64,000 nt of DNA from an uncultured Rubritalea sp. (GTDB taxonomy: Bacteria; Verrucomicrobiota; Verrucomicrobiia; Verrucomicrobiales; Akkermansiaceae). Positions within the stretch are counted from its first letter, which is position 1; each line of letters opens with the position of its first letter. A program made the position numbers and the translations under genes. Below the pieces are notes generated by a model. That model was given only the letters and a program-made list of their open reading frames with translations, did not search any database and was not told the origin of the DNA. Shown one piece after another: positions 1 through 64,000 of this stretch. The stretch spans positions 1-64,000 of the forward strand of contig CALAJT010000045.1 in assembly GCA_937923145.1 (NCBI GenBank), written 5' to 3'.

Positions 1-63
1 ATCTCGTTTCTTAGATAAAGCACTAAAAAGATCGTGGTTCTTGGATGGCTTACGGTAGTTCAT
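1..63 (-). CDS. possible 5' end of a gene cut by the window edge
   Basis: On the minus strand an ATG at 63-61 opens a frame that reads without a stop to the left edge (21 codons, beginning MNYRKPSKNHDLF). A weak AAGG lies just upstream. The fragment is rich in Lys, Asn and Ser; I do not recognise it. It may be the start of a real gene that continues to the left or chance. The plus strand also has a short open tail ending at about 58, so the direction is not certain. Confidence 0.3.
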   Translation of the reverse strand, partial: MNYRKPSKNHDLFSALSKKRD

Positions 64-396
64 ACCTTGAAGCTACTTTCTACGAAGAAAAATTAAATAC
101 CTAAAAATGAAAATCTAACCAAGGGTTTCCAGAAGTGCCCAGTATTGTTAATTGAGGTTGAGTGGCTCTGTTTTGGAAGGCACATGACCGAAGCCCTGAT
201 GCGATAACATCTCGAAAAGTCACCCAGTCCCTCGGAGGAGGTGGCAGCGGGAATGAGGAACAAGGGGCTAAAACTACGAAAAAACCTAACGATTCGCGCA
301 GGGTCTGGGTTGGCTGTGAGATAGTTATGGCAGGCGGTGGAGCAAGCCCAGCGTTCCAACACGACGCCAGTGAGCGATGATGCCGAAGCAACGGAA

Positions 397-453
397 GGGA
401 TGAGAAGACGACAAACCGCATCCCCCAATGCCGCACTCTCGTCTTCTCATCCC
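397..453. repeat. 15-bp perfect inverted repeat
   Basis: GGGATGAGAAGACGA at 397-411 is exactly complementary to 439-453, with 27 bases between. It could form a stable stem-loop. No poly-T follows either arm, so a simple terminator is unlikely. It may be a fragment of a dispersed repeat or a mobile-element end. Confidence 0.6.
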
Positions 454-500
454 GCCGTAGAGCAAAATCCGCCCTCCACAACGGCAAAGCAGCACGACAC

Positions 501-538
501 AAACACAAAGAACCCGCTCTGGAAAAACCAAAGCGGGT
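501..538 (-). terminator. likely rho-independent terminator of the PEP-CTERM gene
   Basis: On the minus strand, downstream of the stop at 569, ACCCGCT (538-532) pairs with AGCGGGT (518-512), with a 13-base loop, followed by a T-rich stretch with interruptions. Position and shape fit a terminator, but the T tract is imperfect. Confidence 0.5.
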
Positions 539-568
539 AGATAAAAGGCGAACTCCAGTTAGAGGTGA

Positions 569-1297
569 TTACCTCTTACGACGTGCGAGTAATCCAAGCG
601 CTCCAAGTCCGAGAAGAGCAGTGCTTGATGGTTCTGGGACTGGTGAGAGTTGAGCAAAGGTAATTGAATCTAATCCCCAGTTTTCATTCCCATTCGTTGA
701 TACTTCAATTCTGATGTCATTGATAACTTCATCGACCTGAACCCCCCAATAAACCTCATAGCCTTGATTGATATTGTCATTACCTGACCAAGGTCCGACT
801 TCATTTACAAACCTTTGAATGTCCTCATCATAAACGAGCGAACCGTTTACATAAGCTTTGAAACTAGTCGGGACATCTTGAGTCCCATCCCACGAATCTC
901 CTACATCCATCCACAGAGCAGTAAAGGTATTGTAATTAAAACCAGTTGGGGGAGTTATTAAAATAGAGCTACTCGAAGCTAATTCAATATTAGTGTCTGA
1001 AAAGGATAAATACTTTGGGCTACTGACAGGAGCCCCTCCTATGGCAGAACCACCGTTCACTCTGGGCTGATAACCAGTAGTTCCTGATGTAACTACTTGG
1101 GTTAGACTTCCCCCAGTATAAACTTGCCCATCTGCGAGATCTTGAGTAGAGCCTGCATTAAAATATTCATATCTAGGAACGCCCACATTGAGAGATTCCA
1201 TTTCTGCTTGAGAAGTCAATTCCCTTGTAATGGTCTGAGCATTTAGCACTCCAGCAAGAGCCGCTACAGAAGTGAGTATAATAATTGTCTTTTTCAT
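569..1297 (-). CDS. PEP-CTERM sorting-signal exported protein
   Basis: A 242-residue secreted protein. Residues 1-20 are a signal peptide (MKKTIIILTSVAALAGVLNA). The C-terminus carries the PEP-CTERM signal: VPEPSS near residues 220-225, a hydrophobic helix of about 13 residues, then ARRKR. In known systems this tripartite tail is recognised by an exosortase (EpsH-type) that anchors or releases the protein at the outer envelope; no exosortase is in the window. The middle is rich in Ser, Thr, Asn and Gly and contains WSGNDN and WGVQVDE stretches that suggest a beta-sandwich, possibly carbohydrate-binding, but I cannot name a family. ATG start at 1297 with no clear Shine-Dalgarno. It appears monocistronic with a terminator just downstream. 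The sorting signal is secure; the function is unknown. Confidence 0.9.
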   Translation of the reverse strand: MKKTIIILTSVAALAGVLNAQTITRELTSQAEMESLNVGVPRYEYFNAGSTQDLADGQVYTGGSLTQVVTSGTTGYQPRVNGGSAIGGAPVSSPKYLSFSDTNIELASSSSILITPPTGFNYNTFTALWMDVGDSWDGTQDVPTSFKAYVNGSLVYDEDIQRFVNEVGPWSGNDNINQGYEVYWGVQVDEVINDIRIEVSTNGNENWGLDSITFAQLSPVPEPSSTALLGLGALGLLARRKR

Positions 1298-1754
1298 AGT
1301 ATTTGTTAGTTGAGGGTTGAAAAGCGGCTCTGCCGTGACGTGGGGTGTGGACGGAGCCTAGTGTTGTGATAACATTAATTATGCAGAATTGTTTTCGCAT
1401 AATAAAAATTATTGCAACTTTGTGAATTATTATCCTTTGGGGGATAATCGAACATTTTCATCGGTAATTTTTGCTACTTCCAGAAAATGGCAACCACTTG
1501 GCTACCTGTTCTTATTTCTATTCACATTGTGCAAGTTTCGAGTAGATAATCAATATTTTTTTACTAAAAACCCTTAAAAAAAATCACGCACTATCAACAC
1601 ATGTGTCGCAAACGACTCCTCATTAACGACTTGTCGACATTTAAAAGAGTTACGGTTTTTAAAAAAAACATTAATATATCTTAATCTTTTCACAACAACT
1701 ATTTTTCAGAGTGCTTTTTAGATGCTAAGATCTCATTGGATCAAGCTTAAATCT
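1298..1754. other. AT-rich intergenic region
   Basis: Between the 3' end of the integrase gene and the 5' end of the PEP-CTERM gene, both on the minus strand. It should hold the PEP-CTERM promoter, but I cannot pick one with confidence. An open frame at about 1389-1577 on the plus strand has no recognisable protein content. No attC-like or other repeat structure was seen. Confidence 0.5.
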
Positions 1755-2846
1755 CTAATCCATTAGCGGTGGGTCAGGGTCAATACTTTGTTGAGGCGGG
1801 CTATTTTGAGGCGTGCTATTGTTACCTGATGTATTATCTATAGGGTTTGGGTCAGGGGAAATAGAGTCAAGTGGACTAGCGCATTGGCTTCCTGGCTTAT
1901 TAGCAATATGTGTATAGAGCATGGTGGTGGATATATCTGAATGCCCTAGGAGAACCTGGATGGTTCTGATATCTACGCCTGCTTCTAATAAGTGGGTAGC
2001 ATAGGAATGACGTAAAGTATGGCAACTGGCTTTAGAGAGTATCGAGGTACGTAGTAGTGCACCACGAAATTGCTTTTGGATGGTGTTTCTATTGATGTGG
2101 TGTCTGAGGGTTTCTCCTGTTCTGGGACATTGAGATAGTTTTGCTGATGGGCTGAGGTAATAATACCCCCATTCTTTTGATCCGCGTGGAGTATTAGCTA
2201 CTACTCTATCTGGGAGGCTTACGCCTGGCATTCCTTTTTCGATTTGCATTTTCCACTGTGGGTGCAGTCTTTCTATCAGCGCCTGTAGAGTTTCTCTGCA
2301 GGATTGGGGGATAGGGACATAGCGGTCTTTGTTGCCTTTTCCATCTCTTATTTCGATGCAGTTGTTGCCAAAGTTAATGTCCATGACTCTGAGGCGAATG
2401 GCTTCGGTGATTCTGAGTCCGGCTCCATACATGAGGCTGGCGAGGAGCTTCGTGTGGGGGTCCATGACGGAGAGTAGTTTGGTAATTTCTTCTTTTGAGA
2501 GAACTACGGGTAATCTTTTGGTGGGTTTAGCTCTGACAATGCCTTCTATGAAGTTGAGGGGTTCATTTAAGACGTATTTGTAGAGGAATAGGAGGGCTGC
2601 GAGAGCTTGGTTCTGAGATGAGGAGGCTAGCCCTCTTTCTGTTGCTAGGTGATTGAGAAATTGTTTTATTTCTACTTCCGCCATCTCCTTGGGGTGTCTT
2701 TTGTTGTGAAATAGGATGAATCTCTTTGCCCAGCGGACATATCCATTTTCGGTGTGGATCGAGTAGTGTTTGAGTCTTGCTGCTATGCGGACTTGATCTA
2801 GGAGTTTTGGAGGCTGGGGGGAATTAGATTCTTCATTAGCATTCAT
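1755..2846 (-). CDS. integron-type tyrosine recombinase (IntI-like)
   Basis: A 363-residue site-specific recombinase. The N-terminal SAM-like core-binding domain spans about 10-105 (HYSIHTENGYVRW). The catalytic domain carries R145 (GAGLRITE), K near 170, H276 and R279 (HTLRH), H302 (GHSD) and the nucleophile Y311 (TTMLYTH). Between K and the HxxR box lies the extra patch typical of IntI integrases (about 226-250, WGYYYLSP...PRTG...RHH), comparable to the WQYVFPS...DPR...RHH patch of IntI1, so this is IntI-family rather than XerC/D. Family members recombine attI and attC sites. After the conserved SPLD motif (about 324) there is a Pro/Ser/Asn-rich tail of some 35 residues, longer than usual. 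I find no GTTRRRY/RYYYAAC attC pairs nearby, so it looks solitary. The start codon lies inside a perfect hairpin. Confidence 0.88.
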   Translation of the reverse strand: MNANEESNSPQPPKLLDQVRIAARLKHYSIHTENGYVRWAKRFILFHNKRHPKEMAEVEIKQFLNHLATERGLASSSQNQALAALLFLYKYVLNEPLNFIEGIVRAKPTKRLPVVLSKEEITKLLSVMDPHTKLLASLMYGAGLRITEAIRLRVMDINFGNNCIEIRDGKGNKDRYVPIPQSCRETLQALIERLHPQWKMQIEKGMPGVSLPDRVVANTPRGSKEWGYYYLSPSAKLSQCPRTGETLRHHINRNTIQKQFRGALLRTSILSKASCHTLRHSYATHLLEAGVDIRTIQVLLGHSDISTTMLYTHIANKPGSQCASPLDSISPDPNPIDNTSGNNSTPQNSPPQQSIDPDPPLMD

Positions 2847-2864
2847 CTTGTTTTCAAGATGAAT
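2841..2864 (-). promoter_or_regulatory. hairpin enclosing the integrase start codon
   Basis: ATTCATCTTG (2841-2850) and CAAGATGAAT (2855-2864) form a perfect 10-bp stem with a TTTT loop. In the mRNA the ATG (2846-2844) sits inside the 3' arm, and there is no clear Shine-Dalgarno outside the stem, so translation could be held off by this structure. Alternatively it could be a protein-binding palindrome. Confidence 0.55.
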
Positions 2865-2979
2865 GTTAATACGATTAGTATCAACTTAAATTTAAAAGAT
2901 ACCGTTGCGATTAGATTTGCGATTAGAGCGGGCTGAAGAAGCTACTCGGGCAGGCGCTCTACACTTATAATTGGACAGC

Positions 2980-3022
2980 GTCTCGTAAGAGACCCAAGAA
3001 AGACCTAGGTATGCTAAGGTCT
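2980..3022. repeat. two adjacent short hairpins upstream of the integrase gene
   Basis: GTCTC-GTAA-GAGAC (2980-2993) and AGACCT...AGGTCT (3001-3006 with 3017-3022) lie side by side between the divergent integrase and AraC-type genes. They could be an integration site (attI-like, though I see no GTTRRRY core), an operator, or leader structures. Confidence 0.4.
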
Positions 3023-3150
3023 GAATAATCCATAGAAAAACGAGGATTTTTAATTGCTAATTTGGTATTCATATTTATATAGATTTTAGGGGACATTTTA
3101 TCTTATTGAGCTAGTGTGACCTATAATCCACTAACTTTATATTCACTAAT

Positions 3151-4110
3151 TTGCAAACTAGCCTCCATACTAATGATCCTTTTTTGATTCGAAATCATTT
3201 AGATTCTTTACTAGAAACCAACCTTTTCTCAACTGATCTCAATGGTTTTCTGAATCGATTTATAGTTAATCGGTTGTCTGATAATCTGGACATCTATTTA
3301 GCTCACACTTCAAACCTCACTGGGGTGATGAGAAGTAAAGGAAGTATTTATTTAGAAATACCCTTAGACGACTTTTCTTTCTCTATCAACGGGCAACTAA
3401 TCTCTACATCAGAAACGCCCCTACATATTATACTAACACGTGAAAACAAACTGACGTATTTTTCAATCAACGAATCCTACAGATCAATACGTCTAGCTGT
3501 TGATTACACGCACTTTACTTATCTCTATCAGAAATATCTAGGTGAAGTAATAGACTTTGAAAACGCTTCTACGTTTTTAAAATTCGAGAATTCTAAGCTT
3601 AAGCAAGAGTTTTGTGATTTAGTAATGCCTCTCACTAAAGAGCTCGCATCTACTTCTCATAGAGCGGAAGATAGAGGGCAGCTTGCTGATGAGATACTCA
3701 AGGCTATTATACTAGGATTATCAAAAGAAGCAGTTCATGCTGAGCGACCGTATTGTAATACCTTGGCTCTAAGAGCTCATGAGATCATACTGAAGACACC
3801 TCATCAAAAGCTGAGTATCCCTGAAGTCTGTAGACAGCTATCATCCTCTAGTCGCTCACTCCAGCAGGGATTCAAGCAAGTCTATGGCATGGGTTTCATC
3901 AAATACCATAAGCTCTACCGGCTAAATAAGCTCAGAGAATATATACGTAAAAACGGAGTGAAATCTGGAGAACTTACTAGCCTTATGGGGATGTTTGGAT
4001 TCACTCATTCTGGTCGCTTCTCACAGGAGTATAAAAGAGAATTTGGTGTACTCCCCTCTCAGGAAGAAAAACTTGATTTTGACAGGTCTGACAATTCTAT
4101 ATTTTTGTAA
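3151..4110 (+). CDS. AraC-family transcriptional regulator
   Basis: A 319-residue predicted DNA-binding regulator. The C-terminal ~100 residues (about 205-310) look like a double helix-turn-helix of AraC type: LSIPEVCRQLSSSSRSLQQGF fits the first helix-turn-helix, followed by YGMGFIKYHKLYRLNKLREY and, near the end, FGFTHSGRFSQEYKREFGVLPS, which matches the conserved second motif. The N-terminal ~190 residues probably sense a ligand or make a dimer; they resemble the long N-terminal regions of EutR-like members, but I cannot name the ligand. The only upstream in-frame start is TTG at 3151; the frame opens after a stop at 3124 and the first ATG is about 60 codons in, so TTG is preferred. It stands alone, divergent from the integrase gene and upstream of the protease genes, which it may or may not control. 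Confidence 0.8.
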   Translation: MQTSLHTNDPFLIRNHLDSLLETNLFSTDLNGFLNRFIVNRLSDNLDIYLAHTSNLTGVMRSKGSIYLEIPLDDFSFSINGQLISTSETPLHIILTRENKLTYFSINESYRSIRLAVDYTHFTYLYQKYLGEVIDFENASTFLKFENSKLKQEFCDLVMPLTKELASTSHRAEDRGQLADEILKAIILGLSKEAVHAERPYCNTLALRAHEIILKTPHQKLSIPEVCRQLSSSSRSLQQGFKQVYGMGFIKYHKLYRLNKLREYIRKNGVKSGELTSLMGMFGFTHSGRFSQEYKREFGVLPSQEEKLDFDRSDNSIFL

Positions 4111-4288
4111 TGGACGCCATTTGATCATCTCTACTCTGTGCTTATGAATTCTCTATCTTAGCCTGATTAGCAACAGTTACTGACATCGCTGATAGAGCTC
4201 TATATTATAGACATTTCTCTCTATAAAGAAACAGAGTATCTAAAAAAAGCTTACCATTCTGTAATTCGTGCTTTGACATGCTCGGAGA

Positions 4289-5851
<1,563 letters not shown>

Positions 5852-5872
5852 TTTAAAACTCATCATATCACC

Positions 5873-7345
5873 ATGAAAACTATTTCTATCATCGCACTCA
5901 TTTGCAGCTTCCTGACTCAATTCGCTCTCGCACAAAATGAGCTAGCATCCCCTCCTATTCTTAGAGTCACCTCTACGCTCCAAGGATACAATATCGCCCA
6001 GCCATGGGAAAAATCCGCTCCTTATAATCGCCGCGGACTAGGTATCGTAGTTGGTAAAAATCAGATTCTCACTACTGCTGAGATGGTTGCTGACGCCACC
6101 TTCATACAGCTAGAAACTACCGATGGTGAAAAGTCTATGACAGCGGTAACCGTAGCTATCGACTATGAGGCAAATCTAGCACTATTAGCAGCTAAATCAG
6201 GTGAAGATACCGCATTCATCACAGACATGCAGCCAATCAAAATACATGACCATGCTAAGCTGAATGATAAAGTTACTATCTTCCAGGTAGAAGATAATGG
6301 CATGCCACTCATCACCACAGGCGTCATCAGAGGAGCTGACGTTATTTCCTCATTTGTAGACGGACATTTCTTCCTCACCTTTGAGATTAAAGCTTCCATG
6401 CAGAGTGCTAGCAATAGCTTCACCATTCCAGTCCTCAAAGACGGAAAACTACTCGGATTACTCACCAGCTATGATAGCAAAGATCAGCTAGTAGACTGTA
6501 TCGCTCCAGAAATCGTCAACGCCTTCCTTAAAGATGCTCTAGATGGCGATTACAATGGCTTTCCTTCACTAGGAGTCGACACTGCTTCCACTAATGACGA
6601 AGCATTCAGAGCTTGGCTAAAGTTAAGTGATGAATTAGGTGGCATCTACATCAATAAAGTCCTACGTAATAGTGCAGCTCAGAGAGCAGGCATCAAAGTA
6701 GCCGATGTGCTGCTCAAAGTAGGTGATCACGCTATCACAAGAAGAGGTTACTACACATCAGAGCACTATGGTCAGCTCTACTGGAGCCATCTGATCTCAG
6801 GCTCAAATACGATCGGTCAAATGATTACCCTCACGCTACTAAGAGACGGCAAAAAACTCAAACAAGAGGTAAAGTTAGCACGTAAAGAGGAAGGTATAAT
6901 CCCCTCACACACCTACGCTAAAGCACCACGTTACCTGATCAAAGGTGGTATCATTTTCCAAGAACTCACACTTTCCTACATGAAGCTCTTTGGTGACAAA
7001 TGGAGATCTCGTGCACCTATCGGATTTCTCGATGCTCTGAATAATCCACAGGACTATGAGAAAGGTCGTAAGCGCCTAGTCTTCCTCAGCAGGACCATCC
7101 CTACAGATGCTACTCTGGGCTACGAAAGCATCCGCACATCTATTATTACTAAGGTAAATGGCAAAGAAATCGCTGACATCCCAGCTCTTATCAAAGCATT
7201 TGAAACTCCAGGAATTGATGGCATACATACCATAGAGCTAGACGACAATATCAACAAAATTTACCTCGATGCTAAACTCTCAGATAAAGTAGACGCCACA
7301 TTTCTACAGCAAGGACTACCGTCACTCTCTAGAGAAAAAGAATAA
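5873..7345 (+). CDS. catalytically degenerate protease paralogue with PDZ domain
   Basis: A 490-residue exported protein (signal peptide about 1-20, ending ALA-Q) that aligns along its whole length with the preceding protease, including the shared APRYLIKGGIIFQELTL / RPRYTIQGGLVFQPLTL segment and the C-terminal PDZ-like part. Two of three catalytic positions are replaced: TNAHVV has become TTAEMV (E70 for His) and DCDLA has become YEANLA (N101 for Asp). The Ser loop NPGNSGGPVL has become QSASNSFTIPVL, so even if a Ser remains the oxyanion-hole Gly residues are gone. It should bind but not cut: a pseudoprotease, perhaps a regulator or adaptor for its neighbour. Clean open frame, so not a pseudogene. 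Its stop is one base from the convergent kinase gene. Confidence 0.82.
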   Translation: MKTISIIALICSFLTQFALAQNELASPPILRVTSTLQGYNIAQPWEKSAPYNRRGLGIVVGKNQILTTAEMVADATFIQLETTDGEKSMTAVTVAIDYEANLALLAAKSGEDTAFITDMQPIKIHDHAKLNDKVTIFQVEDNGMPLITTGVIRGADVISSFVDGHFFLTFEIKASMQSASNSFTIPVLKDGKLLGLLTSYDSKDQLVDCIAPEIVNAFLKDALDGDYNGFPSLGVDTASTNDEAFRAWLKLSDELGGIYINKVLRNSAAQRAGIKVADVLLKVGDHAITRRGYYTSEHYGQLYWSHLISGSNTIGQMITLTLLRDGKKLKQEVKLARKEEGIIPSHTYAKAPRYLIKGGIIFQELTLSYMKLFGDKWRSRAPIGFLDALNNPQDYEKGRKRLVFLSRTIPTDATLGYESIRTSIITKVNGKEIADIPALIKAFETPGIDGIHTIELDDNINKIYLDAKLSDKVDATFLQQGLPSLSREKE

Positions 7346-7346
7346 A

Positions 7347-9950
7347 TTACTCTTCTCGCTTATCGTTCCCAGTATCTACTAAGACGTAGCGGAAACCGTA
7401 GAGATTATCTCGGTATTCTTTCTGAGTGGGAAATCTACTCCAAGTCTTTAAGTCGTTAGGATTATGGCTAGCCCAGCTGCCACCCCTAGCTACGTCTAGA
7501 TCACTTTCTGTATTATAAACATCAGAGACCCATTCATAGACATTACCTGAGAGATCGTGGATCCCTAGTTTATTTGGCAATAAAGAACCTACAGCAGCTG
7601 TGTTAACGAAGCCATCGTTGTAATTCGCTATCACCTTTTCGTTCTGCACGCCAGGGGCCTTAGCTGCTGCTGCATCTGCTAAATTCGCTATTTTTCTTCT
7701 AGGAGGGAACACCTTTCCCCAAGGGTAAACTTTACTAAGTTCTGAGTCTAATTGAGCTTGTAGATAACGCTCAGCAGGACTCTTGCCTTTTTCATTCTTA
7801 AGTCCTGAGAGCTCACTCCACTCTGCGTCAGTAGGTAGTCTATACTCATGCTCTGGACCTATCCTATCAGCCTCACGGTCTTTCAAGGTCAACCACTTGC
7901 AGTAAGCGATAGCATCCTGCTTAGAAACTCCTACGATAGGGTGATTCGGCGTTTGTGGAAAAAGAGGGTCTTTAGGCTGTCTGTGACCTGTATTCTGAGT
8001 AAATTCCATGTAGTCCTTAATCCTAACCTCCCATATAGAAACCATCTTACTCTTCGCAAACTGCACTAATTTCACACCAGCATTATTTGTCCACAGATGA
8101 GGCTCGGCATTTTCTTCCCAATCAGGTTTCATGACCACACCATTGTTCTGCTGTAGCTTAGCAAAGTAGTTTCGCTCCTCATCATTAGATAACTCTATTA
8201 TTTCTGAATTCCCCTTGTAGCCGTCTTTTCGGAGTACTATTTTGATTTTCTGTGGGCGCAGATTCTCTGCCACCATAGGAGTGACTCCCAGCCACTCACC
8301 GTCTACAAATACCCGTGCTCCTTCAGGATCACTCTTGATATCTAATGTCGCAAAAGGAATAGCCTTCGCAATACAGAGAGTAGGATAGAGATTTAGTAAC
8401 CTCCGCTGGTCTAGCATATCAGCAGGGCCTAGCAATAGATCAGGAGTTTGCTTAGCGACAATGTATTGGTCATCACGCAGTAGTCCTTTTTGCTTCGCCT
8501 GATCCTCTACCCAACGAGTATAAGCCTCAGCAGTTTCCTTATTAATTAATACAACTCGTATCCCTACACCACGTTCACTAAATGACTCCACTTGATATTC
8601 TGCTACTTTAGGATCAGGCTTAGTAGCCAGAAATTTCTTAAAATGCTGCTCTTGGATATAGCCTGACTCATGGAATCCGACTCTAGGGAAATAACGGACA
8701 CCCAATGAGTCCACCCATTCCTGATTTTCTTTCGGTGGTTTAAAAGTCGAGAGTTCCACCTTAAAAATATGATATTTTTTATCTGGAATTTCATATTCCT
8801 GAGATGATGGCTTATAGCCAGGCTTCTCAAACATATAATGCACCTTAGTTCCCGGAGGATATTGTCTAAAGGCTGTCGGCGTCTCTCCATCTACTTCGAG
8901 CCCATTTTCGAAAACTTTAGCCCTCAATGGATTCGTAATAAACTGCACTGAACACATCTCATTCTCAAACTTCGGCACTACCACTACAGGCGTGGTGATG
9001 GTGATAGGTTTTTTAAAATTCCACGGCTTATAATAAATTAGCGCGAAGCAAACTAGCCCGAACATGAGCAACGATGCTACCCAACGCTTAGTACTAAGCA
9101 CTCGTCGCTCTCTAACACGTTTACCCTGACGAATTTTTGAAATTGCATCGCTCAGCTGCTTCGCAGAATTGATCGATCGCTTATTCAACTTTGGTTCACA
9201 AACCGAGCAGATCACACGGTTGAGAGCTAACCATTGCTTACGGTTCGCTGAGTCTGGGAGTCTATCAGGCAGTTCTGGAAACTGCAGCCTATCCTTACCT
9301 GTTGCCATCTCATAAAGCACCTTTCCGAGACTATAAATATCCGCTTGTCCCGAGCCTGGACCCTCTGGCGGGACGAATCCCTCCGTCCCCACAAATGTCT
9401 GCTGACCACGCGATGCCACCAGACCTATGTCTGCTAACTTTGCCTTACCATCTACGAATATTACAGTAGCTGGCTTGATGTCACGGTGGGCAAGATCTAG
9501 GCTGTGAAGATGCTTTAGCGCTTCTGAGAGTTTACCACCCACATCAAGACAGAATTCGACTTCTAACGGTCTTCCTATACTCGCTTTTAAGTCACTACGC
9601 AGGGTTCTAGCTTCGTATTCAACAGGGTTGATATTTCTCCCAGTATGAACATCGTCGCCAAGTTCCATCACATAATAATAGAAGGGGTTACTTTCATCGC
9701 TCCCGCGTCCCACATGAAGAATATTTACAAATCCAGGGTGATCTCTAGAGATAGGCTCAAACTTTAAGATGCCCTCGAATTCACGTTCAAAACCACGCTC
9801 ATCCTCGAAATCCTCTCGCCACACGATCTTCACCGCACGGAGCGCTCCAGTCACCCCACGAGCCATCCATACTTCGCCATAGGCTCCACCACCGATTTTA
9901 CGCAGTACTTCGTGGTCAGGTATGTGGATTTCAGATCTAGGAATAGTCAT
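7347..9950 (-). CDS. membrane Ser/Thr kinase-like protein with PEGA and FGE-sulfatase-like domains
   Basis: An 867-residue multidomain protein. Residues about 14-280 are a Hanks-type kinase fold: glycine loop GGGAYG (20-25), K41 (RAVK), HRDIKPAT (155-162), DIG (174-176), PPE (about 194-196). One transmembrane helix follows (291-307). The outer part has two PEGA-like repeats (about 333-390 and 556-605, with DPEGARVFVDGEWLGVTP) and a formylglycine-generating-enzyme/sulfatase-modifying-like domain (about 640-855, with YRLPTDAEWSE, NVYEWVSD, ARGGSW). The catalytic-loop Asn after HRDxKP is Thr, and the FGE-like domain lacks the active-site cysteines, so kinase activity may be weak and the outer domain is probably a sensor. 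The sigma-factor gene lies 31 bases upstream in the same direction; such pairs are common in Planctomycetes and Verrucomicrobia and suggest a signalling unit. Confidence 0.87.
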   Translation of the reverse strand: MTIPRSEIHIPDHEVLRKIGGGAYGEVWMARGVTGALRAVKIVWREDFEDERGFEREFEGILKFEPISRDHPGFVNILHVGRGSDESNPFYYYVMELGDDVHTGRNINPVEYEARTLRSDLKASIGRPLEVEFCLDVGGKLSEALKHLHSLDLAHRDIKPATVIFVDGKAKLADIGLVASRGQQTFVGTEGFVPPEGPGSGQADIYSLGKVLYEMATGKDRLQFPELPDRLPDSANRKQWLALNRVICSVCEPKLNKRSINSAKQLSDAISKIRQGKRVRERRVLSTKRWVASLLMFGLVCFALIYYKPWNFKKPITITTPVVVVPKFENEMCSVQFITNPLRAKVFENGLEVDGETPTAFRQYPPGTKVHYMFEKPGYKPSSQEYEIPDKKYHIFKVELSTFKPPKENQEWVDSLGVRYFPRVGFHESGYIQEQHFKKFLATKPDPKVAEYQVESFSERGVGIRVVLINKETAEAYTRWVEDQAKQKGLLRDDQYIVAKQTPDLLLGPADMLDQRRLLNLYPTLCIAKAIPFATLDIKSDPEGARVFVDGEWLGVTPMVAENLRPQKIKIVLRKDGYKGNSEIIELSNDEERNYFAKLQQNNGVVMKPDWEENAEPHLWTNNAGVKLVQFAKSKMVSIWEVRIKDYMEFTQNTGHRQPKDPLFPQTPNHPIVGVSKQDAIAYCKWLTLKDREADRIGPEHEYRLPTDAEWSELSGLKNEKGKSPAERYLQAQLDSELSKVYPWGKVFPPRRKIANLADAAAAKAPGVQNEKVIANYNDGFVNTAAVGSLLPNKLGIHDLSGNVYEWVSDVYNTESDLDVARGGSWASHNPNDLKTWSRFPTQKEYRDNLYGFRYVLVDTGNDKREE

Positions 9951-9981
9951 TGATAATCTATTAAATATTGTGGATCACTGG

Positions 9982-10662
9982 TTAAGTCTTGTCTAATTTC
10001 GCGATCTCTTTCTTCAGCACAGAGCCGACTCTGTGTTTCGCTAAGTAGACCTGAGCCATGCTGACACCGAGAGTATCCTGCACTCGCTTAGCATCCCATT
10101 GCTTAATCACGTAGGAGTCGAAAATCTGGTATTGCTTCGGTGAGACCTGCGCCTTCACTTTCTCTAGGGCGGCTTCTGCAAGATTTTGCTTCCACTCCAC
10201 ATCCCAGATCCGGTCTAGAGTCTCCCCTTTCGGGTCTTCTATACGGTCTATTATAGCAGTTTTTCTACCATCTTCATCACCAAACCCAAACATTGCCGTA
10301 TCCTTCTTGCGCTTACGGAACTGATCATTGATACGCCAACGCGTCATATTCATCAGCCATGTCTTGAAAGAGCCCTGATCAGGGTCATACATCTTCTTCT
10401 TACTCTGCTTAGCGATAGAGAGAATCGTCTCCTGCACACAGTCAAATGCCTCTTCAGAACGAAGCCCAGATTTGAGACCTACCGAGTAAATCAAGCGCCA
10501 ATATGTCTGGTAAAAGTCATCCCATGTGCGCTGGTCTTCCCAGTTATCCAGCCTTGCTATCAAGCTTTTACGTGTCTTAGCAAAGCCATGCTGAAGCATC
10601 TCCTGACGTTCCTTATCTGCTTCTTTTCGCTTATCTTGCTTCTTTTTCGAGTCATCGTCCAT
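9982..10662 (-). CDS. ECF-type RNA polymerase sigma factor
   Basis: A 226-residue sigma-70-family factor. Region 2 is at about 43-120 (WDDFYQTYWRLIYSVGLKSGL, AFDCVQETILSIAKQ, FKTWLMNMTRWRINDQFRKRK), region 4 at about 160-220 (SPKQYQIFDSYVIKQWDAKRVQDTLGV and MAQVYLAKHRV). A Lys-rich charged N-terminal extension of about 25 residues precedes region 2. No anti-sigma factor with a zinc motif is nearby; the partner is more likely the kinase encoded 31 bases downstream, which fits the kinase-linked ECF groups. Target genes are unknown; the neighbouring protease pair or the kinase itself are candidates. ATG start with little Shine-Dalgarno signal. Confidence 0.85.
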   Translation of the reverse strand: MDDDSKKKQDKRKEADKERQEMLQHGFAKTRKSLIARLDNWEDQRTWDDFYQTYWRLIYSVGLKSGLRSEEAFDCVQETILSIAKQSKKKMYDPDQGSFKTWLMNMTRWRINDQFRKRKKDTAMFGFGDEDGRKTAIIDRIEDPKGETLDRIWDVEWKQNLAEAALEKVKAQVSPKQYQIFDSYVIKQWDAKRVQDTLGVSMAQVYLAKHRVGSVLKKEIAKLDKT

Positions 10663-10794
10663 CGTCTTACTTTTAATAGCACATAGAATTGCCCATAGCC
10701 TAGAGAAAAACGCTCAGAAAAGTCACCTCCTATCAATCCTCTACAAACTTAATGAAAATGACGTAGGATTTGAAGTCGTTCATTGACGAAATAA

Positions 10795-11691
10795 ATGTAT
10801 ACTCACGTTATGCGTAAAACTCTCATCGTTATATCAGTAATCATTGCTGTTCTTACCGCTCTTTTTTTTAAGGATATTTCAAATTACTTTAAATCCGACA
10901 CCCAAGAAACTTTAACTACAGGTATTTCTACAAAACCTGTAATTACAGACGGTGTTCTTATATTATTAAAAGTACAAGCCGTGGAAGATGAAAATGTCAA
11001 TTCTACTCCACTTAATCCAGAAGCTATGATGAATATGCAGCTAGCTATCGGACAGCGTATCAATGTCATTGGAGATATCGTGTCTGAAATTTCTATTATT
11101 GGAGAAGATCGTATTGCTCTTAAAATTGCGAAGATTGATCTGTTAGAAGCTAAAGAATACGTCAAGCGGCTAACAACCCCGGGAAGGCTAACTATACATG
11201 AAGCCCATCCACTACATAACAGTAGGAATATTGAAGCGCTACCTTTAGCTAAAAAAGTAGCCAATAAAGAAGAGATCGTTCCCACGTATATATCATTACC
11301 CGAATACGCTAGAGATAAGTCTGGAATAACCATTCAAGATAAGATTCGACAATATTGGCTAATTAAGAAAAGAATTGCAGTAAATGGAGCTGATATCAAG
11401 CTTGCACAAGCTAGTCTCATTCAGCCAGGAACTGTCGAGGTCACACTGAGCGAAACAGGAGCCAAGGACATGCTCAATTTCACCTCCAATATGATACAAG
11501 GCGAATTCATCATTACGGTGCTAGACGGCATAGTTGTTAGCGCAACTTCACTTAATGCTCCGAGCCTCTCCAAGAGATTCGTAATCACACAGCAAGCAAA
11601 TCAGGAAGCATCAGCAGATCTAGCCGCAGCACTCATGTTTCCCCTTGAAAACAGTATAGACCTCATAGAAATGAAACTCATCAGCAAATAG
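10795..11691 (+). CDS. stand-alone SecD periplasmic (P1) domain paralogue
   Basis: A 298-residue protein closely related to the first periplasmic region of the SecDF encoded just downstream. Shared stretches include RLTIHEAHPLHNS, EEIVPTY, QPGTxEVTL and SLNAPSL.KRFVIT. It has one N-terminal membrane helix (about 7-25) and then only the soluble domain; the multi-helix RND channel part of SecD, which conducts protons, is absent. It therefore cannot power translocation alone. It may assemble with SecDF, compete with it or bind emerging substrates. The frame is intact and the protein is divergent from its paralogue, which argues for a maintained gene rather than a recent broken copy. M6 (10810) is an alternative start. 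The gap to SecDF is about 170 bases. Confidence 0.85.
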   Translation: MYTHVMRKTLIVISVIIAVLTALFFKDISNYFKSDTQETLTTGISTKPVITDGVLILLKVQAVEDENVNSTPLNPEAMMNMQLAIGQRINVIGDIVSEISIIGEDRIALKIAKIDLLEAKEYVKRLTTPGRLTIHEAHPLHNSRNIEALPLAKKVANKEEIVPTYISLPEYARDKSGITIQDKIRQYWLIKKRIAVNGADIKLAQASLIQPGTVEVTLSETGAKDMLNFTSNMIQGEFIITVLDGIVVSATSLNAPSLSKRFVITQQANQEASADLAAALMFPLENSIDLIEMKLISK

Positions 11692-11861
11692 CAATTTACT
11701 TGGTGAGTAAAAAACCCCTCTTTTCAGTAACTAGCGATTGACCTTAGCTGAAATATCGCTACATACACCTGCTAATCGCTTGCATTAAGCGATGCTGGAG
11801 CGTGCCATTGTCTTTCTGTGAGATAAAAAGCGTCCAGAATACAGACTACCATTCACGAAAC

Positions 11862-14420
11862 ATGATCACAATCGCACAATCTGCACTCACATCATCTCTT
11901 CTCTCTAATCTAGCCGCTACTGATAGCAATACTAGTATCCTAGTGCTACTCATCGGTGTAGCTATACTGCTCATGCTCTTCTGGTATTTCGCTACTGAGA
12001 AGCTTAAACGCAAACGTAACATCGGTACAGTCATCGTAGCCGTCATCGCTGTCAGCTGTATCTTCGCTATCGTTTCCCCTTCTAACATCATGACCAAGCT
12101 AACAGGCAAGGAAGTGACTAATGACAAAGGTGAAATCGTGAAATGGCATAATCTTGAGGGTGGTATCGACATTGTAGGTGGAACTTCTGTCCTCATGGAA
12201 GTAGTCCCTAATGAAGACGAAAACGGAAAACCACTCCCAATCCGCCCTGAAGACATGCGCAGTGCGCAAGACAGACTCAGCGAGCGTATTGATACCTACG
12301 GTGGACTCAATGCTGTAATCAATATCGTCGGCACTAAGCGTCTTGAAGTTCAGATTCCTAAGATCGATCCAGAGCGCGCGGAGGAAGTCATTAAAAAACT
12401 CACTACAGCAGCTAAACTCACTATCCACGAAGCTCACCCACTCCATAACAGCAATCCGAATGAAGCATTCGCACTAGCTAAAAAAGTTCATGATGGCGAA
12501 GAGATCGTCCCTACTTATAAAGTCTACTCAGAAAACCAGAAAGACGAAGATGGCGTATTCATCAAGGACGAAGCTGGCGATTACGTAGTGGGGAGATATT
12601 ACCTTATCAAACGACGCGTCAGCGTAAAAGGTTCTGAAATCGAATACGCGCAGGCGAGTCAAACGCAGCCAGGAACCACTGAAGTCACTCTAACTAGTAA
12701 AGGTGCGGACGACATGATCGACTTCACATCTAACATGAAGCAAGGCGAACTCATCGTCACCGTTCTAGATGGTAATGTAGTGAGTGCCGCATCACTTAAT
12801 GCCCCATCACTCGGCAAACGCTTCGTGATCACTGGTGGTGAAAATAAAGCTGAGTCAGAGAAGCTAGCAGAAGCTCTCAACAACCCTCTCGAAAACGACA
12901 TCAAAGTAGTCCAACAACAATCCGTATCAGCGACACTCGGTGAAGCTACAGTTCACCAAGGTATCAATGCTGGTATTTACGGACTCGGACTGACACTTAT
13001 CTTCGTTCTCCTTTACTACCGTTTCGCAGGTATCATCGCACTTCTCGGCCTCACACTAAACATCCTCATACTCTTCGGAGCTATGGCTGGATTCGGAGCA
13101 TCATTCACACTCCCTGGTATCGCTGGTATCATCCTCACTATCGGTGTGGCTGTGGATGCGAACGTGCTCATCTACGAACGCATGAGAGAAGAACTCGCAC
13201 TAGGCAAGTCTATCAAATCTGCCATCGCAGCTGCTTATGAAAAAGCATTCTCCGCGATTTTAGATGCTAATATCACTACACTCATCACCGCAATCATTCT
13301 CTTCTGGCAGGCATCAGGCTCAGTCAAAGGATTCGCTGTGACACTCACTATCGGTATTTTAGGAACACTCTTAGCAGCACTCCTCTGCACACGTGTCCTC
13401 TTCTGGTGGAGCGCTGACACTGGTGCTCTCAAGAAGATCAACTTCATGAGCATCGTCCCTAACAAATCTATCGACTTCCTCAGCAAGCGTAAGATCTGTT
13501 TCTTCCTCTCATCAGTCCTCCTCATCGGTGGACTCTCAATGGTAGGTGTAAAGAACAGCGATAACCTCGGTGTTGATTTCAACGGTGGCCGCGTTCTGCG
13601 CTACGAAATCCCTAAAACTGAAGCTGGCGAAAACATCAACCAACAGCAAGTTAACAATGCTCTTAGTGGACTAACTCTCGAAAAAGGACTTTCAAGCCAG
13701 ATCGAAGAGCCTGCTCAGCTAGCTCTAGCATCAGAAAACAGATACATCAAAGTAACCTGTGCTGACATAGATGCTGACGAAGCGATGATCACAAAAGCGA
13801 TTACTGAGACATTCAGCATCACTGCCGTTCCAAGTTCTGAAAAAGTCAGCTCCGCACTCGGTGCAGAATTCCTCAAAAAAGCTTTATGGGCACTTGTCCT
13901 CGGTATGTTCTGTGTATTAGTCTACATCACCATCCGATTTGAGTTCTCGTTTGCAGTCGGTGCATTCTTCGCTCTTTTCCACGACATTCTCATCGTTCTC
14001 GGACTGCTCTTCATCCTAGATCAAGAGATCTCGCTGATCCATATCTCTGCCTTCCTCACCATCATCGGTTACTCTATTAACGATACCATCATCGTATTTG
14101 ACCGGATTCGTGAAGATCTCCAGACTAAGCGTGGTGAAGTAAAAGATGTCATGAACGCTGCTATCAGCTCCACACTATCTAGAACAGTGCTTACCTCGGT
14201 AACCACCTTCGTAGCAGTCCTCGTGCTCTACATATTCGGTGGATCTGCTCTTAAAGACTTCTCACTCACCATCATGATCGGTGTCGTAGTAGGAACATAC
14301 TCATCTATCTTCATCGCCTCACCTACAGTCTACATCTTCAGCAAGATGCGCGGAACAAATCTCCGCCGCGAGCTACTAGATGCAAATCTCGAAGCAGAGG
14401 TTAACCCTGGTAAGGCATAA
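11862..14420 (+). CDS. secDF: fused protein-export subunits SecD-SecF
   Basis: The open frame begins with GTG at 11802, but ATG at 11862 (MITIAQSALTSSLL) gives a more natural hydrophobic N-terminus, leaving 852 residues. Two RND-type halves are fused: SecD (helices near the start, P1 domain with RLTIHEAHPLHNS, then six-helix block with GVAVDANVLIYERMREE) and SecF (DFNGGRVLRYEIP, then GYSINDTIIVFDRIREDL and a final helix block). SecDF uses the proton or sodium gradient to help pull proteins released by SecYEG/SecA across the inner membrane. An extra pair of N-terminal membrane segments (about 25-75 in the long frame) precedes the first canonical domain. The fused form is known in Firmicutes, Bacteroidetes and the PVC group. 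A good terminator follows. Confidence 0.95.
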   Translation: MITIAQSALTSSLLSNLAATDSNTSILVLLIGVAILLMLFWYFATEKLKRKRNIGTVIVAVIAVSCIFAIVSPSNIMTKLTGKEVTNDKGEIVKWHNLEGGIDIVGGTSVLMEVVPNEDENGKPLPIRPEDMRSAQDRLSERIDTYGGLNAVINIVGTKRLEVQIPKIDPERAEEVIKKLTTAAKLTIHEAHPLHNSNPNEAFALAKKVHDGEEIVPTYKVYSENQKDEDGVFIKDEAGDYVVGRYYLIKRRVSVKGSEIEYAQASQTQPGTTEVTLTSKGADDMIDFTSNMKQGELIVTVLDGNVVSAASLNAPSLGKRFVITGGENKAESEKLAEALNNPLENDIKVVQQQSVSATLGEATVHQGINAGIYGLGLTLIFVLLYYRFAGIIALLGLTLNILILFGAMAGFGASFTLPGIAGIILTIGVAVDANVLIYERMREELALGKSIKSAIAAAYEKAFSAILDANITTLITAIILFWQASGSVKGFAVTLTIGILGTLLAALLCTRVLFWWSADTGALKKINFMSIVPNKSIDFLSKRKICFFLSSVLLIGGLSMVGVKNSDNLGVDFNGGRVLRYEIPKTEAGENINQQQVNNALSGLTLEKGLSSQIEEPAQLALASENRYIKVTCADIDADEAMITKAITETFSITAVPSSEKVSSALGAEFLKKALWALVLGMFCVLVYITIRFEFSFAVGAFFALFHDILIVLGLLFILDQEISLIHISAFLTIIGYSINDTIIVFDRIREDLQTKRGEVKDVMNAAISSTLSRTVLTSVTTFVAVLVLYIFGGSALKDFSLTIMIGVVVGTYSSIFIASPTVYIFSKMRGTNLRRELLDANLEAEVNPGKA

Positions 14421-14442
14421 GTTTTAAATAACACTTTACAAG

Positions 14443-14477
14443 TCATGTCGTAGCAACGCTGCGACATGATTTTTTTG
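14443..14477 (+). terminator. rho-independent terminator of secDF
   Basis: TCATGTCGTAGC (14443-14454) and GCTGCGACATGA (14458-14469) form a 12-bp stem with one wobble and a 3-base loop, followed by a run of seven T. It begins about 20 bases after the secDF stop. Confidence 0.9.
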
Positions 14478-14585
14478 TTTAAGCGTGTTTGTTATTAAGT
14501 GAATTCATAAATGTGTTAATTACTGAGTCAGTATCACTATTCCTAATCCTGAAATGCTCGCCTAATAAACCATCAACCAAAGCAA

Positions 14586-14621
14586 AATTCTGTCCATTCT
14601 GAAGAATTCTGCATAATTCTG
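14586..14621. repeat. 10-bp-phased heptamer array (AATTCTG, four units)
   Basis: AATTCTG units begin at 14586, 14595 (CATTCTG), 14605 and 14615, spaced 9-10 bases apart. The array is followed by TCTAAAAAT. Its reverse complement (units CAGAATT preceded by TTTTTAGA) closely matches arrays at 38577-38612, 38644-38678 and 61113-61148. It lies in the gap before the restriction-methylation gene. Confidence 0.85.
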
Positions 14622-14693
14622 TCTAAAAATCCCTCTTCAAAAACTCCCTATTTCAGACTCGCCATCACATCATCCATCACTACTATATCCCTG

Positions 14694-17600
14694 ATGTCTG
14701 ACAACTCTGCCGAAGTAGAACAATTTATCACACGATGGTCCAAATCAGGCGCATCTGAGCGAGCTAACTACGCTCTATTTCTATCTGAACTTTGCGATCT
14801 TATCGGAGTCGAACGTCCCGACCCATCAGTCGAAGTGAATCAAGAAAATGCCTACGTGATAGACCGTGCATTCTCCCGCACTGACAAAGATGATCACAAG
14901 AGCACTGTCTATCTAGATCTCTACAAGCGTGGACACTTTGTCCTAGAAACCAAACAGGGTTCCAGTGGCGAAGGCGATAAACTAGGTCACGGTAAACGTG
15001 GTTCCACCGCATGGGATAAGACACTCGATAAAGCCTACAACCAAGCACGCGAATACATCCGCGATATTCCTACCGATGAAGGACGCCCACCCTTCCTCAT
15101 GGTCTGTGATGTAGGACACGTCATCGACATCTACGCTGAGTTCTCCGGCACAGGTGGAGTCTACCTCCGCTATCCTGACCCTAAGAACCATCGCATTTTC
15201 CTAGAAGAACTTCGCGATCCTCAGAAAAGAGATCTACTACGCACCATCTGGACAGATCCTCACAGTCTAGATCCCTCCAAACATGCTGCCAAAGTCACCC
15301 GCGAAGTTGCCGATACTCTAGCCAAGCTCGCAGCATCTTTAGAAAAAGAAGGCCATGATCTTCAGATCATCGCTACTTTTCTGCAACGTCTGCTGTTCTC
15401 GCTCTTTGCTGAGGATGTAGGACTACTGCCAAAGAAATCGTTTGAAGAGCTGCTAGAGAAAGCCTCTAAAACTCCTCAAGGATTCGTCACTCTCATCACT
15501 CAGCTATGGAAAGAAATGGCTACAGGTGCGGAATTCTCCACCGTCATCATGAAGGAAGTCATTCATTTCAATGGCGGACTTTTTGAAAACCCCACTGCCC
15601 TGCCGCTTGCTCAGGAACAGATCGACCTCCTCATCCATGCTGCCAAGCAGGACTGGAAGGAAGTGGAGCCAGCTATTTTTGGAACGCTGTTAGAACGTGC
15701 GCTTGACCCTGCTGAGCGACACAAACTAGGCGCTCATTACACTCCTAGATCCTATGTGGAGAGACTCATAGAACCTACACTCATGGAGCCACTTCGTGAT
15801 CAGTGGCTAGCTGCCAAGACCGCCGCCGCCCTGCTGCACGATAAAGCAGAAGCCGCGCGTCCAGGAAGCAAGGACGCAGAGAAATTTCACCGTCAGGCTC
15901 AGCAAGCTGTCGAGACCTACCACCGCCAGCTCACTGCTACCCGAGTGCTAGATCCAGCCTGTGGATCGGCAAACTTCCTCTACGTAGCACTCGCTCGGAT
16001 GAAGGAACTCGAAGCCGAAGTCCTAGACCTGCTCGCAGAGCTAGGTGGTGATCTCACCCTAGAAATGAGCACCCACATGGTGCGCCCAGATCACTTTCAT
16101 GGACTAGAGATCAATCCCCGAGCCGCTTCCATCGCTCAGCTAGTGCTCTGGATCGGTTACTTCCAATGGCATCACAAAACCACGGGAAATGCCGACACCA
16201 ATGAGCGCCCGCTACTACCCAAGCAGCAAACCATCGAGTGCCGAGACGCCGTGCTAGACTACGATGAAAAGATCCCGCGAAGAGATACAGAGACTGGCGA
16301 ATTCCTCACCATCTGGGACGGTCGCAGCACCAAGACCTCCCCCATCACTGGCAAAGAAATCCCAGACGAATCAAAGCGCACCCCACTCTACGACTTCATT
16401 AATCCAAAACGCACCACTTGGCCAAAAGCAGATTATATTATCGGGAATCCACCGTTTTTGGGATCATCACGCATGAGAGATGGTTTAGGAGACGGTTATA
16501 CAGAAGCCCTTCGACTAGCATGGAAAAAGTTCAAACCAAATTCATGGGACTTCGTCATGTTCTGGTGGCATCAAGCAGCTGAACTGGTCAGGGATAATAA
16601 TGTTAGAAGTTTTGGTTATATCACGACTAACTCAATTCATCAGACATTTAATCGTAGATGCATCGAACCATTCATAACTAATGATAAAAAACCAGTTTCT
16701 ATCATCTTTGCCATACCTGATCATCCATGGGTTGATTCAACAGACGGAGCCGCTGTACGTATAGCGATGACAGTAGTAAAATTTGGAAGTATAGAAGGCA
16801 CTATCAAAGCCGTTGTTACTGAAGATGAGATTGAAAATGGTGAGTCCATGATTAAATTTAAATTGAACCAAGGTCTTATTTTACCGAATTTGAAAATTGG
16901 AGCCAATTTGTCGATGACAAAAGCTCTTGAATCTAATTCTAATTTATCCTTCAGAGGAGTTAGTTTTATAGGTGATGGTTTTGTAATCGATCAGACTCTA
17001 GCTAATCAATTATTATCAAAATCTAACCAGCACATTATTAAACCAACCTTTAACGCACGTGATATAACTCAAACTGCACGTGGTTATTTTGCAGTAGATT
17101 GCTCGGATTTAGAAGAAGGTGAACTAATAGAAAAACATCCTAAGATATATCAGCATCTGACCAACACTGCAAAACCATACCGTAAAGCTAGGTCTCACAC
17201 TAAAGACGGAGCCGCGTATTATAAAAAATGGTGGCAATTTGGTAAGAAACGGTCAGAACTTAGTATCGCTACTAAGTCGTTAAAGCACATTCTAATTACT
17301 CCTATGACGGCTAAACATAGAATGTTCATCAAGTTAGAAAATTATTTTACACCTGATCAAGGACTAATCGTTTTTGCTCTACAGAAGAATAGTTCTTTTA
17401 CTATCCTTTCTTCATACATCCACGTAATTTGGTCTTCATCCCAAGGTGGTCGTATGGGTATGGGTAATGACCTGCGTTATAATAACTCTCGTTGCTTTGA
17501 AACTTTCCCATTCCCAGACCTCCCAGAGGGCGAACTCAAATCTCAGCTCAGTGAACTTGGCGAAAAACTAGACGCCTTCCGCAAAGAACGCCAAGAAGAA

Positions 17601-18284
17601 CATCCTAAGCTCACTCTCACTGGCATGTATAATGTCCTAGAGAAAATGCGTCGTGGCGAAGCCTTTACTGATAAAGACAAGATCATTCACGATCAAGGAC
17701 TCATCACGATCCTGAAGCAAATCCACGATGACATCGACCGCCTGACCTACGAGGCGTATGGCTGGCAAGATCTCTGGAAATGGCAATACGAAGCTACTTG
17801 TGGCTCCTGCTATGATCCAGAAACTAACATTTGTGTACAATACGAACTAGCTCCAGACACCAGTCTCTACGAAGCTACCGCAGAATACCGCGAGAAATAC
17901 GAGCAGATCCTACTCCAACGCCTAGTCGACCTCAACCAAGAGCGAACGGCAGAGGAAGCCCAAGGCAAGATCCGCTACCTCCGCCCCGAGTTCCAAAACC
18001 CTGACTACGAGAAAGAACAACAACAAGCCAAACAAACACAAATCGGTCTCACCGGCACAGAAACCAAGGCAGAGGTGAAAGCCCTAGCCGCTGTCATTTC
18101 CAAAGCAGGCAAGCTCAAATGGCCAAGCACCCTACCGCAACAAGTCAGCGCCCTACACCCCCTAATAGAAGAACTAGGTACCGACCCCACCACCCTCTCT
18201 AAAGCCTTTGGCAGAACTAGTAAAAGTCGCCAAGCCGCGATAGAGCAGATCTTACAGACGCTGGAAACGCTGGGGCAGATATAG
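14694..18284 (+). CDS. MmeI-like type IIG/IIL restriction-methylation enzyme
   Basis: A 1196-residue single-chain enzyme that should both cut DNA and methylate it. The N-terminal PD-(D/E)xK nuclease site is D75...E85-x-K87 ([15 protein letters not shown]), comparable to the MmeI nuclease motif. A helical spacer (about 200-340) leads to the adenine methyltransferase: motif [11 protein letters not shown] (347-356), motif [11 protein letters not shown] (420-429), motif IV NPPF (585-588). A target-recognition domain probably lies at about 650-940, then a helical C-terminus. Base composition and codon use change sharply inside the gene: from about 16434, just before NPPF, to about 17500 the DNA is clearly richer in A and T than the flanks, suggesting the motif IV to recognition-domain segment was exchanged. 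A palindrome TGGCAA...TTGCCA follows the stop. No separate specificity subunit is present, as expected for this class. Confidence 0.85.
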
Positions 18285-18300
18285 TGGCAAAAAGTTGCCA
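18285..18300 (+). repeat. short hairpin after the restriction-methylation gene
   Basis: TGGCAA (18285-18290), loop AAAG, TTGCCA (18295-18300), directly after the TAG stop. No T run follows, so it is a weak terminator at best; it may protect the 3' end of the mRNA. Confidence 0.5.
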
Positions 18301-18368
18301 GATTACAGTTTACCAGTTACCAGTTGTAATATTTATCAGAAATTCTATATTTAGTAACTACGAACGTA

Positions 18369-19367
18369 ATGGACGAAATTAGCACACGGGAACTTTTAAC
18401 CAATATACGCCAGCTCATAGAGCAGGCTCAAGCTCGGGCGGTAAGGTCTGTAAACTTCGAGCGAGTGCTTCTCTACTGAAACATGGGTATGCACATCGTG
18501 GAAGAAGAACAACGAGGTAAAGAACGTGCAGATTACGGGACTTACCTAATTAAATCTCTAGCAAATAGCCTTACTGAAGAGTATGGCTCAGGATATTCTT
18601 TTAGACAACTCAACTTCTGTAGACAGTTTTACACCTTTTTCCCAATTGTGAACGCACTGCGTTCACAATTGAACTGGACGCAATACCGACTGCTTCTCCG
18701 CATAGAAGACCCTGATAAAAGAACTTACTATATTGAGGAATCTTGTAACAATAACTGGAGTGCTCGTCAGCTAGAACGCCAGATCAATAGTCAACTCTAT
18801 GAGCGCCTTTTACTCAGCACAGATAAGGATAGTGTGTTAGCTGTCGCTAAAAAAGAGAGTGTTCCTGAAAGCGCAAAAGACATCATCAAAGATCCTATGG
18901 TTCTTGAGTTCCTAGGGCTAACACCGCACGCTGCATATTATGAGAAAGATCTAGAGCAGGCGCTTATCACTAACATGCAAGCATTCTTGCTGGAATTAGG
19001 GAATGGCTTTTCGTTTGTAGCCCGTCAGCAACGGATTCACCTAGAGGAGGATGACTTCTTTATCGATCTTGTCTTCTACAATCGTTTACTACGCTGTTTC
19101 GTAATCGTTGAAATAAAGACTGAGAAACTAACTCACCAACATTTAGGGCAACTCCAAATGTATGTGAATTATTATGACCGAGTAGAGAAACAACCTGATG
19201 AAAACCCCACCATTGGCATCCTACTCTGTGCTGATAAAAACAACGCAGTAGTAGAGTTCGCCCTACCTCAAGAGAATCAGACGATCTTAGCTAGTCAGTA
19301 TCAGCTCTATTTACCGAAAGAAGACGATATTCTGAAACAAATAACCAAAGCACAGGAGAATAATTAA
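18369..19367 (+). pseudogene. DUF1016 (YhcG-like) PD-(D/E)xK nuclease gene with in-frame TGA at codon 37
   Basis: ATG at 18369 begins MDEISTRELLTNIRQLIEQA, the usual start of DUF1016 proteins, and runs to ...ERVLLY followed by TGA at 18477-18479, then continues in the same frame (NMGMHIVEEEQRGKERADYG...) to 19367. Family members normally have LLYW at this point, so TGG has probably become TGA. The rest is intact: the N-terminal domain (YSFRQLNFCRQFYTFFP) and the C-terminal nuclease with D...E-I-K (DDFFIDLVFYN, VIVEIKTEK). About 296 codons remain open from the ATG at 18483, which would lack the first ~38 residues. Either a recent pseudogene, a shortened but working protein, or a sequencing error. 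DUF1016 genes often accompany restriction systems, as here, 84 bases after the MmeI-like gene. Confidence 0.8.
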
Positions 19368-19485
19368 AATGCCGAAGTCATCTCGTCAATAACGTGAATT
19401 CCTAAGGCTGCATCTCCTCACCGAGGCTTTTCCTTTCTTCTAGTTGCCAAATTCGTGAGTGTGTGCCAATCTGTCTCAGTTGAAT

Positions 19486-20691
19486 ATGAAAGACGGATTT
19501 CTTGATAAACTTATCTCTAGGCTGGATCGTTTCTCACCGAGTGAGGTGCAGAATCTGGTATCGCGCTTAGTGCGGGAGAAAGGGTTTATGGAGAATGTGT
19601 TTGAGTCGCTCCGTGAGGGAGTTTTAATTCTTGATCCTGAGGGTGCTATTACCTTTGCTAACTCTGCTACACATCGGCTATTGGGGATTAATACGACTAA
19701 GAGTATTGGTCAGAAGGTTACTGCGGTAATTCGTGGAATTGATTGGAAATCTTTGGCAAATCCTAACCGGGTGGTAAGTAGAGATATGGAGGTGTTTTAT
19801 CCTGAAAATCGATTTCTCAATTTCTATCTGGCTCCGATCAATGGACAAGTCGGCGATAAAGATGAGCACCTAGGTTATGTAATGCTGATCCATGATGTGA
19901 CCGATAGCATTAAGGAACGCGAAGAGACAATTGAGAGCGAAAAGCTCAATGCACTCACCTTTCTCGCTGCTGGAGTAGCGCATGAAATTGGTAACCCACT
20001 GAACTCGCTAGATATTCATCTACAGCTACTAAATCGTAAGATTCGTAAGAATGATGAGCTGGCTGATGATAGTAAAGCTGATCTACAAAATTTATTAGGA
20101 ACTGCGCAGCAAGAAATCAGGAGGTTAGACAATATTCTAAAACAATTCCTCAACGCGCTACGACCGCAAACGCTAGATCGCGAACCGACAGCTCTTCACA
20201 AGGTGCTGAGAGACACGCTAGAAACTCTGGAGGCTGAGCTTACTGAACGTGAGGTGCAGGTCTCTCTGAATCTGGTAGATAATCTTCCTGTCCTACAGTT
20301 GGACTCAGCACAGATTCAGCAGGCTATTTATAATATCATCCGTAATGCCGCTCAGGCTGTGGCTAGTAAGTCAGGTCGGATATTTATAGAGAGTAGCTTT
20401 AATGATCATGAAGTAGTGCTGAGTATCCGTGATAATGGGAGTGGAATATCTCCAGAAGACATGGGCGCACTTTTCGAGCCCTATCGGACTACTAAGGAAG
20501 CTGGGACTGGTCTTGGGTTACTTATTGTTAGACGCATTCTCCGTGAGCACGGTGGAGAGATAGAGATAGATAGTGAAGACGGAGATGGCACAGTAGTGAG
20601 TCTCTATTTCCCTAGGTTTGAAAAACGTGTCAGATTACTAGCTGAATCAGACAGCCATAAACCTCCAATCGATGTAGAATCTACCAAGTAA
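19486..20691 (+). CDS. PAS-domain sensor histidine kinase (NtrB-like)
   Basis: A soluble histidine kinase of about 401 residues. A GTG at 19459 extends the frame, but ATG at 19486 (MKDGFLDKLIS) looks better. Domains: a PAS sensor (about 45-140, VFESLREGVLILDPEGAITFANSATHRLLG), the dimerisation/phosphoacceptor domain with AGVAHEIGNPLNSL, and the ATPase domain with N box (IIRNAAQAV), DNGSGI and GTGLGLLIVRRI. No membrane helix is seen, so it senses an internal signal. It phosphorylates the response regulator whose gene starts 7 bases downstream. The signal cannot be read from the sequence. Confidence 0.9.
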   Translation: MKDGFLDKLISRLDRFSPSEVQNLVSRLVREKGFMENVFESLREGVLILDPEGAITFANSATHRLLGINTTKSIGQKVTAVIRGIDWKSLANPNRVVSRDMEVFYPENRFLNFYLAPINGQVGDKDEHLGYVMLIHDVTDSIKEREETIESEKLNALTFLAAGVAHEIGNPLNSLDIHLQLLNRKIRKNDELADDSKADLQNLLGTAQQEIRRLDNILKQFLNALRPQTLDREPTALHKVLRDTLETLEAELTEREVQVSLNLVDNLPVLQLDSAQIQQAIYNIIRNAAQAVASKSGRIFIESSFNDHEVVLSIRDNGSGISPEDMGALFEPYRTTKEAGTGLGLLIVRRILREHGGEIEIDSEDGDGTVVSLYFPRFEKRVRLLAESDSHKPPIDVESTK

Positions 20692-20698
20692 TAAAATC

Positions 20699-22093
20699 AT
20701 GGATGCAACAGTTTTAATAGTAGATGATGAAAAGCCGACCCGAGATGGTCTGCGTATGGCGCTAGAGGATGAGTTTGAGTGCTACGTGGCATCAGACATC
20801 CGCGAAGCACAGAATATTCTTAAGTCAGAGAAGGTCGATGTAATGCTCACTGATCTAAGAATGGGTAGTGATAACGGTATGGACTTACTAGATCATGCTT
20901 TAGCCATGAAGCACTCACCTATAGCGATCATGATGACTGCTTATGGAAGTGTAGACACGGCAGTAGAGGCAATGCGCAGAGGTGCGTGGCATTTCGTCAC
21001 TAAACCACTAAATCTAGATGAGGTGGAACTCCTGATCAAACGTGCTCTCAGAGGTAGAGTGATAGAGAGTAAGAACATCGCCCTAGAGCAGGAAAATCAA
21101 GAGCTACGCAAGAAATCTGGTAAGCCAGCCCATGGACTAGACCGCCTAATAGGAAAATCCCCTGCAATGGCGCAAATTCATAGCATGCTCACACAAATCG
21201 CTCCGACTCGTGCCACTGTATTAGTCCAGGGCGAAAGTGGAACGGGTAAGGAACTCGTAGCAGGTGCACTCCATGCCCTTAGTGGTAGACCGGCGAATAA
21301 GCTTGTAACTGTGAACTGCGCAGCTCTTTCTCCTCAGTTGTTAGAAAGTGAGTTATTCGGTCATGAGAAAGGTGCATTCACTGGTGCGACTCAGCGTAGG
21401 ATCGGTAGATTCGAGCAGGCAGATGGTGGCACTCTTTTCCTCGATGAAATCGGTGAGATCGATTCGGCAACTCAGGTAAAATTACTCCGTGCCTTGAGTG
21501 AAAAAACGGTTGAGCGTGTCGGCTCTAATAACTCCATCAAGATTGACGTCCGTGTGATCGCAGCTACTAACAAAAACTTACGGAAACTGGTAGCAAAAGG
21601 AGAGTTCCGTGAGGACTTATTCTTTCGTTTAAATGTCGTTCAGATTGACATGCCTACCTTGCGAGAAAGATCAGAAGATGTGATCCTGCTAGCCAATGCT
21701 TTTCTAAAAGAATTTGCCCATGAAAACTCGAAACCTCTAAAACCTCTGACTGAAGAGGCAGCACAACTCCTACAAACTTATGAATGGCCAGGAAACGTCA
21801 GAGAACTCAGAACTGCGATAGAGCACGGAGTGGTGATGAGTAATCAAGACGTTATAAATTGTGAGCATTTACCGCAATTCCTGAACAAAATCGCTGATTT
21901 AGATACAAATTCACAAATAGTTTCCTCAGAATTGAAAAACACTCTTGCCGAAAGCTCCAATTTCAACTTGAGTGCTCTGGAGAAAGCGACAATAATGAGC
22001 GCGCTTCTGCACACTGACAATAATCGCACTGCTGCGGCAGAATTATTAGGCATCAGCCGTCGAACTCTACAACGCAAAATCAAAGAGACCTAA
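20699..22093 (+). CDS. sigma-54-dependent response regulator (NtrC-like)
   Basis: A 464-residue activator. Receiver domain at about 1-120 with phosphoacceptor D52 (VMLTDLRMG) and K102. AAA+ domain with Walker A GESGTGKE (178-185), the sigma-54 contact loop GAFTGA (225-230) and GGTLFLDEIGE as Walker B. The C-terminal Fis-type helix-turn-helix (about 420-462) ends with NRTAAAELLGISRRTLQRKI. It should bind upstream sites and drive sigma-54 promoters when phosphorylated by the adjoining kinase. I found no convincing -24/-12 promoter close by, so its targets are probably elsewhere. Confidence 0.94.
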   Translation: MDATVLIVDDEKPTRDGLRMALEDEFECYVASDIREAQNILKSEKVDVMLTDLRMGSDNGMDLLDHALAMKHSPIAIMMTAYGSVDTAVEAMRRGAWHFVTKPLNLDEVELLIKRALRGRVIESKNIALEQENQELRKKSGKPAHGLDRLIGKSPAMAQIHSMLTQIAPTRATVLVQGESGTGKELVAGALHALSGRPANKLVTVNCAALSPQLLESELFGHEKGAFTGATQRRIGRFEQADGGTLFLDEIGEIDSATQVKLLRALSEKTVERVGSNNSIKIDVRVIAATNKNLRKLVAKGEFREDLFFRLNVVQIDMPTLRERSEDVILLANAFLKEFAHENSKPLKPLTEEAAQLLQTYEWPGNVRELRTAIEHGVVMSNQDVINCEHLPQFLNKIADLDTNSQIVSSELKNTLAESSNFNLSALEKATIMSALLHTDNNRTAAAELLGISRRTLQRKIKET

Positions 22094-22135
22094 AAGACTA
22101 ATAATACACGCTTTTAAGCTCATCAACTCACCTAT

Positions 22136-23794
22136 ATGGCTACACCCATCGACTCAAAATCAATCACCAGAAAAGTCCTCTTCCTTGCTATTTTAATGGG
22201 ACTAGGTGTTACCTATCTGACATTCACCTTCAAGGGGCTTACCTCTCAGTATGGGATGGATCAGGCTCAGATAGGTCGAGAAGTGGCTAGAGGTAATAAT
22301 CTGACTACTAAATTCGTAAGACCACTAGCTGTTTTTCAGTTACAAGAAGAAGGTAAAAAAATAGATATCAATCACTTTTACGACACCACTCACTCACCTC
22401 TTAATATACTTATCTATGCTGGAGTCATTAAGGCATTTGGCGGCGACGACTCTGAGCGCTATAGGATGGAAGTAAATCAAGATGTTTATACCCTAGACCG
22501 AGTCATCGCTGGGACTTGTATCTTTTTCTTCATGGTAGCGATAGGTATAAACTATCTACTCATCACTAAAATATTCGATGCTAAGATAGGAGCTATTGTA
22601 GCCATTCTTATGTTAGTTTCAGAAAATCTATGGGGTTATACAACCTCGGGACTGCCACAGATGCTGATGTTGTGTATTTTCTCTGCCGCCTGCTATCTAC
22701 TGTGGAAAGCGATTGATAGTCAAGAATCAGGCAGATCGCCTGTCGCTCCCGTTATTTTATGTGGATTTATGTTTGGGCTATTAGCACTTACCCACTGGCT
22801 TACACTATGGATATTCTTAGGTTTCTTGGTATTTGCTATCTATTATTTCAAACCGCGTGGAGTAATTGCAGCATTTATCATCATCACTATGGCATTATTT
22901 ATAGCAGGACCACTGCTGTTCAATGCCAAATATAGTGACGGCATCATGGGAACAGCTTTCTTTTACGTCCAGGGCAAGACAGGCCCTGCGCAAGATTACA
23001 TGTTCAGAGCCTTTCAATACCCACAGTTAGACGTACGGAATTTAGTGCTAAATACGGTAAGAACTACGCTACTCCAAGCTCACGACGTACACCGCCATGT
23101 GGGTGGTTTTGTGCTCGCCACAGCGTTCTTCCTTTCCCTACTTCATCCATTCAAGAGAGGCAGTATCAGTAACTATCGATGGTGTATTGTCATCATGTGG
23201 GCTTTTGCTAGCTTTGGAATGGCTCTCTATGGACTCTCTAATAATCCGATAGAGCCGAATCAACTCCATATATTATTCATGCCATTAATGACCGCTTTTG
23301 CATTGGCTTTGGTAAGTATTCTCTGGGCCAGACTCCCCTACAGCCAACAAGGTGGATTTATTGCCTTATCTCCATTTGTAGTGATTATACTGATCACTGC
23401 TAGCCCCATGGCAATTAAATTCCAGACTGAGTTTAACACAAATGCTCCAAAGACTGTTCCAGGTTATTACCCTAATAATACCAACAGAGATTTATCCGAA
23501 AGGGTAGGTAGTGCTGATGTAATTTATTCCGATCAACCATGGGCCGTAGCTTGGTATGCTGACCGCGTTGCTATCTGGACTCCTTACGATCAAAGTCACT
23601 TCGAGCAAATCAATCAAATAGCGAGCAATAATACCAGTAATATCACTGGAATGCATTTCTCTCCATTTAGAGCTCCTCTAGCTCCTGAATACTCAAAGAT
23701 TATTGAAAAGAAGTTCGAGTATCCGATTGATCTTGTTGGTGCTAAAAAAGGACCATTTTACCTATTTTCTAATGTTAAACCTGTGGAAGACTAA
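22136..23794 (+). CDS. polytopic membrane protein, GT-C-type glycosyltransferase-like
   Basis: A 552-residue protein with about 10-12 predicted membrane helices, beginning at residues 13-32. The first outer loop (YGMDQAQIGREVARGNNLTTKF, then INHFYDTTHSPLNILI) resembles the loop of GT-C/family-39 enzymes, in which an Asp after the first helix is catalytic; here D41 is the candidate. Such enzymes transfer sugars from lipid-linked donors to proteins or lipids outside the membrane. A soluble C-terminal domain (about 440-552) contains IYSDQPWAVAWYADRVAIWTP, which recalls other family-39-like proteins. The donor and acceptor are unknown. The next gene (xseB) starts 2 bases downstream, so it is probably the first gene of that operon. 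Confidence 0.65.
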   Translation: MATPIDSKSITRKVLFLAILMGLGVTYLTFTFKGLTSQYGMDQAQIGREVARGNNLTTKFVRPLAVFQLQEEGKKIDINHFYDTTHSPLNILIYAGVIKAFGGDDSERYRMEVNQDVYTLDRVIAGTCIFFFMVAIGINYLLITKIFDAKIGAIVAILMLVSENLWGYTTSGLPQMLMLCIFSAACYLLWKAIDSQESGRSPVAPVILCGFMFGLLALTHWLTLWIFLGFLVFAIYYFKPRGVIAAFIIITMALFIAGPLLFNAKYSDGIMGTAFFYVQGKTGPAQDYMFRAFQYPQLDVRNLVLNTVRTTLLQAHDVHRHVGGFVLATAFFLSLLHPFKRGSISNYRWCIVIMWAFASFGMALYGLSNNPIEPNQLHILFMPLMTAFALALVSILWARLPYSQQGGFIALSPFVVIILITASPMAIKFQTEFNTNAPKTVPGYYPNNTNRDLSERVGSADVIYSDQPWAVAWYADRVAIWTPYDQSHFEQINQIASNNTSNITGMHFSPFRAPLAPEYSKIIEKKFEYPIDLVGAKKGPFYLFSNVKPVED

Positions 23795-23796
23795 TC

Positions 23797-24060
23797 ATGG
23801 CTAAAGTAAAAACAGAACAATCTTTTGAAGACTCACTTGAAGAACTCGATTCTATTGTCCAGACGATGGAAGAAGAGCAACTTCCGCTTGAGGAATTAAT
23901 TTCTAAATATGAACGAGGAGCGACACTGCACCAACAATGCGAAAGCTTCCTCAAGTCCGCCAAACAGCGACTCGAAAAAATAGCCCAATCTAAAAAAACA
24001 GTAGCTCCTAATACTGACAGCTCATCCAGCAACGACGACGATGAAATCCGACTTTTCTGA
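23797..24060 (+). CDS. xseB: exodeoxyribonuclease VII small subunit
   Basis: An 87-residue protein of typical size. The family motif FEDSLEELDSIVQTMEEEQLPLEELISKYERGATLHQQCESFL is nearly complete (split here into recognisable parts FEDSLEELDSIV and LPLEELISKYERG). With XseA it forms exonuclease VII, which degrades single-stranded DNA in both directions. A short acidic, Ser-rich tail follows. XseA is not in this window. The 3' end overlaps dxs by 20 bases, a linkage seen in many bacteria. Confidence 0.93.
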   Translation: MAKVKTEQSFEDSLEELDSIVQTMEEEQLPLEELISKYERGATLHQQCESFLKSAKQRLEKIAQSKKTVAPNTDSSSSNDDDEIRLF

Positions 24061-25921
24061 ACTACCACGTCTACTAAAGACGATCAAATCACCAGCTGAC
24101 CTCAAAAAGCTGAATCGCACAGATCTCCCAATTCTCGCTGAGGAAATAAGAGAAGTGCTCATTTCTAGACTCTCAGTAACTGGGGGGCATCTAGGACCTA
24201 ACCTAGGTGTCGTAGAGCTCAGTATCGCGATGCACTACGTGTTCGACTCCCCTACTGACAAAATGACCTTCGATGTATCACATCAGGGCTATGTACATAA
24301 AATGCTCACAGGAAGAGCTAAAGAGATACACACTATAAGAACTTATGAAGGTCTCAATGGCTTCCTGCTTAGAACAGAGTCTGAGCACGATAGCTACGGT
24401 GCGGGACACGCTGGAACAGCACTTTCATCTGCTCTAGGAATGGCATCTGCACGAGACTTAAAAGGTGAAGACAATCATGTGATTGCATTTGCAGGAGACG
24501 CAGCATTCACCTGTGGACCTACTTTGGAAGCTCTTAATAATATTTCCGATTCTACTAAAAAATTCATCATTGTTCTGAATGATAATGAATGGTCTATCGA
24601 CAAAAATGTAGGAGCCATGTCACGCTACTTCAACACCCTGCAGACAAGTAGTACTTATTCATCTGTCAGAAAAAAGACTGCGGAATTAGTAGAAAAAATC
24701 GCAGGAGTTGGCGTCCGCAAGTTAGCGCATAAAGTAGAACAAGGAGCTAAAAATCTCTTCTCTGAGAACATTCTTTTTGAAAACTTTGGTATCCGCTACT
24801 ACGGACCAGTAAAGGGTCATGATGTGAACGCTCTTGTCGATACGTTCCAGTATCTGAAGGAGCAAGACGAACCTGTCATACTCCATGCTATCACGGAGAA
24901 AGGCAGAGGCTACACTCCTGCGCTAGATAACCCAGGCAAGTTTCACGGACTCGGACCCTACAAGAAAGAAGATGGCTCTACAGCTTCTGCATCGCTGCCT
25001 ACTTTCTCAGAAATTTTCGGCAGAACTGTCACAGATTTAGCCAAAGAAGATCCTAAGATTACCGCCATCACAGCAGCAATGCCTGGTGGAACTAAACTCG
25101 ATATCTTTAAGAAAGAACTCAACGAACGCTACTTCGATGTAGGTATCGCGGAGGAACATGCGGCACTCTTTGCCTGTGGTCATGCTTGTGAGGGACTACG
25201 TCCATTCCTGGCTATTTATTCTACCTTCATGCAGCGTGCATATGACATGATCATTCATGACATCGCATTACAAAACCTACCTGTCCGCCTCTGTATGGAT
25301 CGTGCTGGTCTCAGTGGAGATGACGGTCCTACACACCACGGATTATTCGACATCGGATATCTCAGACACATACCTGATCTGATTCACATGCAGCCTAAGG
25401 ATGAAGATGAGTTCGTAGATATGCTACATACCATGGCGGCCTATGATGATGGTCCTACATGTATCCGCTACCCACGTGGAGCAGGTATCGGCACTCCTAT
25501 TAAAGAAACTCCAGAAATTTTAGAGATCGGTAAAGCTGAGCTCATATCAGATGGTGCAGATGTCTGTCTTATCGGACTCGGTCATTTCTTTGAAATAGCT
25601 CTAGAAACTAAAGAGAAACTCGAAGCACAGGGATACTCAGTAGCTCTAATAAATCCTCGTTGGATTAAGCCTCTGGATGCAAAACTAATTCTAGAATATG
25701 CAGAGAAATGTAAAGTTATCTGTACGTTCGAAGATCATGTTCTGATGAATGGATTTGGAGCTAGCGTCATTGAGCTAGTACACACCTCAGGATTAGCAAC
25801 GCCAGTCGAGCGTATCGGATGGCCAGATGAATTCGTAGAGCACGGAAAAGTAGATATCTTAAGGAATAAACATAATATTAGTGCTGACCATGCCGTTAAG
25901 CTAGTTAGTAAGTATCTATAA
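24041..25921 (+). CDS. dxs: 1-deoxy-D-xylulose-5-phosphate synthase
   Basis: A 626-residue thiamine-diphosphate enzyme that condenses pyruvate and glyceraldehyde-3-phosphate in the first step of the MEP isoprenoid pathway. Seen: GGHLGPNLG, the ThDP-binding GDAAFTCG...NDNEWSI (usually GDGAMTAG...NDNDMSI), the catalytic Glu in DVGIAEEHAALFA and the C-terminal transketolase domain with GFGASVIELV. The ThDP motif variants (Ala for Gly, Phe-Thr-Cys, Glu-Trp) mark a divergent Dxs subgroup but keep the key Asp and Asn. Overlaps xseB. The 3' end is 3 bases from the convergent PDZ gene. Confidence 0.95.
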   Translation: MKSDFSELPRLLKTIKSPADLKKLNRTDLPILAEEIREVLISRLSVTGGHLGPNLGVVELSIAMHYVFDSPTDKMTFDVSHQGYVHKMLTGRAKEIHTIRTYEGLNGFLLRTESEHDSYGAGHAGTALSSALGMASARDLKGEDNHVIAFAGDAAFTCGPTLEALNNISDSTKKFIIVLNDNEWSIDKNVGAMSRYFNTLQTSSTYSSVRKKTAELVEKIAGVGVRKLAHKVEQGAKNLFSENILFENFGIRYYGPVKGHDVNALVDTFQYLKEQDEPVILHAITEKGRGYTPALDNPGKFHGLGPYKKEDGSTASASLPTFSEIFGRTVTDLAKEDPKITAITAAMPGGTKLDIFKKELNERYFDVGIAEEHAALFACGHACEGLRPFLAIYSTFMQRAYDMIIHDIALQNLPVRLCMDRAGLSGDDGPTHHGLFDIGYLRHIPDLIHMQPKDEDEFVDMLHTMAAYDDGPTCIRYPRGAGIGTPIKETPEILEIGKAELISDGADVCLIGLGHFFEIALETKEKLEAQGYSVALINPRWIKPLDAKLILEYAEKCKVICTFEDHVLMNGFGASVIELVHTSGLATPVERIGWPDEFVEHGKVDILRNKHNISADHAVKLVSKYL

Positions 25922-25924
25922 TAC

Positions 25925-26746
25925 TTATTTCTGCTGCTTAAGTTTGAGTTCATCAATCTTCAAGCGAAGTTCTTCTTTTCTCTTCTTCAAAGCATCACGC
26001 TTTTCTTGAGCCTGCTTTTGATGACGTTCCACTGCTTTTCTTAGCTCCTCTGCATTTCTCGGCGGAACTTTCGGGTTAGGTTTAACTCCTAGAGGAGCTA
26101 CTTTCATCTGTAGTCGAATTTTGGGTTGAACTTGCCACTGCTTACCGTTCTGTAATTGTAACTGTGGTTGTTGGTTTAAGAATTGTCTATTGAAGGCGTC
26201 ATAATCCCCAAGCTTGAGGGTTTTCTCTAGAATTTTGTCATCGCGCTTGATTTTCAATTCCAGTTTTTCACCTGCATTCTTTCCTTTGACGTATCCACTG
26301 AAGAATTCTGTGGCTTCCTCTACATTTCCTTTTTTACCAGTCATGTCCCTACCATCAACTTCGGTAATAATATCGCCTATCCGTAGGTCTACTTTTTGAG
26401 CAGGAGTATTAGGCTGAACCATAAGGATGCCTACACCGCCGAACTTAGGCTCCATGGTAATACCTACAAAACCACGAGTTCCAGGTTTAGCCATAAATGT
26501 CGAGTTATCCAGAACATCTAACAACCGCAACTTTAACTCTGGAGATTCCGCTTTTTCGTAAACTTGCTTCAGTTCTTTGATGTCACCAGCCTTAGCTGTT
26601 TTTGCCCACTTAATAAGATCGTCCTGAGCTTTGGAACGAGTGGCGAACTCATCCGCGTCCAGCTTCTTCAGTAAATCACCTGGCACAGCATCAGTTGACA
26701 TCACCATCAACGTCACCATCAAAGTAGGTATTAATAAATTTTTCAT
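25925..26746 (-). CDS. exported PDZ-domain protein with charged coiled-coil tail
   Basis: A 273-residue protein with a signal peptide (about 1-20). Residues 25-85 form a helical segment that looks like one or two HEAT-type repeats (ELKQVYEKAESPELKLRLLDVLD). A PDZ domain follows (about 92-175, GFVGITMEPKFGGVGILMVQ, DLRIGDIITEVDGRDM). After a Gln-rich linker (QPQLQLQNGKQWQVQP) a Lys/Glu/Arg-rich helix (about 225-273) probably forms a coiled coil. No protease domain is present, so it is likely a periplasmic scaffold. Similar HEAT-plus-PDZ proteins are frequent in Planctomycetes and Verrucomicrobia; function unknown. Confidence 0.75.
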   Translation of the reverse strand: MKNLLIPTLMVTLMVMSTDAVPGDLLKKLDADEFATRSKAQDDLIKWAKTAKAGDIKELKQVYEKAESPELKLRLLDVLDNSTFMAKPGTRGFVGITMEPKFGGVGILMVQPNTPAQKVDLRIGDIITEVDGRDMTGKKGNVEEATEFFSGYVKGKNAGEKLELKIKRDDKILEKTLKLGDYDAFNRQFLNQQPQLQLQNGKQWQVQPKIRLQMKVAPLGVKPNPKVPPRNAEELRKAVERHQKQAQEKRDALKKRKEELRLKIDELKLKQQK

Positions 26747-26870
26747 AATATAACTTTACTATAGAGCGTCACCTAAAAACAAATTCTTTCTAATTTATTT
26801 GGCCCTCTCGTAAATATATCTTTCCACAAATCCAGATTGCAATTTCTGAAACCTAGGTTAAACCACTCAC

Positions 26871-27230
26871 ATGGGAGCAGTGAATTACAAAGTAGGCAAC
26901 GAAAAGCTGATTAAGGTATTAGGTGGTGCCGCTAGTCATCTTTCTGGTCTGTTAGAAAAGCAAGGTAGAAGCGAAGGTGCTCTGCGGATCGCTGTTGTCG
27001 GTGGTGGATGCTCTGGTCTCCAATATAAGATGGACCTAGTAGATGGTCCTAGAGATCGTGATATGCTAGTGCTGAGTAATGGTGTCAATGTAGTCATCGA
27101 CCCTAAGAGCGCTCTCTTCGTAGCAGGTAGCGAGTTAGACTACTCGGATGATCTTCAGCAAGGCGGCTTCAAAGTCACCAACCCAAATGCAGAGGTCACT
27201 TGCTCATGTGGAGAAAGCTTCGCTGCTTAA
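26871..27230 (+). CDS. HesB/IscA-type iron-sulfur cluster assembly protein
   Basis: A 119-residue A-type carrier. The three conserved cysteines are present: GGGCSGLQYKM and, near the end, CSCGESF. These proteins accept and deliver Fe-S clusters to apo-enzymes. The protein is closer to ErpA/IscA than to NfuA; which one cannot be settled by eye. Single gene, divergent from the PDZ gene, with about 50 bases before the next plus-strand gene. Confidence 0.92.
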   Translation: MGAVNYKVGNEKLIKVLGGAASHLSGLLEKQGRSEGALRIAVVGGGCSGLQYKMDLVDGPRDRDMLVLSNGVNVVIDPKSALFVAGSELDYSDDLQQGGFKVTNPNAEVTCSCGESFAA

Positions 27231-27282
27231 ATTTTCTAGAGGATGCTTGATTTAGTATTAATTAGAGTTAATCTATAATTGA

Positions 27283-28119
27283 ATGCTTTCTGAAAAACAA
27301 CTCCCCTACCTCATCAAATTATTAGATGATACCGAGCCAGCTACTCAGGCCGCGCTCAAAGAAACATTCGCAAATAGCTCTGGTGACATAAGTAACGAGC
27401 TAGCAGCTCTAGCTATAGATCTAAGCCCGCAAGATCAGGTAAAGGTCAGCAAGCTGCTACTCCCAGCCAGACGCGCAGCACTCACTTCAGAATGGGAAAT
27501 ACCCGTAGCTGGGGCATTAGCACTCTCAGAGGATTGGGATAAGTTCGAGCATCATCTTAGGATTATCTCTGACTTTCTACACGATGGTATTTCGCTGCGA
27601 CCTTCATTATCTGATGTGGTAGATTTAATAACCGAAGAAGCTCAAGAAGAAATCTCAGAAATCACCTCAAATTCACTCCGTATCTGGATGTTTGAGAGTG
27701 GTAAATTTAAAGGTAACACAGATGAATATTACCTGCCCGAGAATAGTGACCTTTGTTGGGTAGCTAATAATGGACTGGGTAATCCTCTTAGTCTTTCGAC
27801 TCTCTTTATCCTTGTAGGACATCGCTTAAAGCTCGATATTTCAGGTTGTAATTATCCAGGTCATTTCTTGGCTAGAATCTTTATTGATAGCAAAGCCAAC
27901 ATGGTCGATTGCTTCAATGGTGGTCGACTCATCTCTAGTGAGAAACTACTAGCCGATCACAAAGAGCTCTCACTCGCCGCGAAAATGGCTGTTAAAATCG
28001 ATACTCCACTCGGTCATATTCTATGGCGGTTTTTAAGAAACCTTGAATACGCATTCACTCAGCAAAAACGTCCAGAGGATGCTAAGCTATTTGATGAATT
28101 AGCCAAAAGTCTCCACTAG
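27283..28119 (+). CDS. SirB1/transglutaminase-like family protein
   Basis: A 278-residue protein. The central part carries the SirB1 motif: SLSTLFILVGHRLKLDISGCNYPGHFLARI, which matches the NPLSL...V..RL......N.PGHFL consensus, and GNPLS just before it. The N-terminal third (about 1-85) is helical, and the acidic segment LITEEAQEEISEITSNSLR precedes the core. SirB1-family proteins have a transglutaminase-like fold but lack a proven enzymatic role. Located between the HesB gene and an alpha/beta hydrolase gene (18 bases downstream). Confidence 0.8.
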   Translation: MLSEKQLPYLIKLLDDTEPATQAALKETFANSSGDISNELAALAIDLSPQDQVKVSKLLLPARRAALTSEWEIPVAGALALSEDWDKFEHHLRIISDFLHDGISLRPSLSDVVDLITEEAQEEISEITSNSLRIWMFESGKFKGNTDEYYLPENSDLCWVANNGLGNPLSLSTLFILVGHRLKLDISGCNYPGHFLARIFIDSKANMVDCFNGGRLISSEKLLADHKELSLAAKMAVKIDTPLGHILWRFLRNLEYAFTQQKRPEDAKLFDELAKSLH

Positions 28120-28137
28120 CAGATCATCTTCCATATT

Positions 28138-29001
28138 ATGAAAATTTCTGAGCATACTGTACAAATTGAAGAGCACCTACTTCACCGCACTATTTTTGAC
28201 CCATCCGATACTGAACCTAAAATGGCATGCCTTTTTTCACATGGACAGGGAGACTTTTCTAAACGCTACGCAGATGTATTACATCCATTTACGGAGCGTG
28301 GCATTCGCTGCATTTCTATGGATTTACTCGGTCACGGCATGAGCTCTGGCAAGAGAGGCCACGGTGGTAGCACCAAACTCATAGATCGTGTTATCGAAAG
28401 TAATCTAGCTCTAACAAATGGTCTTGACTATGGAATCGCAGGGCATTCTATGGGTGGTCTACTCAGCCTAAGGCATCTAACGCTTGCACTAGAAGGGAAG
28501 CTCCCTATGCCTAAATTTTGTTGGGTAAATTCACCACTACTCCAGCCTGCACATGGCAAGGCGGATTGGTTTATCAAGATGGCTCGCTATATAGCTAAAC
28601 GCGCTCCTAAATTCACCATCAAGACTGGAGCTACACCAGCACTCTGCCAAACAGTAGTAGCCGGTGCGACCAAACAAGTCTCTAAAACTACAGAGCTACG
28701 TAAACAACTAGGACATCAAAAAATATCACTCGGATGGGGCGTAGAGCTCATTGCTATCTCTGAATATATTGCTCAGAACTTACCTGATAAAAACATTGAG
28801 GTCCCTTTCCTCCTAACCCAAGGTGACACTGATTTCATCTGCCCTAACATTAATGCAGATACATTTTTTGAGGGGCTTAGCCTACCTAACAAGACATACC
28901 ACCTGTTCAAAGGCATGCGTCATGAAACCTTCGCAGAACCAAACAACGACGAAGTTTTTAAAGCTTTATCTGATTGGTTAGATAGCAATGCTTTGGCTTA
29001 A
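28138..29001 (+). CDS. alpha/beta hydrolase, lysophospholipase-like
   Basis: A 287-residue soluble hydrolase of the serine-aminopeptidase S33/monoacylglycerol-lipase type. Catalytic triad: Ser in GHSMGG (about 102-107), Asp in TQGDTDFICP (about 232) and His in GMRHETFAE (about 261). HGQG near 35-38 supplies the oxyanion hole. No signal peptide. Likely removes an acyl chain from lysophospholipid or monoacylglycerol, but the substrate is not certain. Its last 4 bases overlap the convergent HAD gene. Confidence 0.87.
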   Translation: MKISEHTVQIEEHLLHRTIFDPSDTEPKMACLFSHGQGDFSKRYADVLHPFTERGIRCISMDLLGHGMSSGKRGHGGSTKLIDRVIESNLALTNGLDYGIAGHSMGGLLSLRHLTLALEGKLPMPKFCWVNSPLLQPAHGKADWFIKMARYIAKRAPKFTIKTGATPALCQTVVAGATKQVSKTTELRKQLGHQKISLGWGVELIAISEYIAQNLPDKNIEVPFLLTQGDTDFICPNINADTFFEGLSLPNKTYHLFKGMRHETFAEPNNDEVFKALSDWLDSNALA

Positions 29002-29726
29002 ATATCCTCTGGGGTAGAAATATTCGTTCCACAGGCATCGATATCTTCCCCAGTAATGAATTTATATGCATATAGAGTATCACCTATGGAACTAAGTACT
29101 AAATCTGCTCCTTGCGCTTTAAGATGATCCATAGAAACTGCCCCTGTCGCCACAGCTAGGACTCTGCAGCCTAATGATTTTGCACAGTCGATATCACGAA
29201 TTGTGTCTCCGACGATGATCGTATCTTCAGCTTTGAAAGGGTATCCTGTCGCCAGCTCAGCACGCTTGAGAGCTATAGGTCCGAGTGAATTTCTATCATA
29301 GTGATCATCACCAAACGCTCCAAATGAAAAATACTGACCAATTTTATGATGCTTTATTTTCACATCTGCACCTCTCGCTAAGTTGCCTGTTAGTAAGCTC
29401 AGCTCGATATCTTCTCTGTATCTAAGTGATTCCAACAAATCTATGACACCTTCTAACAATTTACCTTTATAGTCATCTGAATTGAGATTAGTTTGTAGTT
29501 TTTTAAGATAAATAGAATAAAACTCTTCAGTGGTCTCTGCATCCTGAGCTATACCGTAATGCTGAAAAACATGAGTAACTAGAGCTGAATCCGTATTGCC
29601 GTGAATATCAAAGCTAGGAGCTTTTTTCTGAAACATTTCTTCGGTAGCTTGCTTTAAAGCAAACAGACCTGCCCCGTGTGTATCGATTAATGTGCCATCA
29701 ATATCAAATAATATCAGCTTTTTCAT
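28998..29726 (-). CDS. HAD-superfamily phosphatase, phosphoglycolate-phosphatase-like
   Basis: A 242-residue hydrolase. Motif I is DIDGT (D8, D10), motif II Thr/Ser in SLLTGN, motif III Lys near KIKHHKIG, and motif IV GDTIRDID. The four-helix cap between motifs I and II is of the phosphoglycolate phosphatase type. Substrate not determined; Gph or a related sugar-phosphate phosphatase is most likely. The C-terminus ends in a polar tail (TGEDIDACGTNIS). Confidence 0.87.
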   Translation of the reverse strand: MKKLILFDIDGTLIDTHGAGLFALKQATEEMFQKKAPSFDIHGNTDSALVTHVFQHYGIAQDAETTEEFYSIYLKKLQTNLNSDDYKGKLLEGVIDLLESLRYREDIELSLLTGNLARGADVKIKHHKIGQYFSFGAFGDDHYDRNSLGPIALKRAELATGYPFKAEDTIIVGDTIRDIDCAKSLGCRVLAVATGAVSMDHLKAQGADLVLSSIGDTLYAYKFITGEDIDACGTNISTPEDI

Positions 29727-29778
29727 AATGCAATGTATCGTAGGTTTAAAGTTGAGTGAATCAGACCTTTGTGACGAT

Positions 29779-30072
29779 TTAGTCCAAAAGAGCTTTAGTG
29801 ATCTCCTTTAATTCTTCATTATAACTAGTCCCTCTGGGCGGCATTGGCTGGTCTGCTCTATGATACCAATAGCCTGCGTTTCCTAAGTCACCTTCCTCAC
29901 GGTGTAGCATCGCATGGATCCAAGAAGCTCCAGGTTCAGGCAATGACTCTACAATATCATGAGATTGTTCCCATTTTCCTGTACCAGCTAACCAGAGACA
30001 ACGCTCGGTATCATTACTAAAATCAGGCTTAGTATTTTGCTCTATCGCGGTAAGTATTTGCTCAACATTCAT
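29779..30072 (-). CDS. small conserved protein of unknown function
   Basis: A 97-residue cytosolic protein. Motifs: LWLAGTGKWEQSHDIVESLPEPGASWIHAMLHREEGD and NAGYWYHRADQPMP (broken here for length; the core is WIHAMLHREEGDLGNAGYWY). I have seen this W-H-A-x-L-H-R-x-E-G-D...YWY pattern in small proteins of other bacteria, so it is a real gene, but I know no function. The frame has normal codon use for the region, and the ATG at 30072 follows a long non-coding stretch. About 50 bases separate it from the upstream side of the HAD gene in the same direction, so the two may be co-transcribed. Confidence 0.75.
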   Translation of the reverse strand: MNVEQILTAIEQNTKPDFSNDTERCLWLAGTGKWEQSHDIVESLPEPGASWIHAMLHREEGDLGNAGYWYHRADQPMPPRGTSYNEELKEITKALLD

Positions 30073-30692
30073 GATTTTAAATTAGCGCCCAATAAGATAT
30101 AGTCTAGTAATCTTTGATAAAAAAATAGTCTAGCTTTGTGTGACGTAGTTATATTGTTATCTTATATAAACACGCTCCATCTGAATATAGAGCCCCTTTC
30201 GACACACTGGAAACTAAGCTCTCTGGCTATCAGTTCAGTCAGTGCATCTCGCTAAGCCCATCTTCACATTGTAGTCGAAATAGATATTCACCTAAGGCTG
30301 ATTCTTCTTTTGAGTTCTTCTCTAGCCATTATAGTGGAATAGACTCGTGGTTAGTGGTCACGTCCTTCATTCATTAAAAAAAAGAATCTAACAACTCACT
30401 AACTGAAGCACAATAAATCACACCATTATTAATCAAACTACTAATGAAGACCAATATTTCTATAGTATCCATTTACAAAAGATAAGGTAATGTCCAAGGA
30501 GATAGAAGCTATGAGATTTGGCAGAAGCTTCTAAGCCACACAAAGAGAAAAAGAAAAAGCCACTTTCTAGACCGGAGGAATTACGTAGAAAATAATTATC
30601 TCTTTCTCTAACAAGTAATTACTATTCGTTCAGATGATTTTGTAAATTCTCTGAATCCTGTCAAAAACATCCAGCTTAATTACGCTGGCTTT
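30073..30692. other. 620-base gap without a gene
   Basis: AT-rich, with stops in all frames. No protein content, repeat family or RNA gene was recognised. It should hold the promoter of the 97-residue protein at the left and, at the right edge, the recQ terminator. A good Shine-Dalgarno-like GGAGGAATT at about 30574 is followed by no ATG at a useful distance. Confidence 0.5.
30662..30690 (-). terminator. likely terminator of recQ
   Basis: On the minus strand, right after the stop at 30693, CCAGC (30688-30684) pairs with GCTGG (30675-30671) around an 8-base loop, then ATG and TTTTT. The stem is short but position and T run fit. Confidence 0.6.
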
Positions 30693-32924
30693 CTAACTAT
30701 ACTTCACAGCGATCACTAGCTTAATCGCCCCATAAGTCAACTTACCATCTGCTGCCTCGAAGATAGGCTTAAGCATATCTGCTCCATATTCTTTGATGAG
30801 TTCTAGGCAGATTTTTTCTTGTTCTTCGCTTACGTAGTCTCGGAAATCTAGGTCTGCTCCATCTTCAAATAATCTGGCAATGTGTCCTTCGATTGTTACG
30901 GTGCTTAGATCTCTCTCGTTAGAAATATCTTCTACGCTCATTCCCTCCTGAAGCATCGCTAAGGTTGTTTTGAAAGTATCTCCCATGCTTCGCTTGATAG
31001 GTTTACTGTTAGACGCTCTTGAGCTTGATCTTGAAACTCCAGATTTGAGTCCCGCTATTGTTTGCCTCTCTGATCTAACATCTGGATTTTCAGATAGATA
31101 GAAAGTCACTATATTGTTAAACGATTCTCCATATTTCTCTAATTTCGCAGCACCTACACCATGAAGCCTAGCTAGGTCATCTAGTGTCTCCGGCATCACT
31201 GCTGCAATCTGGCGGAGAGTCTTATCTGCGAAAACGACGTAAGGTGGCACTCCTGCTTCATCTGCAATTTCTTTACGCTTGCTACGGAGGTAATCGAAAA
31301 GTCCTTCGTGACAGACTTGTTCTTCATCATAGATAGAGCGTCTTCCACTTGTGCCTTTCTCTGGTTCTACACGCTGATCTACTTGAAGACTGAAGGTTTC
31401 GCCATTCTTGCCCATCATCAAGTCCCAGCCTTGTTGAGTCATTGAGGGCACTGGGTATTGTGCTTTTGATAGTGCTAGATGCCCAGAGGTGAGCAAGCTA
31501 TCGATCATACTTCTCCAATGGGTCTTAGGATTATCTTTACCTGCTCCGTAGGTTTTCAGTTCATCGTGATCGAATTGTTTTATCTTCGCGGTTTTGGCTC
31601 CCGACACGATATCACATAGATGTACTGCTCCGAATTTACCATTCGTCCGAGCCACTGCTGAGAGCATTATCCTAGCATCTCTAGTAGCATCGACAGCGGT
31701 AAATTCACCTAAACAGAAGTCGCAGGCTTCACAGTTATCTGGCTCATAGACTTCATTAAAATAACCTAACAAAGACTTCCGTCTACACTGAGGCACTGCG
31801 GCAAATCTATCCATCGCTCTGAGTAGATCTCTTGACCTTTGTTGCTCAGCTTCATCTGCGATATCATCTATGAATCGGCTTAGCTTTACCACATCGCCCG
31901 AGCCATGGAGCAGCAGACAACTTGATTTCTCTCCGTCTCTTCCTGCACGACCTGTTTCCTGATAATATCCTTCTAAATTTTTCGGTAAATCCACATGTAC
32001 TACATAGCGCACGTCTGCCTTGTCGATTCCCATGCCGAATGCCACTGTCGCGACGATGACATCACAGTCGTCGCGAATAAATGCTTCCTGTGCTGCAGCT
32101 CTCTCACCAGCTTCCATGCCAGCATGATAGTGCCTTGCGTTTGCGCCATTTTTTCGTAATAGATCCGCCGTCTGCTCCACACTCTTACGTGTAGTTCTGT
32201 AAATCACTCCGCTCTGCCCCTTTCGCTTCTGCACGTAATCCACTAACTGACGTTCCCAATCTCTCTTAGCTCTTACTTCATAAAATAGATTTACCCGGTC
32301 AAACGATGCTCTCACCTTCACCGCAGTTTGCAGAGCTAACCTCAGCTCAATATCCTGAGCTACTTTCTCAGTCGCAGTCGCAGTAAACGCTGCTATTGGC
32401 ACGCCTGGGAATAAAGACTTCAGTTGATTTAAAAACATGTAGTCAGGACGAAAATCATGTCCCCACTCAGAGATACAATGAGCCTCATCGATCGCAAAAA
32501 AACTTGGCTTCCCCCCACAGTTAACAGGAGCTTGTCTAAGGAAGTCTACGAAACCATAGCTCGACAGCCTCTCAGGTGCCACGTAGAGCAAATCTAGCTG
32601 ACCATTTCTATAAGCAGCTTCCGTTTCCCTCATAGCGTCAGGACTCATCGAGCTATTCAGAAATGACGCTCGTATTCCATTCGCCACTGCACCATCTACC
32701 TGATCCTTCATCAGCGCAATAAGAGGGCTAACAACTACACAACAGCCATCCATAGCCACCGCAGGTAATTGATAACAAAGCGACTTTCCTCCACCCGTAG
32801 GCATCACACCGAAGACATCATTGCCATCCAGCAACCCACGCACTAGCTTCTCCTGATTCGGTCTAAATTTTGAAAAGCCAAAGACATCTTCTAATGTCTG
32901 CTCGATACTCATTGTCGCACTCAT
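30693..32924 (-). CDS. recQ: ATP-dependent DNA helicase RecQ
   Basis: About 743 residues from the ATG at 32924; a TTG at 32960 and ATGs at 32933 and 32912 are alternatives and no Shine-Dalgarno decides between them. Motifs: Walker A GVMPTGGGKSLCYQ, DEAH box (AIDEAHCISEWGHDFRP), motif VI (GYYQETGRAGRDG), the RecQ zinc site with four Cys (CRRKSLLGYFNE...NCEACDFC), winged helix, HRDC domain (LDDLARLHGVGAAKLEKYG) and a further C-terminal helix-turn-helix of the HTH_40 type (MLQEGMSVEDISNERDLS). Unwinds 3'-tailed DNA in recombination and fork repair. Length and domain order are typical of RecQ with a C-terminal HTH_40. Confidence 0.95.
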   Translation of the reverse strand: MSATMSIEQTLEDVFGFSKFRPNQEKLVRGLLDGNDVFGVMPTGGGKSLCYQLPAVAMDGCCVVVSPLIALMKDQVDGAVANGIRASFLNSSMSPDAMRETEAAYRNGQLDLLYVAPERLSSYGFVDFLRQAPVNCGGKPSFFAIDEAHCISEWGHDFRPDYMFLNQLKSLFPGVPIAAFTATATEKVAQDIELRLALQTAVKVRASFDRVNLFYEVRAKRDWERQLVDYVQKRKGQSGVIYRTTRKSVEQTADLLRKNGANARHYHAGMEAGERAAAQEAFIRDDCDVIVATVAFGMGIDKADVRYVVHVDLPKNLEGYYQETGRAGRDGEKSSCLLLHGSGDVVKLSRFIDDIADEAEQQRSRDLLRAMDRFAAVPQCRRKSLLGYFNEVYEPDNCEACDFCLGEFTAVDATRDARIMLSAVARTNGKFGAVHLCDIVSGAKTAKIKQFDHDELKTYGAGKDNPKTHWRSMIDSLLTSGHLALSKAQYPVPSMTQQGWDLMMGKNGETFSLQVDQRVEPEKGTSGRRSIYDEEQVCHEGLFDYLRSKRKEIADEAGVPPYVVFADKTLRQIAAVMPETLDDLARLHGVGAAKLEKYGESFNNIVTFYLSENPDVRSERQTIAGLKSGVSRSSSRASNSKPIKRSMGDTFKTTLAMLQEGMSVEDISNERDLSTVTIEGHIARLFEDGADLDFRDYVSEEQEKICLELIKEYGADMLKPIFEAADGKLTYGAIKLVIAVKYS

Positions 32925-33011
32925 AGGAAACATGTTAGGATGAACACAATTTCTCAACAAGGTTTATTTTGAAATAATTTAGAAACGAATACTACTAAGA
33001 GCCAATGCTTT

Positions 33012-33926
33012 CTAATTAATATCTAAAATATCTTCGAACTTCGGCTTGTCGAATTTGAAGCCTTCTTCTAACAAACGCTCTGGGTAAACCCATCTGCTTT
33101 TCACGATCAATTCAGTCTCAGTGCGCATGAAGAACGCTCCGATTTCTAGCATCCATTCATAAGAAGGCAGTCCGAAACTTCTGTCTACATCCTTACGGAT
33201 TAGCTTCATCATGTCTTCATTAGAAATCGCTTCAGGGGCTGCTAGATTATAAGGCCCGTTTGCGTGTTTGTTATCGATCATCCATTCGATTGAGCGACAC
33301 CAGTCATCTATGTGCATCCAGCTCACCATCTGCTTGCCGCTGCCCATCGGTCCACCGAGCCATTTCTTGGCAAGACCTCTGAATACTTCTAGCACGGTTT
33401 CTGGTTCATCTGCCATCACTAGTGATGTGCGGAGAGCTATTCTTCTGACGCTATCATCGATCTCTGCTTCATTCAAAGCGGCTTCCCAAGCTTTCGCTAC
33501 GTCCACACTAAAGCCTTTGCCTATATCACCTTGGCTTTCTGTTTGAAAATGGTCGCTAGCATTACGGTAGATCGTTGCCGTGCTGGCATTGAGCCATATT
33601 TCTGGAGTGTTTTCACATTGAGCGATCGCTTCACCTATTACACTGGTACTGTTGACGCGTGACTCTAGGATCTGCCGTTTATTTTCATCATTATAGCGAC
33701 AGTTTACCGTGCGACCTGCTAGGTTCACTACTGCATCTGCACCCTCTACAGCAGACTTCCAGTTACCTAGTTTTTCACCATCCCACTTGTGAAATTCTAC
33801 TCCTTCAGCAAGTCCTTCTGTTCTTCTAGCGACTCCTTTCACGACCCACCCTTTCTTCAGATAGTATTCACTGAGATATCTGCCTGTGAAGCCATTGGCT
33901 CCTGCTATTACGATTGTTTTTTTCAT
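33012..33926 (-). CDS. NAD(P)-binding epimerase, TIGR01777/YfcH family
   Basis: A 304-residue short-chain-dehydrogenase-like protein. The dinucleotide loop GANGFTGRYL is at about 9-18; VNLAGRTV and the NASTATIYRN segment follow; the C-terminal DUF1731-like part includes WVYPERLLEEGFKF. Substrate unknown. Its start overlaps the end of the upstream membrane O-acyltransferase-like gene by 4 bases (ATGA), so the two are translationally coupled. It is the last gene of the six-gene minus-strand cluster. Confidence 0.88.
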   Translation of the reverse strand: MKKTIVIAGANGFTGRYLSEYYLKKGWVVKGVARRTEGLAEGVEFHKWDGEKLGNWKSAVEGADAVVNLAGRTVNCRYNDENKRQILESRVNSTSVIGEAIAQCENTPEIWLNASTATIYRNASDHFQTESQGDIGKGFSVDVAKAWEAALNEAEIDDSVRRIALRTSLVMADEPETVLEVFRGLAKKWLGGPMGSGKQMVSWMHIDDWCRSIEWMIDNKHANGPYNLAAPEAISNEDMMKLIRKDVDRSFGLPSYEWMLEIGAFFMRTETELIVKSRWVYPERLLEEGFKFDKPKFEDILDIN

Positions 33927-34834
33927 GGTTTCATTAGTTCTGTTAGGGTAAATATGTCGCGACTGAGTATGATAACCTCAGTTTGAAATTTTTCATTAAA
34001 TAAATACGGTAATCCTGCGATTAATAATACTGCACAGGCTACAGCGCTGAGGATTGAGTTCTTGTTTTCTAATACTGTAAAAATTCCGTGAACGATAAAG
34101 ATAAGTGTAGGCAGTCCATAACCAGCTTGCACCGGCACTGTGATCGCTAGCTCATGGAGCAGTCCACTGATCAAGAATACCGCAAACACACTCCCCTTTT
34201 CTCCCAGTATCGGAGTGAGAGGTTTCTTGACAGTTCGTGCCATCATTTCGCTGTAAGCGAGATTCCACCTACGACTCCAAAAATCTCGGAAACCACGCAT
34301 CTTGAGTGGGTTTCTAAATAATATTCTCACTGGAAATCCCTGCATACGCCAGAACGCAGTCAACAATCTAAGCGCTCCAAAATGCACAACCATACTCATC
34401 GGAATAAAGAGTAAGACTACATTTCTTAGCTGAAAATAATAGCAACCATACCAAAGAATAGCTCCTGCTAAAATACAGTTTACTCCAGTCACAGCATGAC
34501 TTTTCCATTCACAGTTTCTCCGCTTTCCAGCGAAACAACCTGGATCCATTCCGAACCAAAGAGCTGAAAACATCCACCATCGGCTCCAGCTGAGTGAGCG
34601 ATTCCTCTGAGCACTCCACTCGCGATAAACGATCCATTTCATCCCTGCTAAAAGCACTATGCAGAGAGTAACCATCCTGATTAAGCTAGGTTCATCAATC
34701 GCTACCTGATGCATGACAGAGAACGCTGCTACCACTCCAATCCAAGCTAAAGCCCTAGGAATACTGCTACCAAAGCTACGAGCCAGAAGTAACTGAATCA
34801 AAGCCAAGCCAATACATGTTAGATAAATATTCAT
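33923..34834 (-). CDS. membrane-bound O-acyltransferase / wax-synthase-like protein
   Basis: A 303-residue integral membrane protein with about seven or eight predicted helices. The motif MRGFRDFWSRRWNLAY (about 178-193) and the His in SGLLHELAI (about 224-232) match the wax synthase/MBOAT-like family, in which the FW.RRW stretch and the membrane His are the conserved active-site elements. These enzymes move an acyl chain from acyl-CoA or another carrier to an alcohol; the acceptor is unknown here. Overlaps by 4 bases both the upstream small membrane protein and the downstream epimerase, indicating one operon. Confidence 0.75.
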   Translation of the reverse strand: MNIYLTCIGLALIQLLLARSFGSSIPRALAWIGVVAAFSVMHQVAIDEPSLIRMVTLCIVLLAGMKWIVYREWSAQRNRSLSWSRWWMFSALWFGMDPGCFAGKRRNCEWKSHAVTGVNCILAGAILWYGCYYFQLRNVVLLFIPMSMVVHFGALRLLTAFWRMQGFPVRILFRNPLKMRGFRDFWSRRWNLAYSEMMARTVKKPLTPILGEKGSVFAVFLISGLLHELAITVPVQAGYGLPTLIFIVHGIFTVLENKNSILSAVACAVLLIAGLPYLFNEKFQTEVIILSRDIFTLTELMKP

Positions 34835-35250
34835 CCTAAATTTTCTATCACAGCCCAGCTGTAAACGATGGTGAGATAGAGGAATAAGCTGACTAATCCG
34901 ACCTCCGCTAATTTATTAAATAGTGTGTCTGGAACATCTGTTCTATCAAAGAAGAAAAACTGAATCACCACCCGTGCTCCCCACCAGAGAGCCATGAGTA
35001 GACAGACTGCGGTGCTCACGAAGCTACCATTCACTAGCTCATCAGAAGCACCAAAACTAACCACTCCAGCAAACAAATGCACTCCCGTGACATAGACTGC
35101 ATAGGTCCAGAACATCTGCCTTAATAGAGATCTAAGGTCTGCTAATCCCTTATTCCATTCCAGACATTTCGGGATGGCTACACTTGCCAGGACAAGGACG
35201 ATCTGTCCGAGTCCAGCGAATTTGATGGCAGTGGTTAGATATTGATCCAT
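34831..35250 (-). CDS. small four-helix membrane protein (paralogue of 35915-36319)
   Basis: A 139-residue integral membrane protein with four predicted helices. The third block (ALWWGARVVIQFFFFDR) and the fourth (VSLFLYLTIVYSW) match the 134-residue protein encoded two genes upstream (ALFWGSRVFVQIFYYDK; FTYLAVIFTYL). A His sits within helix two (YVTGVHLFAGVV), and the paralogue also has one there (VFCVHCGYTTLML). I know no function for the family. Its end overlaps the acyltransferase-like gene by 4 bases. Shared Trp-Gly-Arg...Gln-Phe signature suggests a common fold and perhaps pairing with the acyltransferase. Confidence 0.7.
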   Translation of the reverse strand: MDQYLTTAIKFAGLGQIVLVLASVAIPKCLEWNKGLADLRSLLRQMFWTYAVYVTGVHLFAGVVSFGASDELVNGSFVSTAVCLLMALWWGARVVIQFFFFDRTDVPDTLFNKLAEVGLVSLFLYLTIVYSWAVIENLG

Positions 35251-35261
35251 TGTTTTATTAC

Positions 35262-35678
35262 TTACTGATTAGCAGTTTTTGCAGCCCATGCTCTTCCTTC
35301 GAAGGGCTGGTTACTATTTGGGCTGGGAATTTGTGGTGCAGGCTTTCTGCCGATCTTAGTGAATAGGAAGAGATTAAAGAAGTGCATCCCTCCGAGCATC
35401 AACATTACTACACCTATCTTCTTACTGAGTAATTCTAAAACACCACGTAGTCCGACGATGTCCGCGTCAGTGCGGAGATAGAGGCTTACGAAGCCTAGAT
35501 TTACCAGATAGAAGCCCACTAACAATAGCTTATTCACGCTATCTGCTAACTCTTCATTCCCCTTGAAGCATTCCACCAGAAAGACCCTTCCATTCTGATA
35601 AAGACTTCTTGCTACATATATCGTGAGCGGTATTGCCACTGCTAGATAACTGATATAACTCCATTCGATTGCTTTCAT
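35262..35678 (-). CDS. small conserved membrane protein of unknown function
   Basis: A 138-residue protein with three or four predicted helices (about 9-25, 47-67, 85-108). The patterns YLAVAIPLTIYVARSLYQNGR, VNKLLLVGFYLVNLGFV and KIGVVMLMLGGMHFFNLFLF resemble a family I have seen in Bacteroidetes and actinobacteria, annotated only as membrane protein. A conserved His lies in the last helix (GGMHFFN), followed by a proline-rich cytosolic tail. Twelve bases separate it from the next gene. Its upstream side is a 236-base gap with a phased inverted repeat, so transcription may start in or run through that gap. Confidence 0.65.
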   Translation of the reverse strand: MKAIEWSYISYLAVAIPLTIYVARSLYQNGRVFLVECFKGNEELADSVNKLLLVGFYLVNLGFVSLYLRTDADIVGLRGVLELLSKKIGVVMLMLGGMHFFNLFLFTKIGRKPAPQIPSPNSNQPFEGRAWAAKTANQ

Positions 35679-35745
35679 TTGTTGTATTTAGTTTATGGTT
35701 AATTGAATTAGGATTGAGTATGGAAGTTAGTGAATTTATTTACCG

Positions 35746-35875
35746 CTGATTACGCAGATTTTAGACTGATTTAGTTTTAATGTTTTTGGACTGCATGAGC
35801 GCAAATTAGATTTATTTCTATTCAAAATTTTAAGAATGCTTCGCTAAGAAATCTGCGGTAATCAGTGTAAATCAG
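35746..35875. repeat. inverted pair of 10-bp-phased repeats (CTGATT/CAGATT class)
   Basis: Left arm: CTGATT-like units at 35746, 35755 and 35766. Right arm, inverted: AATCTG at 35850, AATCAG at 35860 and 35870, exactly 10 bases apart. ACCGCTGATT (35742-35751) is complementary to AATCAGCGGT (35870-35879). The left arm lacks one internal unit relative to the right. Sequences of the ACCGCTGATTTAC...CGCAGATT type are, as I recall, widespread in bacterial intergenic regions; their role is unknown to me. Confidence 0.85.
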
Positions 35876-35914
35876 CGGTTATTTTTTGATCTATCTGACA
35901 TTCTATTCTTTTAG

Positions 35915-36319
35915 TTATTTTAGAGTTAAGTAAGTAAAAATCACGGCTAAGTAAGTAAACGCCGTGAAGAACAAGATATTAAAGACTGGGTATTTTTTCT
36001 TGATAGCTTTGTCGTAGTAGAAGATCTGGACGAACACCCGGCTACCCCAGAAAAGCGCCATGAAAAGACACAGAGCCCAGGGCAAACTCCACTTCTCAGC
36101 TGCTACCAACTCTGCATTATAGAAGACACACATGGCTGTCATTCCAGCCAGCATCAGAGTAGTGTAACCACAGTGCACACAGAATACCTGACGGTGAAAG
36201 TTCTCCATTTTATTTATGTTCACAGCATAATTCAGTTTCTTAGGAGCGATGAAGTTAGCTAGAAAGATCATCGCTAGCACGAACCCAGCCCAGTAGATTA
36301 GAAATTCGATTGTCATCAT
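35915..36319 (-). CDS. small four-helix membrane protein (paralogue of 34831-35250)
   Basis: A 134-residue integral membrane protein with four predicted helices, starting at about residue 5. It shares ALFWGSRVFVQIFYYDK with the 139-residue paralogue and, like it, has a His in the second helix (VFCVHCGYTT), here next to a Cys. An N-terminal KLNYAVNINKMENFHRQ segment faces the cytosol. No known function. Starts 9 bases after the stop of the DCC-type gene, so the two are co-transcribed. Confidence 0.7.
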   Translation of the reverse strand: MMTIEFLIYWAGFVLAMIFLANFIAPKKLNYAVNINKMENFHRQVFCVHCGYTTLMLAGMTAMCVFYNAELVAAEKWSLPWALCLFMALFWGSRVFVQIFYYDKAIKKKYPVFNILFFTAFTYLAVIFTYLTLK

Positions 36320-36328
36320 TTAAAAGTG

Positions 36329-36793
36329 TTAGAGTTTACAGCTATTATTATCATAGTCGGTTTTATCGACCTTAGTTTTATTAATTTCGTCTGCGATCTG
36401 GCGAGCTTTTTTACCAAAGAATAATTTACTCACCTTGAGCCTATTTTTAGAAATCAGATAACAAACCTTCTTAGCAACCCGTAGCATCAAACGATTATTC
36501 ATCAGTTTAGCAACATCACGGTATTTAGCGCAGCTCCACAAACACCACACCCAGCCTTCAGCTCCTGTATAGACATCAATTCCGTCGACTCTCACTACAA
36601 TTTCCTTTTCAGGATGATAGACCGCTAACTCTGGAAACTTCACTTTCGCTTCATCACTCTGATAAGGCATACAGACTAACTCCATCGCTCGATCCTGAGA
36701 CTCTAGCCACTCGATAAAGCTACAACACATAGCGCACTCTCTATCGTAATAGACTTCTAGTTTCTTAGCCGTTGTTTTCAGTTCTAGTTTCAT
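36329..36793 (-). CDS. DCC-family (DUF393) thiol-disulfide oxidoreductase-like protein
   Basis: The frame is open to 36859, but ATG at 36793 has AAGGA about 10 bases upstream and gives a normal family start (MKLELKTTAKKLEVYYD), leaving 154 residues. The signature YDRECAMC (usually YDGxCxxC) supplies the two redox cysteines, with an extra Cys right after. A second conserved block, YTGAEGWVWCLWSCAKY, follows at about 90-105. The C-terminal third is basic and ends in DNNSCKL. DCC proteins are thioredoxin-like; their partners are not known. First gene of the membrane cluster, headed by two palindromes. Confidence 0.85.
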   Translation of the reverse strand: MKLELKTTAKKLEVYYDRECAMCCSFIEWLESQDRAMELVCMPYQSDEAKVKFPELAVYHPEKEIVVRVDGIDVYTGAEGWVWCLWSCAKYRDVAKLMNNRLMLRVAKKVCYLISKNRLKVSKLFFGKKARQIADEINKTKVDKTDYDNNSCKL

Positions 36794-36815
36794 AACTCTA
36801 AATCCTTTACTTATT

Positions 36816-36841
36816 GTGTTTCCAGTATTTACTGAAAACAC
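36816..36841. promoter_or_regulatory. 26-bp near-perfect palindrome, candidate operator
   Basis: GTGTTTcCAGTA at 36816-36827 pairs with TACTGaAAACAC at 36830-36841 with one mismatch. It ends about 23 bases upstream of the DCC gene start at 36793, where an operator or repressor site for the cluster would be expected. No regulator gene is adjacent. Confidence 0.5.
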
Positions 36842-36859
36842 AGAAACAGTCAACTCCAT

Positions 36860-36887
36860 TTTTCAATTTTTTCATAAAAATTGAAAA
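36860..36887. promoter_or_regulatory. 12-bp perfect hairpin upstream of the DCC cluster
   Basis: TTTTCAATTTTT (36860-36871) and AAAAATTGAAAA (36876-36887) form a perfect stem with TCAT loop. It could be a second operator or promoter element for the cluster. It is too AT-rich for a strong terminator, and the gpmI terminator lies just beyond it. Confidence 0.45.
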
Positions 36888-36896
36888 CAGATAATG

Positions 36897-36926
36897 ACAA
36901 AAGGCAACCACTCGAAAGTGATTGCC
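36897..36926 (-). terminator. rho-independent terminator of gpmI
   Basis: On the minus strand GGCAATCACT (36926-36917), loop TTCG, AGTGGTTGCC (36912-36903) and then TTTTG. A ten-pair stem with one G-T pair, about 30 bases after the gpmI stop. Confidence 0.9.
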
Positions 36927-36954
36927 CTTAATTTAAAATCTAGAAAGTAAGACT

Positions 36955-38499
36955 TTATGATCGTTTAAGCATCGACTTCCCTGTCATCTCTGCTGGCTGA
37001 TCTACGCCTAACATGTCTAACAATGTTGGTGAAACATCTGCTAGTATACCGTCGTTTACAGTTACATTTTTAGCATCTGCTGCTACATAGATAGCGTGGA
37101 CTAGGTAGGTGGTGTGGGCTGTGTGGGGTGAGCCGTCTGGGTTGATCATTTTTTCGCAGTTGCCGTGGTCTGCTGTGATGAGAAGCTTGCCTCCTAGACG
37201 GAGAGTTTCTTCTGCTACGGCTTTTACTCCATCGTCGATAGCTTCGCAGGCTTTCTTGGCTGCCTCTACTATTCCCGTGTGCCCTACCATGTCTGGGTTG
37301 GCGAAATTTAGGATGACTAGATCATAGTCCTTAAGTCTGGATACGAGTGTTTCAGTGACCTCAGGAGCGCTCATTTCTGGCTGAAGATCGTAGGTAGCTA
37401 CTTGTGGTGATTTTGCTACATAACGGTCTTCTCCAGCGAATGGAGCTTCTTCTCCACCATTAAAGAAGTAAGATACGTGCGGATACTTCTCTGTCTCTGC
37501 GATGCGGAGCTGAGTTAATCCTGCGTTAGCGACTACTTCGCCTAGGACATTCTTCATAGAAGATGGAGCATAGACAACTTCGCAATCATACTTAGCATCG
37601 TATTCAGTGAGCGTGACGTAATGAGTTTTCGGATACACTTCTTTGTCGAAGCCTTCGAACTTATCGCCATCTAGGAAGGCATTGGAGATCTGACGAGCAC
37701 GGTCTGCACGGTAGTTAAACCAGAATACAACGTCTCCATCATTAATACGCTGCTCTTCATTTCCTGTTAAAATATATGGCTCTAGGAACTCGTCTGTGTG
37801 TCCCTTTTCATAAGAATCTGCCACGGCTTCGTGTGCTGAATTTCCCCACTGAGTTCCTCTACCTAGTACAATAGCGTCCCATGCCAGCTTATTGCGCTCC
37901 CATCGGGTATCACGATCCATAGCGTAGTAGCGACCTATCACTGTAGCGATTTTCGCAGGTGTATCAGCGATGTCTGACTCTAATTTTTTAAGGTAATCAA
38001 TGCCTCCTGTTGGAGAGGTGTCACGTCCATCAGTGATAGCATGGATAAACATATCTTCGACTCCTGCATCATCAGCTGCTTTCACGAATACTGCTAAATG
38101 ATCTTGGTGACTGTGAACTCCACCGTCTGAGACAAGACCGATAAAGTGGAGTCGTTTGCCATTGTTTTTAGCAGTAGCGAACGCTTTTTTAAGTATTTCG
38201 TTTTGTGGCATTTCACCATCTGCGATCGACTTATTGATACGGGTGAGGTCTTGATAAACGACTCTGCCAGCTCCTAGATTAAGGTGCCCAACCTCGCTAT
38301 TTCCCATCTGTCCATCTGGTAAGCCAACATCGAGACCTGAGGCACTAACGAATCCTTTAGGGTAAGTCTCAAAGAGATGATCGTGGTAAGGTGTATTAGC
38401 GAGAAGGCTGGAATTGCCGTCTTGCTCTGCTGTTTCTTGCCCACCTGGGTTCACTCCCCATCCATCACGAATAATTAAAACTACTGGTTTCTTTGCCAT
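36955..38499 (-). CDS. gpmI: 2,3-bisphosphoglycerate-independent phosphoglycerate mutase
   Basis: A 514-residue, two-metal (Mn) alkaline-phosphatase-superfamily enzyme that interconverts 3- and 2-phosphoglycerate in glycolysis. The N-terminal metal site begins LIIRDGWGVNP; the catalytic Ser lies in GQMGNSEVGHLNLGAG (S about 68); other metal and substrate residues are seen in SDGGVHSH, DGRDT, RYYAMDRD, FFNGGEE, NFANPDMVGHTG and TADHGN. Length is typical. A single gene with its own terminator. Confidence 0.97.
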   Translation of the reverse strand: MAKKPVVLIIRDGWGVNPGGQETAEQDGNSSLLANTPYHDHLFETYPKGFVSASGLDVGLPDGQMGNSEVGHLNLGAGRVVYQDLTRINKSIADGEMPQNEILKKAFATAKNNGKRLHFIGLVSDGGVHSHQDHLAVFVKAADDAGVEDMFIHAITDGRDTSPTGGIDYLKKLESDIADTPAKIATVIGRYYAMDRDTRWERNKLAWDAIVLGRGTQWGNSAHEAVADSYEKGHTDEFLEPYILTGNEEQRINDGDVVFWFNYRADRARQISNAFLDGDKFEGFDKEVYPKTHYVTLTEYDAKYDCEVVYAPSSMKNVLGEVVANAGLTQLRIAETEKYPHVSYFFNGGEEAPFAGEDRYVAKSPQVATYDLQPEMSAPEVTETLVSRLKDYDLVILNFANPDMVGHTGIVEAAKKACEAIDDGVKAVAEETLRLGGKLLITADHGNCEKMINPDGSPHTAHTTYLVHAIYVAADAKNVTVNDGILADVSPTLLDMLGVDQPAEMTGKSMLKRS

Positions 38500-38576
38500 G
38501 CGGCGGATGATAATGAAAGCGGTAGAAAAGAGAAGTGTTTATTGATGTGATGACTTAGAGATCATTCTATTTTAGA

Positions 38577-38678
38577 CAGAATTAACAAAATTCTTCAGAA
38601 TTATGCAGAATTTTTTCTTTAAAGATGAATTCATCTATCCAGTAATTTTGTTAATTCTGCAAAATTCTGATAATTCAG
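38577..38678. repeat. inverted pair of 10-bp-phased heptamer arrays (CAGAATT, 4 + 4 units)
   Basis: CAGAATT-like units start at 38577, 38586 (CAAAATT), 38596 and 38606. Inverted units start at 38644 (AATTTTG), 38653, 38663 and 38672 (AATTCAG). The outer ends, TAGACAGAATTA and TAATTCAGTCTA, are complementary apart from one base. About 30 bases separate the arms. It lies between gpmI and mnmE and belongs to the same family as 14586-14621 and 61113-61148. Confidence 0.9.
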
Positions 38679-38697
38679 TCTAGCGCCGCAGGCAAAG

Positions 38698-40041
38698 CTA
38701 CTTTCCAATACAAAACGCACCGAAGATCGCATCAAAAATCTCTTCTGTATCGACTCTTCCAGCAACTTCACCGATAGCATCTAGGCTATCACGAAGATCG
38801 AGCGCAGAGAACTCTGCTCCTACTCCTGCGGCTAGGCTTTCACGGGCTGCGATGAGTGCTACTTTGCCGCGCTTGAGGCATTCTTGATGTCTTAGGTTAA
38901 TGGCTACTGCATGTCCACCCCATGTGCTTTCGCTTAGCATGAGTTTGTCGGCAATAGAGTTTCCTAAAGTTTCTAATCCAGCTTCGCTGCTACATGATAT
39001 CTGCACTCCTTTTGCATCCTGCCATGCGGCGTCTACTCCTAGATCGTTTTTGTTGATGACTAGCAGGTGATTTCTGCCTCCTATTGTTTCTTCTGTTAGA
39101 AGGCGCTTGCTCGGCTTGGAACCGTCGACTACTTCGATGATGAGGTCTGCTAGTTCTATTTGTTTTTCAGAACGGATGATCCCCTGCTTCTCTATCGCGT
39201 CTTCAGATTCACGGACTCCAGCTGTGTCGATGAGGCGGAGTGGAATGCCTTGGATATTCACTACCTCTTCTACGGTGTCTCGTGTCGTTCCTTCTATGTC
39301 ACTTACTATGGCTCGTTCGTAACCTAACAGACCATTGAGCAGACTAGATTTCCCAACATTCGGTTCTCCACAGATCACAGTGCGAACTCCTTCACGGAGT
39401 ATTCTACCCTGCTCTGCGGTTGATAGCATGGCATCGATCCCTGCTAGGACTTCATCGATTCGCTTGAGCATTGCTGCTCCTGTGTCGGGGTCTATGTCTT
39501 CGTCTGGGAAATCAATGTAGGCTTCTACATGAGCTACTACTCCGATGAGATTCTCACGGAGGGCTTCGCTCTGATCACCTAACTTACCTTGCATTTGCTC
39601 GTGGGCAGCTCGCATGGCAAGGTCTGTCTGAGCAGAGATGAGGTCCATTATCGCCTCGGCTTGAGTTAGGTCTAACTTACCATTTTCAAATGCTCTTCGG
39701 CTAAATTCTCCCGGCTCGGCACTGACAGCTCCACACTCTAACAGACGCTCTAGAACTCTTCTGGTGACTAGCACTCCACCGTGACAGGCTAGCTCTACAA
39801 CGTCTTCTCCGGTGAAACTTTTTGGGTTACGGAAGACAGTGGTTAAGACTTCATCGATGACTAGATCGTCAGATGAGATGACTCGGCTTAAGGTCGCGTA
39901 GCGTTCCTCTGCATTTGCTAATCCCCCTCTGCAGCGTAGTGCCTTGGCACAGATAGTCACTGCATCAGGTCCTGAGACTCTAATGAGTGAGACGGCTCCG
40001 ACACCAGGTGCGGAGGCTATAGCTGCTACGGTGGTGTTCAT
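38698..40041 (-). CDS. mnmE: tRNA modification GTPase MnmE
   Basis: A 447-residue GTPase that, with MnmG, installs the cmnm5 or nm5 group on U34 of tRNAs reading mixed codon boxes. Formyl-THF-binding N-domain (APGVGAVSLIRVSGP), helical domain with an inserted G domain: G1 GEPNVGKSSLLNGL, G3 DTAGVRE, G4 NKND; C-terminal catalytic Cys in the terminal FCIGK. Start codon directly follows the stop of hisC. Confidence 0.97.
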   Translation of the reverse strand: MNTTVAAIASAPGVGAVSLIRVSGPDAVTICAKALRCRGGLANAEERYATLSRVISSDDLVIDEVLTTVFRNPKSFTGEDVVELACHGGVLVTRRVLERLLECGAVSAEPGEFSRRAFENGKLDLTQAEAIMDLISAQTDLAMRAAHEQMQGKLGDQSEALRENLIGVVAHVEAYIDFPDEDIDPDTGAAMLKRIDEVLAGIDAMLSTAEQGRILREGVRTVICGEPNVGKSSLLNGLLGYERAIVSDIEGTTRDTVEEVVNIQGIPLRLIDTAGVRESEDAIEKQGIIRSEKQIELADLIIEVVDGSKPSKRLLTEETIGGRNHLLVINKNDLGVDAAWQDAKGVQISCSSEAGLETLGNSIADKLMLSESTWGGHAVAINLRHQECLKRGKVALIAARESLAAGVGAEFSALDLRDSLDAIGEVAGRVDTEEIFDAIFGAFCIGK

Positions 40042-41139
40042 TTAGAATGTGGCTAGGACTTCTTTCATGACGCTAAGACAGCGTTCGTTCTCAGTTTTGG
40101 TGCCGATGGAAATTCTCACCCAACCTGGTAGTTTGTAACCACGCATCGCTCTGACGATTACTCCCTGCTTCAGCATATTTGCAAATAAACGATCGCCATC
40201 ACCCACATTTACAAGGATAAAGTTCGCTACGCTTGGCACGTATTCAAGATTCATTTCTTGGAATGCTGTTTCGTAAAATGATAAACCTTCAGCATTGTTA
40301 GAGACAGTCGCTTGAACGTGATCCACATCTGCTAGGGATGCTAAGGCTGCCCTCTGTGCCACTTCGTTTGTGTTAAATGGTTGTCTAGCTTTCTGCAAAA
40401 TTTGAGTAACTTGAGGAGCGCCTAGACCGTAGCCGATACGAAGCCCTGCAAGACCGTAAGCCTTACTAAAGGTGCGAAGAATGATTACATTTCTTCCCTC
40501 TCGGACGTATTTAAGTGTGTTAGGAGCGTCATTGACGAACTCGAAATAAGCTTCATCGAAAACTACGATGACGTGCTCAGGAACTTTTTTCATGAAGCGG
40601 TCAATCGTCTCTTCATCGACGATTGTTCCAGTAGGATTATTAGGGTTAGCGATGAAAAGTAAACGAGTCTCATCCGTAATCGCTGCCGCCATAGCATCTA
40701 GGTCATGGACGAAATTCGGGTCAGGCACTTCTACATAGTTAGCTCCGAAAAGTGTCGCCATTAGCTTATAAACTACAAAAGCATGTTCCGCTGCGATTAG
40801 TGCTGCATTTTCATTGAGGAAACAGTGACAGAGTAGTTCGATGATCTCATTCGATCCATTACCTAGGACTACATTTTCTAATCCAAGATCATATTTCTCC
40901 GCTAGAGCTGAGCGGAGTTTATAGCCTCCGCCATCTGGGTAAATGTGCATGTCAGTCGCTGAGTTACGAATCGCATCTAAAGCCATAGGTGCTGGACCTA
41001 GCGGGTTTTCATTAGATGCTACCTTGACGATCGTTGCTGGATCTAGTCCTAGCTCACGTGCAGTTTCTTCGATAGGTTTACCTGGCTCGTATGCTACCAG
41101 ATCACAGACAAATTGGTTTGAAAATTTCTCAATGCTCAT
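40042..41139 (-). CDS. hisC: histidinol-phosphate aminotransferase
   Basis: A 365-residue class I/II PLP aminotransferase. Motifs: SNENPLGPAP, YPDGGGYKLR, GNGSNEII (PLP phosphate), NPNNPTGT, VFDEAYFEF and the Schiff-base Lys in TFSKAYGLAGLRIGYG. It converts imidazole-acetol phosphate to histidinol phosphate in histidine synthesis; some members also work on aromatic amino acids. Between the delta-prime-like gene and mnmE; no other his gene is in the window. Confidence 0.93.
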   Translation of the reverse strand: MSIEKFSNQFVCDLVAYEPGKPIEETARELGLDPATIVKVASNENPLGPAPMALDAIRNSATDMHIYPDGGGYKLRSALAEKYDLGLENVVLGNGSNEIIELLCHCFLNENAALIAAEHAFVVYKLMATLFGANYVEVPDPNFVHDLDAMAAAITDETRLLFIANPNNPTGTIVDEETIDRFMKKVPEHVIVVFDEAYFEFVNDAPNTLKYVREGRNVIILRTFSKAYGLAGLRIGYGLGAPQVTQILQKARQPFNTNEVAQRAALASLADVDHVQATVSNNAEGLSFYETAFQEMNLEYVPSVANFILVNVGDGDRLFANMLKQGVIVRAMRGYKLPGWVRISIGTKTENERCLSVMKEVLATF

Positions 41140-41195
41140 GCGCGAAAGACTAGCTCAGAGTTTGTAATGTGCAAGTCTAGGCTAAGCCTTTTTCA

Positions 41196-42428
41196 TTAAC
41201 CAAAAGCCTTCATAAACCCGACCTCAAGAGCAAGTGCCTCACTCACATTAGTCTCAAACATTCCACGGAGTTCTTCGAGCGCTTCCATTCTGCGGAGTAG
41301 TGATTCCAGACCTTCATTAGCGGCTACCTCTAACATAACTCCTTCGTGCTGAGTGAATGCTAGTCTCTTGGCTCCGCTCTTTAGTTTCACTAGGTCGCCG
41401 AGCCAGAGGATGAGGAAGTCGATGAACTTGGAACGTTCTAAGAGATAGTCACTCTGAGTGAGTGACTCGAAGTGCTTTTCTCTTTCTTTCAGCCATTCCC
41501 CATCGGTTGCATTCTTGTAGTGCTTTTCCTCTTCTTTCTGAGTTAGCTCGTGAGTTTTTGTGATGGCTGCCTTGCGCTTGCTGAGAAGTGACGAGAATAC
41601 AGACTTGATAGTAAGCGCACGGGAAACTGAGTTGAACCCCTGCTTACCTGATCTTAGTAGCACGGTGAGTAAATCTTGCTCACCTTCTAGCGGAATTCTT
41701 TCGGTGTTCTCGGACATCAAGGTGATGTTCACACAGCGGGAAAGGATAGTAGGTAATAATCTTTCAGGGCTATGAGTGAGCAGTAAGAGTAGGCAACCGT
41801 TGGGTGGTTCTTCGAGAGTTTTTAGGAATGCATTGGATGCGGCAGCTTGCATACGGTCGGCATCGACTACTATTCCTACTTTCCATTTATTCGCATCCGC
41901 AGCTTGGAAAAATGCTTTTTCTAGATCACGAATGGCATCGATCTTAATAATGCGAGACTTACCATACGGTCTAATGACACGGACTAGGTCACCTTCTAAC
42001 TCATCGAGATTCTCAGCTTCTTTGTATGGCTTTTTTTCAACTACGGGAGCAGGTTTTGCTTTGGTCGCTGATAGTGTAGCGATAGGTTTCGGCTCTTCTT
42101 TAGGAGTCGACTCGACTTCGCCGAACATATCGAACATGTCGCCTCCTCCATCAGCAGGATTGCCAAAGAGATCTAGACCACCATCATCTGAGCTAGCCGT
42201 TTCTTCCGCAGGTGCTTCAGGTTCAACTTCTTTTTCCACCCTCGGTTTCGCCGAAAGAGTCTTTTTAGGAGCGGCATTTTCGTCTTCCTTGTTGATCAAA
42301 TTAACCACTCGCGTAGCCAGCGACTCCATATTCAGCTTCGAGCCAGAAAGAATAAATGCATGTCCTAACCTTCCTCTTGAGTGAGCAGATTTAATGAGTT
42401 CGAACGCTTTATCTTCTGTGTAAGCCAT
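41196..42428 (-). CDS. DNA polymerase III delta'-like clamp-loader subunit with acidic linker
   Basis: A 410-residue AAA+ clamp-loader protein related to HolB. The N-terminal LGHAFILSG stands where a P-loop would be, but without the GKT pattern, as usual in delta'. ADRMQAAASNAFLKTLEEPPN (about 190-210), THSPERLLPTILSRC (SRC motif) and the helical C-terminus are typical. Residues about 46-135 replace the zinc-binding Cys module of HolB with a low-complexity, Pro/Glu/Ala/Lys-rich linker that contains LDLF (85-88) and DMFDMF (97-102). LDLF resembles the core of sliding-clamp-binding motifs. First gene of the delta'-hisC-mnmE row. Confidence 0.85.
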   Translation of the reverse strand: MAYTEDKAFELIKSAHSRGRLGHAFILSGSKLNMESLATRVVNLINKEDENAAPKKTLSAKPRVEKEVEPEAPAEETASSDDGGLDLFGNPADGGGDMFDMFGEVESTPKEEPKPIATLSATKAKPAPVVEKKPYKEAENLDELEGDLVRVIRPYGKSRIIKIDAIRDLEKAFFQAADANKWKVGIVVDADRMQAAASNAFLKTLEEPPNGCLLLLLTHSPERLLPTILSRCVNITLMSENTERIPLEGEQDLLTVLLRSGKQGFNSVSRALTIKSVFSSLLSKRKAAITKTHELTQKEEEKHYKNATDGEWLKEREKHFESLTQSDYLLERSKFIDFLILWLGDLVKLKSGAKRLAFTQHEGVMLEVAANEGLESLLRRMEALEELRGMFETNVSEALALEVGFMKAFG

Positions 42429-42920
42429 TGGTATGAGAATTTATTATTTTGGGTGTTTTGTAAATGAGTTATTGAGCGAATCTGAGAATGAGTGATTATT
42501 TTCTGTGTAACTTAAACCACAGGCGCTAGATTACTATCCTCTCTCCTCTGTGCCTTCAGCACAGTCTTGGTTTGATAAAACACTCCATGGGATGAATCCC
42601 ATGGCTGTGAAACCTTGCTCCCTTCAGGAGCGGGAATTTCCTGAAAGGAAAATGGTTTCAAAGCGAATGGCTTCAGCCATGGAATAATTACAATAAGAAT
42701 TAACCGTGCTGAAGGCACGGAGAAAAATAGAGACGTAATTTAACGAATTTTACCAGCTTTGAACTGATCCATCATCATTCCATTTAATAAGTCACTTTAT
42801 AACGCAGCGTCTCACCTGATAACCACAACTAATCTACTATCGCCAAGTTCAACTATTTAATCCCATGTATCTATTTGGAGTAGTGAGTTTGATTTCTGTA
42901 TGCAACTAGTGACCCCTAGA
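42429..42920. other. intergenic region with hairpin cluster
   Basis: Between the delta'-like gene and the CPXCG gene. The first ~300 bases are packed with short palindromes (see separate entry). The rest (about 42725-42920) is AT-rich and holds nothing I can name. A minus-strand open frame at 42512-42718 is made of the palindromes and is not a gene. Confidence 0.6.
42548..42720. repeat. cluster of six short REP-like palindromes
   Basis: Hairpins at 42548-42564 (CTGTGC-CTTCA-GCACAG), 42585-42604 (CCATGGGAT-GA-ATCCCATGG), 42617-42631 (GCTCC-CTTCA-GGAGC), 42637-42651 (TTTCC-TGAAA-GGAAA), 42667-42680 (ATGGC-TTCA-GCCAT) and 42704-42720 (CCGTGC-TGAAG-GCACGG). The outermost pair are near reverse complements, so the cluster is itself inverted. 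Most loops are CTTCA or its complement TGAAG. Confidence 0.9.
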
Positions 42921-43100
42921 TCAATCATCCATCCCAATCGCATGCGCACTATCGCTACTGACGATGACTCTCATCGGGCGACAGCAGACTTCACAGTCGT
43001 AGTCTAGCTCTACTTCTGTGGCTCCTGCCTCGTGTGGGAGGGTGAAGGAGAACCACTCGAAGCAGCTGGGGCATTGGATGTCTGTGAGATTTTCTAGCAT
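42921..43100 (-). CDS. CPXCG-motif cysteine-rich small protein
   Basis: A 59-residue protein. ATG at 43100, TGA at 42921. It begins MLENLTDIQCPSCFEW and has the pair DCEVCCRPMRV in the second half, giving a four-cysteine zinc-ribbon-like layout: C10, C13 and C36, C39 with C40. This matches the Cys-rich CPXCG family (DUF of about 60 residues, usually CPYCGE...DCxVCCRPI). Function unknown, probably zinc binding. It starts 11 bases after the stop of the HerA-like gene and runs the same way, so the two are likely co-transcribed. Confidence 0.85.
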   Translation of the reverse strand: MLENLTDIQCPSCFEWFSFTLPHEAGATEVELDYDCEVCCRPMRVIVSSDSAHAIGMDD

Positions 43101-43111
43101 CTTTTTTATCG

Positions 43112-45547
43112 CTAAATAATCACTCGTTCACGTTCATCAAATGGAACCCAAAGGAGTGAAACGGTGGAGACGTCGATGTCTTTCTTGTAGGGCTTTACTT
43201 GCTCTAGTTCGATTTCTATGGAGAGCGGGTCGAACCTGCTTTCTAGTTGATCGAGCTCTTCTCGCATATCACGCTCCATTTCTGCTATTTCGTCTTGTAG
43301 GTCTTCTACTTTATCTTCTGCTCTTTCTACATCTTGAGCTTGCTTACGGGAGCGGCTGTAGGAATTGGCGGCTGATCCTCCTTTACGAATGGTGCTGGCG
43401 CTCATCTTGCGTTTGCCGAATATCATGCCTGCGATAGTGCCTAGGATGCTAGCTCCTGCTTGCATTTTAGCACTGCTCGCTTCTGATTTTTCGCGATCTA
43501 GGGTGGCAAAGGCTCGGTCTAGCTGACCTTCTTTGGTTTTGATTTTCTTGCTCATGGAGTCGCGGAGTTTTTCTACAGCCTCGTCTCTCATTTCACGGGA
43601 GGCGTGGGCTAGTCTGCCACGGAAGTCCGCTTCGCTCTCGCCCATCTTTGAATATTCTTTGACTAAAGGAGCGAAGAATACATCGACTCTTTCATTGCGA
43701 TAAATCCAGTCTTCGAAGTCATCCTCTACTCCCTTGTAGTTATCAGCATTCATTGCGAAGCCTGGTAGTTCATCGAAGCCGGCTTCTTTTCTAGGATCTG
43801 AATCTAGTTTATCAAAAGTCTCATTGTAGACTAAATTATCATCCCACTCTACGCCATTAGCAGACATTGGATTAATAAAACGAACCCGTCTAGAGCCGTC
43901 CACTCCTGTCTTACTAGAGTTGAAATGAACTTTAGCCTCACGGAGAAGGTATGGATGATAAGTCACGTCATCAGCATCACCTGCAAATGGGACGAAGTTT
44001 TCTCTCACTCCTGTTCCTACTGCTGGGCGCTGCCCTTTCGGCTGTTCTTGCTTCGAGGACGGCATTGCCATCGGATTAGATGATGAAGAGCTGGACACGA
44101 CACTTTTCACATCGAATGCTCCTCGCTTAGGATCCATGAGTGTCTTAATTTGCCTGCGAGTAAATGGACCTGGTAAATAGCTCATCACCCAACGAACATG
44201 GAAGACTACTGGAGCATCTTCATGGACATTGTTCATAAGGAATACACGACTTCCGAGCCCTGCTAGGAGTTGCTCCATAGCTCTACGATCAAAACCTCCA
44301 TCTTGAGAAGCAGCTGCTCCTTCTAAACCATCTAACACTCGTGCTTTATCTCGCTCAGTCTGGAGGCGACCTAGCCACCATGTACCAATGTTAGAGAGTG
44401 CTTTGTAGTCTAAATCTACTGGATTCTGGGTAGCAAGTAGCACTCCTAGACCGTATGCTCGTGCTTGTTTTAGCATGGTGAGCATTGGCTTTTTACTAGG
44501 AGGATTTGCTGTTGGTGGGAGATATCCGTATATCTCGTCCATGTAGAGGAGAGCTCTCAGGCTAGTTGTTCCGCTCTGAGATCTCATCCAGCCAAGCATT
44601 TGGTTTAGCAGGATACTGACGAAGAACATGCGTTCACTGTCATTAAGATGGGCAATGGAGAAGATGGAGATCCTCGCTCTGCCGTCATCATGGTAGAGCA
44701 TCTTCTGGATATCTAAGGGAGGTCCTTCCATCCATGTGGAGAAGCCCGGGCTAGCTAGTAGATTGTTGAATTTAAGAGCTAGTTCTTGGCGTTTTTTGGC
44801 AGGGTAAAAGCTCTCGATATCGATGATACCTACTTTACCAAATGCTGGCTTCTGGATATTACGAATAAGGCTTTCTATAGTCAGGCTCTGTTCAGCTGCC
44901 CAAGCATGCTGGAAAATAGCGCTAAGTAGAACTGCCTCTGGACTCTGGATAGGATCTGCATCGACTCCTACGAGTGACAATAGTGAGCTAACAGTGCTCT
45001 CGATACGTTCGCCGAGCATTTCGCCATCGTCCATTACTTCGAATGGAGGAACATCTAGCGAGCTTAGAATACTCACTGGGATACCAGCCTTACTTCCAGG
45101 GGTGAAGACATTGATGTCTACTTTGTCTTTAAATTCTTTGACTCGCTCAGGACCTTGTCCCCAGTCAGCGATCCCATTTTTCCACATGTCCGCAGTCTTT
45201 TGCGCATGTTCGTCAGGTGTTCTGCCTTTCTTCTTAGCATCATCTTCATTGATCCACGGGCGGAAGTCACTTCCTTGGAAAGTCGGAAATGTCAGCATCA
45301 TGTTTGCGATATCCCCTTTGGGATCGATCACGATAGCTGGCACATTATCCATAGCCGCTTCCTCTAATAACCCGATGCAAAGACCAGTCTTACCTGAGCC
45401 AGTCATCCCGAGCACGACACCGTGTGTGACGAGATCCTTGGAATCATACATCACGAGATCATCTTCGAGTTCACCTTTCTTTAGGTCATACTCACGCCCT
45501 AGATAAAACTGTCCTAATTTCTCGTAATCGGTCTTTTCAATCTGCAT
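43112..45547 (-). CDS. HerA/VirB4-like ATPase with C-terminal coiled coil
   Basis: An 811-residue P-loop ATPase. Walker A is GMTGSGKTGLC (about 47-57), a DPKGDIANMML loop follows, and LLYMDEIYGYLPP is Walker B; LLATQNPVDLDYKAL is the sensor-like motif. This layout fits the HerA/FtsK superfamily of DNA-pumping or helicase ATPases (DUF853/DUF87 type). The C-terminal third (about 640-770) is highly charged with a coiled coil (KVEDLQDEIAEMERDMREEL), interrupted by a Gly/Ala-rich patch that looks like a membrane hairpin (ASILGTIAGMIFG). No NurA partner is nearby. Often annotated as ATP-binding protein; role unknown. Confidence 0.78.
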   Translation of the reverse strand: MQIEKTDYEKLGQFYLGREYDLKKGELEDDLVMYDSKDLVTHGVVLGMTGSGKTGLCIGLLEEAAMDNVPAIVIDPKGDIANMMLTFPTFQGSDFRPWINEDDAKKKGRTPDEHAQKTADMWKNGIADWGQGPERVKEFKDKVDINVFTPGSKAGIPVSILSSLDVPPFEVMDDGEMLGERIESTVSSLLSLVGVDADPIQSPEAVLLSAIFQHAWAAEQSLTIESLIRNIQKPAFGKVGIIDIESFYPAKKRQELALKFNNLLASPGFSTWMEGPPLDIQKMLYHDDGRARISIFSIAHLNDSERMFFVSILLNQMLGWMRSQSGTTSLRALLYMDEIYGYLPPTANPPSKKPMLTMLKQARAYGLGVLLATQNPVDLDYKALSNIGTWWLGRLQTERDKARVLDGLEGAAASQDGGFDRRAMEQLLAGLGSRVFLMNNVHEDAPVVFHVRWVMSYLPGPFTRRQIKTLMDPKRGAFDVKSVVSSSSSSNPMAMPSSKQEQPKGQRPAVGTGVRENFVPFAGDADDVTYHPYLLREAKVHFNSSKTGVDGSRRVRFINPMSANGVEWDDNLVYNETFDKLDSDPRKEAGFDELPGFAMNADNYKGVEDDFEDWIYRNERVDVFFAPLVKEYSKMGESEADFRGRLAHASREMRDEAVEKLRDSMSKKIKTKEGQLDRAFATLDREKSEASSAKMQAGASILGTIAGMIFGKRKMSASTIRKGGSAANSYSRSRKQAQDVERAEDKVEDLQDEIAEMERDMREELDQLESRFDPLSIEIELEQVKPYKKDIDVSTVSLLWVPFDERERVII

Positions 45548-45630
45548 ACTAAATTCATATCCAAAATAGTCGGGATGGGAAGCTACAAATGAAGAGAAAT
45601 CCTCTCATTATTGAGATACTCTAAAACAAA

Positions 45631-45656
45631 ACGATCCAGAGAAATCTCTGGGTCGT
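45631..45656 (-). terminator. likely terminator of glmS
   Basis: ACGATCCAGAGA (45631-45642) and TCTCTGGGTCGT (45645-45656) form a 12-position stem, one mismatch on the minus strand, followed on the minus strand by TTTTGTTTTA. About 30 bases after the glmS stop. Confidence 0.8.
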
Positions 45657-45685
45657 CTCTAATAAATTTCAATCAAACTTTTAAA

Positions 45686-47536
45686 TTACTCCACCGTAAC
45701 ACTTTTCGCTAAATTTCTAGGCTGATCAATTGGGCAACCTTTAAGACGAGCTACGTGGTAAGAAAATAGTTGTAACGCTACAGTTGATGTAATCGTAGCT
45801 GTATATTGTGGACTTTTAGGCACCTCGATATACCAATCACAGTTTGCCTTCGCGTCTTCGTCACCTTCTGTGATAACTCCAAGAACTGGTGATTTTCTGG
45901 CTCTACATTCCTCTACGTTACCTAGAGTTTTTTCTTTACCTGGTCCTTCGTTGAGAAGAGCTACTACTGGCATGCTTTCTTCTAGTAGAGCGATAGGTCC
46001 GTGCTTTAGTTCAGCTGCATGGTATGCCTCTGCATGGATGTAAGAGATCTCTTTGATCTTTAGAGCGCCTTCAAGCGCTACTGGGAAGAGGTAACCTCTG
46101 CCGATGTAGAACATACTTGTATAGTTAGTGAAGTCTTCAGCAATTTTTGCGATATGATCATTCTGCTTTAGCACCTCTTCCACAAGTTCAGGAAGACGGT
46201 GGATTTCTTTAGCGATCTGAATCCCAGCTTCGCGTGAGAGTCTACGGCTTCTAGCGAATTTGAGAGCGATCATGAGAAGCACGGACACTTGGCATGTAAA
46301 TGCTTTAGTCGATGCCACACTGATTTCTGGTCCTGCATGGAGGTAGATGCCTCTACCTGTCTCGCGGGCTATAGTTGAGCCTACTACATTTACTAATCCT
46401 GCTACTAGTGCTCCTTTTTCCTGAGCTTCACGCACAGCGGCTAGTGTGTCTGCAGTTTCTCCTGACTGACTGATGGCTACTACCATGTCCTTACTGCCTA
46501 CGATAGGGTTTCTGTAGCGGAATTCTGCTGCCTGCTCTACCTCAGAGAGCATTCCTGCGAAATCTTCTGTAGCATATTCTCCTACTAATCCAGCATTCAT
46601 GGAGGTGCCACAGCCGATAATAAGAAGGCGTTGTATATCAACTATTTCACGTGGTTCGAGCCCTAATCCAGCTAGGACTGCAGTGCCTTTGTCGAGATCC
46701 ACTCTGCCACGGATACTATTACGAATAGCAGTAGGTTGCTCGTATATTTCTTTGAGCATGTAGTGGTCGTAACCACCTTTTTCAGCAGCATCTTCTGACC
46801 AATCAATATCTGAAGTTTCACGTTTCACGGGTCTCGCATCAAGAGTGCGGATGTCTACTTTCCCACCTTCGATGATTGCAACGTCGTTATCATCCAGATA
46901 GATGACTTGGCGAGTGTGGCTGATGATAGCAGATGCATCAGACGCGACGATAGTTTCATCTTCTCCTAGACCAATTACGATCGGCGAACCTCTTCTAGCC
47001 ACGACCATTTTATGTGGCTCAGCTTTAGCTAGACAGGCTATACCGAATGTTCCTTGTACTTCCTTGAGAGCAGCACTTACTGCCTTTGCTAAATCGTCTT
47101 TATAATGAGAATCGATTAAAAAGGAAAGAACTTCACTGTCTGTGTCAGAGAGAAAGACACAGCCTTCACCTTCTAGCTTCAACTTTAAATCACGGTAGTT
47201 TTCGATGATTCCATTATGCACCAGAGCGATACGGTTTACTCCATCTTGCCCAGCGCCATGCGGGTGAGCATTCGCTGTAGTGGGTGGTCCGTGAGTCGCC
47301 CAGCGAGTGTGAGCGATCCCTACGTGACCAGCTTCGTGAGTAGGATCCTCTTCATAGTTACCAAGAGATTGGACTAGGTTTTCGACCTTTCCTTCCTGCT
47401 TATAAATATGAATGGTATTGTCACTATGGATAGCAATACCGGCGGAGTCGTAACCACGGTATTCGAGTTTACGGAGTCCATTGAGAAGGATGGGAGTAGC
47501 GGAACGGTTTCCTGAGTATGCAATAATGCCACACAT
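45686..47536 (-). CDS. glmS: glutamine-fructose-6-phosphate aminotransferase (isomerising)
   Basis: A 616-residue enzyme that makes glucosamine-6-phosphate. The glutaminase domain starts MCGIIAYSGNR with the nucleophile Cys after Met1; two SIS domains follow (CGTSMNAG and ISQSGETADTL; SVASTKAFTCQ), and the C-terminus ends with LAKSVTVE, the expected C-tail. First step of UDP-GlcNAc synthesis for peptidoglycan and lipid A. The third gene of a glmM-LbH-glmS row. No glmS riboswitch-like structure was recognised in the short 36-base upstream gap. Confidence 0.97.
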   Translation of the reverse strand: MCGIIAYSGNRSATPILLNGLRKLEYRGYDSAGIAIHSDNTIHIYKQEGKVENLVQSLGNYEEDPTHEAGHVGIAHTRWATHGPPTTANAHPHGAGQDGVNRIALVHNGIIENYRDLKLKLEGEGCVFLSDTDSEVLSFLIDSHYKDDLAKAVSAALKEVQGTFGIACLAKAEPHKMVVARRGSPIVIGLGEDETIVASDASAIISHTRQVIYLDDNDVAIIEGGKVDIRTLDARPVKRETSDIDWSEDAAEKGGYDHYMLKEIYEQPTAIRNSIRGRVDLDKGTAVLAGLGLEPREIVDIQRLLIIGCGTSMNAGLVGEYATEDFAGMLSEVEQAAEFRYRNPIVGSKDMVVAISQSGETADTLAAVREAQEKGALVAGLVNVVGSTIARETGRGIYLHAGPEISVASTKAFTCQVSVLLMIALKFARSRRLSREAGIQIAKEIHRLPELVEEVLKQNDHIAKIAEDFTNYTSMFYIGRGYLFPVALEGALKIKEISYIHAEAYHAAELKHGPIALLEESMPVVALLNEGPGKEKTLGNVEECRARKSPVLGVITEGDEDAKANCDWYIEVPKSPQYTATITSTVALQLFSYHVARLKGCPIDQPRNLAKSVTVE

Positions 47537-47572
47537 AATAATTATTTATTTTAGTTAGATGAGTTGTTAAAT

Positions 47573-48430
47573 TTAAATTTCTATTAGATCGGATTGGACT
47601 TCTGCATTCGGTCTTGTAGAAGTCCCTCGCCCTAGTTTTCTACCTGGATATATCGCAGTATGTATACCGGTATGGACATTGTCACCCACTATAGTGCCAA
47701 ATTTTCTGCGTCCAGTGTCTACTAGCTCTTGAGCAGACATAGAGCGGTGGTTTAAGCCATCGTGACGTAGGTTAGAGGTCACAGTAGCAGCACCAAAGTT
47801 GACTCTATTTCCAAGGACACTATCACCCACGTAACTGAGGTGTCCTACTGATGAGCCATGACCGATAATTGAGTTTTTCACTTCTACAGCCTGTCCTATA
47901 TGGCAGTTATCACCAATGGTAGTGTTACCTCTTATATAGCAGTTAGGACCTACTTTACAATTTTTACCAATGATTACATTACCTTCAATAAAGACGCCTG
48001 GTAGGATACGAGTCCCCTCACCTACGATGAGATTTCCTTCGATGTGTGCTGCAGGGCTGACTTCGCCCTCGTAATGAGATTCTGCTATTTCTGCCACCAC
48101 TTGTTCATTCACATAAATGAGATCCCAAGGGTGCAGGATAAGTCGTGATTTAGCTGATGCTATAGTAACTACAGCCGAATTTGAATCTCCTGTGTAAGCA
48201 AGAACTTCATCGTTTTCTGTTACTAATTTTACTGATCCACCCTTTTCTAACAATGTCTGCCAGTCTGCAGGATCTACCCATGCGTTGGCATAAAGTTCTG
48301 CACCATCAGGGGCATTTGCTTGCTGGAGTTCACGTAAGGTTTGATTACCGATGAGTTGCTCAGCAGAAACTTCTCCTTCATAGAGAGGCCAGAGATTACC
48401 TGATTTTATAGGTGCTAAAATATTCATCAT
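47573..48430 (-). CDS. left-handed beta-helix acyltransferase-like protein, GlmU C-domain type
   Basis: About 285 residues from the ATG at 48430; the longer frame uses TTG. The N-terminal ~110 residues are unusual; they do not contain the nucleotide-binding motif of the GlmU uridyltransferase domain. Residues about 120-285 are a left-handed parallel beta helix built from hexapeptides (NLIVGEGTRILPG, NVIIGKNCKVG, NTTIGDNCHIG). The GlmU acetyltransferase His is kept in GHLSYVGDSVLG, and VNFGAATVTSN follows. It may acetylate glucosamine-1-phosphate. Immediate neighbours glmM and glmS supply its substrate, so the pathway link is strong, while the uridylyl step must be elsewhere or use another enzyme. 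Confidence 0.75.
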   Translation of the reverse strand: MMNILAPIKSGNLWPLYEGEVSAEQLIGNQTLRELQQANAPDGAELYANAWVDPADWQTLLEKGGSVKLVTENDEVLAYTGDSNSAVVTIASAKSRLILHPWDLIYVNEQVVAEIAESHYEGEVSPAAHIEGNLIVGEGTRILPGVFIEGNVIIGKNCKVGPNCYIRGNTTIGDNCHIGQAVEVKNSIIGHGSSVGHLSYVGDSVLGNRVNFGAATVTSNLRHDGLNHRSMSAQELVDTGRRKFGTIVGDNVHTGIHTAIYPGRKLGRGTSTRPNAEVQSDLIEI

Positions 48431-48439
48431 TTTCAATTT

Positions 48440-49792
48440 CTAGCAACCTATAGTAGCATTAACTGCATCGCAAATATTCGTAGCGTGAGTGTTAGCTGCT
48501 TCTGCGGACTTAGCTTCTACTAGAACACGGATTTTATTTTCTGTGCCACTATAGCGGACGAGAACACGACCTTCTTTACCCATAGACTTTTCTGCTTTTG
48601 CGATAGCATCTCTGAGTGGTGGATTTTCATGTATAGGAGGTTTTTCCTTCACATTTATGCCATGGAGTTCTTGCGGGTATTCGTCCATGCATGCTGCTAG
48701 TTCTGAGAGTTTCTTGCCGGTGCGCTTCATTATGGAGAGCACTTTGAGAGCACTCATGATTCCGTCACCTGTCGTTGCATTGTCCGAGAAAATAATATGT
48801 CCAGAATTTTCGCCACCTAGAGAATAACCATTCTCTCTCATGGATTCGATCACTTGGCGGTCACCTACTCCTGTAACTGCTAGTTTGATACCATCAGCTT
48901 CCAGAGCATCTCTGAGACCTAAATTACTCATGACAGTAGCCACTAGAGTGTCGTCATGTAACTTGCCTTCTTCTTTGAGAGCCTTCGCACAGAGGCAGAG
49001 AACACGGTCACCAGATATCACAGTTCCATTTTCATCTACGAAGATCACTCGATCAGCATCGCCATCGAAACAGATGCCGATATCTGCTTTGTGCTCAGCA
49101 ACTTTAGCCGCTGCTTTTTCAGGGTGGAGGGCGCCGTAGCCTTCATTGATATTTCGACCATCCGGGTGGACTCCTAGCTTTATAACCTCAGTTCCTAGTT
49201 CATCAAAGATGAGTGGTCCTACGAAATAAGCCGCACCATGAGCGCAATCGAGCACTACCTTGAGACCTTTTAGCGAATGCGTTCCCGCAGCATTCTTGGC
49301 AAATTCAATATATCTTCCAACGGCGTCTTCGATACGAAATGCTTTACCCAAGCCTCTTGATGGACCGGGGTCTGAAAGGTTTGCGTCATTTATAATGCCT
49401 TCGACTTCACGTTCAAGTTTATCACTAAGCTTATATCCATCACCACCAAAAATTTTAATTCCATTGTCTTCGAATGGATTATGTGAAGCAGTAAGCATGA
49501 TACCTGCATCACAGCCCATAGACTGAGTAAGGTGAGCTATCGCAGGAGTGGGCACAGGACCAGTCAAGAGCACCCGTGCACCTTCAGATACTAGACCAGC
49601 AGTAATCGCCGTCTCTAACATATAGCCAGAAAGTCGGGTGTCCTTACCAATAACGACTTTGAGCTTCCCGACGGTATCAGCAGCTAGCACGCGAGCCACC
49701 GCTCTACCTATACGTAGTGCTACTTCCGGAGTGATTGGCCATTCATTTGCCTTCCCTCTGATGCCATCTGTTCCAAATAACTGATTATTCAT
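48440..49792 (-). CDS. glmM: phosphoglucosamine mutase
   Basis: A 450-residue hexose-phosphate mutase. The phosphoserine loop is TASHNPFEDNGIK, the metal site DGDADR (about 240-245), the sugar-binding loop GGENSGH and the phosphate loop RYSGTENKIR. Converts glucosamine-6-phosphate to glucosamine-1-phosphate. Ends 10 bases before the beta-helix gene and is followed by glmS, so the genes for three consecutive steps are together. Confidence 0.96.
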   Translation of the reverse strand: MNNQLFGTDGIRGKANEWPITPEVALRIGRAVARVLAADTVGKLKVVIGKDTRLSGYMLETAITAGLVSEGARVLLTGPVPTPAIAHLTQSMGCDAGIMLTASHNPFEDNGIKIFGGDGYKLSDKLEREVEGIINDANLSDPGPSRGLGKAFRIEDAVGRYIEFAKNAAGTHSLKGLKVVLDCAHGAAYFVGPLIFDELGTEVIKLGVHPDGRNINEGYGALHPEKAAAKVAEHKADIGICFDGDADRVIFVDENGTVISGDRVLCLCAKALKEEGKLHDDTLVATVMSNLGLRDALEADGIKLAVTGVGDRQVIESMRENGYSLGGENSGHIIFSDNATTGDGIMSALKVLSIMKRTGKKLSELAACMDEYPQELHGINVKEKPPIHENPPLRDAIAKAEKSMGKEGRVLVRYSGTENKIRVLVEAKSAEAANTHATNICDAVNATIGC

Positions 49793-49862
49793 GTTAAGGA
49801 TTTAACAAAGCTGAAATACAAAGCAATATCTAACTTAGACATGCTCAAAATTGATTTTTACA

Positions 49863-50171
49863 TTAGCTCCTATTTAACCAATCTAGATACGGTTGGTGAC
49901 CAGATTTGATTTCAATCACGATGAACTCTGGAACATCATAAGGATGAAGTTCAACTAAGCTTATCTCAAGAGCTGTGAGTTTAGACTCAGTAGTTTTCAT
50001 CATCAATAAAACTTCTTTTTCCTCACAAACCTTACCCTCCCACTCATAAATTGACTCCACTGCTGTAACTAAATTAACACAGGCGACCAGCTTCTTCTCT
50101 ACTAATATCCTAGAGACCTCCCTAGCAACTTCGATGCTAGGAAAGGTAGAAAATGCAGTGTAGAACTTCAT
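49863..50171 (-). CDS. cutA: CutA-type divalent cation tolerance protein
   Basis: A 102-residue, trimeric ferredoxin-like protein. Family landmarks: LVACVNLVTAVESIYEWEGKVC and MMKTTESKL, then ELHPYDVPEFIVI. Early work linked CutA to copper tolerance; its true role is debated. Twelve bases separate it from the symporter gene upstream. Confidence 0.93.
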   Translation of the reverse strand: MKFYTAFSTFPSIEVAREVSRILVEKKLVACVNLVTAVESIYEWEGKVCEEKEVLLMMKTTESKLTALEISLVELHPYDVPEFIVIEIKSGHQPYLDWLNRS

Positions 50172-50182
50172 ATTTCAACTTA

Positions 50183-52114
50183 CTAAGATCCTGCATCTAT
50201 CTTGCGTGCGTGCTCTTCGAAGTCCTTAAGCTCTATCTTAATCGCTGGGAATAGAATCCATAGACCGATTAAGTTGAAAAGTGACATTGCGAATAGCATC
50301 GCATCTGAGAAGTCGAGGACACTTCCTAGTGAGAGTGAAGCACCAGCTACGATGAATAGGCAGAAAATAAGCTTATAAATTATCTCTGCCATCTTGCTCT
50401 TACCGAAGATATACGCCCATGCCTGCTGACCGTAGTAACTCCATGAGATCATAGTAGAGAATGCGAACAGAATCACACAAACACTGAGCACCACTGGGAA
50501 CCATGATAAGGCAGTCTCGAAAGCATTCGATGTGAGAGTAATACCGCTAAGTCCTGGATCAGCATTATGCATACCTGTAATAACGATCACAAGACCTGTC
50601 ATGGTGCATACTATCACTGTGTCTACGAATGGCTCTAGAAGAGCAACCAGTCCCTCACTAGCTGGGTGTCTAGTCTTCGCTGCAGAGTGAGCGATAGGAG
50701 CGGAGCCGAAGCCTGCCTCGTTAGAGAATGCTGCGCGTCTCACACCCATAATAAATGCTCCGATAAATCCACCCACTGCTGCTTCAGGAACGAATGCATC
50801 ATGAATGATGGTGTAGAAAGCGGCTCCTATCTGATTAAAGTTTGAGAATAGAACAATGAATGCTGCAATGATGTAAATACCACACATTATCGGGACTAAT
50901 TTTTCAGTCACTTTCGCAATACTGCGGATACCTCCTAAGATTACGATCGCAGTGAATAGCGCTATCACAAGACCGAAGATCCAGCGTTTTTGTGACACCA
51001 CATTCTCAGTATTCTTCACATTTTCCTGAGCTGCCTTTTTTTGAACTGCGATGGCACTGAGCTTAGGTGAATTCTCGTCGAACTGTATTTGATAAGCTAC
51101 TAAACTGGCTTCAAGAGTTTCGATCTGTTGATTGATTTGCGAAACATCAGTTCCAGCTGGCTTATTATCTAAAGTAGTCTTCGTAGTCTTTAGCTGCTTT
51201 TGGGTTGATTTCAGCTTTTTAGAGTAGGCTACTATCTCTGCCTCTTCTTTGTTAATGACAGCTAATACCTTCTTAGCATCCCTGTTCTCATCACTCTGAG
51301 TAACTTCTATGAATTGATCACAAGCTTGATTTACTTGAAACATATTTCCACCACCGAATGATGCACCCACACACATGATAGCAAAGAGTATTGCTAGTGT
51401 CTTTCCTAACCCAGCCATATTGCGCTCCTTGAGACCGTCTCTTAGATAATACATTGGACCACCGCTGACTTTTCCTGTGGCGTCGATCTTACGGTATTTT
51501 ACACCTAGCGTGCATTCGCAGAATTTTGTCGTCATCCCTAGAACACCTATCACTACCATCCAGAACACCGCTCCAGCTCCACCCATACTAATCGCGATCG
51601 CTACACCAGCAATATTTCCGAGACCTACTGTTCCAGAAAGAGCCGCAGTGAGAGCTTGAAAGTGAGTGATCTCGCCAGGATCATCTTTTTTACTGTATTT
51701 TCCTTTTACTGTGCGGAATGCAAGCGGTAAGAGGCGAACATTCACGAATTTGAAGATAAGAGTGAAGAGCAATCCTGCACCTGCTAACCAGATCACGATT
51801 AATGGTAAATTTACATTATCACCATTTCTGTAGGTGAGTTGCTCATCTTCAGCATCCTTCATATCCACACCTGCGAAGATAAACTTGAATGCCCAGTCTG
51901 TGACGGGAGCCATAGCATCATTGATTATCTCATCACCAGACTTCTTTTTCTCAGGAGCTTTGTCTGCAGCTGGAGGTATTGGAGCGGCCGCTTCTGTAGC
52001 GACTGATGACTCAGGATTTATAGACTCAGAATCTGGCTCTTGTCCTGAACTTAGAATAGAGCATGATAGAATTAAGGAGAGTATAAGGAATTTCAGTGAA
52101 ATAGAATTGCGCAT
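50183..52114 (-). CDS. alanine/sodium symporter (AGCS family) with coiled-coil insert
   Basis: About 643 residues from the ATG at 52114. The AGCS signature GTVGLGNIAGVAIAI is at about 165-179 and the core has around 10-11 membrane helices. Two oddities: an N-terminal signal-like helix with an exported acidic/Pro-rich stretch (about 1-75), and, in the loop after VGASFGGGNMFQVNQA, an insertion of about 110 residues (about 275-385) that is Lys/Glu/Gln-rich with heptad spacing (KKLKSTQKQLKTTKTTL). Usual AGCS members have a short loop there. The family brings in alanine or glycine with Na+. Confidence 0.9.
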   Translation of the reverse strand: MRNSISLKFLILSLILSCSILSSGQEPDSESINPESSVATEAAAPIPPAADKAPEKKKSGDEIINDAMAPVTDWAFKFIFAGVDMKDAEDEQLTYRNGDNVNLPLIVIWLAGAGLLFTLIFKFVNVRLLPLAFRTVKGKYSKKDDPGEITHFQALTAALSGTVGLGNIAGVAIAISMGGAGAVFWMVVIGVLGMTTKFCECTLGVKYRKIDATGKVSGGPMYYLRDGLKERNMAGLGKTLAILFAIMCVGASFGGGNMFQVNQACDQFIEVTQSDENRDAKKVLAVINKEEAEIVAYSKKLKSTQKQLKTTKTTLDNKPAGTDVSQINQQIETLEASLVAYQIQFDENSPKLSAIAVQKKAAQENVKNTENVVSQKRWIFGLVIALFTAIVILGGIRSIAKVTEKLVPIMCGIYIIAAFIVLFSNFNQIGAAFYTIIHDAFVPEAAVGGFIGAFIMGVRRAAFSNEAGFGSAPIAHSAAKTRHPASEGLVALLEPFVDTVIVCTMTGLVIVITGMHNADPGLSGITLTSNAFETALSWFPVVLSVCVILFAFSTMISWSYYGQQAWAYIFGKSKMAEIIYKLIFCLFIVAGASLSLGSVLDFSDAMLFAMSLFNLIGLWILFPAIKIELKDFEEHARKIDAGS

Positions 52115-52230
52115 AGTGTGAATGAGATTAGACGTCACAACCTGAGCAATTCTGTATCATCCCTCAAGCAAAAAGGAATTTAACACCCATAAAAAATAGA
52201 TTTGTCAAATTCTAGACTCCCAGACACACA

Positions 52231-52256
52231 AAAGCCCTTGAATTATCAAGGGCTTT
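52231..52256 (-). terminator. terminator downstream of tRNA-His
   Basis: AAAGCCCTTGA (52231-52241), loop ATTA, TCAAGGGCTTT (52246-52256): an 11-bp stem with T runs on both sides. It lies about 15 bases after the tRNA and could also stop transcripts from the other direction. Confidence 0.88.
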
Positions 52257-52270
52257 TTAGAGGGTCAAAG

Positions 52271-52347
52271 TGGGGTGATCGACGGGGCTTGAACCCGCGA
52301 CAACCGGAATCACAATCCGGGGCTCTACCAACTGAGCTACGACCACC
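52271..52347 (-). tRNA. tRNA-His (anticodon GTG)
   Basis: On the minus strand the acceptor GTGGTCG pairs with CGATCAC (one G-T), the D arm is GCTCAGTTGGTAGAGC, the anticodon loop TTGTGAT gives GTG, and the T loop is TTCGAAC. The extra 5' G (position -1, 52347) opposite C73 is the tRNA-His identity feature. CCA is encoded (52273-52271). Confidence 0.97.
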
Positions 52348-52747
52348 ATTACTTTGTCGCTGGCGAAAACTAACTATTTCCGATCAGAAGACAAGACCAA
52401 AATTGTATTTTTTTCACCTTTATATCGAGACTTTTATAGAGAACCTCCGAAGTCATTCATTACAAATACTCTACCCAACACAAGATGGGAAAGAATTTTA
52501 AGGTATAGATGATGATCTATACTGAACTCTTATAACCTACTCCATGTAATCTCCGTTATTTTACTTAGGCTCTCTAGAAATATCGGTCTTCAACTCCATT
52601 ACAACATCTCAAGACCAAACGCTAAACACTAAGTTCAAACTAGATATAACAATAATAACAACGTGCTTAAGCATTATAATTGATATATTGGATTATAATA
52701 ATCATAAGCCGAAAAAAGCTACTATCGACCTGATACAATCAACTAAA
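52348..52747. other. AT-rich intergenic region
   Basis: Between the OmpA-domain gene (ends 52748, minus) and tRNA-His. It should hold the tRNA promoter and the end of the OmpA transcript. No coding potential or repeat was recognised. Confidence 0.5.
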
Positions 52748-54013
52748 TTACTCTACAGGGATAGCCTTAGGTGGCTTCGGCTCTATAGGTGCTGATGGCT
52801 CCAGATTATCCTCTACAGGGATTGCTCTAGGCGGAACAGGTAATTCTGATTCAGAGGGTGGATCTACTACCACTGCTTTTGGTGGTATGATTGGCATCTC
52901 AGGAAGAATGTCATTTCTATCAGACGCTATAGCAGGTGAATTTGGATTTCTGTTAGGTTTAATAATTCTTGGTTTCTTAGCCTGCTCTGGTGGTGGAAGC
53001 TTACGCATTTTGATTTCTACCCTGCGGTTGAGAGCCTGGGCTTTTTGATCACCTGTTTTTACGATTACCTGAGTTTTACCAAAGCCTCTGACGTAAAGCT
53101 TATCTGGACTTATTTTCATCGAATCTACTAACCAAGTTTTCACAGCTTGAGCACGTGCTATAGAGAGTAGTCGATTAGATTCATCATCACCCACTAGGTC
53201 TGTATGTCCTTCTATCCAGCAATACATTTCAGGATTCTTATCAATCAAGAGAACGACTTTCATCATGCTATTTTTAGCGCTTTCTCTTAAAGTTGCCTTA
53301 CCGAATTCGTAGAGTAAATCAGAGCCGATCATTCCTTTCGCTTTGTTCAGATCAGATTGTGAAAGGCGTGACATTTCTGCAAGTGGAGTAAATCCCTTGA
53401 TCACTCCATTTTCAGTGTCTCCCCCTGCCCCTTTGGCTAATTCTTTACTAAATTTATCAGGGTCAAACGTATCTGCATTTTGAATCCCAGCATCAATAGT
53501 GATTTGACCTCGCTCAGGCTTAATAAAATCTTCTGTAGAACCTAAATTTGCAATGTCAGCATTGAGATCTGCACCCGCTGTGAGTTCTTCTGCGGTGGAA
53601 TATGCATCACCTTTTATAGCAGGCATTTCTATTTCGACACTCATCTCAGGCTCATCAATAGTTGGTGAAAAATCTACTTCTAAATCAGTGGGTGCTTCTT
53701 CCAGCATTTCTAACACTTCTAGTATTTCACTAGGGTCTTTAGGGGGAACGATCACTTGATCATCTTGGATTTCTTCTAAATAGTGGCGATCATCCACACT
53801 TCTAACTACTACTTGATCAGTTGCTAATTCTTCCATTTCATCATCACCGCCAAAGTAAACTGGCATCTGATTCATCGCGAACAACACTAGCCCATGACTA
53901 ATTATCGCCAAAACAATGGCAATTCCGACCCATTTAGTCAAATTATCATCCTTCTTAGCCTTAGAAACAGACTTAGACTGAACATTTTTCCAACTGTATT
54001 GTGTCCCTGCCAT
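52748..54013 (-). CDS. inner-membrane-anchored protein with OmpA-like peptidoglycan-binding domain
   Basis: A 421-residue protein. A single membrane helix at about 29-49 (WVGIAIVLAIISHGLVLFAM) follows a Lys-rich cytosolic start, as in TonB or MotB. A long acidic, Pro/Glu-rich stretch (about 60-190) spans the periplasm. The OmpA-like domain is at about 225-340 (GKATLRES, WIEGHTDLVGDDESNRLLSIARA, RGFGKTQ, NRRVEIKM) with the Asp and Arg that bind peptidoglycan diaminopimelate. After the domain comes a Pro-rich tail with repeated PPRAIPVE / PPKAIPVE, unusual for OmpA proteins. It may brace the inner membrane to the wall or act with TonB-like partners. Confidence 0.8.
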   Translation of the reverse strand: MAGTQYSWKNVQSKSVSKAKKDDNLTKWVGIAIVLAIISHGLVLFAMNQMPVYFGGDDEMEELATDQVVVRSVDDRHYLEEIQDDQVIVPPKDPSEILEVLEMLEEAPTDLEVDFSPTIDEPEMSVEIEMPAIKGDAYSTAEELTAGADLNADIANLGSTEDFIKPERGQITIDAGIQNADTFDPDKFSKELAKGAGGDTENGVIKGFTPLAEMSRLSQSDLNKAKGMIGSDLLYEFGKATLRESAKNSMMKVVLLIDKNPEMYCWIEGHTDLVGDDESNRLLSIARAQAVKTWLVDSMKISPDKLYVRGFGKTQVIVKTGDQKAQALNRRVEIKMRKLPPPEQAKKPRIIKPNRNPNSPAIASDRNDILPEMPIIPPKAVVVDPPSESELPVPPRAIPVEDNLEPSAPIEPKPPKAIPVE

Positions 54014-54126
54014 AGTAAATAGTGAATAGATAAGACGGTAGCTGAATGCTAAGTAAGCCTCTCTAGATGCACTATACTTAGCATTTCATGGCGATTTATC
54101 AACTAATAATCCTCCGCCCTGTAAAC

Positions 54127-54170
54127 TAAAAAACTGGTACTACTAGAGTTAAGCCTCTAGTAGTACCAGT
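54127..54170 (-). terminator. strong terminator of rpiB-glyA
   Basis: On the minus strand ACTGGTACTACTAGAG (54170-54155), loop GCTTAA, CTCTAGTAGTACCAGT (54148-54133), then TTTTTTAG. A perfect 16-bp stem about 25 bases after the gene's stop. Confidence 0.95.
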
Positions 54171-54195
54171 TAAAATATTAAATAGCTCTGTATAT

Positions 54196-55869
54196 CTAGC
54201 GAGGAAGTGGGAATGCTCTATTGAAGGCAAACACTTCTTGCTGAATCTCAGCTAGCTTAGTATCGTCTGCTCGATTTTCTAGAGCGGCATGAATGAAGTC
54301 TGCTACTTGAGCTATGTCTTCCTCCTTCATACCACGGGTAGTAACAGCTGGAGTTCCTAGACGGATTCCACTAGGCTTGAATGGGCTAGCAGTATCGAAT
54401 GGTATAGAGTTCTTGTTAATCGTGATGCCTACTTTATCAAGAGCATCAGATGCAATAGCTCCGTCCATTCCAGATGGTCTTAGGTCAACGAGCATGAGGT
54501 GATTATCAGTGCCGCCTGATAGAATACTGTATCCGTGCTCAGTGAGTCTAGCTGCGAGAGCCTGTGCGTTTTTAACGACTTGCTCTGAGTAACCTTTAAA
54601 ATCTGGTCTAAGCGCTTCACCGAAGCAAACTGCCTTCGCTGCTATCACGTGCATGAGTGGCCCACCCTGAATTCCTGGGAATACCTGAGAATCGATTTTC
54701 TTAGCGTGTTCAGATTTGCAAAGAATGATGCCTCCACGTGGTCCACGAAGTGACTTGTGCGTAGTAGAAGTTACGAAGTCTGCATGTGGCACTGGGTTCG
54801 GGTGAACTCCAGCCGCTACAAGACCCGCGATGTGTGCCATGTCCACGAAGAGGTAAGCTCCGACTTTCTTGGCAATCTTACCCATACGCTCGAAATCGAT
54901 TTCTCTAGGATAAGCACTCGCACCTGAGGTTATAAGTGCAGGCTTAAGTTCTACCGCCATTTTTTCAAGAGCATCATAGTCGATGCGCATATCTTCTTCG
55001 CTCACACCGTAGTGAGTCACGTCGTAGAATTTACCTGAGAAGTTTGCTTTGTGTCCGTGAGTGAGGTGTCCACCGTGTGCCAGATCCATTGTGAGAATCT
55101 TATCGCCCGGCTTGAGCACTGAGAAGTAAACCGCTGTGTTTGCCTGTGAGCCAGAGTGTGGCTGAACATTAGCATGATCTGCTCCGAAGAGTTCCTTGAG
55201 ACGATCAATCGCGATCTGCTCAACAACGTCCACGTGTTCACACCCACCATACCAACGACGACCTGGATAACCTTCTGCATACTTATTAGTAAGAAGGCTA
55301 CCTTGAGCTTCCATTACTGCTGGGCTAGTAAAGTTTTCTGATGCGATTAGCTCGATGTGGCTACGCTGTCTTCGACCTTCAGCATCAACTGCTGCGAAAA
55401 CGTCTGGATCACCGATAGCGAGTGGGCTACCAGATGCTTTTCGAACACGAGCTTCGTGTCTTCCACCTTCGAATTCTGTGTGAAGGAAAGCATCAACGAC
55501 TGATGCCATATCTGCCTCCGCTACATGATTTTGCCCTAAGCATAAAACGTTAGAATCATTATGTTCTCTAGAAACTCTAGCCTCATCAGCAGAACGCACG
55601 TTGACCGCTCGAATGCCGACGAAACGGTTCGCCGCCATGCAGACACCTACGCCTGATGTGCATACTAGAATGCCTGCATCGTAAGTTCCATTAGAAACTT
55701 CGATGGCTACTTCATTAGCGTAGTCAGCGTAATCTACAGAGTCACTAGAGTTGGTGCCATAGTCAGTCACCTCATGCCCTTGTTCTGTAAGGTATCTAAC
55801 GATTGAGTCTTTTAATTGAACGCCGCCGTGGTCGGCTCCTAATGCTATACGGTATGTTGATTCACTCAT
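54196..55869 (-). CDS. fused ribose-5-phosphate isomerase B and serine hydroxymethyltransferase
   Basis: A 557-residue bifunctional protein. Residues about 1-145 are Rpi[37 protein letters not shown] (catalytic Cys) and [12 protein letters not shown]. It interconverts ribose-5-P and ribulose-5-P. Residues about 150-557 are Gly[40 protein letters not shown], and the PLP Lys in [12 protein letters not shown]. It makes glycine and methylene-THF from serine. No stop or frameshift separates them; the linker is about 10-20 residues. A strong terminator follows, and the next gene upstream is fabD. Both halves look active. Confidence 0.95.
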
Positions 55870-56011
55870 AATTTGTTATGTGCCTATGGCACGATATTGG
55901 TAAATAGTCAAATATCAATAGGATTGAAAAGAGAACGAAAGCTATAAATCTACTAAGAAAAAGCATCTCACTACAGTCATTAATATCAACCCATTTAAAT
56001 TTGTCATTAGC

Positions 56012-56938
56012 TTAACTAAGAGTTTCTACAGCGGCATCAAGCGATTCGATGTCTTCTATGCTAATTACAGTAGCCTCCTTGTTGATTCGCTTCATCATTC
56101 CCGCAATAAGTTTACCAGGTCCTAGCTCGATAAATGTAGTGTGACCTTCAGCAATGAGAGCTTCGATACATTCTACCCATCTCACAGAGCCTGTTACTTG
56201 GTTCTCTAAAGTCTCACGGATTTCGTCAGCTCCTCTTACTATTCCACCTTTGAAATTACTTGCCACTGGGATGCGTGGATTCAGAACGTGAGTTCCTAGT
56301 AGGACACCAGATAACTTATCCTGTGCAGATTGCATAAGACGTGAGTGATAAGCTCCTGCTACATTCAGCTTCTTAGCCATTTTACAGCCTGCTTCTTTTG
56401 CATTTACGATCGCTTTGTCTACTCCCTCTTCGCTTCCAGACAATACTATTTGCCCTGGAGCATTATAGTTTGCAACATCCACGTCAGATTCAGCGGCGAG
56501 TGCTTCTACTGCTTCAGGAGTTCCACCGATCATAGCCGCCATTGCGCCTTGAGTTGCATTACAAGCTTCCTCCATAAACTGACCACGAAGCTCGACTACT
56601 TTTAAACCGTCTGCGAATGAGAATGTCCCAGCTGCGGCATGGGCAGTGAACTCACCTAGTGAAAGTCCTGCTGCCGCTACCGGCTTAAATTCTGGTAACC
56701 GCTCTCTTAATACTGCGAGACAGGCTAGTCCATGAAGGTAGAGTGCTGGCTGGCAACGTGAGGTTTTGATTAGTTCCTCATCCGGTCCATTAAACATGAT
56801 TTCACTGAGTGAAAACCCGAGTGCTTCATCCGCTTGATCGAAAAGTGATTTTGCTACGTCATATTGCTCGACGAGATCCTTGCCCATGCCCACTTTTTGT
56901 GCGCCCTGCCCTGAGAATAAAATAACAGCGTTGCTCAT
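56012..56938 (-). CDS. fabD: malonyl-CoA-acyl carrier protein transacylase
   Basis: A 308-residue enzyme that loads malonate on ACP for fatty acid synthesis. LFSGQGAQ at the start, the catalytic Ser in GLSLGEF (S about 92), and the His in GAYHSRLMQ (about 198). KLNVAGAYHS and NFKGGIV are normal for FabD. Located alone, with other fab genes outside the window. Confidence 0.95.
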   Translation of the reverse strand: MSNAVILFSGQGAQKVGMGKDLVEQYDVAKSLFDQADEALGFSLSEIMFNGPDEELIKTSRCQPALYLHGLACLAVLRERLPEFKPVAAAGLSLGEFTAHAAAGTFSFADGLKVVELRGQFMEEACNATQGAMAAMIGGTPEAVEALAAESDVDVANYNAPGQIVLSGSEEGVDKAIVNAKEAGCKMAKKLNVAGAYHSRLMQSAQDKLSGVLLGTHVLNPRIPVASNFKGGIVRGADEIRETLENQVTGSVRWVECIEALIAEGHTTFIELGPGKLIAGMMKRINKEATVISIEDIESLDAAVETLS

Positions 56939-56986
56939 ATTCTATATTTCTAACTGTCAGTAGACATACTTCACAGAAAAAAATGA

Positions 56987-57004
56987 AAAAAGTATATACT
57001 TTTT
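56987..57004. promoter_or_regulatory. 18-bp perfect palindrome between fabD and tRNA-Ser
   Basis: AAAAAGTATATACTTTTT is its own reverse complement. It lies about 50 bases upstream of fabD (minus) and about 70 bases upstream of the tRNA-Ser (plus), so it could be an operator or promoter element for either. It is AT-only except for one G and one C, so chance cannot be excluded. Confidence 0.4.
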
Positions 57005-57071
57005 CTTGCAATTAATCTCAGTTTACGCTTTCTTCTGCCCGCAGCCAAAAAGCTCGCAACACTTTCTAAGC

Positions 57072-57159
57072 GGAGGGGTGGCAGAGTGGTTTAATGCACC
57101 GGTCTTGAAAACCGACGTGGGGAGACTCACCGTGAGTTCGAATCTCACCCCCTCTGCCA
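57072..57159 (+). tRNA. tRNA-Ser (anticodon TGA)
   Basis: Acceptor GGAGGGG pairs with CCCCTCT (one G-T); anticodon loop CTTGAAA gives TGA; a long variable arm (GTGGGGAGACTCAC) as expected for tRNA-Ser; T arm GTGAG-TTCGAAT-CTCAC; CCA encoded at 57157-57159. Its 3' end is repeated 206 bases downstream. Confidence 0.95.
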
Positions 57160-57374
57160 TTTATTTTAGATAAAGCCTTCAGGCATAAACCACCTGGAGG
57201 CTTTTTCACGTCTAGACCTCAAGGTGAGATGAGAACGCAGTTCGATTGCCCCGACCAGATGAGCGCAGCGAAACTGGTAAATCCCCCTCCCATGTCGACG
57301 GAGGAGGAGGCATGCCAATTTGCAAAGCCGTGAGCGCAGCGAAGGCAATCTCACCCCCTCTGCCATTTATTTTA
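57141..57374. repeat. 28-bp direct repeat of the tRNA-Ser 3' end (att-like)
   Basis: The 28 bases at 57141-57168 (from the T arm through CCA and eight downstream bases) recur exactly at 57347-57374. The sequence after each copy is also similar (a CCTTCAGG...CCTGNAG hairpin then a T run), so the duplication extended through the terminator. Between them lie about 180 bases with two GAGCGCAGCGAA hairpins (57261-57272 and 57333-57343 region). This is the shape left by integration at a tRNA gene, but no integrase or cargo remains. Confidence 0.9.
57175..57206 (+). terminator. terminator of tRNA-Ser
   Basis: GCCTTCAGG...CCTGGAGGC (57175-57183 with 57193-57201) is a stem with a G-T pair, followed by TTTTT. 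The duplicated copy is at 57383-57413 (CTTCAGG...CCTGAAG then eight T). Confidence 0.85.
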
Positions 57375-57382
57375 AGAATTAA

Positions 57383-57414
57383 CCTTCAGGTCTAAACCGC
57401 CTGAAGTTTTTTTT
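57383..57414 (+). terminator. second (duplicated) terminator after the tRNA-Ser region
   Basis: CTTCAGG (57384-57390) with CCTGAAG (57400-57406), then eight T. It is related to the first terminator and lies just after the second copy of the tRNA 3' end. Confidence 0.85.
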
Positions 57415-57437
57415 GTGCTTAGAAGTAAAAGCTTAAC

Positions 57438-57544
57438 CACGAATCTACACTAATTATCACGAATGTGGTGCCCGATGGAACCCAGCACGATGGATTCATT
57501 TTGACCACGGAAGGCAACAACTCAAACATTCGTGATAATTCGTG
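57438..57544. repeat. inverted pair of 10-bp-phased repeats (CACGAAT class)
   Basis: CACGAAT at 57438, CACTAAT at 57448 and CACGAAT at 57458, exactly 10 bases apart; inverted copies ATTCGTG at 57528 and 57538, also 10 apart. AATTATCACGAATGT (57452-57466) is exactly complementary to 57526-57540. Same geometry as the CAGAATT and CTGATT arrays but a different heptamer. Confidence 0.9.
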
Positions 57545-57566
57545 ATAAAAAAGTTTGATCGACCCA

Positions 57567-57601
57567 AGCAAAAAGCCACGCTCATTGCTGAACATGGCTT
57601 T
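57567..57601 (-). terminator. likely terminator of trxB
   Basis: On the minus strand AAAGCCA (57601-57595) pairs with TGGCTTT (57578-57572) around a 16-base loop, then TTG. It starts 24 bases after the trxB stop. Confidence 0.65.
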
Positions 57602-57624
57602 GAAATTTATAGTTATCTCAGAAA

Positions 57625-58587
57625 TTAATCTTCGAGAGTTGCCAGGTAATGCTCAGCTTCTAGTGAAGCAGCACAGCCTTGTCCGGCTGCTGTTATTCCT
57701 TGGCGGTAGACTGTGTCGGCTACGTCACCTGCGGCGAATATGCCTGGTGTTTTAGTCGCTGTCTTACCCGGGATCTGAAGGATGTATCCAGAGTCGTCTA
57801 AGTCTACGAGTTCCTTGCTGATGAAGTCAGTGTTCGGATTATGACCGATCGCCATAAAGACGCCTTCTACTTCTAGCTCAGATTCTGAGCCATCGACTGT
57901 ACTCTTCAGCTTCACCGCTTTGATACGCTTATTGTCATCAAGGATGTAGTCGATCACTCCGGAGTTCCAGACTGGCTCGATTTTCTCATTAGCTAGAGCA
58001 CGCGCAGCCATAATCTTAGATGCTCGAAGTTCTTCGCGACGATGAATGAGGTAGACTTTACTAGCGAATTTCGTAAGGAATGTTGCCTCCTCCGCAGCTG
58101 AATCGCCACCACCGATAACACATACTGGCACATCACGATAAAATGCTCCATCACAGGTAGCACATGCTGTTAGACCTGCTCCAGATTTGACCAGCTCTTC
58201 CTCACCTGGGAGTCCCAGGTATCTAGCAGATGCTCCTGATGCGATGATTACCGTCTTGGTTTGATAGACTTTCACATCGTCAGGTGAGTAGACATTATGC
58301 GTATGCACAGCGAATGTCTTGTCTAAGTTTTGCTCTATGTTTGTAACAGCGATACCGTTTTCTACACGAGTGCCGAAGCGCTCTGCCTGAGCCTGCATTT
58401 TCTGCATGAGCTCAGGACCCATGATTCCATCTGGAAATCCTGGGAAGTTCTCTACATCTGTAGTAGTAGTAAGCTGGCCTCCTGGCTGTGAACCAGTGAG
58501 GATGAGTGGTGAAAGATCTGCTCGGGCAGAATAAATAGCGGCAGTGTAGCCAGCAGGCCCGGTGCCGATGATAATGACGTTTTCCAT
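57625..58587 (-). CDS. trxB: thioredoxin reductase
   Basis: About 320 residues from the ATG at 58587 ([17 protein letters not shown]); a GTG or ATG five codons upstream is less likely. The FAD loop is [14 protein letters not shown], redox cysteines are in [14 protein letters not shown] loop [10 protein letters not shown], and the C-terminal FAD motif is [10 protein letters not shown]. It recycles thioredoxin with NADPH. Standard low-Mr type. Confidence 0.96.
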
Positions 58588-58647
58588 GTTGTTATGAGTC
58601 ACTTAAGACTGAGTTATTTCAAGTTTTTTATCGAATCCAGTCTAGAT

Positions 58648-59214
58648 TTAAACTGTCATTACTTCCTTCTCTTTAGCTACTGACTCTTCTTCCACTTTTT
58701 TACCAAAAGTATCTGTGAGTTCCTGCACTTGAACTTCGTAATCGTGGAGAGAGTCTTCTGTGAGAACATTACTATCCTTCATTTTCTTACCCATATCCAT
58801 ACCGTCTTTTCTGCATCCACGGACGCGGATTTTGATGTCTTCACTGATCGTTCTGACACGCTTCACCATCTCCTGACGTCGCTCCTCGTTGAGCTCAGGT
58901 ATTGGTAATCGGAGGAGTTTACCTTCGTTCACTGGATTAAATCCTAGTTGAGCTTCGCGGATACCACGGTCGATATCATCTGCAGTGCTAGGATCGTGTG
59001 GCTGGATGACGATCTGTCTTGGCTCTGGTGTAGAAATAATCGCTAGATCACGAAGTTTCATCTTAGTGCCATACGCTTTCACATCTACCATGACGTTCTC
59101 GACGAGTGATGGTGATGCTTTTCCTGTGCGGACTGAGGAGAATTCTGTAGACATGTGCTCCACGGCTGACTCCATCGCCATCTCTATTTCTGCGAGTGCT
59201 TCTTTAGGTTCCAT
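58648..59214 (-). CDS. frr: ribosome recycling factor
   Basis: A 188-residue protein. RTGKASPSLVENV, LRDLAIISTPEPRQIVIQPHDPS and KLLRLPIPELNEERRQEMVKRV (in parts) are RRF signatures. With EF-G it splits post-termination ribosomes. Directly downstream of pyrH, the common pyrH-frr pair. Confidence 0.97.
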   Translation of the reverse strand: MEPKEALAEIEMAMESAVEHMSTEFSSVRTGKASPSLVENVMVDVKAYGTKMKLRDLAIISTPEPRQIVIQPHDPSTADDIDRGIREAQLGFNPVNEGKLLRLPIPELNEERRQEMVKRVRTISEDIKIRVRGCRKDGMDMGKKMKDSNVLTEDSLHDYEVQVQELTDTFGKKVEEESVAKEKEVMTV

Positions 59215-59242
59215 AATGTGTTTCTATTGATTGTTAAAAAGA

Positions 59243-59971
59243 TTATTTATTGGTAACGATTGTACCGATTTTCTCACCGAGGATTGCCTTGGTGATGTTG
59301 CCATGGACGTTGAGATCGAATACCATGATCGGGATATTGTTGTCCATACAAAGTGAGAATGCGGTTGAGTCCATTACCCCGAGTTGGTCGTTGATGCAGG
59401 TTTCAAAGTCTACTGTTTCGTAGCGTACTGCGTCAGAATTTTTCTTAGGATCTGAACAGTAAACACCGTCTACCATAGTTGCCTTGAGAATACAGTTCGC
59501 TCCCATCTCACTCGCGCGGAGTGCGGCTGTGGTGTCTGTAGAGAAGAATGGACTTCCTGTTCCAGCTGCGAAAATCACGACTGTTCCCTGGCTAAGTTGT
59601 CGTCTGGCTTTTCTACGGATAAATGGTTCAGCGACGTTTTTCATCTCGATCGCTGACTGCACTATACAAGGGACTTTTTCAGCCTCGATAGCGCTCTGCA
59701 CGGCTAGAGCATTCATCACTGTCGCCATCATGCCAACATAGTCTGCTGTAGCTCTATCCATGCCACGAGCCGATGCACTAGCACCTCTCCAGAAGTTTCC
59801 GCCACCTACTACGATAGCTATTTCTACTCCTGCCTCGTGAGCTGCTTTGATCTCTTTAGCGATCCGCTCTACTATCTCCGGGGAGATATTATCTTGGCTA
59901 CCTACCTCGCGCAGAGCTTCACCGCTCAGCTTGAGAACTACTCGTTTAAATGGGATCTCAGTATTGCTCAT
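59243..59971 (-). CDS. pyrH: uridylate kinase
   Basis: 242 residues from the ATG at 59971 (MSNTEIPFKRVVLKLSGEAL); the upstream extension of 16 codons is unlikely. Amino-acid-kinase fold with VVLKLSGEAL, VVGGGNFWRG, and the ATP region with TDTTAALRA. It phosphorylates UMP to UDP. frr follows 28 bases on. Confidence 0.96.
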   Translation of the reverse strand: MSNTEIPFKRVVLKLSGEALREVGSQDNISPEIVERIAKEIKAAHEAGVEIAIVVGGGNFWRGASASARGMDRATADYVGMMATVMNALAVQSAIEAEKVPCIVQSAIEMKNVAEPFIRRKARRQLSQGTVVIFAAGTGSPFFSTDTTAALRASEMGANCILKATMVDGVYCSDPKKNSDAVRYETVDFETCINDQLGVMDSTAFSLCMDNNIPIMVFDLNVHGNITKAILGEKIGTIVTNK

Positions 59972-60155
59972 AATCGTCTCCCCATAGAAAACAATTACCC
60001 GGCTGGATTGGAAAGACAAATCGCCCGAATATGAAAAAAATCTACTTCACTTGATCCTTCTGCTGCCACTTACTTAATAAATCAACTAGTTCTTTAGCTA
60101 AATTGATAGGGACCTTACAGGTTTTGCGTCTGTAGTAGTAGGCTAGCTTGCGAGT

Positions 60156-60347
60156 TTAGGAGTTTACGATTGGTTTATTCTCTTTCTTCGCCTTGGCAAA
60201 TGCTTCCTCAGCCCACGGATACCAACTCACCAGATTTTCCGAATGTTCCTGGAGGTAAGGTGATGGTTTTTTAGCCAGGCAATCCTCTACTACTTTCTTT
60301 TCCTGAGCGACTCTGCTGAAACTGGAAATTACGCCAATGCCGAACAT
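60156..60347 (-). pseudogene. N-terminal remnant of a DUF255 thioredoxin-domain protein
   Basis: 63 codons. [20 protein letters not shown] and [14 protein letters not shown] match the start of DUF255/SSP411 proteins (usually [44 protein letters not shown]). It stops right after KPIVNS, before the CHWCH cysteines; the ~100 in-frame bases after the stop (LAYYYRRKTCKVPINL) do not resume the family. No signal peptide or export motif is evident. It is a decayed or truncated gene in the gap between pyrH and the YggS-type gene. Confidence 0.6.
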
Positions 60348-60404
60348 GGTGCTGCTCTACTTTTTAGTAAAAGCATGGATATTAAAGGTCCGATATGATC
60401 TTTT

Positions 60405-61079
60405 CTAGCGATTACCAAAGATACTAGTTCCTACCCTAACATAAGTAGCACCTTCTTCAATAGCCACCTCAAAGTCTCCGCTCATTCCCATACTTAGATG
60501 AGGAAGCTTGATGTTAAGCTCCTGCTCTAGCTGATCCCTCAGTTCTCTCACTTTAGTAAACCAATGCCTAGCTTGCTCAGGCTCCGACACTGCTGGAGGA
60601 ATACACATTAGACCTATTATTGATAAGCTTTTAAGATCTAGCAGTTCCGTGAATACTTCCACCAATTGATTAACATCAAAACCACCCTTCGCCTCCTCTT
60701 TACCGATATTAACCTGGAGTAAAACTTTAGGCCTTATGCCCATATCAGCCGCGACATTATTGGCATATCTAGCGAGCTTGAGACTATCAATACTGTGGAT
60801 TACATGGAACAGTCCAAAGACTTTACGGACTTTATTTTTCTGCAAACCACCGATGTAATGCCATTCTAGATTTGGCGACATTGCGGGGATTTTCTCTTGT
60901 CCTTCTTGAAGTTTATTTTCGCCAAGAATTTGCTGACCAGCATCAACTGCTAACTGTATATGATCTACTGGCCATGTTTTACTAACTGCTATTAATTCGA
61001 CAGAATCACTACGCCCACCACGTTCACAAGCCGCGCTAATACGGCTCTTAATTTCGGCTAGGTTTTCAGCAACGCTCAT
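60405..61079 (-). CDS. YggS/PROSC-type PLP-binding protein
   Basis: A 224-residue single-domain PLP protein. The Schiff-base Lys is in LIAVSKTWP (K34), the rest of the barrel in ILGENKLQEG, WHYIGGLQKNK and the C-terminal SMGMSGDFEVAIEEGATYVRVG. These proteins buffer PLP and keep amino- and keto-acid balance; no catalytic activity is known. Length is typical. Confidence 0.95.
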   Translation of the reverse strand: MSVAENLAEIKSRISAACERGGRSDSVELIAVSKTWPVDHIQLAVDAGQQILGENKLQEGQEKIPAMSPNLEWHYIGGLQKNKVRKVFGLFHVIHSIDSLKLARYANNVAADMGIRPKVLLQVNIGKEEAKGGFDVNQLVEVFTELLDLKSLSIIGLMCIPPAVSEPEQARHWFTKVRELRDQLEQELNIKLPHLSMGMSGDFEVAIEEGATYVRVGTSIFGNR

Positions 61080-61112
61080 GTGAATATAGATTTAAGGTAG
61101 AAAATTTTTAGA

Positions 61113-61148
61113 CAGAATTAGACAGAATTAGACAGAATTAGCAGAATT
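61113..61148. repeat. 10-bp-phased heptamer array (CAGAATT, four units)
   Basis: CAGAATT at 61113, 61123, 61133 and 61142; the first three sit in a perfect 10-base tandem repeat GACAGAATTA. Preceded by TTTTTA. It lies in the 74-base gap between hemB and the YggS-type gene and belongs to the same family as 14586-14621 and 38577-38678. Confidence 0.95.
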
Positions 61149-61153
61149 AGTAA

Positions 61154-62119
61154 TTACTTTAACCAACCTGCTACGTCTTTAGCGAAGTAACTAAGAATAA
61201 TGTCTGCACCTGCACGTTTGATTCCGGTGAGACTTTCTAACACTACTGCCTTTTCATCAAGCCACCCTGCCTTCGCAGCGCTCTTTATCATGAGGTATTC
61301 GCCACTTACTTGATAGGCGGCGATTGGTAGTGTGGAAGTTTCTTTTAATCTAAGAATTATATCTAGGTAAGCACCTGCAGGCTTTACCATGATCATGTCA
61401 GCCCCCTCTTCCTCGTCCAAGATTGCTTCTCTGACAGATTCGCGCACGTTGGCGTAATCCATCTGGTAGGTTTTTTTATCGCCTGCTTTAGGTGCTGAAT
61501 CTAGTGCGCCTCGAAATGGTCCATAATAAGCCGAAGCATATTTTGCAGTGTAAGAAAGAATTGATACTTCTTCGTGTCCTTTAGAATCAAGCGTCTTACG
61601 GATCGCGGCTACTCGTCCATCCATCATATCACTGGGTGAAACGATGTCTACTCCAGCTTCAGCGTGACAAAGAGCTTGTTTACAGAGGATCTCTACTGAC
61701 TCGTCATTCAGGATCTTGCCGTCTTCTACTAAGCCATCATGCCCATCGCTATTGTATGGATCTAGAGCAATGTCAGTGATTACTATTAGCTCAGGACACG
61801 CTGTTTTCAGGGCTCTAACTGCTCTTGGAATAAGACCTTCAGAATTCCACGCTTCATCACCTGTAGGGTTCTTAAGTTTCTCATCAACTGCTGGAAAAAT
61901 AACTACCGCAGGGACTCCCAAAGCAAAGGCTTCACTAGCTTCTTGCACCAAGCCCGCAATTGACCAGCGCTTGCAGCCAGGCATTGCAGCGATGTCCTCA
62001 TTGGCATCACCTTCTTGCACGAATAGTGGATAGATAAAGTCATGTGCAGAAAGGATCACCTCTCTGACTAGATTTCTAATCCCAGCTGATTTACGATTTC
62101 TTCTTGGCCTGTGATGCAT
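61154..62119 (-). CDS. hemB: delta-aminolevulinic acid dehydratase (porphobilinogen synthase)
   Basis: A 321-residue enzyme that joins two aminolevulinates in haem synthesis. Seen: FVQEG, SPSDMMDGRV, the active-site Lys in MVKPAGAYLD and YQVSGEYLM. The metal site ALDPYNSDGHDGLVEDG has Asp where zinc forms carry Cys, so it is probably the Mg2+-using type. 15 bases after the opcA stop. Confidence 0.96.
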   Translation of the reverse strand: MHHRPRRNRKSAGIRNLVREVILSAHDFIYPLFVQEGDANEDIAAMPGCKRWSIAGLVQEASEAFALGVPAVVIFPAVDEKLKNPTGDEAWNSEGLIPRAVRALKTACPELIVITDIALDPYNSDGHDGLVEDGKILNDESVEILCKQALCHAEAGVDIVSPSDMMDGRVAAIRKTLDSKGHEEVSILSYTAKYASAYYGPFRGALDSAPKAGDKKTYQMDYANVRESVREAILDEEEGADMIMVKPAGAYLDIILRLKETSTLPIAAYQVSGEYLMIKSAAKAGWLDEKAVVLESLTGIKRAGADIILSYFAKDVAGWLK

Positions 62120-62133
62120 AGGTCTATTAATTT

Positions 62134-63201
62134 TTACACTAAATCTAAGAACTTAGGGAAAATCCGTTTGTAGAGTGAGTTTTTGCCCCCACGGGATAGC
62201 TGATTAGTAACTAACTCTGCACCATCGATACTGTCTGCCTGACCGTGAGTATCTAGAGTATGTTTGCTACACTTCAATAGATGATGTAGAAGGTCGTCGC
62301 CTTTATTTCGAGAAATACAAATTTCAACAGAATCAGAAATCACCTCGAATTTACTAATCGGCATGCTCTCATCATCATACTTAACTTCTACGTCGACTAA
62401 TTCACCATTCTTCTTCTCAAATCTATAGCTGCCATTTAAATCACCATCGTCCACAAGATCCTGCGAAGGCTGCCAACCTGCTAAATCGCAATACCAAGCC
62501 ACCATTAGCAGAGCTGAAAATCTATGCTTAGGATTCGCTACCACTTTAATTTTTTGAGTCGTAGGAAGAGACTCCGCTGCCATCGGGTCATCATATAGAG
62601 CGGCTACCGCTAGACGATAGTTATACGTTCTCGTCCAAGCTAAATCTTGAATCACTAGACTTTTTTTATCTCCCCAAGCCTCAGACATCAGCTTAAAACT
62701 ATCGATAGGATTCTTCCAATCAGATGAATCTATCACCAAACGATTAATTCTGCGATAAAGTCCCTCGCTAAACATATTACTGAGGTCACCTTGCCACCAT
62801 AGGATTAGAGGGAGATCACTCTGTAGGTTAGCGAAAATAGTATTTCTAAATCTACCTGTAGAACGTCCAGTGAGATGAAATGCAATCTGTTCACAACAAA
62901 CAGACTTCTGCCCATGAGCTAAGTGACAATGTGCTGTTATCCAAGCACTCACTGTTTTTTCCTTTGCTTGTTTATCGATACCTACGAGAATCGCCCGACA
63001 AGCGTGCTCACGAGTTATCTTCCGAACAATATCAGAATTTTTAGCTAATGAACCTTTTTCTTCAGAATAAACTGCAAAGTTCATCAAAGAAGCATTAGTT
63101 CTAGCTTCATCTGCCTCCCAAAGCTTATATAATTCCTTCTCTATGTTAGCCACCTCTACTGGGGTGCCTAGAGCCATGTTTTCTGAGTCAGTCATGTTCA
63201 C
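62134..63201 (-). CDS. OpcA-like glucose-6-phosphate dehydrogenase assembly protein
   Basis: A 355-residue protein. The pattern CCEQIAFHLTGRST, LPLILWWQGDLS and VIDSSDWKN is the OpcA family signature. In cyanobacteria OpcA allosterically activates Zwf and is encoded beside it, as here (9 bases from zwf). It should bind Zwf; no catalytic motif is expected. Function inferred from family and position. Confidence 0.88.
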   Translation of the reverse strand: MNMTDSENMALGTPVEVANIEKELYKLWEADEARTNASLMNFAVYSEEKGSLAKNSDIVRKITREHACRAILVGIDKQAKEKTVSAWITAHCHLAHGQKSVCCEQIAFHLTGRSTGRFRNTIFANLQSDLPLILWWQGDLSNMFSEGLYRRINRLVIDSSDWKNPIDSFKLMSEAWGDKKSLVIQDLAWTRTYNYRLAVAALYDDPMAAESLPTTQKIKVVANPKHRFSALLMVAWYCDLAGWQPSQDLVDDGDLNGSYRFEKKNGELVDVEVKYDDESMPISKFEVISDSVEICISRNKGDDLLHHLLKCSKHTLDTHGQADSIDGAELVTNQLSRGGKNSLYKRIFPKFLDLV

Positions 63202-63210
63202 AATTATTAG

Positions 63211-64000
63211 TTAAAGTCTTCTCCAGGTATTGCCATCCTTAGCCAGCAGGTCTTCAGCTTCCTCTGGTCCCCAGCTACCTGCGGTAAACTCTGCCATCGG
63301 CGGTTGGTTCTCTTCAGCATGCCAAGCTTGCTCAATGTGATCAACGAACTTCCAAGCTTCCTCTACCTCATCGCGACGTGCGAATAGTGTGGCGTCACCT
63401 GCCATGGAGTCTAGTAAAAGTCGCTCGTATGCCTCTGGGCTCCCCTTTCCAAAACTAGTAGAATAATGGAAATCCATCTTCACTGGCTCTAGTCTCAGGC
63501 TAGTCCCAGGTAGCTTAGATACCATTCTGAGAGAAATCCCCTCATCCGGTTGGATGCGTATTACAAGGACATTGCCCTCATCTGATGCACCTGGTATCGC
63601 GTTAAATAGAACATTCGGCGCAGATTTAAAATGCACAGAAATCTCAGTTGCTTTCTTCGGCAGACGCTTGCCCATGCGAACGTAGAATGGCACTCCACTC
63701 CAGCGCCATGTGTCCACCATGCAGCGAACAGCTACATAAGCTTCAGTATTAGACTCAGGGTCTACTCGGTCTTCCTCACAGTAGCCCACTACAGATTTCC
63801 CATGAATGTGACCAGCGGTATATTGAGCTCTAACTACGTTTTCAGCCACTAGTTCCGGAGTATCCCATTGACGAAGTGAGCGGATGACTTTTACCTTCTC
63901 ATCACGCACACCATCGGCACTTAAGTCTGTAGGAGGCTCCATCGCCACAAGGCTGAGGAGTTGTAAAAGGTGATTCTGCACCATATCACGCATAGCACCA
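63211..64000 (-). CDS. zwf: glucose-6-phosphate dehydrogenase, 3' part (5' end outside the window)
   Basis: The frame runs off the right edge; about 262 C-terminal residues are present. YVAVRCMVDTWRWSGVPFYVRMGKRLPKKATEI, MDFHYSTSFG and EAYERLLLDSMAGDATLFARRDEVE belong to the C-terminal domain of Zwf; the catalytic His and the NADP loop lie in the missing part. First oxidative step of the pentose phosphate pathway. First of the zwf-opcA-hemB row. Confidence 0.95.
   Translation of the reverse strand, partial: GAMRDMVQNHLLQLLSLVAMEPPTDLSADGVRDEKVKVIRSLRQWDTPELVAENVVRAQYTAGHIHGKSVVGYCEEDRVDPESNTEAYVAVRCMVDTWRWSGVPFYVRMGKRLPKKATEISVHFKSAPNVLFNAIPGASDEGNVLVIRIQPDEGISLRMVSKLPGTSLRLEPVKMDFHYSTSFGKGSPEAYERLLLDSMAGDATLFARRDEVEEAWKFVDHIEQAWHAEENQPPMAEFTAGSWGPEEAEDLLAKDGNTWRRL

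Follow-up and report, generated by a model that had tools for sequence, protein, structure and literature searches.

The window, a stretch of 64,000 nucleotides from an uncultured Rubritalea sp., carries short arrays of heptamers at five places, each lying between listed open reading frames of at least 100 aa or between a tRNA and an open reading frame (Table 1). A preliminary description of this DNA had presented them as intergenic arrays, and all of them could be read where it had placed them. It had also counted four arrays of four CAGAATT-type units at steps of 9-10 bp. Our chain scan, which requires at least three heptamers with no more than one mismatch to the seed and steps of 8-11, agrees for three of these and scores the one at 38644-38678 as three units; steps read directly in the window are 9-11, which corrects the reported spacing. 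The same scan recovered the six arms marked accordingly in Table 1 and three further weak three-unit matches (at 16887, 21723, and 62461). Three-unit arrays alone are not significant, because block-shuffled windows yield 0-6 of them each (20 trials). For arrays of at least four units, we found three in the window and none in each of 100 block-shuffled windows. Moreover, CAGAATTNNNCAGAATT with up to one mismatch has 17 matches in the whole genome (2.70 Mb), as opposed to 1 for a reversed-pattern control; the arrays are real and beyond chance. Three inverted pairs of arms make up hairpins, whose folding as single-stranded DNA gives z = -4.6 (38576-38678), -2.6 (35745-35879), and -4.3 (57438-57544) against shuffles; the single arms reach -1.4 (14586-14622) and -2.2 (61107-61151). 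By eye, the loop text adjoining the right arm at 35850..35879 resembles the loop of CTGATT-class MITE copies in the same genome.

Table 1. Heptamer arms and an adjoining word in the window
Feature	Position	Strand	Evidence
Single arm, four CAGAATT-type units (one variant), steps 9/10/10	14586..14622	-	read, chain scan
Gene-less hairpin, left arm: CGCTGAT, CGCAGAT, GACTGAT	35745..35771	+	read, chain scan, fold
Gene-less hairpin, right arm, pairing with 35745..35771	35850..35879	-	read, fold
CAGAATT hairpin, left arm, between phosphoglycerate mutase and mnmE genes	38576..38612	+	read, chain scan, fold
CAGAATT hairpin, right arm	38644..38678	-	read, chain scan, fold
GCCTGCGGCGCT	38682..38693	-	a heptamer array adjoins 7/7 exact occurrences in the genome
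CACGAAT-type left arm, three units (the middle one CACTAAT)	57438..57464	+	read, chain scan, fold
CACGAAT right arm, two units	57528..57544	-	read, fold
Single arm, four CAGAATT units, steps 10/10/9	61107..61151	+	read, chain scan

The CAGAATT arrays had initially been set apart as a class of their own. We found that they form one family with the CTGATT/CAGATT and CACGAAT arrays, built on a 7-bp unit, C-R-C-N-R-A-D; CAGAATT corresponds to (G)ACAGAA plus TT, with the register shifted by two bases. Unit-to-unit identity is.79-.98 inside the seven letters and.31-.45 outside. Units follow one another at 8-10 bp, with a mode of 9: in 128 gene-bracketing arrays, steps of 8, 9, 10, and 11 bp occur 106, 252, 91, and 15 times, and 14 steps of 17-21 stand where one unit is skipped. 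This distribution is at odds with the earlier argument that a 10-bp step puts every unit on the same face of the helix and may bend the DNA. With a helix of about 10.5 bp, a step of 9 bp turns each unit by some 50 degrees relative to the one before, and the letters outside the seven are poorly conserved; helical phasing is rejected as the organizing rule. The other parts of that proposal, a family of intergenic arrays and a repeated protein-binding site, fit our data.

That such arrays border GxxExxY genes is not visible from the window alone. In the genome at large, a profile search found three genes above the PF13366 cut-off; each is enclosed by inverted arrays, and the word differs from gene to gene (CAGAATT at locus L019, CTGATT at L020, and CACGGAA/CACTGAA at L018). 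All six proteins scanned, including these three, passed the TIGR04256 cut-off of the GxxExxY family. Of 182 GxxExxY genes read in Verrucomicrobiota, 128 are flanked left and right by inverted arrays that match each other, usually with three units per arm, at a score of at least 3.1; the remaining 54 lack a two-sided array at this threshold. At the same score, controls gave 1/176 for flank pairs taken 300 bp outward, 0/182 for shuffled flanks, 0/59 for mnmE flanks, and 1/1246 for mechanical ORFs of 100-170 aa. An exact inverted match of at least 10 nt joins the two flanks in 64% of 140 genes versus 5.8% of 2800 mismatched pairs, and the series of steps is identical in both arms of 70 out of 88 genes, where 15 would be expected. 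Typing by main heptamer was achieved for 120 of the 182 genes and resulted in 31 words, with the orientation of the arrays opposite in ten of the typed genes. From outer heptamer to outer heptamer, the median length is about 465 bp. Outside Verrucomicrobiota, three of eight genes from plasmid records passed the array score, all three from Bacteroidota. Sequence comparison thus establishes the association between gene and arrays, and the arrays of the window are likely gene-less orphans of those that bracket GxxExxY genes.

GxxExxY (PF13366/TIGR04256) is a PD-(D/E)XK protein of about 130 aa that resembles Cas4 and lambda exonuclease. In 46 sequences, G30, E33, Y36, D72, and K84 are invariant and Q96 and Y100 are conserved in at least 90%, so that the PD-(D/E)XK, or RecB-like, active-site residues (E33, D72, K84, Q96, and Y100) are present. 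A structure model of the protein has a pLDDT of 87.7 (AlphaFold without an alignment gave 39.6). Its best Foldseek match in the PDB is 4ic1 (SSO0001), followed by lambda exonuclease, none of the matches reaching an E of 0.001; this weak fold match suggests a RecB/Cas4-like fold. One query retrieved no solved relative by sequence at E<=10, two queries gave no PHROG match, and one query found nothing among 50,697 phage records; five scans of the viral collection yielded only three contigs. We also looked for residues that covary with bases of the heptamer. Base 5 covaries with protein column 1, an N-terminal residue (permutation p=0.006, with few informative pairs). A code linking base 7 to columns 19, 87, 91, and 103 (MI z 23-30) was rejected because these residues stay the same in most of the close pairs whose heptamers have different letters at base 7; the columns mark clades. 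The highest raw z, that of base 1 and column 73, came from two differing pairs only and was dropped from the permutation by the variance rule.

Away from the gene, at least three matches to CAGAATT pairs occur in 5/6 genomes with a CAGAATT-type gene versus 3/54 without one (Fisher p=6e-5, the compared genomes being related and their counts not independent), and the reversed control is 0 in all 60 genomes. This excess of orphan arrays in gene-holding genomes is clear for CAGAATT and weak for two other words; the CGCAGAG search gave 77 real matches and 24 in the reversed control. Arrays are few in most genomes examined. Seven genomes (G012, G059, G007, G039, G000, G058, and G027) have arrays for which no matching gene was found, and two have a gene without further arrays (G024, CGCAGAG; G044, CACGAAT). 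The nuoG-nuoH site holds the gene with its arms in G000 and G058 and gene-less arms in G034, and the spacers of the congeners G022 and G050 measure 27 and 31 nt, with no gene. As judged from these genomes, the element is present or absent between species at one orthologous intergenic site. A search for an empty site at mnmE-pgm found no shared neighbour among the 12 relatives compared, and 80 mnmE loci (1.37 Mb) contained no GxxExxY gene. In G009 (C2:280-460 kb), the arrays are single arms within a repeat-rich stretch that may be a superintegron; ten ORFs scanned, out of 199 mechanical ORFs, included no integrase.

In the best explanation, in which we have moderate confidence, the arrays form the ends of a minimal selfish element, as its terminal repeats, and its sole gene is GxxExxY, a putative nuclease that would read its own heptamer. 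The protein would read the heptamers, in the duplex or in the strand of a hairpin, and would act on them as a nuclease, whereby the element would be moved or copied. Gene-less pairs of arms and single arms, those of the window included, would then be relics or non-autonomous copies; some copies have spread as passengers inside a MITE. Against this explanation stand the 54 genes without two-sided arrays, a gene-less family carried by a MITE, the lack of a clear target-site duplication, genomes in which arrays or genes have no counterpart, the low share of plasmid-record genes with arrays outside Verrucomicrobiota, and similar arrays at some four-helix-bundle genes. The gene-less family of this genome is dispersed within a MITE that has ends of its own: CGCTGAT arrays lie within this MITE family (22 end matches versus 1 in the control), four of five copies of which have target-site duplications by eye. 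That host transposons, MITEs, or recombination carried both arrays and gene, the protein having its job elsewhere (e.g., in DNA repair or defence), would account for these copies. However, the arms of L019 and L020 come within tens of bases of both adjoining nuo genes, where no end of a MITE can be seen, and the different main word of each gene, together with the matching step order of both arms, suggests a tie between gene and arms; we find this origin rather improbable.

Part of the evidence is also compatible with an RNA element similar to an intervening sequence (IVS), whose arms would pair in operon transcripts with the gene in the loop. The arrays would then matter as RNA stems and not as DNA sites, and the insertion would be tolerated because host RNase III or the GxxExxY protein cuts the stem. 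Both neighbours are on the gene's strand for 94 of 174 GxxExxY genes, the arms are inverted and fold (as computed with DNA parameters), and arrays of this kind also occur in one other family, 23S_rRNA_IVP. Nevertheless, a plain stem does not need a clean repeated seven-letter unit, and neither the genes with opposite array orientation nor the single arms are in line with it, which makes this reading unlikely. As operators, the arrays would be regulatory binding sites for GxxExxY or a host factor and might in some cases bend DNA. This role is supported by the upstream arm, which by eye directly precedes the start codon at many loci; it is quite unlikely, leaving unexplained the inverted downstream arm, the gene-less pairs elsewhere, and the 9-bp mode. 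Chi, for comparison, is read by a fold of the RecB family, and given the fold predicted for GxxExxY, the arrays could act in a Chi-like manner, stopping or diverting the nuclease and thereby shielding or marking host DNA. We consider this very improbable, since most genomes examined have few arrays and the arms are inverted pairs around a gene.

Many bacteria commonly carry intergenic repeats such as CGCAAAG, CACGAAT, and CACAGAT, and we know of no owner proposed for them before. Their link to a single protein family, which has at least 31 natural words, opens their function to direct tests and would yield a set of small nucleases whose DNA words differ and can be predicted. As a caution, such repeats by themselves should not be read as gene regulation. 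Returning to the selfish element, a broader proposal can be made only tentatively: it may represent a new class, in which a Cas4-like mini-nuclease recognizes its own heptamer arrays through a readable residue-to-base code, and from which CRCNRAD repeats would have been sown across Verrucomicrobiota and, at the least, Bacteroidota. Alongside it, the four-helix-bundle proteins, whose words are different, would make up a second class and may spread in the same way.

In the accessible part of the open full-text literature, we found no description of repeats around GxxExxY genes and no paper linking such arrays to this family. To our knowledge, GxxExxY has not been described as a family of transposases. 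Like MITEs and insertion sequences, the element has terminal inverted repeats and gene-less copies. A target-site duplication is not clear around the gene-bearing element: the longest direct word shared outside the arms averages 4.88 versus 4.54 in mismatched pairs (n=101), and inverted words show a similar small excess (4.99 versus 4.62, n=101). The element probably differs from a homing endonuclease, as candidate recognition sites flank the gene uninterrupted at 128/182 loci. REP/REPIN sequences are multicopy, short inverted repeats of intergenic DNA, and the same repeats bracket the RAYT gene. The heptamer arrays likewise bracket a gene and also occur alone (for REP/REPIN and RAYT, see PMC3116915, PMC3686654). 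However, RAYT is a Y1 HUH transposase and the cognate protein here is PD-(D/E)XK, and a REP is one tagged palindrome instead of an array of heptamers. The predicted fold and active-site residues of GxxExxY resemble those of Cas4 and lambda exonuclease, and a published pipeline is reported to have assigned a GxxExxY domain at a place that a different tool labelled cas4 (PMC8934634). Heptamers in short intergenic arrays are shared with the TAACTGA direct repeats of Beggiatoaceae, Cyanobacteria, and Bacteroidetes, which have been proposed as post-transcriptional regulators with no evident transfer mechanism (PMC4679880); TAACTGA does not fit C-R-C-N-R-A-D. Finally, the genes of 23S rRNA intervening sequences (four-helix bundle, PF05635) are also small genes at nuo intergenic sites, and some of their loci carry inverted arrays of short words, although they encode an unrelated protein family with different words (ATTGGGA, AGGAGAT).

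The heptamer arrays of the window appear to belong to a pattern in which inverted arrays bound a gene, each gene with a word of its own, and gene-less pairs and single arms occur elsewhere. The arrays were confirmed by direct reading at the positions given in the preliminary description and were recovered by a generic scan, and the intergenic placement proposed there held at 5/5 places, each having as neighbours either two listed ORFs (>=100 aa) or a tRNA and an ORF. These five places comprise three hairpins of inverted arms and two single arms. Arrays of at least 4 units number three in the window and zero in every one of 100 block-shuffled windows; 3-unit arrays by themselves are produced by shuffled sequence too. 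In addition, the genome has 7 copies of GCCTGCGGCGCT (window 38682-38693 and six more sites), all adjoined by a heptamer array of some class; the sequence may be an extended outer terminus or a favoured target. The 28-nt repeat at the tRNA-Ser 3' end (see table) resembles an attachment-site scar.

We tested the hypothesis that such arrays pair with GxxExxY (PF13366, PDDEXK_3). The source genome (G000; 2.70 Mb, 53 contigs) is Rubritalea-like, its MnmE sharing 86% identity with entries from an uncultured Verrucomicrobiales bacterium and an uncultured Rubritalea sp. It carries three GxxExxY genes, each flanked by inverted arrays within tens of bases, and their words differ: CAGAATT (L019), CTGATT (L020) and CACGGAA/CACTGAA (L018). 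The family is present in 37/60 genomes of the taxonomic family and 164/288 of the phylum sample (E<=0.001, partial matches counted). We sampled 182 gene loci, namely the 3 own, 59 returned by the two genome-set searches and 120 further from their lists, in approximately list order and omitting truncated rows or those near contig ends; the sample is not random and holds mostly high-scoring open frames. A heptamer-chain score of at least 3.1, denoting inverted arrays on both flanks, was found for 128/182 genes, versus 1/176 flank pairs 300 bp outward and 0/182 shuffled; the two-sided array was absent at this score in the other 54/182. Elsewhere in Verrucomicrobiota, the same score was reached by 0/59 usable mnmE genes and 1/1246 mechanically called ORFs of 100-170 aa, both controls being drawn from 60 of 80 mnmE loci. 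When flanks of different genes were paired as a stricter control, the 95th percentile was 3.89, and 58% of 142 genes scored above it; this control is inflated because words are common to different genes. Moreover, with 150-nt flanks, the longest exact inverted match was at least 10 nt in 64% of 140 genes (of the first 142, two being lost to contig ends). The same length was reached in 5.8% of mismatched pairs (n=2800), in 4.3% of far flanks (n=138) and, when flanks were compared on the same strand, in 17% (n=140).

The element has a median length of 465 bp (IQR 444-491, n=101), and 77 of the 128 genes have three units in both arms. Unit steps in these 128 are chiefly 8, 9 and 10 (mode 9). Among the 88 genes whose arms each contain at least three units, 70 have an identical step series in both arms, against an expectation of 15. 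The conserved unit is seven letters long: among standard-orientation genes of the first 101, unit-to-unit identity is.79-.98 within it and.31-.45 beyond. Of the 182 genes, 120 could be typed (three units or more, score >=2.5, motif fit); they yield the motif C.83, A/G.94, C.95, N, A/G.99, A.90, A/G/T.97, with 31 distinct main words and the opposite array orientation in 10. In this register CAGAATT reads (G)ACAGAA then TT, CTGATT reads CGCTGAT, and CACGAAT fits exactly. Both neighbours share the gene's strand at 94/174 genes.

Among 22 loci compared at nuoG-nuoH, the element is present in the source genome and G058, and the interval is 27 and 31 nt in the congeners G022 and G050. G034 has arms without the gene. 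G052 has a GxxExxY gene with, by eye, a CAGGATT-like word (L143, score 2.4, under threshold); the word at one site therefore varies among species. Orphan arrays track the gene, unevenly. Orphans were counted as pair hits after removing own gene flanks, overlapping hits within one array being counted repeatedly. At least 3 CAGAATT pair hits occur in 5/6 genomes with a CAGAATT-type gene (two of the six genes, L159 and L208, being assigned by an earlier motif and outside the typed set) versus 3/54 without (Fisher p=6e-5), and the reversed-pattern control gave 0 in 60/60 genomes. Corresponding figures are 2/3 versus 2/57 for CGCAGAG (p=0.01; 24 reversed-control hits versus 77 real) and 2/4 versus 3/56 for CACGAAT (p=0.03; 3 control hits), nine CACGAAT hits in G048 falling within two arrays. 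No matching gene was found for arrays in G012, G059 and G007 (CAGAATT), G039 (CGCAGAG), or G000, G058 and G027 (CACGAAT); G024 and G044 have a gene and no further arrays. The congener G009 has a CACGAAT gene and 106 doublets.

Across 46 GxxExxY sequences, G30, E33, Y36, D72 and K84 are kept, with Q96 and Y100 at >=90%. A structure model from three sequences reached pLDDT 87.7 and pTM 0.81 (single-sequence model, pLDDT 39.6). Its best match was 4ic1 (SSO0001, a Cas4; E 0.036, probability 0.97, query TM 0.50), followed by lambda exonuclease; 0 matches in this search reached E 0.001. Among 60 disjoint nearest pairs, the first aligned residue changed in 4/4 pairs that differ at heptamer base 5 versus 1/38 that do not (the other 18 gapped there; permutation p=0.006 over all columns and five positions); in a bigger, less balanced pairing the figures were 28/33 versus 9/32. 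T at this residue accompanies G at base 5 in 46/47 genes of the first 101. Because the strict test draws on just four informative pairs, these covariations are suggestive of a residue-base code.

Outside Verrucomicrobiota, tblastn with the L019 protein found the gene in 8/72,556 plasmid records (five phyla) and 0/50,697 phage records. Three of the eight plasmid genes passed 3.1 (Prevotella, Bernardetia and Bacteroides, all Bacteroidota); the other five scored 1.6-2.55, with units one-sided, same-strand or single by eye. Among viral-collection genes, 2/3 have arrays (L363 and L395; not L396).

Some arrays (CGCTGAT) are carried by a MITE of roughly 240-260 bp in the source genome (L033, L035, L037, L040, L043). 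Its end, CAGGGCGATCAAGCTAGGG, has 22 matches there within 3 mismatches versus 1 for the control, and 9-12 bp direct duplications were seen by eye in 4/5 copies compared. Inverted ATTGGGA or AGGAGAT arrays with 8-9 bp steps also flank four-helix-bundle (PF05635) genes in 2/8 scored rows among fetched loci, and cyanobacterial plasmid loci have arrays in 1/6 by score and more by eye. Words at these genes are ATTGGGA, AGGAGAT, TCAGGAG and GGGAAAA, at steps of about 8-10 bp. Such genes with their arrays are possibly a second class of the same element kind; array ends at both families would reflect either a host process favouring such ends or convergence of two protein families.

Four-helix-bundle loci with arrays, and further features of the window and of congener G009
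Feature	Location	Detail
Four-helix-bundle (23S_rRNA_IVP, PF05635) genes with inverted arrays	L283, L299, L412	by score
Four-helix-bundle (23S_rRNA_IVP, PF05635) genes with inverted arrays	L413, L414 (near-identical loci), L415, L417	by eye
MmeI-like restriction-modification protein	window 14694-18284	1196 aa; immediately adjoins 14586 array
tRNA-Ser gene	window 57072-57159	28 nt over its 3' end (57141-57168) recur exactly at 57347-57374, 206 bp downstream
20-nt inverted repeat	window 42546-42565 / 42703-42722	90% complementary; 137 nt between arms
Mechanical ORFs	G009:C2:280001-460000 (L403-L411)	199, of which 133 minus-strand, many small; cas9 and cas1 genes alongside
CACGAAT arrays of >=3 units	G009:C2:280001-460000	33 plus-strand, 11 minus-strand

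In searches confined to the open PMC full-text literature, no title or abstract among the papers listed links GxxExxY with repeats; with this scope, priority of the link is not certain. The name occurs once in PMC8934634 and once in PMC12085832, and PF13366 occurs in PMC9756366.

We favour a putative minimal selfish element as the identity of the GxxExxY gene with its arrays. Insertion sequences would be expected to leave a clear duplication, but no clear target-site duplication surrounds the gene-bearing elements (n=101). Unlike a homing endonuclease gene, the element leaves candidate sites uninterrupted. The arrays would rather work in the manner of systems made of a repeat and its cognate protein, but they are not REP/RAYT, as GxxExxY is not an HUH protein.
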